A stretch of DNA of 47,500 nucleotides from Chromera velia (lineage: Eukaryota; Sar; Chromeraceae). This document shows positions 1 to 47,500 of the stretch, one piece after another. The translations under genes were made by a program, and so were the position numbers. The number at the start of each line of letters is the position of its first letter. Position 1 is the first letter of the stretch. Location of the stretch: contig JAHBMJ010002173.1 in assembly GCA_018398765.1 (NCBI GenBank), forward strand, positions 1 to 47,500, read 5' to 3'. The notes beneath the pieces are model-generated. The model was not told where the DNA came from, did not search any database, and was given only the letters and a program-made list of their open reading frames with translations.

Positions 1-640
1 AGTTAGACTAAGTTAGTTAGTTAGAGGATGCCTAACCTCAGTTGGAGCGCAAAGCTCCCGCGCGGCACATACATGCATAGTCGTTTTCCTTAGTACGATT
101 TCTCTGCTATACTTTCTCTGCCTCCGGTCTTTGGTCCAAAGAGCCACAAGTTGGATACAATGGGAATGGGTTTTTAGTTAAGAGTTGAGATGCTAGATGA
201 GTGAACTGGGAAAGATTGCATACATACTGTATCTAACTGGAGGTACAAGAGGTGAGAGTGTCAGAGAGTCTAAAAAAAAGCCCCGACTTCTATCTGTGAG
301 GAGAAATGGACCTGTTGCTCATCGATCGACCTATGATTGAGGTCTGGCACGTGGTTTCAAAGAAGCCAGGCAGGCAGAACGGAGGATCACTACGCAAATG
401 CTGAAGCCAGGGAAGGATACCTAAATTGCTTATAAAGAGACGGGCGGGGCAGAGATCCGCTCAGCCATTAAATAATCCATCCTGAGGACGAGAAAAGAAA
501 AGAGAACAGACGGAACAGATTCTACTGCTGCGCTCCTGGAGGATTTCCGCTTTCTGCTGCTGTGGCTCCCTCACTTTTCCCCCCAGTCCTCTGCTCTGCT
601 CTCTTTCTCCTTTCCCTTCCTCTTTTTCCTTCCCTTTCCT

Positions 641-686
<46 letters not shown>

Positions 687-1101
687 TGAGTGGATGTGTG
701 TGTGTGTGGGAGAGACAGAGTGAGTGTTCATGGCTGTCTGGATCGATTGATCGACTCACTCCATGCCCGCCCCCACCTTCCCTCCATCAGTGCCTCTGAC
801 CACCCTCCATCCGCCTTCCTTCCTTCCTTATGAGCCATACAGGAGTTCCCGCACCCCCCTCCTCTTAGTGCCTCTCCTCCCTCCCCCAAAAGGATCACTA
901 ATCCCTGCCCCCCCACACAGCCAAGAATCTCTCTCACGGATTAACACATTCTTGGGTGCAGGGAGTAATGCATTCATTCATGCAGTCAGTACCTCTACCC
1001 ANCCGTGCATGCATGCTTTGTAGATCTTTTTCGCGTGTATGCATTTTGCCGTGCCTGCTCTCGGTTTGCGCGCAGGGAGTAATGCATTCATTCTCATTCA
1101 G
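1..1101. other. Gene-free 3' flank of the RING/MATH gene
   Basis: I see no convincing gene here. The open frames on both strands are short and rich in Ser, His, Thr or Pro because they run through C/T-rich or (TG)n/(AG)n sequence. The stretch holds a microsatellite at about 637-720, one ambiguous base at 1002 and the outer copy of a 45-bp direct repeat. It probably contains the 3' untranslated region and polyadenylation site of the minus-strand gene that ends at 1102, but I could not pick out a clear signal. Confidence 0.6.
637..720. repeat. Compound (TC)n-(TG)n-(AG)n-(TG)n microsatellite
   Basis: Successive runs of TC, TG, AG and TG dinucleotides are directly visible. Similar compound tracts recur in most introns of the window. 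Confidence 0.9.
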
Positions 1102-1118
1102 TCAGTATCTCTGCCCAG
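958..1118. repeat. Direct repeat pair duplicating the 3' end of the RING/MATH gene
   Basis: A segment of about 45 bp beginning GCAGGGAGTAATGCATTCATTC occurs at 958-1001 and again at about 1072-1118 with small differences. The inner copy overlaps the stop-codon region of the minus-strand gene. The outer copy lies about 114 bp downstream of it, next to the undetermined base at 1002. This is the first of many short tandem duplications at exon ends in this window. Confidence 0.8.
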
Positions 1119-1999
1119 CCCCCCCCACGAGGAAGACGGATCTCTGCGAGGACCGGAGGCAGACCTCCAGCCTCAGACTCCCCTCAGAGGAACGAGACGC
1201 CTCGGAGGTCAACTCATGGGGACGACAGAAACACCGACACCCTTTCTTGCTCCCAAACCCCACAGTCGCAAAGTCCAGGTTCAGCGTCTCAGAGCGCACC
1301 TCCGTCCACTCCCCGTTGCGGAGGCCCAGCAGTCGGAAGGTCACTGAGGGCTCCCCTGTGTAGGTGGAGTTGTACTTGTACAGATACACAGAGGCGTAGT
1401 TGGGGGGGGCGGACTCGGAGCCGTTCGGGTACAGGTACAGCTTGAACTCAGAGTTCTGCACATGCATGCATGCACGGAAGGAAGGAAGGAAGGAAGGGAC
1501 TATCGATACGGAAATGCATCGTTGGCCAAACGGAAGGAAGCAAAGAGAGAGAGCGCTGCAGCGAGAGAGGAGGCAAGGAAGAAGTGAAGAAGGGGAGAAA
1601 GAAAAAATCCACAAAGCAAGTAAGTAAGCAAGCCACGGACAAGACACCCACCCAGAGTTCTTTCTACCTCTGAAGGGAGACGAGGATATGTATGTCGTCA
1701 GGGAAAGGAGGGTATCCACACAGGAACAAACTTCCTTCTTGTTTGCAGACTTTTTAGGGAAGAAGACGGCGGCTTCTTGTGAAAAAACTAACTTCCATTA
1801 ATTCTTTATTCCCTGAGCGTCAATGAGCCAGGCAGAGCACAGAAAGAGGAGAGAGACGAACGACCCAAGCTATTCATCCAACGAAAACAAGCCATACATT
1901 CAATCGTGTTGAAACGATCCCAAAGTACACACTCCCACACTCCACACACGCACCAAAAGGCAAGCATAGACAGAGTCCCTGACAGACAGACAGACCGAC

Positions 2000-2035
<36 letters not shown>

Positions 2036-2160
2036 GCACCTGAAAGTTGAACGAGGGGCTCTGCAGAGCGGTCCCGTGTCTGTGCCTGCCGGCATTCACC
2101 ACAAAATCAGGGAACGTCACGGTCACCGTCTAGGAGTCTGCATGCACACACACACACACA

Positions 2161-2203
<43 letters not shown>

Positions 2204-3465
2204 TTGTAGATCAGTATGTGGTTGAGCAGGAACTCATGTATGCACTGGTCCAGTCTGAGGCCTTTTGGATTGATGCATTGATTGTATGATTCAGGCAACA
2301 TACCCGAAAAGAAAAAATTCAGTCAACAATCGAGAGAGCATTATGATGTCTAGCTGGGAGGGGGGGAGTCTGCACATCCACCTAGTCAGTCAAGAGGGCA
2401 AACTATTCTCAGGGACAAGGAAAAAGGGCCAAAATATTCTCAGGGACAAGGAAAAAGGGCTCCACGACGAGTTCGGAGACAACACGAGCGAAGAGCACGG
2501 AAGAAAGGAGAGAAAAGGGGCCTGCTTCACTCCGCCAGCCTCTGCCTGACAGACCGACCATTCGCGTTCAATTTTCGGATTTCCTCGTTCTTCTGGGTGT
2601 TCTCTGCAGTCAGTCTGGCCTTCTCTGCGGCGATCTGCTCCTGCTCCCCCTTCACCGCCGACAGTTCAGCATAGAGCTCATCGCCCCGTGCCACCGCCAC
2701 GGAAAGCTTCTCCTTCTCCTGCGCATCTCTCTGCTTTGCTGCGTCCATTTCCTTCAACATGAGTTTCAGGTGTTTGGCACTTATGGCGGGATCGGTGTCG
2801 TTCAGGTGGGCGTCCATCTCCTTCCTCTTCAGCGATTTGCCGCACTTCGGAATCGGGCAGCTGGTTTTGGCCTCGGGACACTCATCCTTTAAGTGCCCCT
2901 CAAGCTGCTTGCGAGTGGTCTGGATCCCGCAGGACTTGGGGCAGTCCACGGGGAAGGAGGGGCAGGTCTTCAGATGATCGGATGATTCAACAAAGGGCAC
3001 CTTGTCCTTGCAGTGCTCGCACTCTGCAGGGCAGCGGGGGCACTTTTTCTGGTGGGCGGGGAGCTTGCTTCTCATCATGGTGTCGGTGCAGGCTGTGAAG
3101 TCACAGGGCACTTCCTGCTTGGAGCACTTCTGCTGGATGTGTTGCTGGAGGTCGGCGTGAGTGCCTGTGAAAGAACACCCTTTCTGTTTGTTGGTGCAGT
3201 GCCATTTGACGTTGGCAATCATATTCTTCATCACCAAGGGAACATCCCTGAGCTCTGTGAAAGGCTGGCGGCAACAGGGACAGGGCCCTCGGTTGTCGTG
3301 GACTGAGGAGATGCAGTCACTACAGAACATATGGGCGGCAGGGCAGTTGACTGTCTTTGGATCTGTGCTGAAGGAGAAGCAGAGAGGACAGAAAAGTTCC
3401 CTCGCTACGTCCTGCTCAACAGCCAGAGAGGCCCTCAAATTTTTGACGCTACACTCCTCTGCCAT
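1102..3465 (-). CDS. RING finger / TRAF zinc finger / coiled-coil / MATH protein, probable E3 ubiquitin ligase
   Basis: Three exons are read: 3465-2551, 2129-2040 and 1455-1102, about 452 residues, all junctions phase 0. The start is the first ATG of a 312-codon open frame. Residues ~26-65 form a RING with ligands C26, C29, C41, H45, C48, C51, C62 and C65. Residues ~85-225 carry several Cys/His units in the style of TRAF zinc fingers, for example CSFTGTHADLQQHIQQKC. A Lys/Glu/Ala-rich coiled coil covers ~235-300. Exons 2 and 3 encode a MATH (TRAF-C) fold, recognisable by SPSFNF, LYLYPNG and LRLEV. RING-TRAF-MATH proteins of this order ubiquitinate or scaffold signalling partners; the substrate here is unknown. 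If the first donor is missed, the frame stops soon after the coiled coil, giving a MATH-less form. Family call firm; the donor at 2550 is inferred from phase. Confidence 0.87.
1978..2192. repeat. (GACA)n/(GA)n and (CA)n/(GA)n tracts flanking a MATH exon
   Basis: Short GACA repeats pass into a GA run at about 1980-2034, and CA and GA runs lie at about 2144-2192. On the sense strand of the minus gene these are the pyrimidine-rich starts and ends of the introns around the 90-bp exon 2129-2040. Confidence 0.85.
2404..2460. repeat. Tandem duplication of 26 bp
   Basis: Two identical copies beginning TATTCTCAGGGACAAGG lie at 2404-2429 and 2435-2460, separated by five bases. They are inside intron 1 of the RING/MATH gene. 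No coding role is seen. Confidence 0.9.
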
Positions 3466-4203
3466 CCTGCTCTGCTCTTGTACTTTCCTGCTTTACTGGA
3501 GAGTGTGAACAGCAGACCAACGCTCAAACGAAGTCGAAGGAAGGAGGGATGGTTAAGAGCACCAACCCAAAATCAACGCCGTCTCGAGAGACTTCGTTGA
3601 AAGGAAAATCCCAGAAAGAACAGCAAATGAAATGCCTCCCACAAATCACTTTTGCCTTTCTTTTCCTTTACGATATTGATGGTATTAATATCGTGCGGCA
3701 GTGTGCGGAGAAGACTCCACTGAACGCAGAAGAATCGAGAACGGCACCACCATCAAGGACTTGATGGGCCAGTGTGATGGCCATCATTGACGCACGCCGG
3801 GCTGCGGCCATTGGCGCACGCGCCACGGCCCACAGCTGACTGATTCTTTTTCTTCTTAATTTTCTGCATGCACGTACGTCGATCAGACTCCTGGCATTGA
3901 ACTTTGGTGCGTGCGTGAGTCACTGTCCCTTCTCAATGCTGCAATTTGGTCTGAGCCAACAAGCTCCATCTTCAACACAGAGCCTCTCCGATTGTCGTGC
4001 TTGCCACAGATCCGCACGCACATAAGAACGCCGGTCTTGGACCCGCCAAACTGCATGCGTCCACACAAAGTTGGCAGACTGAGCCTATATGCAGCGTACG
4101 TGGGAGTAGCGCTTTGTAGACCAGACATCTGAGTGCGAGCCGTCAGTTGACGGCTGCAGCTCCTTCAATATCGAAAGAAGCATAAGCGACCGAGGCAGAC
4201 GGG
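3466..4203. promoter_or_regulatory. Divergent intergenic region (putative bidirectional promoter)
   Basis: This 738-bp stretch separates the ATG of the minus-strand RING/MATH gene from the ATG of the plus-strand lipase gene. No open frame here has protein-like composition and continuity. The two genes must take their promoters and 5' untranslated regions from this region. I see no canonical TATA box at a convincing position, so the regulatory label rests on gene arrangement alone. Confidence 0.45.
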
Positions 4204-4908
4204 ATGCAGCAAAGAGAAGCCGCGCACTCGTCAACGGGAGGGGAGGCTCATGAGGCACAAGCCCCGGCTTCCTCCTCCTCCTCTTCCTCGGCAGACGCCA
4301 CACAAACAATGTCCCAGGCAGATGAGAGAGGGGGGTACACGACTGACTGGAGGAGGGCAAGACTGTCCCTCAGACAGGTAAGGCAGTTGCGTGTCTTCAA
4401 AAGGAGGTCTAGATGGTCATCAGGCGTGAAGCATGGATCTCTACATGAACCCCATGGATAGATGCATGCCGTCTACATATACTCTGCATGCATGGAGACG
4501 GCCGTGAGCAGGTCGCTGCCCTCTTTCTTCTCTGCGTTTGGCTCCAGTCACTGTTTGTTACTCTCCCCAGGCTGTGGGCTGGACCCCTTTGACTCTTCAG
4601 GGTCGCACCATCTCCCCCCTCCTCTCCCCGCCTATCTTTTTGGATCGGTTCACGTGTTCGCTCTTCGTGGCTGTTCTAGCGTGTTTCTGTGCTTGCATAA
4701 AGTGCGTGCCGATGGTTTCTTGTGCGGGGCATCACGACGAGCTTTGACGAATAGGGCAGGCAAGGAGGCAGGAAGGGATATAGAAGACCTGCGCACTGCA
4801 TGAGTCGTTGGACGCCCAATGAAAAGTTCCAGGGAAGGCACGAAGAAACTTCACGTTCTTCCTGCACCAGAGGCACACCGTGCGTGTTACGTCACAACCC
4901 CTCAGTCA

Positions 4909-5001
<93 letters not shown>

Positions 5002-7557
5002 TGTGTGTCTGTGCAGCGTCTGAGCAGTTTCCTCATCCAGTACCCCTCTGAGGTTTCTCCTTCAGGCTTGAGGGGAGACCCCGAGGGAGGAGGGGGCTCA
5101 TCTGGGGGTATAGAGACAGAGACAGAGGGAGGGGGAGGGGGGGACTCTTCCGGACAAGATAGGGGGGAGGGGGAACTCGGGGGCAAGAAGGTGATCTACG
5201 CCTCCAGATTCAAAAAGGGGTGCGGGTTGTATACGCACTCTGTCAGATTGAGGTCTGTCTGGTCGACACGCAGTCTCGTCTCTTCCTTCCTTCTTTGTTT
5301 CTCTGTGTGTGTCTACGGAGCTGTCTGGTCGGTCGACTCGTCATCCTCTTTTTGTTTCTTCTTGTCTGCCTGTCTGTCTCCAACGACATGATCTGATTGG
5401 TTCCTAAGAAGGAAAAACTCCAGAGGGGTGAAATGGGAAATTCGTTGTACCATTGCAGTTTGGTTTGTGAAAAGAAAATTCCTTTGGCCGTCAATTGTGC
5501 TTGCAGATTTATTTTCTTTCTGGTGGCAGTACTGATTATCGCTTATGCACTTGCGACTGCATACACAGCACAGGTCAGCGCGGAACCGATATTCTGTCCA
5601 TGAGAGTTCTCTTGTACCTTCGGCCTCTCTTCCTGTTCAGCCCTCTCGATGTGCCGGATGGTCTTCTGCTGCCCCCCTCTATACATCTATTTGCACCTTT
5701 TTTTCTTTTTGTATTACCATTCCAAACCCTCTGACTCCGTGTGTGTGTGTGTGTGTGTGTGCAGACGGCATTCGTGGTGTTCCTGTCCCTCACGAACGAC
5801 AGCGAAGCGGCGAAGGGAGGGCCGAGTCACGCAAACATGTCACGAATCAGAGAGAACGCATACTGGGGTGGGTCAGTGGGGGGGGGCGGGTGGGCAGATT
5901 CCTCTCATATGAATACACACACCCAAGTGACACTCACTGTATTTGGAGCATGCCATTCCCTGCCACCTTCTGAAACACCCTAGCACATCCATACACACAC
6001 AGACACATACCACTACATACCGGTATACACATTCAAGCACACCGGGTCCTTCTAAGCAGCCCAAAGCAATAGCATTCCATTTATTGTCTGCATGTTCATT
6101 CTCTTTTGTCTTCGTTTGATCGCAGGCATGTTCCAGCTCCCCGCAGTGGCTCTCGTACTGGCCCTGTTTGCCGACACGGTGTGCTCTCTGATCGGGGACT
6201 TCTCCGAGAAGACCAGTCCCGGGAAGGAACTCAGATCCGCCATCGCTGCAACTGCAGAAGTCAGGCAGGGGGTTGGTGTGTGTGTCTCTGTCTCTGTCTC
6301 TGTCTCTGTCTCTCTGTATCGGTTTCGGTTTCTCGTTTACAGAGACTTTTCTTCATCGTATGTCCATGTCTCTGTGAATCTGTCCCTTGTACTTCGGTAG
6401 GCTGAATTGCCCTGCAAAGCTTTGATTGAGGATGTGTTTACTCCCTTCTTTATGCGGTGTCCTTCTGCACCCCTCTGCAGGTGGCCCTGCTCAGATGCGG
6501 CTACAGCACCAAGACAAGTGCAAAGGTCAGCGTGTGTGGTCGGAGCCTCGGCGGAAAGGAACACCGAGTCGATAAGATACGTCCATTCCCTTACCCTCCA
6601 CTCCCTTTCGTTCCCCTGCTTTCTTCTTTTTTCCCTTCTGTTCTTCGTTGTTGCTTCATTCATGTTGCCCTTTTGAATGAAAACCACAGGAAGACATCTT
6701 GAAAGCACGTGAACTGGGAGATCTTTTCTTCTGTGAACTCTGCAGACCGCCCTGTGGACTGCCGACTTTTTCGTTCCCTTCACTTTCGAGTTTGTGCCCT
6801 TCCTCTGGTGCATTACTGCAAGTCCGGGCAGGGGATTCATCGTGGTGGGAATTTTGAGGGCTTATGTGGAGGGGGGGTGCTGGACCTCCCTGGGCCTCGT
6901 GACAGTGTCAGTAGTCTGCTTTCTTTCTTTTCTGTGCGTGGCTTTCTGCATTCTTTTGTGTGCGTGACTTTCTTCCGTCAGTTTCGTGAAAGTAGATCTG
7001 CCTCTCGAGGTCTGCAACTTAATCAGAAACGGCCTGCAGACATTCTTGTAGTGATTCCCTGCAGGGGGCGATTGTCATTTTACCTTTTCGGCTCATGTCC
7101 TCCCTCCTCCTTGTCCTTCTCCTTCTCCTTCTCCTTCTCCTTCTCCTTCTCCTTTCTTTGTTTCTTCCGTCTGTGCAGATACAGCGTGTGCCGCATTTGT
7201 TGCGAGGTGTCCCCGCTGGTGTTCCACATCTACGATCGGTCGGTCGGTCGTTTCTCGTTTTCCTTTTTGTTCCTTTCTGGGACAAAAGTTCTGCATTTGG
7301 AGCTTTTATTTTCCTTGAGCAGCATGAAATGCTCTCGTCCTGGTGTTCTCTCTAGTTCCGTCCCTGAACGATCAAGAGACGCAGAAGGTCTCTGTCGGTT
7401 CTTGAAACAAGAATGCATTGTTGTCGTCTCTGCTGAACAATCAAGAGACGGAGACTGTCGATGTCCGTTCCAGACGCGTGTCATTTTTCTGTTTTCCAAT
7501 TCTGCATCTGCCTGACATCTCTAACGTCTCTGCAGGTACTGGACCCAGGCGCACAGA
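4204..7557 (+). CDS. Lipase gene: N-terminal exons with first membrane helices
   Basis: Exons read as 4204-4377, 4571-4705, 5017-5252, 5507-5573, 5765-5867, 6126-6259, 6481-6525, 6746 to ~6904, 7179-7238 and 7536-7557. Exon 1 is a Ser/Ala-rich hydrophilic leader. Helices are visible in exon 2 (FTCSLFVAVLACFCACI), exon 4 (FIFFLVAVLIIAYALATAY), exon 6 (LPAVALVLALFADTVCSLI) and exon 8 (aromatic FFVPFTFEFVPFLW followed by a second hydrophobic stretch). The exon at 5017 is a Gly/Glu-rich loop. Successive splice phases agree from exon 1 through 6904. The junction into 7179 does not, so an exon or a different donor is missing there. This is part of the gene at 4204-18655. Confidence 0.75.
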
Positions 7558-7560
7558 GTG

Positions 7561-7608
<48 letters not shown>

Positions 7609-7620
7609 TCTCTCTCTATG

Positions 7621-7670
<50 letters not shown>

Positions 7671-10600
7671 TCCGTCCCTCTCTCCCTCTCTAGAGGATAG
7701 GAGGGGATTGGCAGGGATTTGAGCTTTTGAAACATCATCCTGCTAAGGAGGGGTTCTTGTCGATTTGTTTGGGAGAGTTTCATGTCGGTGGTATTGACAG
7801 ATTTCAAAGTCGAGAGTGGACACGGAATATCAGTGGGAAAAAGCCTCCGACCGTCTGCAAGAATCCCTGAAGAGATAAGCTCTCTTCCCTATTTCCAATA
7901 ATTTTGTCATCATTATCTCCCTGTCCCCCTCTCTTCTCTCTGTGTACACATGTACTGCAGCGAAAGAATGTGTGCGTTCACATGTCTGTCTGTGTGCGTC
8001 TGCGCAGAATTTGCACTTCTGGGTGATGTGCCGCATCGTCTTTCAGACTTACTTCAAGAGACAGCTGCAGATCCTGAATGCGCAGAGGCTGCTTCTGGAC
8101 ACCTACGTCGAGGAGACGATTCTCGGGGGGGACGGGGGGGAAATGGAGGTGGAAGGGGGAGCTTCACGGAGCACCGAGGGAGAAAGGGGAGGGGGAACGG
8201 AGACGGAACTGCGCATACCGCAACTTCGACTGTCTGCAGTGAGTCTGTCTGTGCACAGCCTGCGTGAATGCAGTCGCTGCATCAGGTGTTTTAAAATCAT
8301 CTTCCTTTTCATCGTTGCGCAAGTTGCACGGGTGTCTATTTTACCTTCTCTGATCCCTTCATCGATTTGTCCACCCATATACCCTCAGTTTTTCTTCTAC
8401 ACAACCCCACCGCTATGCGAACATATTCTCGTGGGCTCTAATTCTGCAGCTTTTCCCAGACGCCCGAATTCCGGGATACTCCCGAGACGGCGGGCCCTCT
8501 TCCTCCAGTGACACGGAGACGGCGGCACTGTACCCGACACTCTCCTTGAATCGCGCGGTGCCAAAGGCTCAGCAGAAGAAGGCGTACCAGAGACCCTTAA
8601 CCATGTCAGTCGTAGAAGAGGTAGAAGAAGAAGAGGAGGAGGAGGCAGAGGAGGAAAAGGCCGACACAGAGGAAAAGGATAAAAGAGATTCGAAGCAGGA
8701 AGAAAAGTCCTCTGGAGAGCATGAGGGCGCGTCTTCATCCGTCAGAGCAAGACCAGAGACGGAGACGGAGACGCGACAGCACCACCGTTTGTCCACAAAC
8801 TCAGCGGCACGCCGAGCTACAGAGGCCCCCTTGCGTCCCGGCAGCGGTCGGAGAAATAACCGGAAATCAAAGGCGACTCTCAGTCTCTCTCATGGTCCGT
8901 CTTTCTTCTTGTATGAGATGTTTATTCCGAAAAGACAGTTGGTGTGAAATGAAGAATTTTCATCTTGCGCATCATTTTCATCACTGGAGAACGGCTTCAA
9001 TTGCGGCGTCTTCACGTTTTACGAAGATATTTCTGTCCATTTGGCTGTCTGTCGGTCTACACACGCTACGGTTTTTTCTGGGCGAAAACTCTCCTCTTCG
9101 CCCAGTTTCCTCTCCCCTGTGCAACGCATTCGTTCATGTCAATCTGCTGTGTCGTGTACATCTTGTTTATATGCACGTGCAGCTGCCGCCCCACTTACAT
9201 CCTCTTCCTCGAGAGCTGCTGAGGAAGAAGAGGAGGGAAGTTTTAAAAAGAGGATGAGCGTTCCTGCGAGGATAGCAAAGGCCTCAGGCATTCCCTCTGC
9301 CTTCCTGCCTCCCCCCAAGTCTCCCCGGAAAGACAGAGACGGAGAGACGAACCCGTCTCCTCTGCCCTCACCCAGAAGAACGACTCTTCGGCTCGCAGGC
9401 AAGAAGGGAAGGGGAAGAGACGAAGAAGTAGGGAGGGCCTCCGTTCGGAAGTCCACAAGTAGTAGAGGGAGGATGAGTCAGTGGGGCACACCGAGGACTG
9501 TATTTGTGGAGGATGAAGAAGTGGGAGGAGAGGACGAGGGAGCATCTGCCTCTGAGAAAAGAGCGACAGCTGCGAGCAGACCCTCAACTCGATATTCGCA
9601 GTATTCTGTGGACGAGGCACTGAGCCGTCTCGCCGTCTCCCCAAGTCTCCGGGAAGGAGGGGAAAGGGAGGAAGGGGAAAGGGAAAGGGCTGCTGCAGAG
9701 ACACGCGAAGGCGACTCGGACTCGGAGGCAGACAGCGACATGGATTCATGGGTGGCCGCTGCCCTGCCTCTAGGTGCAGACAGGGGCACTGCAGATTCTC
9801 TCGAGGACGAGATGCCTTCTCTTGGGGGCCTGTGGGACCATTTCTGCTTTTTCTGTAAGGACATTTCGTGGGCAGCAGGAAGAGGTACGTCGTGTTTTCT
9901 GTTGCCCGACTTTTCAGGATGTCTTTTTGGGATGTATGAGAGCTCTGTCTCGATTTGCACTCAACCAAGCTCCCTCCTGCAAGAAAAGATGTTTTCCTCT
10001 CGGATGGTTTTCCGTGTCTTGTTTGCATTTGAGCGATGAAATTCGTGCACAGTTTGTTTTCTGTCTAAGAGTCAACTACGCTGTGGATGCTTGAATACGC
10101 TTGTACTCCCTATATTTGCGTGCACTCGTCTTCTGCAGCCCGGTTCATGGAATGGCTTCGGAAGACCATCAGGCGCAACGAGAGAGACAGCCGGGAAGGA
10201 GATGAGGGAGACGGCGAGGGGGATGAGGAGGATGAGGAGCACGCGAATGGAGAAGGCGGGGGGTGAGTCAAAAAAGTTTTCTAGGCTATGAAAAGAGCCA
10301 CAGGGCTTGTGTCATTCTCCATCTTTACCGCGCATTGTTCGTCCTTAGATTCTCTTTTCCGGAAGCTCACAAGATCAGAAGGCGAGGAAAGAATCAGATT
10401 CTCTTTTCTGGGAGCTCACAAGATCAGAAGGCGAGGAAAGAATCAGATTCTCTTTTCCGGAAGCTCACAAGATCAGAAGGCGAGGAAAGAATCAGATTCT
10501 CTTTTCCGGAAGCTCACAAGATCAGAAGGCGAGGAAAGAATCAGATTCTCTTTTCTGGAAGCTCACAAGATCAGAGGGCGAGGAAAGAATCGATGTCCGT

Positions 10601-13600
10601 AAATCAACATGTGACCGCACAAAGCAACCCACATAAATTCAAATCGATCGATGTATCCCCTTTCTGCCCATATAAATTCAAATCGATCGATGTATCCCCT
10701 TTCTGCCCACAGAGAGAGAGAGAGAGAGAGAGAGAACCCTTTCTGGTCACTCTCGATCTGGAGCACCGCACCTCAAATTCTTGGAGTGCAGTCTCCTTCA
10801 TGTCTCTATTTTTTGATCCTATACTCTTCTACAATCATGTCTGCAGGAACTCGAACTCTTCCGCCCTTTCTTCCCCCGTCACAGCAACATCCCCCTCCCC
10901 CTCTCCCCCCCTTGGGCCCTTCCTGCCCCCTCTACCTTCGGAATCTGAGACTGTCGCACAGACGCAGTCAGAGGAGATGAAGGGAAGAAGGACCACAGGA
11001 GGCTCCAGAGCTTCAACGAACCAAGTGAGGACGCCCAGAAGCCCAACGGCAGGGGCGCGAGCACGTCCTGCAAACAGGTGCGTTGGGGGGGGAGATATTC
11101 ACTCATCCTTCTTTGGTATGTGAGTCTTGATGTTGGTATATGCGAGTTCAAATTACTTTGCCACAACGCAGATTTTGACCGTTAGATTCCATGCAAGGAG
11201 GGACCCACCCACCCTCCCTCTCTACGCAAAAATGTCTTTGTGGGTACATGCAGGTGGAAGTGCTGCAACCGAGTGATGCATGCATGCATTTTCATAATTC
11301 ATTCTGTATGAAAATAAATACTCTACGCATGCATTTGTTTGTCTGTCTGTCTGTGTGTACATGCAGGTGGAAGTGCTGCAACCGAGTGCGAAAGAAGCTC
11401 CGCAAAGGCTACGTGTGTCTCCTGAGTGCGGTGCAGCTTTGGATGACGAACAGAAAATTCAGAGTGAGTCAGTCAGTCGAATTATTCAATTGACGCACGC
11501 GATTTACTCACGCAAAAGTTTCGTGCAGCTTTGGATGACAAACAGAAAATTCAGAGTGAGTCAGTCGAATTCATGCACATATATGGATTTCAGTGTGGTC
11601 AGCTCAAAACAGATGTGCGGAAGAAAAGAATTCGAAACCCTGTGAAGTGAGTGAAGCCTGCATGTGGATGGATGACAAAATTTGAAAGCAAGAAAAGAAT
11701 GAGAGTACGTTGTCCTTGCACGAAGCTTTCATTTTGACAGTTGGTTGAAAAACCCTTTTTTTGTTTTTTGAGGACCTCTTTGTCAAGACTATCGAAGAGG
11801 CGACAGGCACTCTTGCAGTCAGCCAAAACGAGTAAACCCATAATTGAGGGTCTTCTCATACCCCTGCAGGATGATTTGCTCCCTCCCAAAGATGCACATT
11901 TGTGTGTTTGTTTGTGTCCACTTCATTTGAGTCTGTTTGTCTCTCTGCAGAGATGGGCGTACCTGATTCTGGCTGGCGCCATCTACCTCTGCACCCTCTC
12001 TCTGGTGCGCAATCAGATGACACTGGGAGACGTCATCTTGCTCCTCGTCCTGCAGGTCAGCCGACGCTCTCTAATGGATTCACATGCCTGTCTTTCGATG
12101 CAACTCACGCTCATGTAACTGCGTGCAGCTCGATGTAGGCCTGCATATGAATGAAGTTTGTTGCGCATCTGCTGATTTCCTCTTTCTGTACGCAGGAAGA
12201 TGCACTCGGATATTTGTCGTGATGGCTGTCTTTGCCTCCCTTCAGGTGGTTGGCATGCTTATGTGCATCAACGGCATGCGGGGCGACTCCCGTCTCGGCC
12301 GCGCCTTCAATGTGGCCATCTGTGTGTTCTCTGTCACCGCCATCCTCATCATCCTCGCAGCCTCCACCCTCGCCTCTCTGTCAGTCGGGAGTTGGGAGTG
12401 AAACAAATATCCAAAAATATCAAAAATATTCAAAAATACTCAAAAATATTCAAAAATGTCCTCATCATCCTCGCAGCCTCCACCCTCGCCTCTCTGTGAG
12501 TCATAGGGAAGATGAGGTATTGTAGGGACACACTGGAGGAAGCAAAAGGTTATGAATACAATCGTCAAGGAGAAGACGACACTGACTGCTCATTTCGTTT
12601 CTCCCGGGTACCTTGTGTGGGTAGTGCACAGGACATGGACTGGGAGTCCCGACCGGTGTGCTGCGGGAGGTCGTTGTGATGCATGGGGCCTGCCATTCCT
12701 CCCTCATGCACTTATTCCTTCCTTCCTTCCTTCCTTCCTTCCTTCCTTTCTTTCTTTCTTTCTTTCTTTCTTCCTTGCTTCTTTCCTTTCTTTCTTCCTT
12801 CCATGATTGCATGCCTCCCTCCCTCCCTCCATTTGATTCAAGTCTCTCTCTCTCTCTGCATGCAGAGAGGACCCAGGCGCCCCCCTTGTGGGAGGGTAGA
12901 GAGAGAATCCCAAAAAATATCAAAAATATCCCAAAATATCCAAAATAAATTCATTGAATTCTCTGCAGAGAGGACCCAGGCGCCCCCCTTGTGGGAGGGT
13001 AGAGAGAGAATCCCAAAAAATATCAAAAATATCCCAAAATATCCAAAATAAATTCATTGAATTCTCTGCAGAGAGGACCCAGGCGCCCCCCTTGTGGGAG
13101 GGTACAGAGAGAATCCTCTGGCCGAACCAGAGCACCCCCCAGTCTCCACAGGGTCTCCTGCAGCTGGGGAGAAAGAGACGGGAAGGGGGTCCGAGTCCAG
13201 AGACATCAGCCCCCCCTCCAGCAGCAGTACAACCGAGGAAGGGGGAAAGGGGACCATCAAGGACGGTACAGGAGGAACGGAAGGGGAAGGAGAGGGAGAA
13301 GGAGAGGGGGAAGAAACAAAGCCGTCAGATGAGATTCCCCAGAATGTTACCGTGCAGGTATGTGAGTGGCTGCCTGGGTGTTCCGCAATTTTTGTTTTCA
13401 GATCCTTCTCGGTCGGAGTTCCCATGCAACTTTACTCCGCACCTCCATGAGTGACTGTAAGACAAGTCTTGGCTCTCCATCGTGTTTGATTTGGATGTTC
13501 TTGTAATTCATCGCGAAAGCTGTATTCACCCTGTTGCTGCATGATGATTGAAGGGTTGCGAATACCTGATTCGATTTTGTTGCCCAACCACTTTTGGCGC

Positions 13601-16600
13601 GTTCCGTTTTCTGTTCCTTCTTCTGTATCCCCAGAGACCCGTCGGTCAGAATTGTATTCCAAGATTTATGCTGACGAATTTGGCATAAAACTGATTTTGC
13701 GTCGCGTTTGTGCTCTCGGAAGGTTTCCCTTTTGTGTCTCTGCACCCCTACGTATCCGTCCTCTGTCGTGCAGAGGTACCTCCGAGGCTCTGGAGGGACG
13801 TCAGGGGTGCCACAGAGCCCTGGAGATGCAATAGGGGTGCCCCAGACTGCACCGTCTTCTCTACCCCCCATGCCCCTTTTGTTCCTCTCGGACGTCATCG
13901 ACTACCTTGCGCGTCCTCTCGCGCGTTCCCTCTCCGGGTTGGTCGAGCCTCTCCGAGTTGTCTTGAGAGAAGCCGGGAGTGACCCTGACGAGAACCCTTT
14001 GGCAGTTGGTGACTTTGACCTGGAGGGGTGGGAGTGGGAGGAGGGGGGTTTCTCTGTGAGTGGACAGGGCGAGGAGAATATTGGAGGGCTTCTGGGGGAG
14101 GGAGAAAAGACTGCTGTAGGAGAGCAATCGCGAGAACAGAAGGCAAGGGAGGACATCGTGAAAGCCCGAAAGTTTAGACAGGGGGGGCATCAGCTCTGTC
14201 AACTGCGGTGGGGGTACCTGTCGGGACTGAACTTTCTCGATTTGGGATGGGTGAGTGAGCTTAATTCGTTCTCTGCATGTTTTGGAAGATGCAAATATGT
14301 CAGTCACGACAGCACTCTTAATTTCTTTTTGCTGTCTTGTGATTGCATACCTGGTCTTCTACAATCTCTCCATTGCATTGATCCTTTGGCATGCAGAATG
14401 AAATTTGTCTCTGGTTCGATCGAATATTCGAGAAAAAAGAAAAAAGACGAATTGAAGGAAGAAAGCCGTCTGGCAGTCAATGCCGCTCACGAATTTCTCA
14501 AAGCTGAAGCATGCATGCGAGGTGCAGGAGAACGGCATGACTCTCATGTACGGCAGGCAGTCGTGAAAAAAGACGTCCATCTCTCCACCGATGCAAAAAT
14601 GACTTCCCACTGCATGCCGTCTGCTTGTTGCAGCTTGCGTACACAAGTTACAACCGTGACGCGCTGATTACGGACATGACTGAAGTTTACTTCGGAAAAG
14701 TGCTGGACGACAGCTTCGATCCAGAGAAACATCCAAAGACGCCATTCACACCGTCAGTCTGTATGTTTATATGTATGTATATGTATGTATGTATATATGG
14801 ACGACAGCTTCGATCCAGAGAAACATCCAAAGACGCCATTCACACTGTTAGTCAGACAGCAAGTCAGACACACAAGGGAAGTACGTGGCCAGCTGCCTGA
14901 TCCTCCTTGTCTTGCTCTGAAAATAATGTCCTAAGCAGCTCTGCACATTCATGCAAACTTAATTGCACAATTCTGGTAGGCTTCTTCCGCGTTAGTCTTC
15001 TTCCATCATCATGTCGAGCTGCGTTGAACGTGTGTGCGATTGTGTGTCTGTGCATACGTGTGTGTGTGTGTGTGTGTGTGTGTGTTTATGTGTAGGTTTG
15101 AGGTCCTCTCTGTGGAACCCCAACCTCTTCTAGGCCGAGCGCTGGTTGTGGACTTTCCTTTGGAGAATGTCCTCGTGATTGCCTACAGAGGCACGCAGGT
15201 GGGTCTGTATGCATATGTGTATACATGTGTGTGTGTGTATGTGTGTGTGTGAATGTATGCATGTGTATGTATGAATATATGTGTATGTGTTGTGGACTTT
15301 CCTCTGGAGAATGTCCTCGTGATTGCCTACAGAGGCACGCAGGTGGGTCTGTATGCATATGTGTATACATGTGTGTGTGTGTGTGTGTGTATGTATGTGT
15401 ATGTATGAATATATGTGTATGTGTTGTGGACTTTCCTCTGGAGAATGTCCTTGTGATTGCCTACAGAGGCACGCAGGTAGGTTTGCAACTTCCTTCTTCT
15501 TCTGTATGTATAGGCATGGGGACAGCTGACTTCTGTCAGGCTTGAAAAACGCAGGCGTGCTTGTGTTGTTTTTCACCCAGCTTCCTCTCTTCCTCTTCTC
15601 GCTCCAGACCTTTCCACTCACAGTTCTTTTCCCCTGCGTGCGTCAATCATGTGCCTTCCTTCCACAAGGTGACAGAGAACATGCAGCGCGTGGGCATACT
15701 CTCACATATGTGCGTGGGTGTCCGACTAAGCGCTTGCAGGTCGCTGCAGAGGCCATTGCAGATCTGGATGTCTGGAGTGCGGCCTTCATCGTTCAGACAA
15801 TCAGCAGGTGGGTGAGTGCCTTGATGTCGTGAATTGTGTCCAGGCAGATGAACCGTCACGTTTTTAGAGGAAGTGTGTGAGACTTTGTGCAGCACATATC
15901 TTTGTCGGGGTCCCCTGTGAGAGAAATCAAGCCCACTTTCCACAAACCAAGACACTGCATATGTATTGCAGTCGAGAGAATTCAGACCGCTTTCCTTCCT
16001 TCCGGTCTGTCTGCATGTGCAGGTACTTCTTGCCGATTTTGGCCTGGCTGCCCCCCGAGCTGGTGCCCAACATGCTGTGGGCCATTACTCAGAGCAATGA
16101 GGTACTGCGGGTTCGGTTCGGTTGGGTTGGGCTGGGTTGAGGGAATGCCTGGGTTTGGACGGAATGGGAAAGAAAAAACGATTCATAAAGTTTCTTTTTT
16201 CTCTCTACCTCTTGAGGGAGCCGGCAAGATGCAGCGCGAACAAGAATGAGAAACGTCTCAATTGTACGCGTACCGTCTCTCTTTGTGTGTGATTGATTGC
16301 AAGGAGTGTCCATGTTCTGTCTATGACTGACTGATTGCTTGCTTGATTGACTGATTGCTTGCTTGCTTGATTGATTGCTTGATTGCTTGATTGATTGATT
16401 GATTGATTGCTTGCTTGATTGATTGCTTGATTGCTTGATTGATTGATTGATGTTTTGGATATGTTTTTGGATATTTGATTGATTGATTACTGTCAACAGG
16501 ACGACCCTGTCCGTGAGATGATCCGTGAGAGAACAATTTTTTTTTTTTGGATATTTTTGAGTATTTTGGATTTTTTTTTGGATATTTGATTGATTGATTA

Positions 16601-17207
16601 CTGTCAACAGGACGACCCAGTCCGTGAGATGATCCAGCGACACCTCGAGAGTCTCTCGTACTTCGAGAGGGCGTACGCAGAGGTTTGTCGTTTGATTCTT
16701 CTCCTTCCTACCTTCCTTCCTTCCTACCTTCCTTCCTTTCTTCCTTCCTTCTTGGATCAATAAAAAATTTCCCTGCTCCTTCTCTGCGATGGCTACCCTG
16801 CTTTGGTTGATTTAAATTACCGGATGACGAATGGTGCGATTGGTGATCTCGAAATTTGATTTGGTGTCTGTTCTTGTTCTCTAATCGACTTATTCTTTCA
16901 GCTGCTGCTGGGCATCGTTGTGCACATGAGTAACTCGATATGAGATCCTTCGTTGAATGGGGTACCAGCTAGGACAACGAAATTGCGTGACCGACCGAAT
17001 AGAAATCCTTGGCCTCATGATTGTCCAGAAGCTGTTCATTGGACAATTGATTCCTTGTGTGCATGGGCGTGCGTGCGTATTTTAATGGAATCTCTGCAGC
17101 GACAGATTCTTCTGGTGGGACACTCCATGGGCGGCGCTGTGGCAACGATTGTGGGTGCCAAGACGTCTCTTCCTGCAATCACGATCTCGGCACCCGGAGT
17201 GGTCAGC

Positions 17208-17238
<31 letters not shown>

Positions 17239-17263
17239 TTGACAGACAGATTGACAGACAGAA

Positions 17264-17296
<33 letters not shown>

Positions 17297-18655
17297 GGAC
17301 TGCACGAGTGGAATGAACAACGCGAGTGAGTGCGAATTAAAGGGACGGAGATGATACGTACTCTCTTTTTTATTTCTTTACTTACTTACTTTCTTTCTTT
17401 CTTTCTGTTTTTCTGTGTGAATGTTGAATTGAATTCGCTCCTTGGGCCGAGAATTAAATTCCAATTTCATGGCCCTCTCACTGTCTGCCCAGCGTCTCTG
17501 CATAGAGAAACAGATTCTCAATTCACAATGCAGTCAATCAGCCAATCTGTTCATTCACCCTTCCCTTTCCTTTCCCTTGCTTCCAGTTGATGACGAGGAA
17601 GAGTGCAGAGAGGGACTGTTGGGTTTTTTGAATATTTTTGGATATTTTCGGATACTTTTGGATGTTTTTTGGAAAGACGTTCCCTTGTTGCAGTTGATGA
17701 CGAGGAAGAGATTCGGCGTCGACGAGGGGAGAGTGCAGAGAGGGACGCTCTCCGTTTTTGCAATGGGGGACCCTGTGCCGACGGTGGGCTGTTTGGTTTT
17801 TTGAATATTTGTGGATATGTTTGGATAGTTTTGGAGATTTTCGGATATTTTCGGATATTTTTTGGAAAGACCTTTGCAATGGGGGACCCTGTGCCGACGG
17901 TGGGCTGTTGGATTCGGGGTAGGAGGGGCTGCTTGTGTGTCTTTGTGTGTGTGTCTGTTTGTTGTTGGATTGGCGTCTGTCTCTTTACCGAACTGTCTGA
18001 CTATCCCTGCTTCGATCAGTCTGTCTGTGCATTCTCAATGATTGATGCCGTGGGCTCCCATGAATTGACATTGGGACCTTCTGTCTGGATCCTTCGTTGT
18101 TGAATATTTTTGAATATTTTGTGGACATTTTTTTGGATGCCGTGTGCTCCCATGAATTGACATTGGGACCTTCTGTATGGCATGCATGAGATGCAGGCGG
18201 ACATCAAGAGCGGGTTGATAGGGGACCTCGGATGCTCCTCCAAAAGCCCGAAGACCTGCCACATGGCCATCCACGTCCTCTGTGACCTCTTTTGCACTGG
18301 GGGGTACGATAGAAGGGGAATGTGGTGGAAAGCGTCAGTCAGTCAGTCAGTCAGTCTTTGTTTACTGCAACAGCTTTTCTGAGCTGACCGGACGAGAAAT
18401 CGAAATGCACAGTTGTAATTCGAAAGCAAACTTGTTTGACGCCCGCGTTCATTTTGCTGTGGTGAGCTGGACACGATCACGTGCTTTCAGAAGTGTCAAA
18501 ACGAATCCCAACGGTTTCTCCCTTTGCGTTCGTGCAGGTGCTGGCACACTGCAAAGCAGAAAAAGTGGCCGGATGCCAACCAGGGCAGGTGTCAGTGGTC
18601 GAAGATGAAGACCCTCGAGGACGCGAGGGAGGCAGCATCACTGCCCTTTGAGTGA
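4204..18655 (+). CDS. Polytopic membrane protein with C-terminal class-3 (diacylglycerol-lipase-like) serine lipase
   Basis: This gene has at least 25 exons. The order is: N-terminal membrane part (4204 to ~7557), cytosolic low-complexity part (8008-11463), second membrane part (11951-12379), linker (13072-14752) and alpha/beta-hydrolase part (15096-18655). The nucleophile elbow is GHSMG (Ser codon 17124-17126). The probable acid is Asp of GDPVP (17769-17771) and the probable His is in TCHM (18260-18262), inside a Cys-rich motif resembling the CHSxxRT..C...CG tail of some protist class-3 lipases. The architecture resembles animal sn-1 diacylglycerol lipases, which cleave membrane diacylglycerol, but there are more membrane helices than their usual four. 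The substrate is inferred. The start is the first ATG of a 58-codon exon ending at a clean GTAAGG donor; the stop is TGA at 18653-18655. Phases agree at most junctions; gaps remain at 6904-7179, 14250-14634, 16682-17100 and 17201-18197. Confidence 0.82.
4911..5010. repeat. (GT)n-(CT)n-(GT)n microsatellite in intron 2 of the lipase gene
   Basis: About 100 bp of GT, CT and again GT dinucleotides runs directly into the TGTGCAG acceptor at 5011-5016, so it doubles as the polypyrimidine region of that intron. Confidence 0.92.
7562..7682. repeat. (CT)n/(GT)n compound microsatellite
   Basis: Alternating CT and GT runs begin directly after the donor at 7558. They occupy the 5' part of the intron between the exons at 7536 and 8008. 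Confidence 0.9.
8008..11463 (+). CDS. Lipase gene: cytosolic, acidic low-complexity exons
   Basis: Exons read as 8008-8238, 8450-8894, 9183-9854 (alternative end 9884), 10139-10262, 10847-11077 and 11367-11463; all phases agree. The first exon starts with a basic amphipathic stretch (FKRQLQILNAQRLLLDTY). The next two encode long Glu/Ser/Arg-rich disordered sequence with poly-Glu runs and many Ser-Pro and Arg-x-x-Ser sites. The exon at 10139 has a basic amphipathic segment (RFMEWLRKTIRRNERD) and then an acidic tail. The exon at 11367 is strongly basic (WKCCNRVRKKLRKG), fitting the cytosolic side of the helix that follows. Two donors, GTAAGG at 9855 and GTACGT at 9885, are compatible with the same phase and may be alternatives. 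Confidence 0.75.
10349..10592. repeat. 49-bp tandem repeat, five copies, in an intron of the lipase gene
   Basis: A unit of about 49 bp starting GATTCTCTTTTCCGGAAGC is repeated five times with few substitutions. The unit length is not a multiple of three, so the same peptide appears in shifting frames. This long open run is a composition effect, not a protein. It lies between exons 10139-10262 and 10847-11077. Confidence 0.93.
10633..10711. repeat. Duplicated ~38-bp segment
   Basis: Two adjacent copies beginning ATAAATTCAAATCGATCGA, at about 10633-10670 and 10672-10710, are followed by a short (AG)n run. The position is intronic. Confidence 0.92.
11244..11388. repeat. Class A hairpin element flanked by a 32-bp duplicated acceptor plus exon start
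   Basis: The 32-bp segment GTACATGCAG plus the first 22 bases of the next exon occurs at 11244-11275 and 11357-11388. Only the second copy continues into the real exon (11367-11463). Between them lie GCATGCAT repeats and a hairpin with 9-bp arms, ATTTTCATA at 11288-11296 and TATGAAAAT at 11308-11316. The first copy is a decoy acceptor with a truncated exon start. Confidence 0.85.
11430..11572. repeat. Duplicated exon 3' edge with donor (lipase gene)
   Basis: The last ~34 bases of exon 11367-11463 and its donor (through GAGTCAGTC) are repeated at about 11524-11570, preceded by a new GTGCAG. The second copy has both an acceptor-like and a donor-like signal, so it could be spliced as a small extra exon. 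Confidence 0.82.
11951..12379 (+). CDS. Lipase gene: second membrane segment
   Basis: Exons 11951-12055 and 12246-12379. The first encodes RWAYLILAGAIYLCTLSLV, a short basic-acidic linker, and DVILLLVLQ. The second encodes VVGMLMCI, a hydrophilic loop, and a long hydrophobic helix (FNVAICVFSVTAILIILAAS). Two to three membrane passages follow the basic exon at 11367. Phases agree (0, 0, then 2). Confidence 0.78.
12343..12497. repeat. Class B spacer between 39-bp copies of an exon 3' edge
   Basis: The last 37 bases of exon 12246-12379 plus its donor GT occur at 12343-12381 and again at 12459-12497. The spacer between is a run of CAAAAATATT-like units, the complement of the GGATATTTT type seen elsewhere. 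Both copies end in a usable donor (GTCAGT and GTGAGT). Confidence 0.87.
12717..12800. repeat. (TTCC)n/(TTTC)n microsatellite
   Basis: Tetranucleotide pyrimidine runs in the intron before exon 13072. Confidence 0.9.
12862..13110. repeat. Three tandem copies of a ~103-bp unit: acceptor, exon start, class B spacer
   Basis: Each unit has TGCAG, then AGAGGACCCAGGCGCC and more exon sequence, then AAAATATC-type repeats and AATTCATTGAATTC before the next TGCAG. Exon copies start at about 12867, 12969 and 13072. Only the third runs on into the full exon 13072-13357. Each of the first two has a GGTAGAG donor-like site, so they could be spliced as 30-base mini-exons of ten codons. Confidence 0.9.
13072..14752 (+). 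CDS. Lipase gene: linker exons between membrane and catalytic parts
   Basis: Exons 13072-13357 and 13774-14250 agree in phase. The first is a Gly/Glu/Ser-rich disordered linker. The second contains a short amphipathic stretch (VIDYLARPLARSLSGLVEPL), an acidic segment, and a WGYLSGLNFLDLGW end. A further exon starts at about 14397 (NEICLWFDRIFEKKEK) but stops or needs a very short intron, so its 3' end is unresolved. Exon 14634-14752 encodes LAYTSYNRDALITDMTEVYF, typical of the region just before a class-3 lipase core. Confidence 0.68.
14706..14850. repeat. Duplicated exon 3' edge separated by a (GTAT)n spacer
   Basis: The last ~47 bases of exon 14634-14752 (GGACGACAGCTTCGATCCAG onwards) occur again at about 14798-14846. 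The copies are separated by ~45 bp of TATGTATG repeats. The second copy ends CACTGTTAG instead of CACCGTCAG. Confidence 0.87.
15059..15476. repeat. Three tandem copies of a lipase exon 3' edge in (TG)n-rich sequence
   Basis: About 53 bases of exon 15096-15198, encoding VVDFPLENVLVIAYRGTQ plus the donor, are repeated at about 15290-15342 and 15424-15476. They are embedded in TGTG/TATG repeats with periods of about 142 and 134 bp. Copies 2 and 3 keep a donor but have no AG directly upstream, so they look like pseudo-exons or decoy donors. Confidence 0.92.
15096..18655 (+). CDS. Lipase gene: catalytic exons
   Basis: Exons read: 15096-15198 (FEVLSVEPQPL...VLVIAYRGTQ, the conserved RGT strand), 15740-15807, 16023-16101, 16611-16682, a short exon from 16902 (LLLGIV), 17100-17201 (RQILLVGHSMGGAVATIVGAK, with the nucleophile Ser), 17694 to ~17790 (RGTLSVFAMGDPVPTVG, acid Asp), an exon ending near 18083 (IDAVGSHELTLG), 18197-18303 (GLIGDLGC...KTCHMAIHVLCDLF, probable His) and 18538-18655 (CWHTAKQKKWPDANQ to the TGA stop). 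Phases agree from 15096 to 16682, for 17100-17201, and from 18197 to the stop. The sections 16902-17100 and 17201-18197 are confused by duplicated exon edges and need transcript evidence. Confidence 0.8.
16325..16450. repeat. (TTGATTGCTTGC)-type tetranucleotide array
   Basis: Degenerate TTGA/TTGC tetranucleotide repeats directly upstream of the next exon duplication. Confidence 0.88.
16465..16635. repeat. Class B spacer and ~60-bp duplicated acceptor plus exon start
   Basis: The segment GGATATTTGATTGATTGATT, CTGTCAACAG and the first ~25 exon bases occurs at about 16465-16524 and 16576-16635. Between them lies a T-rich stretch with further GGATATTTTT units. Only the second copy continues into exon 16611-16682. 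Confidence 0.88.
17206..17298. repeat. (GACA)n microsatellite immediately after the catalytic-Ser exon
   Basis: About 90 bp of GACA repeats with a few TTGACA variants starts within a few bases of the donor at 17202. Confidence 0.93.
17587..17745. repeat. Duplicated exon 5' part with class B spacer; first copy internally deleted
   Basis: TTGATGACGAGGAAGAG followed by TGCAGAGAGGGAC at 17587-17616 is a shortened copy of 17694-17745. In the full copy about 23 additional bases lie between two GAG triplets. The spacer between the copies contains GGATATTTTCGGATACTTTT-type units. Confidence 0.82.
17757..17909. repeat. Duplicated GDPVP-coding exon edge with class B spacer
   Basis: A 37-bp segment beginning TTTGCAATGGGGGACCC occurs at 17757-17793 and again at about 17873-17909, with GGATATTTTCGGATATT units between. 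Both copies encode the GDPVPTVG acid motif. Only the first is joined directly to the upstream exon sequence. Confidence 0.88.
18044..18176. repeat. Duplicated IDAVGSHELTLG-coding segment with class B spacer
   Basis: A 41-bp segment starting GATGCCGTG is present at 18044-18084 and 18136-18176 with one mismatch, separated by GAATATTTTTGAATATTTTG-type sequence. Both copies are followed by GT. Confidence 0.88.
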
Positions 18656-19729
18656 CGATCTGCCAAGAGATTGATACAAACTTCTTTTATTGGTTCTTTG
18701 AATATGAGCGGCAAACAAAGGAGCATTAAGAAAATGCGTACATACAGTGCCAAACTTTCCTTCACCCGGTATTTACATGTTTCTCCGTATAAAAATGTTG
18801 TGTCGGACCCCGCCAGCGGTCAGTTATAAACCAATTCCTCAAGACGTGCTGCATCACATGCACAGCACACTTTGATTACTCTCACGTTGTTGACTTCACG
18901 TAATGAGGTCGCGCGCGTTTTATTGCAATGCATTGTGACTCCCAGAGGGGGACTCACTCCCTGTACTGAAAATTATTATGATGAAGGAGAGTCTGACACA
19001 AACCTTTAGGGAAAAAATTGGTTTCAAAAATATCATCATTATCCTATATTGTTCTTAGTCCAAGTTTTTTTTAACTTTATGGAATTTGACTTGATTGATT
19101 GATTGAATTGAATATAAATTAAACTGCTTTATGCGATGCCATTGTGAGACTGTGGGCGTGGAGCATGCAGCAAAGCAGGCAAGCAGCTGCGGGTTTCGAT
19201 ATTGTCAGGATGATCGTGTAGTCAGGATGACTGTCTTATGGTTTAGAGTTACCTGGGTGGGCTGGGAACTCTCACGTGTTTCATATACGACTCCCATGAA
19301 TAGATCCAGACAGTGTGGCTTGCCGGGCCAGTTGCAATACAAGTGAATGGTGCGATATATGTTCATACGTGCATCACTGTGTGAGCGGTGCATGAGGGGC
19401 ACATATGGGTATATGGCTTTCCAGGGTCAGCTCCGTGAGAACATGAATGAATATGCTTGTGGGGCATGTTTAAGGAAGTGAGGTGCGGTGCACAGCTCGC
19501 TGCAACACCAGCAATAGGCTGTGGGTATTCTCTGCACATGACTGTGTAGAAACTGATCGATCTGCACTAAGAACCAAGAACAATGCATGGATGCATGTGT
19601 TCATTCCTCTTTTGTCTACACTAACTCACTTATATAGCTTCTCTCTAGGTACAAAGGATCCTTCTTGGTATGTGGAAAAATCCTTAAAGGTAGATTACTT
19701 CATAGCCATTCGGGGTAAAACCGCGATTT

Positions 19730-20460
19730 ATTAGCTGATGATTGAGGTTTTTGTTATGTATGCCGCATCCGATTTAGCCAATATGGCGATGACGGATAAT
19801 GTTGCTAACTTTTATACTAGTTTATATCTGGACTTGCTTACTTGCTCTAACTTAGTGAAGTATGGTGTAGCTTAAAGCCTCCAATACTAATCCTAGAGAG
19901 CTAAGAATGTTTAGCAATCTTAGAGGCCCTGCATACAATTCAAAAATTAAGAAAAAAGGTCTCTTTCAGTGAAAAGTAGAGTCTCACCTCTCTCGTAATT
20001 CCTCTAATAGAATCCTATGGGCCCTCCCGTACCGATTCTCTAGCCTGTCTAAAGGTCTCTTCAAACTGCTATACTCTAGAATTCCTGGCCTTCTCCTACT
20101 AGAGGACCACAGCGAATACGTTGAACAAACGTACTTGTCTAGACCGATACAGATGGACAGAAATAAATATCTGATCAGTTTATTTATCAGACAGAAAGTT
20201 TATGAACCCCCACAGTCCATAAAAGCTCCTGCTAGGGGCCTTGTGCAATACTCAGAGCACACAGAGAACTACAGAGAGATATAGAGCACAGCACAGATCC
20301 TACATATGAAGCTCTGTCAATCTCTAGACAAGTTTCTCACTTAGACAGACTGAAACCGCCGTGTACGTCTGTCTGACTGTCTGGAAATTAATTTGACCGG
20401 AATTAATTGTGAAGCCTCCGATCGTACAACTGCACCATCGGCCTAAATAAATCCAATATG
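19730..20460. other. Possible decayed mobile-element remnant
   Basis: This block differs in composition from its surroundings (many CTAGA, TCTAGA and AGAGACC words, few microsatellites). It carries the 19-mer GATTGAGGTTTTTGTTATG at 19740-19758, which recurs exactly at 45736-45754. I could not find terminal repeats, a target duplication or a reading frame, so the mobile-element label is a guess. Confidence 0.25.
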
Positions 20461-20699
20461 AAGGCCTGGAGCACACACCTATACAGTGAGTGCCTCGGGT
20501 GTATTTCTCACGCCAAAGTGCATGCAGGCCATACCATAGAACTCACAACATGCACACCTCTGTCGCAGGCGCCCCGCCACCCCGTATGGACGGACCGCCG
20601 CATGCGTGCATCGCTCCTTTCTCTGGCTTGGGGCGAAGGAACGAATAGAAAGGCTGGAACCAAAATTCACCCTCCACGAATCCGACCAGGAACGGGACC

Positions 20700-21560
20700 G
20701 TCGTTTACTTTCCTACCACAAAACGTAAAGGTCCCTTTTGGAAATTCTTGTTCCGCAAACTATAGAGAACTAAACTTGTAGTACGAAAGTGGTTGGGATT
20801 CTTCCCTCACTTAAGCCTGTGTCATAAAATATAAAAAGCCCTCGTGGGGATTCTTCTCCAGAAACCAAACCTGCAGTATGAAAGTGGTTGGGGATTCTTC
20901 CCTCACCTAAGCCTGTCCCACAAAACATAAAAGTCCCTTTTGGGGATTTTTGTCTGGAAACTATAGGAAACTAAACATGCACTATCATACAGTATGAAAG
21001 TGATGATTGGGGTTTTTGTTTTGGATGCTGTGTCCATATATGTAAGAGGCGGATCAAGCTCAGAAAGTGGTTAAAGATTCTTCGCTCACCTAAACATGTC
21101 CGACAAAATGTAATTAAAGGTCCCTTTTGGGGATTCTTGTTCAGAAACTAAACATGCAGTACGAAAGTGGTTGGGGATTCTTCCCTCACCTAAGCTTGTC
21201 CCACAAAACATAAAAGTCCCTTTTGGGGATTCTTGTCCAAAAACTATAGGAAACTAAATATACAGTACGAAAGTGGTTGGGGATTCTTCCCTCACCTAAG
21301 CCTGTCCTACAAAACATAATTAAAGGTCCTTTTTAGGGATTCTTGTCCGGAAACTATAGGAAACTAAATATGCAGTACGAAAGTGGTTAGGGATTCTTCC
21401 CTCTGAGTCATCTAAGCCTGTCCCATAAAACGTAAAAGTCCCTTCTAGGAATTCTTATCCAAAAATTAAACATGCAGTATGAAAGTGATCGGAGATTCTT
21501 CCCTCACCTAAGCTTGTCCCACAAAACGTAAAAGTCCCTTTTGGGGATTCTTCCCCCCCC
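20700..21560. repeat. Degenerate minisatellite, about eight copies of a ~75-115-bp unit
   Basis: The motifs GAAAGTGGTTGGGGATTC, CCTCACCTAAGCCTGTC, ACAAAACATAAAAGTCCC and TTTTGGGGATTCTTGTC recur in order. Copies of GAAAGTG start near 20787, 20880, 20996, 21070, 21162, 21270, 21380 and 21481. Spacing varies because segments are gained or lost. No open frame runs through it. Confidence 0.9.
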
Positions 21561-21730
21561 ATGACTTTAATTTGGCGAGGTTGCCCAGCCTTGTCGGCTA
21601 GAGCTTCGAGGTCCGGCATATATATGCAAGTAATGTAATTCTATGATCTAGTTAGTCATGTTTACTAATCTCAGTACTAAATTTGAAATTACCCCTGTCT
21701 CCTAAACCCCTCCCGCTCTTTCAGCTCCTA

Positions 21731-24700
21731 TCATCTCCTGTCGTCGAGCAGCTCCACGACGTCGTCGTACTCTACCCCCCCCCCCATCCCTGGTTCCTCC
21801 CTCTCTCCTTGTTCGTACACATCACCGGGTTGATCGATGTTTTCTCTTGAGGGTTTCCCCCCTCGCCCTTTTCCCATAAAGAGATTTGCATTCCCCCTCT
21901 GCAAGACCACAGAGAGCCGCTCACCCCATTTGAATGTCTTGGCGGCAACCTTCCATGATCCTGCAGTGGAGTTCACATCCCCCCCTTCTCTTTACCCTAG
22001 AGTCTACATAACATCAAAACAAAAGTTCAAAAAATGAAGACTTGGACAGAATGTAGTATGAATATAGTAGCATGCACTGTCATACAGCTCCTTTTTGTCG
22101 CCTTGGGTTCTGAAAAAAGCATCATCGCAATGATCACTGCTGGCAAATGTCTATTGAAAGGGTCAGAATAGATGTCTAGGATTTGAATGCGTTCCCTTCC
22201 GCATTGAATGGGTACAGAAGAAGACAGATAGCTGTAAAATGGTGTCACACATGAGAGTGTCTACTGTGATGTTCCAGGACGAAGATCCTCTTTCTCATTC
22301 TTCGACATGGACAGGGGCCACGCAGATCTCGCACCCCTTTTCCCTATGATCAGCTTCGAGGCCTCTCCTCCTCAACTTTGTCTACCTGAATGCAGAATCC
22401 TTTGCCCCTTTCTCCTCTGTTTTGCCTTTGTTCGGCGATTTACATTTTCAGCAAATTCGCAAACGCCGGCGTTCTTTGCCCCTCCGAGCCCTTCTCTCCC
22501 GGCGGTGTCTTGTCAATGACGTTCTGCATCCCTTTTTCTTTTCCTCTGGACAGCAGAGCGCGGGTGTCGGGCGCTACCTCGTCACACGAGAGACGGATGG
22601 GACGATCCAGAGGTCGCGGGGGCAGGGAGGTGGGTCCGTGCGCTGTTGGTGCCTGTTCGGATGTGGGCAGGGCGGGGGAGAAGAGAAAGGGTGCGGCTGG
22701 CTGGAGCGCGTTAATGCCGGTAGGGCTGAAGGAGGCCGCCACGGTTGCCGCCGCCACTCTCGACTTCAGAGAACTGCAGAGACGGGCGACTGGCTTGGCT
22801 CCACTCTCGTCCTCTTCCGCTGGGTCGGCGCCGTAGTCAATCAGCAGCTGCAGAGTGAGTCAGTCACAGATCGAGATGTGGTACGTCCGTGGGAAGGGGG
22901 TTCAAAATGCATGTATGAATGCATGGAGTGTGTGTGTTTCACTGTGTATCACGTTGCATGATCTTGGTTTCGACCAAAGAAGATAAGTCAAACAACAGGA
23001 AAGCTCACAGGCTGTTTGATAAAAAGGCAAACAAACATGTATGCAAAAGAATGGACAATGTCACGCAAATTGAGAACCCAAATTCAATAGCAGACCTGTG
23101 CAAGATCTCCGAAGCCAAAATTGGCAGCCACGTGGACTGGTCTCTCGCTGGGGGGCTGGAGGAAGGAGCATCGTGCGTCCGAGAGTTTCTGCACAAAGAT
23201 CGAAAGAAAATGAAAGAAACAAGAGGGGACATGCAGTCTACTGTACGAGTATCTTTTCACACACACATACGCACGGGGGTATTTGGACTGTCACAAAATG
23301 GAGGAGGCCGGGTTGGAGCGACAATCGCCTCCGCTCCAACCGGTGCTTGAGGGATTGGTATTTTCGAGCCTGCTTTCTTTCACTCGACGCATCATCTGAC
23401 AGATCCCTCGACACACATACACGCGCACATGCGCACTCCGATGTCTCAAGTGAAGAAGGAAAAATATAAACAAACAAACAAAGAAAGAAAGAAAGACAGA
23501 CAGACAGAGAGACAGAGAGACAGAGAGACAGAGAGACAGACAGACAGACAGACAGAAAGAAAGAAAGAAAGAAAGAAAGAAAGCGAGGAAGGAAGGAAGG
23601 AAGGAAGGAAGGAAAGAAAGAAGGAAAGAAGGAAAGAAGGAAAGAAGGAAAGAAGGAAGGAAGGAAGGAACTAAGGAAGGAAGACAGTAGCAGACACACC
23701 AGCTGACAGACAGACAGACAGGCAGACAGACAGACCTCTCTGAGAATGAACTCCGCCACATTGCACATGTTCAGTCTGCAGGCCCCGCCGAGCGCCGCCA
23801 CCCCGCTCCTCTGGAGACCCTCAACGGCCTCCGCCTTCCCCGCCGCCGCCACCTCTGCACACGCACTTTGCAAGGCTGCCAGCGTACCTGCGGGAGAAAT
23901 TGAGGACACCAAAAAGATGATTTTCCGGTCCAGAATGTAAAAAGCAATGGCAACTCAACAAAGTCAACATCAAACAAACAAACAAACAAACAAACAAAGA
24001 AACAGATACTTCTTTCCGTTCTCCCATCAGGACGATTGCCGCATTGTGAGGTATCCATCTTAGAATCTTCTCAGTCAGGTAAGACAAGAAGCTCTGGGGA
24101 CAGAAATTATTTTTCATGAGGACATTCATTTTCCTTCCATGATCAAGTCCAGACAACAACCAAGACCGACCGATGGCATGCGTGCGTCAGACAATGAAAA
24201 AGCAAGACCCGCCGATGGCATGCGTGCGTCAGACAATGAACAAGCAAGACCCGCCGATGGCATGCGTGCGTCAGACAATTAACAAGCAAGACCCACCGAC
24301 CGATGGCAGCCTCCTCGGACATGTAGCTGAGACGGCAGGGCATTGTGGCCACTCGCGTCAGGGGCGCCGCCCCCGGTCCCCTGATGGCCGGTCGCAGGGG
24401 TTGGAGTCTCATCAACTCGGGCAGATTGACCAGCAACTGGAGGACGGCACGGCGCGTCGATCGGCTGCGGGGAAATCTGCACGCACACACGTCAAACATT
24501 CGGATGGATATGCAGAGAGAATTAAGTCAATACATGCAGAGAGAGGGACAGGCCGATGCTTGACTAAAAGAGCAGATCGCTGCATGTGAAGACTGAACAT
24601 CCCACGAGTCACCTGCTTCCATGCACACATAGGATAAAGCGACAGCCCTGCCGGTGCACAAATTGGAGCAAACAGCTGGACGGAAAAAGAACTAAAACGG

Positions 24701-26541
24701 ACACTTGTTTACTCTCCCACACCTCAGAGACATTAACAGACAGACACATGCACACCCACACATTGAGGGGACTGGATTCCCCTCCCTCCCGTTTTGTGTG
24801 CATTCATTTTCTGTATGTAAAAAGAATTCTGTATTGTGAAAATGAACAGATGCATGAACAGATGCACACCCACATTCGTGCGATTGGATTCCCCTCCCTC
24901 CCGTTTTGAGGGTCCACTGCTGAGAGGGCGGCGGCGAGGTCGAGCAGCCCCCACCCCTGTGCTGTGCAGACGCCCAGCGGCTCGGGGGGACGGTAGGCTG
25001 ACAGGGGTGCTGCAGGGGTGAGTGCGCTTGCTGTGCGCACCCCTGTGGTCCCCGCAAGCTGCACAGAATAGGCGTCTGGGCCTCTGCGGGGTGACATCGG
25101 GGGTGCTGGGGGGATTTGTACTGGGAGGAAGGCCAGAGGGGGGGTTTTGTCCTCTGCGTACTTGACGGTCTCCAGTTTAGAGGGAACTCGGAAGCCCTTG
25201 TCCTTCTGTTTGGGTTTCTGCTTGGCGACCCAAGAGGAGAAGGAGTGTGGGTTGTTGTCGGGGGGGGAGAAGAGAAGGTTGGACGGGGGGGAGACGAAGG
25301 GGGAGGTTTTGGGGGGGGGGTTGGGAGACGCGTTTGTGTAGGCAGGGAGACGGGAGATCGCAGAGGCATCGGGAGTGAGGAGGTATTTGCCCTCAAAGTC
25401 ATTCCTGCATGCAGGCACAAAGGGGGGAGGAAGAAGACATTGACGTATCCACGTAAACGCGGGTACAATGCAGAGAGACAAGGAGTCAGTTACGCAGGTA
25501 CAAAGAATACGTGTAATCGCAGGTACAATACAGAGAGACTAGGAAAGTCAGTTGCTGCGGTAAGAGCCGCCACCTGCATTGAGGATATAGGGTATGGGAG
25601 GTTAAATGCTTTGGATTTCGATATTTGAGGTTTTGCTTTGACCTGCCTCGATCTCTATCTCTCGCTGAGGAAATTTCCAGCCACGTGATCAAGTGATCAC
25701 ACAATGAATGAGCGATGTGGCCCTTTTACTTAATTTTCATACAGAAAAAAAAAAGGAAATTTCCAGCCACGTGATCAAGTGATCACACAATGAATGAGCG
25801 ATGTCGCCCTTTTACTTAATTTTCATACAGAAAAAAAAAAGGAAATTTCCAGCCACTTGATCAAGTGATCACACAATGAATGAGCGATGTGGCCCTTTTA
25901 CTTAATTTTCATACAGAAAAAGAAAAAAGGAAATTTCCAGCCACTTGATCAAGTAATCACATAATGAATGAGCGATGTGGCCCTAAACGAAAACTACACC
26001 AATTAAGCAGTCGTGCAATCAACATGCGTCAAGGACTGACTGTACGAAGAGCAATTGATTCGCGTCCATCTGTTCCGTCAGCGCTCTCAGCAGAACCTCA
26101 AACAGATTCGCGTCTCCCTGCACAGACAGACAGACAGACAAAAACATCAAAACACACGCAACCAATCAGGCATCCAGGGCCCACACACACCCCTACCCTT
26201 CCCCCACGCCAGCCATAGATGTACAAATATATGTACCCATAGAAATGAGGAAGGTTAAGCATATGGAGAAGAAAGGAGGTTAAGAGAGAGAGGCGGTGCG
26301 CGGGAGGAAGAGAACAAGGGGGACTGAGTCTCTTTTTCTACAAGAAAGAATATGCCCTCCACCCACCCCCATTCTCCCCTTCACATCCATACATCGGACT
26401 GGCTGACCCTGAGCACAGCCAGCTAGAACAAATACACACACACACACACATCCAAGAGACTGACCCTGAGCACAGCCAGATGGAGACTCGTGACGCCCCC
26501 GTCCGGTCCGTTCCACCTGTCTGCCTCCGAGTTCATGAACG
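21731..26541 (-). CDS. Ankyrin gene: 3' exons
   Basis: Exons read: 26541-26465, 26117-26046, 25404-24874, 24476-24297, 24058-24010, 23887-23736, 23188-23096, 22847 to ~22487 and 21963-21731. The exon 25404-24874 encodes a Pro/Ser-rich disordered stretch ending in LLDLAAALSAVDPQNGREG. A small exon with VAALTAATDFP at about 25594 may lie before it and would repair the phase. The exons 23188 and 22847 join in phase to give a clean ankyrin unit. The last exon could start at 21963 or at a second TGCAG near 21900. The stop is at 21731-21733. Confidence 0.68.
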
Positions 26542-27341
26542 CTGCAGGAGGGGGGGAGGGGGGGCATGTGTGAAAGGACGGAGGGGAGCATGAGCAAGAG
26601 AGAAAACCGACGTATCATACAGTGAAGAGAGCATGATCGACCATGAGCAGAGGAAAAGAGAAGATCGACAGGGCAACATAATGCAGTGAAAGAAAAGAAG
26701 CACGCAGTGGAGACACACGAGAGGAGGAAACGCTTCTGGAGGCTCCAAACCTTCTGAGAAGATTCTGGAGGAAATCAACTGACCCTCAACTGTCCACATG
26801 GAAGAGGGGCAGCGCAAGAGAAAGGCCGCCCCAGAGAAGAAAAAAACAAAGGCAAAAGAATTAATTGCTTTTTTGAGCCCGCCCGCATGTCCTCCACCTC
26901 ACGTACCTCTCCCCGGAAAGTTGGACATCCGAACGCCAACGAGAGGGTCGGCCCCGAACGCCATCAATGTGTGCAGACTGTCCGTGTCCTGCAGCAACAA
27001 AATTAATTCTTTTCATGTCTGTCATCTTGGAAAGGTGCCAAGTGCCAAGTGCCAACAGATGCCAAGAACATGCGCGAGAAAGCAGCGAAAAGAGAGGTCT
27101 CGGTATGTGAGTCAACACACCAAGAGAGTACCCGCATTGCAGACAGAGCACACACACACACACACACACACACAAAAGAATCGAGAGACTGCTCGATGGT
27201 TCCATTCAGAACATGTGCGTGCAAGAGTCAAAAGAGCATGCGCACTGACTGACCCCCTTGGCGACCGCCAGAGTGAGTGGGGTATTCTGGACGTCTGGCC
27301 GTCGGTCCCTCGCATTCACAGACACGCGCCCGCCCGCTCTG

Positions 27342-27380
<39 letters not shown>

Positions 27381-30300
27381 ACATACACACACATACACAC
27401 AAATTTGTATGCATGCACACGCCCAAATGCAAGTACAGGGAATTGCGCGTCTCTGTGTCAACGAACATCCACACACAGATCAAGAGTTGAGATTTCATTC
27501 CCCCTGGGGATGCATCAAAGTTCTTTTCCTTCTCCCCATGTGCTCCCCGAGGAGTCTCATCCCCCAAAGAAAGAACTTGAAGGAGAACCTCTCCAATCCC
27601 ATCTGGCTGGTTGCCTCATTTGAACCCCCCCCCCCACCTGCAGATATCTGCCACCAGGGCCGAATTCCCCGACCACACCGCGAAGTGCAAGGGAGTCCAC
27701 AAGTGTCTCTCGGAGGGGGCAGTGGGGGAACAGCCGTGTCTCAGGAAGAGAGCAGCCAGGCGGGCGTGGCCTCTGCAGAGTTCAGGGAGGAAAGGAAGGA
27801 GGGATCCCACAAAGAAACAGGTAATTGATGGAATGCTGAAAAAGACAAGCGCTGTGTACACACATACAAGAGGAAGGACAGTAATGGAAAGACGTGAGGA
27901 AGTTGGTCCGATGGGGTAGACTTATCGCTGCGCTGAAAAGAAAAGTGTGTGTGCGGAGGAAGTTCACCCACCCATGTCCCCACTCACTTACCCAAAGCAC
28001 GCAAGATGTAGAGGCGTCAGACCGCTGTCAGTCACAAGGTCGTCTCCTGCAACACAGAAAGAAAGTTTCGTTACATTCACATCCAAAATCTATGTGGAAG
28101 GGAAGTCAGTACAATTTTGTAAAGGCCAAGTCGACCGACAACGACACTTTCTGCTCGTCTATCTGTCTACTTGTCTCTCTGTCTTTCTGTCCAAAATGGG
28201 TTGCGTGTAGAACGCATCCTCTACCCCTTCTTTGCGAAACCAAGTGCTCTGAGGGATCCATCTGAGAGAATTCTGACAGGCTTTTCGTTCCTCTACCCAC
28301 CCACCCGCCTAGACATGCATCTCCAAACAAAACCCCCGCGGAATCTATTCATTTCCCATTCCCCTTCCCAAAAGCGGTGCAAGAAGTTCATCTGTCTCCT
28401 TGCACAAAACAATCAACAAACAAGCAAACAATGAATCCTTCCAAAAAACGAAAAAATCACCAGAGAAGAAGACAAAGAGGGAACAGAAAAAAAGAATTCA
28501 CCAACCAACCAACCAACCAACCCAGAGGCCCTCCCAGAAAAGCCCAATTAATTCACTTTTTCATTGAATTAATTGCGAAAAAAAAAGAATTCATTGCGAA
28601 TAAAGTGAATTAATTGCGAAAAAAAGAAAAAAAAGAATTCAGCAACCAACCGACCAACCCAGAGGCCCTCCGAGAAAAGCCCCTGCCTCTTCCGAAGTCT
28701 CTCCGAGAGACCCCGCCTCTGCCCTCTTGGCGGCCTGGTTCAAACTGGGAGAGTCTAGGTGGAACTCTCCTGCAGGCAGGCAAGCAACATTGATGAGATG
28801 CATCGGGAGACAAACAATGATTCTTTCTTTCTTCTTTAATTTGCACGACTTTCCTCTGTGTCGTACGTGGTCGCTGTCCAGACTTTTCTTTTGGAAATTT
28901 CGGGGGGGACGCTTCTTTGTAGCTCTCATTTGCAATGAGTGCACCAGCAAAAAGAAAAAGAGAAGAGACAGAATTCAAAACACGAAGCGTAACGGATGCT
29001 TCTACGAACCACACGGCCGGTGTGGGGCCAGGCTGACCCCATGGAGACGCTGTGGCGACGGACTAATGATTCATCAACAAACAATCAACAAAATTCCCAA
29101 AAAACCAAAAAAAAAAAAAAAAAAAAAAAAAANNNAAAAAAAAAAAAAAAAAAAAAAAAGCTGACCCCATGGAGACGCTGTGGGGACGGACTAACAATTC
29201 ATCGAGCTGAAGTGAGAACAGAGAGAAGGATGGCTACTGACCTGTGCGTGCAAACGCGTCTGCACCCTCTCGCAAGAGCACTCCAGCACTTTTCATCTTT
29301 CCTCGCAACGCGCAGATGTGCTGCAGGGAGGCAACAAACATCACTCTTGTCATTGTAACGATCGGTTTCAAACAGGATTGTTATCCGCAAACGTCCGTCC
29401 TGTTTACAAATCAGTGGAAGGGAAATCGATACGAGAAGAAGTAGACTGAAGCAAGAGCAGAAAGAGAAACACCCACGAAGGGACAGATGTTTTTCGATCC
29501 ACCCATCCATGAACCCACCAGCTCGCCGATTTGCTTTCCAGACAAGTTCACGAGAGGCCGGTGCGAGAGACACAGAGAGAGACGAAAACGACATAGATGG
29601 ACTCAGATCAGACACTAGTGGGGGCTCCACTCAGAGCGAGTAAGATGAATGGATCCACTTGCAACTCACTGACTGACTGACTGAATGACTGACTGACTGA
29701 CTGACTGACTGAATGAATGAATGAATGAATGAATGAATGACTGACCAAAGGAGTCCACGAGACGACCCCCTCCCTCCTGGAGTGGCCATTCACCCCCCCC
29801 ACCCCCGGACCTCCCTTCCCTCTCCCCTTCCCTCCTGCCCTCCCCGCACCCCTCGTACGCGCCCTCCCAGCCCTCACAGCAGGAGACGGCGCTGTCACGC
29901 GGACCAGACACGTCCCTGTCGCGTCCTCTGTGTGCAGCGGTGCCTCCAGCAGATTCTTTCCGGGGTCCCCTGCTTCTCTGGCTCCTTTGCGATCCGCCTG
30001 TTCGCTTTCCGGGGCCACGTCGCAATACCGCAAGGCAAAAGACGTGAAGAGGGCCCCCCCCTGCTGCATCTTCGGAGACGCCACCTGCACCACGTGTGGA
30101 TTCATTTTGATACAATGTATGTATGTATATATGTATGGATTCAAAAGGATCCTGTATGAAAATGAATCCATACAGGCCCCCCCGCCACCTGCACCACACA
30201 GACAGTCAAGATCTTAGTTTTGCGTTGAAATGAAGAGAGAAAGAGGGGCACAGAAGAGAAGGAGAGAAAGAGTCAGCAGGCAAACCGCCAGACAGACAGA

Positions 30301-31259
30301 AGAGCCCCTCTACCTCGCAGGCCGTGTGCAGGATGTTTTCTTCTCTTTTTTCCAAAACAATATCTAAAAACATCCAGACAGAAGAGCCCCCCTACCTCGC
30401 AGGCCGTGTGCAGGATGTTTTCTTCTCTGATTTCCAAAAAAATATCTAAAAACATCCAGACAGAAGAGCCCCCCTACCTCGCAGGCCGTGTGCAGGCTGT
30501 TTTCTTCTCTTATTTCCAAAACAATATCTAAAAACATCCAGACAGAAGAGCCCCCCTACCTCGCAGGCCGTGTGCAGAAGAGAGAACCCCCTTTGCTCGC
30601 TGTCCACATCCGGACCCTCCAGCAGCAAGTGCTTACAGAGGAAATCGTGGCCGCTCCGGGCCGCACTCTGCAGGTAGGGAGGGGTCCCTCGCTTGTCCAA
30701 AACTAGTAACAACTAGACCAGACTAGACAAAATTCCTGAAGGGGTCGGATGAGAAAAGGGGACGACGGCGGAAAAAACGATCGAGGGAAAGACTGGCAGA
30801 CCGAAAGGAGGATGAGAAGATGCAAACAAAAGAGAAAGAGAGAGGACAGCCAGCCGAGAAACAGAGACGGACAATCAAGAAATAGAAGATCAAAAATGAC
30901 GGACTGACATGCAGGGCGCTCCATCCATCCGTGAGAGAGTGCGCAAAGACTTCTGCCCCAAAATGCATCAATTCTTCCACTGCCTGTGCATCGCCCAGGT
31001 GGCATGCGAGTCTGCAACACAAACAAAAGAGAAGGCAGGAAAGAAAGTAGGCACAAAGCAAGAGACCGGCTGGCTACATTTTTCTTTCGTGTCCAGAGGG
31101 AGTTCTTCGGATACAGACAGATCTTTGTAAGGGAAGGAAGAAAGTCTCTGTCTGTCAGACCAGAAACATGTGCAGTGGGCAGGCAGATAGACAGGCCGAG
31201 AAATAGAGTTCCTTGAAACACAGAATGGCGTCTGCACTGCTCCAAACAGAAAAAAAGTT

Positions 31260-31309
<50 letters not shown>

Positions 31310-32049
31310 GCGCATACTTACACTTATGGAGGGGATGGAGCTCATCGCGTCAGGTCACTTCTCGGTAAACAATGAAGAACTACGTGCAAAAAAAAAAAAA
31401 AAAAAAAAACCAATGAAGAAGAGATGTCAACAGCTAAGCGGATAGATGGATAGACGGGCTGGTACGAGGGTAGACGGACGCGGCATGCATTTACTTTCTG
31501 AAAAAGAATTCTGTATGAGAGTAAATGCGGGCTGCTACGAGAGTAGACGGACGCGGGAAGACGGACGGAATACAAAAGACGAAGACGGACACAAACAACC
31601 ACATACGTGGAGAAAGAAGAGAAAGACAAGTCAAGGTTGGAACAGAGGAGAAGGTGAGTAGTCCAATGGCACCACAACTCGTTGAGAAAGTCTATCCGTG
31701 TCTGTCTGCATTGGTGACACCTGAACACGCGTAATTCGCTTTTCTAGGCCCTTCTCACCGACCTGAGTGGAGTCCGTGCGAACACCTCCTCGTCCGTGCT
31801 GTAGAAGTTTGGGTCTGCTCCTGAGTGGAGGGCCGAGAGGACGCTGTGTAGATTGCCCTCGTGAAGGGCCAGGAAGAGGGACAGAGAGACGATAGAGGGG
31901 GGAGGGGGGGAGGGAGCGAAGGCGAACGGCACTTCCTTCTCGTACACTCTGGGAGAGTTGAACCATATGCGCCCCCCTCCTCCTACACTTCCTGCAAGCC
32001 CATCTGTCACGAATGCTCTCGCAGAGGGACCCTCTGTACCCGCGTTCAT
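21731..32049 (-). CDS. Multi-exon ankyrin-repeat protein
   Basis: About 19 exons are read on the minus strand. The proposed start (ATG at 32049) opens a first exon ending at 31763 that already contains an ankyrin unit (LALHEGNLHSVLSALHSGADPN). Later exons repeat the family hallmarks: DGWSALH, LLHTACE, SGLTPLHLACFG, WTPLHFAVWSGN, NTPLTLAVAKG, VTSLHLAVLR, RPVHVAANFGFGDLAQ and LLIDYGADP. Ankyrin stacks are protein-binding scaffolds; no catalytic domain is visible, so the partner and role are unknown. The C-terminal exon (21963-21731) ends in an acidic EYDDVVELLDDRR tail. Junction phases agree for most exons. They fail between 26046 and 25404 (a small exon near 25.6 kb may be missing), at 24010-23887, and at the last intron. 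The family call is firm; the exact protein is not. Confidence 0.8.
23462..23725. repeat. Compound (AAAC)n-(GAAA)n-(GACA)n-(GGAA)n microsatellite
   Basis: Over 200 bp of purine-rich tetranucleotide repeats in the intron between exons 23736 and 23188 of the minus gene, where it reads as a pyrimidine tract. Confidence 0.93.
24159..24300. repeat. ~42-bp tandem repeat, three full copies plus a partial, at an exon 3' edge
   Basis: The unit GATGGCATGCGTGCGTCAGA plus about 22 more bases is repeated three times between about 24172 and 24300, and a partial copy of its end lies just before. On the minus strand the first unit follows the donor of exon 24476-24297, and each unit repeats the GGTGGGTCTTGCTTG-like donor context. 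Confidence 0.88.
24774..24908. repeat. Class A hairpin element flanked by a 23-bp duplicated exon segment
   Basis: The 23-bp segment GGATTCCCCTCCCTCCCGTT plus TTG occurs at 24774-24796 and 24886-24908. Between them is a hairpin with arms TTCATTTTC (24803-24811) and GAAAATGAA (24838-24846) and the AAAAAGAATTCTGTAT core seen in other copies. In the minus gene the duplicated bases code DPQNGREGNP-type sequence near the end of exon 25404-24874. Confidence 0.87.
25461..25557. repeat. Duplicated ~35-bp segment
   Basis: GGTACAATGCAGAGAGACAA and following bases at about 25463-25494 recur at about 25523-25556 with several differences. The second copy abuts the possible small exon near 25.59 kb. Confidence 0.75.
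25669..25983. repeat. 86-88-bp tandem repeat, four copies, carrying a half class A motif
   Basis: Copies of a unit beginning GGAAATTTCCAGCCAC start at 25669, 25755, 25841 and 25929. Each unit contains the self-complementary GTGATCAC, and the first three end with ATTTTCATACAGAAAA and an A run. The ATTTTCATACA core is the same as in the class A hairpins but the opposite arm is missing. The array is intronic in the ankyrin gene. Confidence 0.92.
26403..26482. repeat. Duplicated donor-side exon edge around an (AC)n run
   Basis: CTGACCCTGAGCACAGCCAG occurs at 26404-26423 and 26460-26479. On the minus strand the inner copy is the real end of exon 26541-26465 (LAVLR plus the GTCAG donor). The other copy follows about 56 bp into the intron, beyond an (AC)n tract. 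Confidence 0.87.
26907..32049 (-). CDS. Ankyrin gene: 5' exons
   Basis: Exons read, in transcript order: 32049-31763, 31011-30909, 30691-30560, 30084-29746, 29320-29242, 28769-28659, 28046-27992, 27772-27638, 27338-27254 and 26988-26907. Every junction in this run agrees in phase. The exon 30084-29746 is longer and not ankyrin-like (VASPKMQQGGALFTSFALRY, then Arg/Gly-rich), probably a loop inserted in the repeat stack. The exon 29320-29242 (HICALRGKMKSAGVLLREGA) resumes an ankyrin helix pair. The exon 28769-28659 is a hydrophilic insertion. Confidence 0.78.
27344..27404. repeat. (CA)n microsatellite next to an exon acceptor
   Basis: On the minus strand this (TG)n tract runs into the GAGCAG acceptor of exon 27338-27254. 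A second (CA)n tract lies at about 27150-27173. Confidence 0.9.
28497..28682. repeat. Duplicated exon 3' edge flanking an AT-rich inverted repeat
   Basis: CAGAGGCCCTCCCAGAAAAGCCC at about 28531-28549, preceded by CCAA repeats, recurs with one mismatch at about 28660-28681. Between the copies, AATTAATTCACTTT and AAAGTGAATTAATT form an inverted repeat, with extra AATTGCGAAAAAA units. The inner copy is the coding end of exon 28769-28659. This is the same arrangement as class A but with a different hairpin sequence. Confidence 0.82.
29031..29197. repeat. Duplicated ~35-bp segment flanking a poly-A tract with an assembly gap
   Basis: GCTGACCCCATGGAGACGCT and following bases occur at about 29031-29065 and 29161-29195 with one mismatch. 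Between them is a short unique stretch and then a run of more than 50 A interrupted by three undetermined bases at about 29133-29135. The true length of the tract is unknown. Confidence 0.87.
29660..29742. repeat. (CTGA)n-(ATGA)n microsatellite after the 30084-29746 exon
   Basis: Tetranucleotide repeats begin within a few bases of the donor of the minus-strand exon ending at 29746. Confidence 0.92.
30070..30197. repeat. Class A hairpin element flanked by a 15-bp duplicated acceptor
   Basis: CGCCACCTGCACCAC occurs at 30079-30093 and 30183-30197. Between the copies an 18-bp arm TGGATTCATTTTGATACA (30097-30114) pairs, with one mismatch, with TGTATGAAAATGAATCCA (30153-30170). On the minus strand each flank is GTGGTGCAG|GTGGCG, the acceptor and first bases of exon 30084-29746, so two acceptors lie about 104 bp apart. 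Confidence 0.9.
30292..30585. repeat. Four tandem copies of an exon 3' edge with donor, ~82-bp period
   Basis: CTACCTCGCAGGCCGTGTGC (minus strand: GCACACGGCCTGCGAG|GTAG) recurs four times between about 30295 and 30580. The copies are separated by ATATCTAAAAACATCCAGAC, a class B-like spacer. The copy nearest 30570 is the true end of exon 30691-30560 (LLHTACE). The other three form a ladder of donor copies down the intron. Confidence 0.92.
31260..31313. repeat. (CA)n-(CG)n tract with Z-DNA potential
   Basis: About 34 bp of CA repeats is followed directly by about 18 bp of CG repeats, in intron 1 of the ankyrin gene. Alternating purine-pyrimidine runs of this kind are the classical Z-DNA-forming sequence. 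Confidence 0.92.
31459..31556. repeat. Class A hairpin element flanked by a 26-bp direct repeat, in an intron
   Basis: GCTGGTACGAGGGTAGACGG plus six bases at 31459-31484 recurs with two differences at 31531-31556. The hairpin arms are GCATTTACTTTC (31487-31498) and GAGAGTAAATGC (31518-31529), one mismatch, with the AAAAAGAATTCTGTATGA core between. The flanks do not overlap a recognised exon, so the element is not restricted to exon edges. Confidence 0.87.
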
Positions 32050-33303
32050 GTTTGCTTTTGTTCAATAAGGAAGTCTCCGCAGGAGAAGATAGGTGGACTG
32101 GACGCGAAGTGAAAACCCCTTTGTATATATTTACAGACCACAGCAGTACGGCTTCAGAAGTTTCACTTCACAATCCCAACTCCCTCGGTGCCTATCTGCG
32201 AAGGAAGTCGGGGAGGAAAACGCGATGAAGATTCTACACTTCCACTGGAGCCAAGAAGAGAGAGAGACTGAGTCGATCAATGGTCGGCGCTCTGAAGTCA
32301 GTGCTCACGTACGTATGTCCGTCTCTACTGCACATGTACATAAGTATACATGTTTCTGACCGACGGACAGACAGACCATGGACGTAGCACACACGTTTCG
32401 GACCTCTCTTCACCATGTACACCTGGAAGTAAGGTAGAAAGTGTGTACTGTAGAAACGATCGAGCGGACCATCTCACAGTAACCACCTTCTCATGCAGGT
32501 CCTTCTGTATCTGCAAATTTTATTTTTCGATCACCGAATAGATGTCAGTCAGTCAGTGTGGTCTTCCGACAAATGACCGGTGAAGTTAAAAAGGTGAGTG
32601 CCTTGAAACGCTTCACGAACGAACAATCTCAAAGGTGAGTGCCTTGACTTTAATGTCAGAAGATGATTTTCGTCCCCCGCCTCACCTTCAATATGAATTT
32701 TTCGAAAAAAATGTTGCACTTTTAGCCGCAAGCCGTGCACTTGAGTATAAAGGAGCCGAAATTTCTCACTGCCACTGAGCCGATCCGCTCCGCCATGCAG
32801 CTAGACTTTACTTGCGCGCGAATTGACTTAATTGTTTTAATTAAAATCGATCGATCAGTGAAAAAGACGTACGAAAAAAATGCATGCAGTATCGGACTCT
32901 CATGCACGCGACGGTATATATATGATTTAATTATATATCTGCAGATCTATACTGCTGTCGATCACGATGATCTGATCGAAAAGAAGTTCGAGTCGACCGG
33001 AGCTTCAGACATCTTTGAATACAAGGGCAAGGTGCCAAGACTGTATGTGCAGAAAGAGAGACTGCGTGCAGCCCAGATCCCTCCGACACGCGTCACGCAC
33101 GAGTTTCTATATATATACGGGTGTATATATATAAATATAGTTTCAGAACACCTTGGAGGGACATCCCACCAGGCGTCGACGTGCAATCGTGCAGCACACA
33201 GCGGCAATTGACTGTCACGACCTTCTGCAAGGGCGCTACGAGAGACTATAGCTGCTGCTGTCAGGAAGCAAGTGTATAGCCAGTCAATCAAACTTCTCAA
33301 ATA
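32050..33303. other. Divergent intergenic region between the ankyrin gene and the Gly-rich protein gene
   Basis: This region holds the putative promoters of both genes. A 158-codon plus-strand open frame at 32735-33211 passes through AT-rich and TATATA repeats and resembles no protein I know. AAAGGTGAGTGCCTTGA occurs twice near 32589 and 32632. ATATATATA runs lie at about 32916 and 33105-33137, the latter about 170-200 bp upstream of the ATG at 33304. Confidence 0.5.
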
Positions 33304-34014
33304 ATGCCGAGCGCACGTGCCATTCCGCTCCAGACTTCTCTCTTGCTCCTGGTGCTTCTCTTCTCCGCTTTTGCCAGTCAAGAGCGACAACTGAAGGGTG
33401 GGGGTGGGGGCGGCGGCGGAGGCGGAGGGGGGGGAGGTGGCGGCGGATATGTGGGAGGCGGTGGGGCTCACGCTCACGGCCAAGCGGGACAGGGTTTGAC
33501 TGCAGAAGAAGGCATGTACGTCGGGGTGGCGATTGGCGGTACTTTTGGGCTGATCGGAATCGTATACGTTATCGATCGCATGTGGAAGAAGTTTCTCGCG
33601 AGAAAGACGCACAAACTGATCGCAACTCGAAGAGAACGCATCCCTCCCGCAGCCGGACCGGCCCCTCCGTCCGGCAAATGGTCGGGCGAATTTAAGGAGT
33701 GGAAGTGCTGCAAACGACATAAAAAAACCTCGAACTACTCCCTCACGTTTTCTCCTGACGGGACTGTGAGTGGTACCGTGTCAGACTGGGACGGTGGCGG
33801 GACTGTGAGCGATGGCGTATACGACACTCAAACCAAGTGGAAATTCTCATGGACCGAGACGTTCCCGGGCGGCCTGGTGGCAGACGTCACCGGTAAATTG
33901 GACATGGAGAAGGCGACTGCTTCCACTCCGGAGTGCTTTACCTTCAAGGGGAAGTACACTGCAAGCACCGGAAAGAGCGGTCCCGTGTGGGGCCGTTCGG
34001 CCGAGGTTCCATGA
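33304..34014 (+). CDS. Small secreted or type I membrane protein with long glycine run (unknown function)
   Basis: One intronless frame of 236 codons. I do not recognise the family. Residues 1-25 form a clear signal peptide (basic start, LLLLVLLFSAFA core, cleavage expected near FAS-Q). Residues ~32-56 are almost only Gly, and a short His/Gly-rich part follows. Residues ~67-90 form one membrane helix (GVAIGGTFGLIGIVYVI), followed by a strongly basic stop-transfer segment. The C-terminal ~110 residues are hydrophilic with Trp-rich blocks (SGKWSGEFKEWKCC, TKWKFSWTETFPGG, FKGKYTAS) that look like beta strands of a small lipocalin-like or jelly-roll-like fold; that is inference. Predicted topology: glycine-rich part outside, basic and beta part in the cytosol. 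The lack of introns is unusual beside its neighbours. Confidence 0.72.
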   Translation: MPSARAIPLQTSLLLLVLLFSAFASQERQLKGGGGGGGGGGGGGGGGGYVGGGGAHAHGQAGQGLTAEEGMYVGVAIGGTFGLIGIVYVIDRMWKKFLARKTHKLIATRRERIPPAAGPAPPSGKWSGEFKEWKCCKRHKKTSNYSLTFSPDGTVSGTVSDWDGGGTVSDGVYDTQTKWKFSWTETFPGGLVADVTGKLDMEKATASTPECFTFKGKYTASTGKSGPVWGRSAEVP

Positions 34015-35459
34015 AAATGAAGTTGTTTTTTTTGTCATCGATCCCTTGAATCCAGTCTCATTCTTTTGTCAGGCAATGTGAATCATGCATGGTTTTGGTT
34101 GGGTTCAGAAGTATGTTGCAAAAACCTATAGCTGCGTATATATTTATATAAAAGTCTTTCGATGCGCTGTATGTGCCGAGAGTAGAGAAAGCCTTTTCTT
34201 TTTCATATTAAACGCCCTCTGCTATTTCCACTGCCTCATAAAACTCGGTAGGACGCCAGGCGGCGGCACACAACAAGTGTTTTAAATCACATTTCTAGTT
34301 TATTTTTTCAAAACAGTAAAGTGTCATTTTGATGTGTCAAATTTTGTTATCACTCTATGATTCATAGGTTTTGATTATTAACTAATAATTATGGATACCT
34401 AAAGTGAGGTGAATGATTGGGGGTTAAATCCTAGATCCAGCGATGCCATAGGGCATTTGAAGGCTTGCAAGACTAGGCGGCCCCTTCGCTTTAATATATT
34501 TATGACATATATATAACATACAGAGCAACTAAATCAAAGTGAACTGCTGTTGTAAAGAACCTAACTGTCGGAACTGCTTTGTGCATTGCCGCCAAACGCT
34601 AGACACTTATTTATAGGCCGATGGCGATGGCCTATGATGATGATGATGACGGCAACTTAAGCACCATTCATAAATCAATTGCTTAAACAAACATATATAA
34701 AATAATAAGCTTTAAAATTTTAATTAAAATTTTTTAACAGGTTAGACAAACTTTTATAAAGAAATTTACTTAATTTTAAACATAAAGCTAGACATAAAGA
34801 TGCAAACACATACACACTTCAAAGTTAGATACAAAAATGGAGGTGCACTGGTAGTGTGACGATGCACATAGATCCACACAAAGTTTGATTGGGTTGCATT
34901 TTATAAAAACAAAATTTTCACGTAACAATGATCATGATCCATGCACAACTTCAACGCAGCAGCACAAGCAATGATGTCACAAATGTACACAAATGGTGCG
35001 GACTGAGCAAGGACGAGTTGTTTACTCAGATTTAAACTTTGCGCTTCTACACAGAGGCCCCAGCACAGGCAGGCCACTGATTCGCTACACAACGACAAGG
35101 CCAAGCATTTATGCATCGCATCGATCACCCACCGCGATTGCATGATTAAACTTTCGATGCTGCATGCACCCTTTAGCGCTTGTTTGCGCGGGCCGGCCGT
35201 CACTGTGAAAGAATACGCATCAATCCTAGCATCAATCTGCTTTTTTACCGAATACCGGCCTGCCTCCACGCCCCAAAGGTCTGAACTCACTTACTCAATC
35301 ACTCATGGACTCTCTGAGTGATTCATGTATGTAGAGAGGGAGTCACTGATTTGGATGTGCATCCATGCTTCCCTCCCTGCTTGCAGCCGACCGACACCCT
35401 GATGAACTCAAGGTGAGCGAGTATTTTTCGCCTCAGTAGTCCTTTGTTTTTGAATTACT

Positions 35460-35500
<41 letters not shown>

Positions 35501-35546
35501 GTCTGTCTGTCTGTCTATCTGTCTGTCTCTGTCTGTCTGTCTGTCG

Positions 35547-35580
<34 letters not shown>

Positions 35581-36111
35581 TTCACTCTCTGTTTTCTTCC
35601 AAGCGGATTTTTCGTCCTTCCCTTCGATCCCTTCAAAGTTCCGTGCATCCTACTTGTTCTTTCCCTCCTCACTTTGCTCATCCCCTGCCCTCTGCGATTC
35701 CTGTATGAGTGCCAGAGGAAGGGAGAAAATGCGGTCTGAAAAGGAAGGACAGAAGGGAGATGGATGAAGATTTTGCAAAGGAAAATAAAGAAATTAAACA
35801 GCGGGAGTCTCAGAGGCATGCAGTGATGCATGGGTAACGCGTTATCTGTCTCAATTCTTCCCTCCCTCCCCTTTTTCTGCCTCCACCCTTTCTGTCTCCT
35901 TTTCTTTGTTGCTTCCATTCTTTTCACACAGGCCTTGTTGCTCTTTCTGTCTTCGGCTGCGATGGTCACTCAGTCGAGCATGCATGCAGGTGCGCCCCCA
36001 CAGCTACCGGCCTCTCTCTTCATCACAGAGCTAGAGAGGGACAAAACAGCTCTAAGAGACAGACAGAAAGAGAAAGAAGAATTCAGGGGACACATGTACC
36101 CACTTGACTGA

Positions 36112-36145
<34 letters not shown>

Positions 36146-36308
36146 GAATGGCTGGCATACCCTCATTCGTTCATTCCAATTCGATTTCTGTCAACGTTTT
36201 CTTGCTTGCACTTTGATAATAAAATTCGACCGTCACGATTCGTTTACCTACTCTCCCCCCCCCCAAAGCCCCTCCCTCCACTCGCTTGCTTCTCATTCTG
36301 ACCGATCC
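34015..36308. other. Gene-free region with AT-rich core
   Basis: Roughly 34285-34900 is AT-rich and nearly free of open frames. A minus-strand frame at 35290-34901 (129 codons, Cys/Leu-rich) has no recognisable domain or splice context. At 35463-35580 a (CT)n run leads into (GTCT)n. Exon-like pieces with TGCAG/CACAG acceptors and GT donors occur at about 35386-35412 and 35933-35988, but they cannot be linked into a frame. This region contains the 3' ends of the gene at 33304 and of the minus-strand gene ending at 36309. Confidence 0.5.
35463..35582. repeat. (CT)n-(GTCT)n microsatellite
   Basis: A CT run is followed by a long GTCT tetranucleotide run with few interruptions. A related short (GTCT)n lies at about 36114-36146. 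Confidence 0.93.
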
Positions 36309-37012
36309 TCAATTGATTTCTGAGGGCCCATTTGCATTCTGGGCGTCTGTCACTGTGTCTATCGGGGGATCTGCGTTTGCATTGGATGAGAGAGAGGGGA
36401 TACTGGGTTTGTCCCTCAGGGAATGCGCTTTTATAAGGGCCGTCTTTCCGGGATCAGGGCGATTGAAGACCCCGGTCGGTCGGGCCACAGGCAGCTGCCC
36501 CAAGTTGGGCCCCGGCATGCCTTCCACCGGACTCTCCACCAACTCCCCCCCCGTCTTGATGCCGATGTTTGCGTTCGTCTCCCCTCTGGGCGGGGCACTG
36601 CCTGTCGAGGCCGGTTTCTTCGACAGCTGCACCGTGTTGCCCTTATTCGGCCGCGTATTTGTCTCCACAGTGAAGGAGAAGACGTGACGCTCCTCTCCCA
36701 TGGGACCCATGGCCTGGGCAGGAGAGGGGGGGCCGATCTGCAAAGGGATGTGATGCATTTAGGCAGGCAGGCAGGCAGGCAGGTGTGTGTATGAGTGTCT
36801 GAATTTCTGTGGATGGAAAGAAGTGTGAGAGAGAACTGACGGGCGTCTATTTTGATGCCCTCACCACGACGTCCCCGGCTGCTTCTCTGCGCATGCGCAT
36901 CTATTTGTATGTTTCTCGGTATGGCGTAGCATGTCCGTCTGTTTTCGCCTCTTTCCAGGTCTGTTTTTCCTTCACATATTGGCAAAAAAACTGCGCGCGC
37001 TCTCTCTGTCCG

Positions 37013-37088
<76 letters not shown>

Positions 37089-40000
37089 CGTGCGTGCGTG
37101 CGTGAGAGAGAAAGACGTACACAAACACGCCACATACAAAAGCCACCTCACCCACTCACTCCTTGTGCCTGACTGACCTCATGTCTCTTGAGCATCATGT
37201 GTCCCCTCTCGATGACCTGGTTCTTGTCGAACACCACCACGCCCCCCCCCCCGCTCGCGAGACCCTCCTCTCCGGGCGCCGCCGCCCCTACCCCGTCAGT
37301 CACGGGCCGGGATCTTTGGTTTAACAGCGAGTGCATGAACACCTGCACGTTGCCCTTGCCCCCCTCCAAGGGCTCTGCGGAACCTCTGCGGGGCCCTCTG
37401 TTGGTCTTTGCAGTGGCCATCTTCTGCGAATAGTCCAACTCTCTGGGTACGTTCAAATGCCCCGCCTTTCGCTCTTTGGGGCCCGGAAAGACCTTCACAT
37501 GAAGGAGTGTGGGGTCGGTAGCTGAGGTGCACTTGGTGCCTCCATGGTGGCCTGCGAGACGGGTGGAGTGGGCTTCGTCTCGCGATGCGTGTTTTTCCCA
37601 GTGGGCGCGGTGTTTTAATCGTGCGGTAGTTGCCACCATGGAATCTCTTCTGTTCTTCAAATGTTCTGCGCCCGTAGCCCCTGATGCCACTATATCGTTC
37701 AGCTCTTCCATGAAGGTTGGCTCTCCGTGGATGGATATGACGGAGGAACGAATGCGCGCATTTTCCTGGGCTTCTTCGCTTCCCTCTTTGCCATCATAAA
37801 GGTCAATTTTCTCTTGCTCTGTGTTTCGGCGAAGGGGGTGATTGCCTTCTGGCTTCCCGGCTCCTTCTTCCTGTCTGAGGGCCTGGATGTGTTTGAGGAC
37901 CTTTGAGGGTAACTCGGGTGAGAGGGCGGCACCGTCTGCGAGCGCACACGCGGCAGTGATCGGATCGGGGGGGGGTATGCCCAACATCCCCGCGAGCTCC
38001 TGAGCCTTCACTCTTCCCTGAAACTCACCCCCCCGCCCGATGCCCGTATGCGTCGGTTTCACGAGATCTGGCGACAGACGGCTCATAAAATACTGGTCGT
38101 CTTCCGAGATCTGATTCTCTGCCCCTACATGCGCGTTCAAAATCCTAGTCCTCAGATGCCCCCTTTTGGAGGGGTGCAGGGTCTCTGGCCGTCCTTTGCC
38201 CTCCTCCGTCACCACCGCCTCCCTGGGGGGCCACCGAAGGACTTGGCCGACGTCGGGTTGGCCTCTGATGGGGGATTCGTCTAGCATCCCGGCACGTGCG
38301 GCGGCGGAACTTGTCGGGAGGGGCCGGGTCTTCTGCTTCTGGAGGCCCTGGTGACCCAGAGGGCCTGCGTGCATCCATCCATGCATCCATTGATTTTCAT
38401 ACATAATTCTTTTTCACACAAAGAGAGAAAGAGAAAGAGAGAGAGAGAGAGGCCCTGGTGACCCAGAGGGCCTGCGTGCATCCATCCATCCATGCATCCA
38501 TTGATTTTCATACACAATTCTTTTTCACACAAAGAGAGAAAGAGAAAGAGAGAGAGAGAGGCCCTGGTGACCCAGAGGGCCTGCGTGCATCCATCCATGC
38601 ATCCATTGATTTTCATACACAATTCTTTTTCACACAAACAGAGAAAGAGAAAGAGAGAGAGAGAGGCCCTGGTGACCCAGAGGGCCTGCGTGCATCCATC
38701 CATGCATCCATTGATTTTCATACACAATTCTTTTTCACACAAAGAGAGAAAGAGAAAGAGAGAGAGAGAGGCCCTGATGACCGAGAGGGCCTGCATCCAT
38801 CCATGGGTGTGGACCGGAAAGAAAGAAGGTGATCAGATGAACAGACATAAGCGAGTAGAGAGCAAGAAGGGGCCAGAAGTTTCTGTGTACAAGGAGGTTT
38901 GAGGGGCATCAGACAAAGAATTGGGGAAGTAATTGAGGACCAAGACAGAACACTTTACGATACTTGTGTTTTAACTGCACGCAGGGAAGTTTTTAGAGCC
39001 AGGCAGAGTTCACCCTGACGTGACATTCAGATTTCTATTTTCAAGAAATACACGTATGAGTGTGGGAATGCCGACTGACCAGCCAACCGAGTGCCGTCTC
39101 TGTGAATGGAGAAGAAAGAAGAAAGAAAGAAAAAAAAAACCACATTTATTGTCGAGTTTTGTCAACTGACCTGCCAACCGAGTGCCGTCTCTGTGGATGG
39201 AGAAGTCCGCATCAGCCCCGACTGCCGGGGCCGTCTCCGGAGAGGCCCCCTGCTCCCTTGTCCGGGGCCCTCCCGGCAGAGACGGGCCCACGTTCCCAAG
39301 ACCAATGTCCCTCAGATCGCATTCCAGAACGTCAGGAAACACTCGGGACACCAGACCTTCATTCTCCTCAAAGGGGGTGAGGCCCGTGAGTCCAGTCAGG
39401 CCGGGGCCCTCCACCCGTCTCGAGGGCGAGGGGGCCTCTATCAAGCCCTGGACGGGTTTTTTGACCTTCGTGACTACCGTCGTGGTCTCTGTGCCTGTGC
39501 CGGGGCCCTGCTGGTCACTCCCCGGAAAGATTTGGGGGGTTGATGGAGGCAGAAGGGGCGAGAGGGTGGCCACACTGCGACGGGCTCCTGTAGCCGCAGG
39601 GGACAGGCACACGGAGGCCAACCGGGTCCGGGACATGGGGGGCCCAGTAGTCCCAAAGGACCCCGGCGGCAGGGGCAGAGAGGCGGTCCCAGAGGGAGCA
39701 GGGGCGTCAAATCTGAGCACGGAGTTTCCATCAGATTCAGGGGAAGGAGGGACGACCTTCCCCCCCGTCTCCACCCACCGTCGCCTTGTCCCTCCCGCCA
39801 ACCCATCAGGAGGAGACGGAATGAGAAGAGTACTTGAGTCAGCAGGAGGAACAGGAAGGCTGCTTCCAGCCTCGTCGTAGTCAATCCTGCTGGCACTCAG
39901 TCTGCCCGACCCGTACTGTTCTATCGCTACCCGACCTCCCAATTCTGAGATGATCGAAGGCCTTCCGCTTCTGTGGGCAGGGCGCGTGGCCACAGACCCC

Positions 40001-43000
40001 GTCAACCCCTGTGGCGGTGGTTTGATGGCCGTGGAGACCGACAACCCCTGTGCTTCATGAATATCATGCCCAGATGTATATTGCACAGCTTCCACTTTCT
40101 CCTCTTCCTCTAGCACCTTCCCCACCAACCCGTCTCCCTCTCCACTTCCTCCCTTCTTCACTCCCCCCTCACCAAACTGCAACGAAACAGACGGATCACT
40201 CGCAACCGGCACCAGTGACCGTCTCCCCCCCCCGAGCGACCCCCGTGTGCCCGGATCTGTATACTGTCTCCTCTGCTGCTGCCCTGCTGCTGTGCTGTCC
40301 TGACTGAGCGCGTGTCTGTGCACTGTCGGCACCAGAGACAGAGTACTGCCCCCTGGCCGAGACACACGCCCCCGACCCGCGAGGTCCTCACTCGCAGACC
40401 TCCTCAGAGAAGGCCCCGACGCCGCCGACTGATGCGGACCCTCCTCTCTCTGATCAGAGGCACCGGGGGTGTCCCCTGTCTCAGGAGACGGGGGCAGCTC
40501 ACGGACGTGGCTGACCTGCAAACAAAGAAAAACAATCAGGCAACCAAGAAATGGTGCATGCATTCATTTTCATACGCTCCCGGAAAAAGGATTCTGTATG
40601 AAAATGAAGGCTGACCTGCACACAAAAAAGAAGAATCAGCCTACCAGGAAACAAAAAGAAATAAAATCAGGAAAGATTTTCGTTGCAATCACGAGGCGAC
40701 ACAAAAAGACTCCAAAGTCTTTCCTTAACACGTGCGTATTTTTCTAACTGATTTTGTGAATTTCTCATTCTTGCGTTGCTCAGCCCGGCTCTCTTTGTTT
40801 CTCTCCCCTTCCCTCCCTTTCCCCCCTACCTGCAAACGGTTACTGAAATTTCTTCCCACAAAAGTTCCGGAAGGCGCAGATTGTCGACGGTGCACTTCCA
40901 CCACCTTGCCCCCTGACGCTCTCCTTTCCGATCGCCGTCTCTCCCGCTGTATACCCGTGCCGATGGGTGCAGGGGGGGAGACGGCGACTGTCGGAGGAGA
41001 CGGAGACAGAGACGGCCGTCTCGTTCCTCCTGTCCCTGTCCCTGTCGCTTGAGGATCTGACTGCAAATCCTTCGACATCTGATCCAGGAAGTTCAAAGCA
41101 CACCCGAGGATATCCTCCATCGCCTCTCTGTACTCACTCAACATTCCCTCCCTCTCCCTCTTCTGCTGCTGTTGTTGGTGTTTGGAAGGGACTGCAGGGA
41201 CCCTCGACTCGTCCAAAGACTCCAACCCAGGGCCTCCCCCGGTCTCAGGGATGGTCTCCGTCTCTCCCTCACCTGGACTACTCAAAGGGTCCCCTGATCC
41301 CACTGGGGGGGGCGTGGAGACGGCTGCTTCGACTTCCGTCTCCTCTGCCTCTGCCGTCTCCTCCTGAGGGTCGGGAGGCAGCGGCTGCACAAGAGCCGGG
41401 GCCGAGGCCCGTCGGCCCAACAAGACGTCAAGCAGAGCGCGGGATCTCTCGCGAAGAGCCCGCACTCCCACTCCTCCTCCCCTTCCTGCTCCTCTAAATC
41501 CACTTCTCTCAACATCATCATTCCTTACTCTGCCGCCCGTCTCTTCCCGACTTGTCTGCCTCGTCTGTCGAGATCCTCTTGGTGCCGTCTCCTCTATTTC
41601 TCTGTTGGCTGTCAGGTGTCCGGCGTCTGTCCTCCCCCTTCCCCTGTCTCCATAAAACGTGGAGGCACCGACCGACTCTGAGGATGAGTCAACGTGTCGG
41701 AGCGCAAAACGAGAGAAAAACCGCCCAGGAGCCCCTCTGGTTGTCGTGCTGGCAACAGAGAAAGACGCAGACGAAGAACGACGAAGCGGCCGACGCCCCC
41801 GCCCCTCTGTCTGCCCCCCTCCTCCCCCTTGTGTCCCACTAACTCTTCTACCGATTGACTGCACTAGTTGGAACACCCCCCTCCCCCTCAGCGGCTTTCC
41901 TCTGGTCCCTTCCAACGTCGTGTCCGTCGTGTCTCCCTCCGTAATTCCAAATCCGTCCGTCTCCTTTACATACTCCCTCTCTCTGCTGTACCGTTGGTTA
42001 GGGGGAAGCTGCCGAAAGACCATCCCCCCCTCCATGCAGAAGGACAAAGGGGAGGACGGCTTTCCCCCCGGACAACAGGGGTAGTAATTTGACCCCCCTG
42101 GGCCTGCACACACCGTCTGGGTTTCCTCCAGCACCTCTACCCCCCCTCCAGCCGCCTGTGTGGGTGAGGGACAGCTGAGTGGAATCGGCAGAGTGCTTGC
42201 AGAGCCCCCCCCGTGCTTCCTTCTGATAGAACCGAAGCGCAGGACGGCAGAGGGGGCAGACAGAGAGGGGTCGCCTTGAGAGAAGGTGAGCACTTCCGAG
42301 CTATTCATTGGAGCCTCCGGATTCACCATGCCACTCGCACTGACAGTCACAGGCGCTCTGGTGACGATTTGTTGAGTGGGAGACGGGACGGGGTCACCAG
42401 GGCACCAGAGAGGCGGAGGGGGGGAAGAGCAGAACGTTCTGCGTCTATTGGGAGGCAAAACCGCCTTGGAGACGGGGCCTCTGGAAGTGGAGGTTAATGA
42501 AGGACCCCCACAGACGCTGTTGGCGCCTGTGCCCCAACACTGAGGGGCTCTGACTAGGTCTACGTGCCTGGAGTCTGGAAAGGGTGCTAACTGAGCGTCC
42601 ATGATAATACTGTCAGAAGTCACCCCTGGCTTCTCCCCCTCGCCTGCTTGTGTTGTTGAGTTGATGTGAACCTGCAGGTCCGTCTCCCGTCCCCTGACAG
42701 GGACTGTTGTCAGGGAGGACAAGGGGGGAGGCGTGCTTTGGGGTTTGGAGGGAGAGGGCGCTGCTGCTGCTGGGGGGGGGGCTTCTACAGGACTGACGGC
42801 CTCTTCCGTTCGTGTGGCGTTTGGAGGAAGGACGGGGGGCCCTGAGGGGGGGGTGACGCCGGTTGTAGGACCGTCAGCAGCGACTCTTCTGACTTCTATA
42901 GTGGTGTCGTGTGCTTGGAGGGGTTGGGGTTTGAGGGGAGTGGGATTTGTGCCGTCTCCTTCTTTCTTCATGACTGGTGCGTGGCTTTGCGGGGCTTCCT

Positions 43001-45179
43001 CTCTGTCTGGTCCCTGTTCGTTTCCTCTTTGTGTCCTTTTTTGACTTGCGCTTTCTTCTTTGGCAGCTGTGAGGGCATAGAGCTCGGTGAAGGCTTGGTC
43101 GACCTCCTTGGCTTTCTCTGTAGAGATGTCCGGTTGGTTTGTCTTAGCCGTCTGTTTGTCGTTTGGGTGCTCTGTTTCTTTTTTCTTCCGTCGACTGCCC
43201 TTTGAAGTTTCGGAACTTGTGGATGAACTCTTGGTCTGGCGGGCGGGGGCGGAGACGGCAGAGGCGGAGACGGAAGCCTTTGAGATGCCGCTGTGGACGG
43301 AGGGCCTCAAGCGAACACCCACGGACTCTGCAAGGGGGTCGGAAGGGGGGTGGGAAGGGGCCGCTACCGGAGGGGGTGCCCCGGCAGAGGGGGGGGGTAT
43401 GTGCTGTACTGGGTGAGTGTCTTGATGTGATTGGTTGGAGACGGAAAGGGAAAGCGGGGGCTGTCCGTGTGACTGCGTGAGGGCGAGTGTGTTGATCCCC
43501 CTGTCGTTATTTGTCATCCTGTCCCTCTGGGATCGGTTCTGACTGAGGAGACTGCTGACTGCCGAACTCTCCACTTCTTCACTCTGAATCCTCTTGGGTT
43601 GGGATCTCTCCTCCGTCTGCTGTCTTCTTCTCAGTCTTGTGGACGATGCGGCGTGTGACGGTGTGCTGCCTTGTTGAAGGTTCCGTCGGGTCGTCTTGTG
43701 CGTCTGCTGATAGGATATTTCAGATGGAGGTCCTGATGTGAGAATTGAGGATGAGTCAGAGCTTCGCCTTCGTCTCACGTGTGCGGAATCCCGGTGCTCA
43801 GATAAGGGGACGAGCCTACTGCCCCCTTCTCTGTCTCTTTGCTGGTGTCCTCCACTGTGAGCGTTCACAAGCCTAAGCCATTCTTTCTCTTCCTCCGCCT
43901 GCTTGTGCTTCTTCTTCTCTCTCCCGTGTGCTCGTCGTGATTGCCTCACATCCCCCCCTTGTCCCCACGACTGGAGACGATTGACACCCCCTTCAGAAGA
44001 GAGAAAAGGACTCCCGTGAGGCTGTGAGGGAGACCCAGTTTGGTCCTGCAGAGCAGAAGGGAAGGAGATTTGAGTGCAAAAAACACCGTGATGCAAAACT
44101 GCAAGGGAGAGAAGAGCTCCGCACATTTGCGCATGCTGCAGTGCTGCCACATCACAGAAGAAGACGGGCAAGAGGGCACAGAGCCTGCCTGCCTGTTTGC
44201 ATGCGCGCCTCTGGCTACATGCAGGCGGAAGGAAGGTGGATCGATCGAAAGAATGCAGGAGAGTCACTGCTTTCCTTGATAATAATAATAATGCAGGCGG
44301 AAGGAAGGTGGATCGATCGAAAGAATGCAGGAGAGTCACTGCTTTCCTTGATGATATTAACAATAATAATGCAGGCGGAAGGAAGGTGGATCGATCGAAA
44401 GAATGCAGGAGAGTCACTGCTTTCCTTGATGATATTAACAATAATAATGCAGGCGGAAGGAAGGTGGATCGATCGAAAGAATGCAGGAGAGTCACTGCTT
44501 TCCTTGATAATAATAATAATGCAGGCGGAAGGAAGGTGGATCGATCGAAAGAATGCAGGAGAGTCACTGCTTTCCTTGATGATATTAACAATAATAATGC
44601 AGGCGGAAGGAAGGTGGATCGATCGAAAGAATTCAGGAGACTGCTTTCCGTCAGTAACTCTGCATGTGCATGGGCATGTCACTGCATGCCTAGCTCTCTT
44701 GTGGTGCATGGGTGTCTGTGCAGCAAGAAGAAACGTGCAAGCATCTCTTTGACATGTGTGCGAGAGTGACACCAAAGGGTTCCTCTGTATGCCGGATCTC
44801 TCCGTATGCTTTTTGCGGTTTCAAATGGATCAAGAAGGCTGATGCTATTCGCATCCAATACAGTAAAGCAGACACATCTCTCTCAGGTGTTATACACGTC
44901 CTTTTACTCCCTTTCGAGCTTCATGGAAGCGCAGAATCTCTACCTCTTTGCGATTGAGCTATGACCCCCCAATGCACTCGCCCACTGAGAGCTATAGCAT
45001 TGATTCTCCCAGCCCACACGCATCCTGTGCAAAAGGGAAAGAGACCCCACCTGTGAGAAGACGGGAGAGGGGCGCGACAGTTCCATTGCGTGAAGGCCCC
45101 CGTCCGCTGCGAGCGTCCGAGGGCTCTTTGGCAGCGCCTTCCTGTGCACAGCGGCGGCGTGACCTTCGTCTCCGTACAT
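36309..45179 (-). CDS. Very large intrinsically disordered protein of unknown function
   Basis: Five exons join in phase at every junction: 45179-45051, 44045-40830 (3.2 kb), 40515-39171, 38364-37178 and 36737-36309, about 2,100 residues. The start ATG at 45179 opens a 43-codon exon ending in a CAG|GTGGGG donor in phase with the long exon. I recognise no domain. The long exon is rich in Ser, Pro, Arg, Gly and Glu, with Arg/Lys clusters (SRRKKKE, RRRRSSD), poly-Gln (KHQQQQQKRE) and one short helical segment (YREAMEDILGCALNFLDQM). Exons 3-4 have many Ser-Pro sites, LTGLTGLTPFEENEG, and a more structured part (AQELAGMLGIPPPDPI, LPSKVLKHIQALRQEEG). The C-terminus is hydrophilic (EERHVFSFTVETNTRPNKGN). 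Composition suggests a phosphorylated scaffold, cytoskeletal or nuclear protein, but that is only inference. Confidence 0.78.
37016..37104. repeat. (TG)n/(CGTG)n microsatellite
   Basis: About 90 bp of TG repeats with CGTG interruptions, in the last intron of the large disordered-protein gene. Confidence 0.93.
38344..38796. repeat. Five tandem copies (~105-109 bp) of an exon start plus a class A half element
   Basis: The unit GGCCCTGGTGACCCAGAGGG starts at 38344, 38451, 38560, 38665 and 38770. On the minus strand each unit is ACGCAG|GCCCTCTGGGTCACC (acceptor and first bases of exon 38364-37178), then a (TC)n stretch, then GAAAAAGAATTGTGTATGAAAA and ATGCATGGATG leading to the next acceptor. 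The AAAAAGAATT.TGTATGAAAA core matches the class A hairpins. Only the copy nearest the exon is in the full exon; the four others are decoy acceptors. Confidence 0.93.
39071..39204. repeat. Duplicated exon 3' edge around a purine-rich spacer
   Basis: CCAACCGAGTGCCGTCTCTGTG with following bases at about 39083-39108 recurs at about 39174-39199. On the minus strand both read GGTTGGCAG/GGTTGGCTG then GTCAGT, so the true donor of exon 40515-39171 has a near copy about 90 bp further on. The spacer is (GAAA)n plus A-rich sequence. Confidence 0.87.
40510..40655. repeat. Class A hairpin element flanked by a ~43-bp duplicated acceptor region
   Basis: GGCTGACCTGCAAACAAAGA and about 23 more bases at 40509-40551 recur, diverged, at about 40610-40652. 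The hairpin arms TTCATTTTCATAC (40563-40575) and GTATGAAAATGAA (40596-40608) are perfect complements. On the minus strand each flank is a TGCAG|GTCAGCC acceptor with exon start; only the copy at 40515 continues into the exon 40515-39171. Confidence 0.9.
44221..44650. repeat. Six tandem copies, periods 72 or 78 bp, in intron 1 of the disordered-protein gene
   Basis: Copies of GCAGGCGGAAGGAAGGTGGA start at 44221, 44293, 44371, 44449, 44521 and 44599. The period alternates 72, 78, 78, 72, 78, set by two spacer types (AATAATAATAAT or GATATTAACAATAATAAT). All periods are multiples of three, so both strands stay open and give long repetitive frames. I read this as intronic, because a splice-phase-matched first exon lies at 45179-45051. 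A minus-strand ORF through the array would be an alternative start. Confidence 0.9.
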
Positions 45180-45881
45180 TCCCGCTGTCCCACTGTGAGC
45201 AAGGTGGCTGCTTTGTGTGAATTGTGATTTCCTTCAAGTCCCCCTACAGATGTCTGAAAAGGGGGTCTGTGCGATCTTTGGGGTTGAAGAATCTCCCCGG
45301 ATAAACAAATACAGTGACAAACGATCAGTACAAAGTGGTTGACCTCTTCAGTCAAATTTATAAACTTAGCTGAGTGCCGACTCAGAAATCGACACGCTGT
45401 ACTTTGCTGTGCCTTGCCAGCTTCTACAGACGCGCCTGCAGCACGGCATCATCAAGAATTTCGAGAGACAAACTTAGAAAGGATGAAGGGACCGGCTGAA
45501 GGAAAGACATCAGGACGATACCTTTCAACCATCTGACTGCATATGAAGATCCGGCCAGCGTACGTACTATATTAATACTATATATAATTAAGGAAATACA
45601 GATCATGCATCTCGTCTGCATGTATATCTGCATGTTTCGAGTTGGGTGATTTTTTTTTTTTACGCGCGGCCGGGTGCATGTATCGGTGTGTGACTTCGCG
45701 CGTTCTGCGCGCGAGGGCCGCCCTGTCAGACTTTTGATTGAGGTTTTTGTTATGCACCTGCCAGACTGGGTGCAAAGCGGCGGTACGGGCCTAAGCTTTT
45801 CCGTTTTTTTTTTCTTCCAGTCGGACTGGGGGCAAAGCGGCGGTACGGGCCTAAGCTTTTCAGTTTTTTTTTTTCCTTTAG
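45180..45881. other. 5' region of the rightmost plus-strand gene; exons unresolved
   Basis: An ATG at 45250 opens a short protein-like frame (MSEKGVCAIFGVEESPRINK) that meets a possible donor (GTACAA) near 45328. A CAG acceptor near 45420 is followed by LLQTRLQHGIIKNFERQ and a stop. I cannot join these to the exon at 45882. If the ATG is real, only about 70 bp separate it from the divergent start at 45179. Confidence 0.3.
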
Positions 45882-45900
45882 TCAGACTGGGTGGAAAGGC
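45764..45900. repeat. Three copies of an exon start, each with its own acceptor (60-61-bp period)
   Basis: GACTGGG is preceded by CTGCCAG, CTTCCAG or CTTTAG at about 45764, 45824 and 45885. Copies 1 and 2 share GCAAAGCGGCGGTACGGGCC, and the second spacer is GCTTTTCAGTTTTTTT. Copies 1 and 2 encode DWVQSGGTG and DWGQSGGTG in one frame. The third, one base out of register, leads into DWVERLDQRD. Confidence 0.87.
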
Positions 45901-46270
45901 TGGACCAGAGAGACACTAAAGAGAAAAAAGAGCCAACCCACGCGGTTTTCGTAAGTGCCCCACAAGTTGTTCACATGCACACTGCACATTTCGACAGCCA
46001 TCCTCCGTCTACCCCTGGCACTGAGAGTTCATGGAACGCGTTTCTTAATTACGTGTCTTGCTGCCTCTTGCATGCTTAATTTCCCTCTTATTAAAGACGA
46101 GTCTGAGCTCACAGCCCGCAGAAGAAGGTGACGTGAATCGATTCTCCCACAGCAAACCTATTAAGGCACTCGCAGAAGGAGGCTCGGGCACTTCACCACA
46201 CCTACTACATACCGCACTGTCTGCCATTGTCACTGTCTCGAAGAAGCTTGTGGAGGGACTGTCAGTCTGA
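45882..46270 (+). CDS. Unknown protein, two internal or 3' exons
   Basis: Exon 45882-45950 (SDWVERLDQRDTKEKKEP) has a TTTAG acceptor and a GTAAGT donor. It joins in phase to an exon at 46097 (TSLSSQPAEEGDVNRFSH... LLHTALSAIVTVSKKLVEG), which ends at TGA 46268-46270. I do not recognise the family; the second exon ends in a hydrophobic-basic helix. The stop is followed two codons later, in the same frame, by the ATG of the next protein-like exon. The 46270 stop may therefore separate two genes, or be a sequence error or recoded codon in one gene. Confidence 0.5.
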
Positions 46271-46276
46271 GAAGAA

Positions 46277-47221
46277 ATGCAGGCCAACCATTTCGATTTC
46301 GCTGCCCAGATTATTGGACAGAGCTATGCCGATCAGGCAGCCCAGGTCTGTCAGCTCGGCCCGTCGACAGAACGGGTCAGACTGAGCCGTCTCTTTGTGT
46401 CTCCTGTCCGTGTCGTGTGCATGTGAGCATGTATACATATGAAGGTTGGCCAACCCACACAGAGAGGCTACAGGGCATACCGAGCAGGTCTGGTCTCATT
46501 CCCTCACACACATTTCGTTCTAACGCGCTGCCCCCCCTTCTCTCGCTCTCTTCCCTTCCAGATTTCTGGGTACTGCACAGAACCCGCGCTGTTCGTACAG
46601 ATGGATCAGCTTTTCACCTGAATATGTGCACACGTGTGTGCATGTGTGGTTGCACAACGGGTGGATGGATGCAGGCACGGACCTCAAGAGCGAAGAAAGT
46701 GACCTGGTCAGAAAGAGCCTCTGCTTTTTTCTTCCCGTCTCCTCAAGGATCTTTCAGCGCTTCGCTGTATGGACACACGCCGGCCTCAGACCGCCTCACC
46801 TAGCTCCCTTGATCCCTGTGTGCCTGTTTGTCTGCTTGCCTTTCCGCCTGCGTTTGTGTGTACCCTGCCCCGTCAGAAAAGAAATGAAAAGGGGGGAGGG
46901 GAAGAAGAAAAGGTCAAACAAGGATCTCCTTTCTTTCTCGGTGTGGGTGTCTCTGTTCAAAGAAAAGAAGAAAGGGCCAAGGATCCCCTTTCTCGGTGTG
47001 TCTCTGTTGACCTGCGCGCAGTCTTCTGACGCAAAGGCGAATCCCCGAGGAGCCGTGGACGGAAGCAGAGGTGCATGCATTTATTTTCATACATTTATTT
47101 CTGTATGCAGTCTTCTGTATGAAAATAAATGCAGTCTTCTGACGCAAAGGCGAATCCCCGAGGAGCCGTGGACGGAAGCAGAGGTGGAGACTTTTCTTCA
47201 TGAGCTCGCGGCAATGGACAG
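46277..47221 (+). CDS. Possible SANT/Myb-like protein, 5' exons (partial)
   Basis: Exon 46277-46345 (MQANHFDFAAQIIGQSYADQ) ends at CAG|GTCTGT. Exon 46562 to ~46594 (ISGYCTEPALF) joins in phase, or runs to a stop at 46621. Further exons between 46.6 and 47.0 kb are unclear (a candidate starts DLSALRCMDTRRP near 46750). The exon 47135-47221, with its duplicated start at 47022, encodes RRIPEEPWTEAEVETFLHEL. The spacing of Trp, acidic residues and Phe/Leu resembles the first helix of a SANT/Myb DNA- or histone-binding domain. This would suggest a nuclear role. Only about 29 residues of the domain are seen, and the gene continues toward the window end. The family call is tentative. Confidence 0.42.
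47018..47186. repeat. Class A hairpin element with perfect 18-bp arms between 56-bp direct repeats
   Basis: The 56-bp segment starting GCAGTCTTCTGACGCAAAGG is identical at 47018-47073 and 47131-47186. Between them TGCATTTATTTTCATACA (47076-47093) is exactly complementary to TGTATGAAAATAAATGCA (47116-47133) around a 22-base loop. The inserted piece begins GTGCATG right after GCAGAG and ends AAATGCAG, so it has GT...AG ends and is placed like an intron. This is the best-preserved class A copy. Confidence 0.95.
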
Positions 47222-47500
47222 GTCCGTCTTTCTGTCTGTATCTATTTGTGTCTGTCCGGCACTTGTGCAATCCGTATTTCTTCTGCACGGCCGGCACGAG
47301 GGAGAGAAAAAAATGAATTGGGGCCCGTACACACGAACAAATGAAGTGGCATCGTCCTCCTCATGCTCCTGTCTCGTTCGTGTGTGTGTTTCTGTATATA
47401 TGTGTGCGTGAGAGAGAGAGAGAGGGAGAGAGAGAGAGAGAGAGGGAGAGCGAGACGGAGAGGGAGAGAGGGGGGGAGAGAAAGAGAGAGAGAGAGAGAG
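47222..47500. other. Intron-like sequence ending in a (GA)n microsatellite
   Basis: After the donor at 47222 I see no further exon. From about 47409 to the end the sequence is a GA-rich run with GGGAGA interruptions. The gene probably continues beyond the window. Confidence 0.6.

Follow-up and report, generated by a model that had tools for sequence, protein, structure and literature searches.

Short inverted-arm inserts between variable-length host duplications, often at splice acceptors, in Chromera velia: candidate scars of staggered breaks

Introduction

Patch-mediated breaks are reportedly the subject of work in rice. The main text on Daphnia neointrons describes direct repeats of 4–12 bp shared by neointron and exon and ascribes them to staggered double-strand breaks (PMC4202315). 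Where breaks were made by paired nicks with overhangs of 43 or 46 nt, tandem duplications resulted, according to the main texts (PMC8355091; PMC5730883). Introners, as their main texts present them, have target duplications of 3–9 bp (PMC9860276), and those of Amoebophrya have direct repeats of 3–5 nt (PMC7789003). For the Tm1 foldback elements, duplications of 8–10 bp are given in the main text for 45 of 53 cases, mostly 9 bp (PMC3169594).

Here we describe short inserts from Chromera velia that are flanked on both sides by copies of host DNA in direct orientation. They were noticed in a window of 47,500 nucleotides (GenBank assembly GCA_018398765.1, contig JAHBMJ010002173.1, positions 1 to 47,500), which is the whole stretch of DNA analysed at the outset. 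A preliminary description of this window proposed one design at six loci and two arrays: an A/T-rich hairpin inserted at duplicated exon edges. We followed it through the 177.8-Mb assembly (4040 contigs).

Elements in the window and across the genome

When read and measured, all six loci and both arrays were present, within a few bases of where they had been placed:

11239 to 11388, plus strand: element with duplication; copies 11239–11275 and 11352–11388 (36/37 bp identical), insert 11276–11351
24773 to 24908, no strand assigned: degenerate element; 24-bp copies 24773–24796 and 24885–24908
25668 to 25984, plus strand: tandem array, 3.7 units of 86 bp, each of host sequence plus half element
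30079 to 30197, no strand assigned: element with right arm intact and left arm altered; copies 30079–30093 and 30183–30197 (15/15)
31455 to 31556, no strand assigned: element with degenerate arms; 29-bp copies 31455–31483 and 31528–31556 (27/29)
38342 to 38804, plus strand: tandem array, 4.4 units of 105 bp, each of host sequence plus half element
40509 to 40651, minus strand: element; 43-bp copies 40509–40551 and 40609–40651 (36/43)
47018 to 47186, plus strand: element; perfect copies 47018–47073 and 47131–47186 (56/56 bp), insert 47074–47130

At 11239–11388 the copies comprise an acceptor TGCAG and the start of an exon, and the insert holds both arms together with a 9-nt piece of host sequence from upstream. 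Besides both arms, the insert at 47074–47130 contains 11 nt copied from the host flank (GCAGTCTTCTG). Read on the minus strand, the copies at 40509–40651 run from a pyrimidine tract through TTTGCAG or GTGCAG into 7 nt that by eye may be exon. Paired arms had been claimed for every locus, which was too broad: the elements first placed at 24774 and 31459 are degenerate and have neither TTTTCATA nor TATGAAAA, and at 30079 the right arm alone is intact. Across the window, TTTTCATA occurs 11 times (mean 0.44, maximum 2 in 50 Markov-1 simulations) and TATGAAAA five times (mean 0.64, maximum 3 in 50 such simulations). The window also contains a 44-bp duplication starting with GTGCAG at 11431–11566, whose 48-bp insert lacks a hairpin, and two tandem arrays that lack the element, at 10347–10591 (49-bp units) and 30293–30560 (units of about 82 bp). 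Ten of its many open reading frames of at least 110 codons gave no Pfam match at E ≤ 0.01, and no known RNA family reached the gathering threshold in the window.

In the assembly, the two-arm pattern TTTTCATACA-N5-30-TGTATGAAAA matched 98 times per strand against 0 in the reversed control, with 49 places listed; the strands give equal counts because the pattern is its own reverse complement. The paired-arm hairpin is above chance and more widespread than first described. The 23-base arm GCATTTATTTTCATACAGAATTC, with at most two mismatches, matched 502 + 575 times (1077) against 0 in the control, and the 17-base arm CATTTATTTTCATACAG, with at most three, 2275 + 2185 times (4460) against 306 + 301 (607) in the reversed control. 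The genome therefore contains thousands of arms, and the proposal of a single dispersed design is borne out genome-wide. These totals do not give the number of elements, since arms per element vary and arrays inflate the counts. Among viral contigs the arm word matched one, which we took as chance. A satellite-like run on contig C3687 (11288–14611) has 24 exact arms in 119-bp steps with one gap and presumably repeats a single host + element unit. At another locus, L023, five 113-bp host + element units stand in tandem.

Duplications, arms and junctions

Flanking duplications were scored in two sets of loci. The first was picked by palindrome and took in any further arms inside those loci; a duplication score of at least 30 was reached in 82 of 86 arm clusters, compared with 104 of 2000 random positions. 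To lessen bias, the second set comprised 60 loci picked for one exact arm alone, drawn in sequence from the listed matches of the GCATTTATTTTCATACAGAATTC and CATTTATTTTCATACAG searches rather than at random from the genome. Of these, 58 scored at least 24 (227 of 3000 random positions) and 55 scored at least 30 (130 of 3000). The two misses were L075, where a duplication visible by eye was hidden by the microsatellite mask, and L090, an ambiguous case. Direct host copies around the hairpin, as first proposed, are accordingly the rule at one-arm loci, and the 58 of 60 indicate that duplication and insert arise together.

The 86 clusters, in which arrays are counted repeatedly, included 73 with a placeable duplication, of which 62 were left after arrays were collapsed and 54 were tested; with 56 of the 60 one-arm loci, these make up 110 scored elements. 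Their duplications measure 13–74 bp (quartiles 29, 40 and 49) and their inserts 21–105 bp (median 61). The two copies are a median of 95% identical, and 23 of the 110 pairs are perfect. Flank length had been called too variable for a fixed target-site duplication, and the range of 13–74 bp agrees and rules out a transposon of that kind; the fixed short duplication of terminal-inverted-repeat (TIR) transposons and MITEs was not seen. What surrounds the insert is a direct duplication of variable length, as in staggered-break tandem duplication with filler. No paralogous empty site with a single host copy was found among the fetched loci, where cross-locus matches were arms or simple repeats.

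From the host side inward, the arm reads (TGCA)TGCATTTATTTTCATACAGAATTC(TTTTT), and its conserved part is the outer portion. Of 56 one-arm elements, 34 carry the outer arm word at each end, where shuffling gives 8% per end, and 9 have the TTTCATAC core on both sides; among 54 palindrome-selected elements, 30 carry the outer word at each end. The hairpin that was first described is often incomplete, and the full palindrome is a minority form; the neat hairpins first noticed are one extreme of a range. Inner ends are ragged, with 17 nt the most frequent spacing of successive units (16 of 44). After GAATTC-T the commonest continuation is TTTTC (26 of 69 by our count), then another unit or the turn. 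Variants common to both arms of one element numbered 15, compared with 8.7 after shuffling (73 of 5000 shuffles as high), and the two arms are neither wholly independent nor simply co-inherited.

Microhomology between the host and the outer end of the consensus averaged 1.97 nt at 93 filler-free junctions, compared with 0.54 nt after shuffling (0 of 2000 as high), and was raised separately at acceptor-side (23), exon-side (18) and remaining (52) junctions. Filler of 1–11 nt separates host from consensus at 67 of 160 junctions. A stretch of at least 9 nt of an element's own flank recurs inside it in the same orientation in 17 of 108 elements (null mean 1.07, maximum 4), and in inverted orientation in two of 108 (null mean 1.23). 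Eleven of the 17 are arrays, copies of a neighbouring element or microsatellites; six are clean by eye, namely the inserts starting at 47074 and 11276 in the window and loci L026, L086, L088 and L095. We take these copied pieces as signs that synthesis switched template to the flanking host DNA. Joins with microhomology or templated filler are again what staggered-break duplication leaves.

Splice acceptors and introns

The duplicated host sequence had been described in most cases as a splice site plus exon, and this stood for acceptors but not for donors. The 3' splice-site word TGCAG is present in 61 of 110 duplications against 13–16% in controls; the 13% is slightly low because skipped draws were kept in the denominator, and a separate control gave 16%. 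The first 54 duplications alone gave 57% against 16%. The donor word GTRAGN was found in 8 of 110 against 7.4% (first set, 7% against 12%), and donor enrichment is absent. Under a looser acceptor rule the value was 57% against 38% in controls, which lies within the control replicates (maximum 59%).

Counted by position, with a CTGCAG scoring in both orientations, TGCAG occurred 34 times near the junction (4.8 expected) and 34 times inside the duplication (12.8 expected). The signal was weaker for TGCAT, TGCAC and TGCAA, both near the junction (14, 6 and 4 against 5.2, 3.0 and 2.7) and inside (22, 16 and 7 against 13.8, 8.1 and 7.3). The pyrimidine fraction upstream was 0.62 for interior TGCAG against 0.52 at other TGCAG (P = 0.004), and 0.59 against 0.52 for TGCAG near the junction (P = 0.024). 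Frames after the acceptor averaged 62.6 codons against 58.1 at control TGCAG (maximum 80; 35 of 62 had enough sequence). The acceptor preference may be part microhomology, since the TGCA at the end of the element matches TGCAG.

Ten exon-side reads from other loci were compared with Pfam. L035 matched DUF1295 (E = 2.3e-7) and L026 matched Ostalpha (E = 2.5e-5; 24.2 bits, just under the cut-off of 24.9); L067 with SUFBD (0.026) and L065 with Bubble (0.06) were both weak, and six reads had no match. At L035 and L026 the coding copy is the one next to the downstream exon, and it continues into the domain. In the coding frame, the upstream side of L026 runs into a stop once 4 codons have been read, and that of L035 is pyrimidine-rich (12 of 15), yet open for 36 codons. 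At both loci the upstream side looks like pre-existing intron, hence intron lengthening, and the elements more widely appear to lengthen existing introns. Joined empty-site frames, inspected by eye, gave no clear case of a new intron made by AG|GT duplication. A separate locus, L058 (C307:18600–19200), has a tandem 71-bp unit that by eye resembles a small WD40-like exon with acceptor and donor.

Other inserts also lie between direct host copies in the window. A second AT-rich kind is found at 12343–12502, 16453–16635, 17584–17710, 17757–17909 and 18044–18176, with units like GGATATTTTT, and two of these inserts share GTTTTTTGAATATTT...TTTTTTGGAAAGAC. Across the genome the GGATATTTTT filler, with at most two mismatches, matched five times against 0 in the control. 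At 29032–29203, a 44-bp duplication surrounds a long poly-A filler with a run of N. The duplications at these six places suggest that breakage followed by duplication may extend beyond the inverted-arm element here. TGCAG is present in 6 of 41 duplications around other fillers, compared with 15 of 28 around the inverted-arm element, so the acceptor link is not shown for other fillers.

Candidate mechanisms

Rather than a TIR transposon, we favour staggered breaks whose two ends are both extended on a template after priming by microhomology, and on balance consider this probable. Each element would be the scar of one staggered double-strand break, in which two nicks on opposite strands, about 13–74 nt apart, would leave complementary overhangs. 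Both broken 3' ends would then be extended on a common short template, RNA or DNA, by a reverse transcriptase or a theta-like polymerase, each gaining a tail 5'-TGCATGCATTTATTTTCATACAGAATTC(TTTTT)-3'. Microhomology of a few bases with the outer TGCA would prime the extension. The tails could pair, GAATTC being self-complementary, or be joined via filler, and filling in the overhangs would give host copy, inward tail, outward tail and host copy, in that order. Acceptors would be preferred targets partly through the match of TGCAG to the end that primes. An insertion with a duplicated acceptor may be tolerated, since splicing can still use the copy on the exon side.

One such event of breakage, two-ended tailing and joining would yield the variable duplications, the same outer end twice, the ragged inner ends, the microhomology and the host pieces together. 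With the core on both sides in only 9 of 56 one-arm elements, tail pairing cannot be the sole route of joining. Against tailing are the 67 of 160 junctions with 1–11 nt of filler, and the sharing of arm variants (15 against 8.7) also fits unit copying. The result of the looser acceptor rule and the lack of an empty site among the fetched loci weigh against it too. No gene for the template and no enzyme for the tailing was found; a search with the telomerase RNA-binding domain gave no match, but neither did its controls, which makes it uninformative. A GIY-YIG endonuclease profile has one match (E = 4.6e-4; contig C3977, 28926–29153), within a 552-codon open frame. More tentatively, and in our estimate improbably, a reverse transcriptase of telomerase- or Penelope-like type could add the tails to the two ends of the staggered break from a dedicated short template RNA, predicted to contain AAAAAGAAUUCUGUAUGAAAAUAAAUGCA. 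Translocation between the template's two A runs would then give the 17-nt iteration, and the process would be a two-ended kind of target-primed reverse transcription, with a preference for 3' splice sites and a steady growth of introns as its result.

The main rival is a DNA element, foldback or MITE-like, that is bounded by terminal inverted repeats TGCATTTATTTTCATACAG and mobilized by an enzyme (transposase or integrase) cutting its target at variable spacing. Conserved inverted outer ends around a variable interior, dispersal as thousands of arms and variants partly common to the two arms of an element all fit it. We nevertheless think it unlikely: the duplications of 13–74 bp differ from the short fixed ones of known TIR families, mostly 9 bp in the main text on Tm1 (PMC3169594), and junction microhomology or filler, host flank copied inside the element and the 17-nt iteration also speak against it, as does the lack of an autonomous copy in the fetched loci. 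Theta-like polymerase repair, copying filler from existing genomic copies and dispensing with a dedicated template, is less likely again. Microhomology and same-strand host pieces are its expected traces, and other AT-rich fillers lie within similar duplications in the window, but by itself it accounts neither for one oriented sequence, outer end first, at both ends nor for the 17-nt iteration.

Three further readings have little to recommend them. Variable target duplications are usual with target priming, which would suit a tiny SINE-like RNA that retrotransposes by ordinary one-sided target priming and leaves long target duplications of variable length. Class I elements also outnumber class II in Chromera, by the main text of the genome paper (PMC4501334). 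Such an element should be oriented and one-sided, however, and the same outer end stands inverted on both sides in 34 of 56, so that we regard this reading as very improbable. Hairpin DNA already in place might instead have duplicated its flanks by slippage or unequal crossing-over, with no insertion; this finds some footing in the tandem host + element arrays of the window and L023. In most scored elements, however, one insert is flanked by two copies; the duplication is present at 58 of 60 one-arm loci, and the flanks of different elements are unrelated, which leaves slippage with a very slight chance. An assembly artefact is the most remote of all: the Chromera assembly described in the genome paper's main text was made from short reads (PMC4501334) and is possibly not the one analysed here, but the copies differ from each other (median identity 95%, 23 of 110 perfect) and one design recurs at more than 100 loci.

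Comparison with known systems

The likeness to introners drawn in the preliminary description holds in that both are short and dispersed and have inverted and direct repeats where exon meets intron (main texts of PMC9860276 and PMC7789003). It stops there: introners are themselves introns, whereas the present element adjoins a duplicated acceptor, gave no clear new intron and has duplications of 13–74 bp (110 elements) instead of 3–9 bp. The word "Chromera" is absent from the main text of one introner paper (PMC9860276). Foldback elements such as the Mutator-type Tm1 likewise have composite inverted repeats that vary in length and contain iterated motifs, but the Tm1 main text gives mostly 9-bp target duplications and members that encode a transposase (PMC3169594).

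Other comparable systems are built on staggered breaks. As in the main-text account of Daphnia, an insert lies between direct repeats near exon edges, and Daphnia introns later grow by repeated breaks; the repeats are 13–74 bp here and 4–12 bp in Daphnia, introns are lengthened here and new there, and a recurring insert family is present here and has no counterpart in that account (PMC4202315). Paired-nick duplications are of the size seen here, but in the main texts they come from experimental breaks in mammalian cells and have no recurring insert (PMC8355091; PMC5730883).

The preliminary description knew of no family with this sequence, and a literature search of main texts likewise gave no description; "hairpin" is absent from the main text of the Chromera genome paper (PMC4501334). 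The same main texts contain no family that combines a recurring short insert with target duplications of 13–74 bp. The element looks like a recurring mode of break patching and a route of intron growth. If so, its loci would form a large natural archive of the tailing and joining of staggered breaks, 3' splice sites would be tied to break repair, and the lengthening of introns through break repair could be tested directly by comparing strains.
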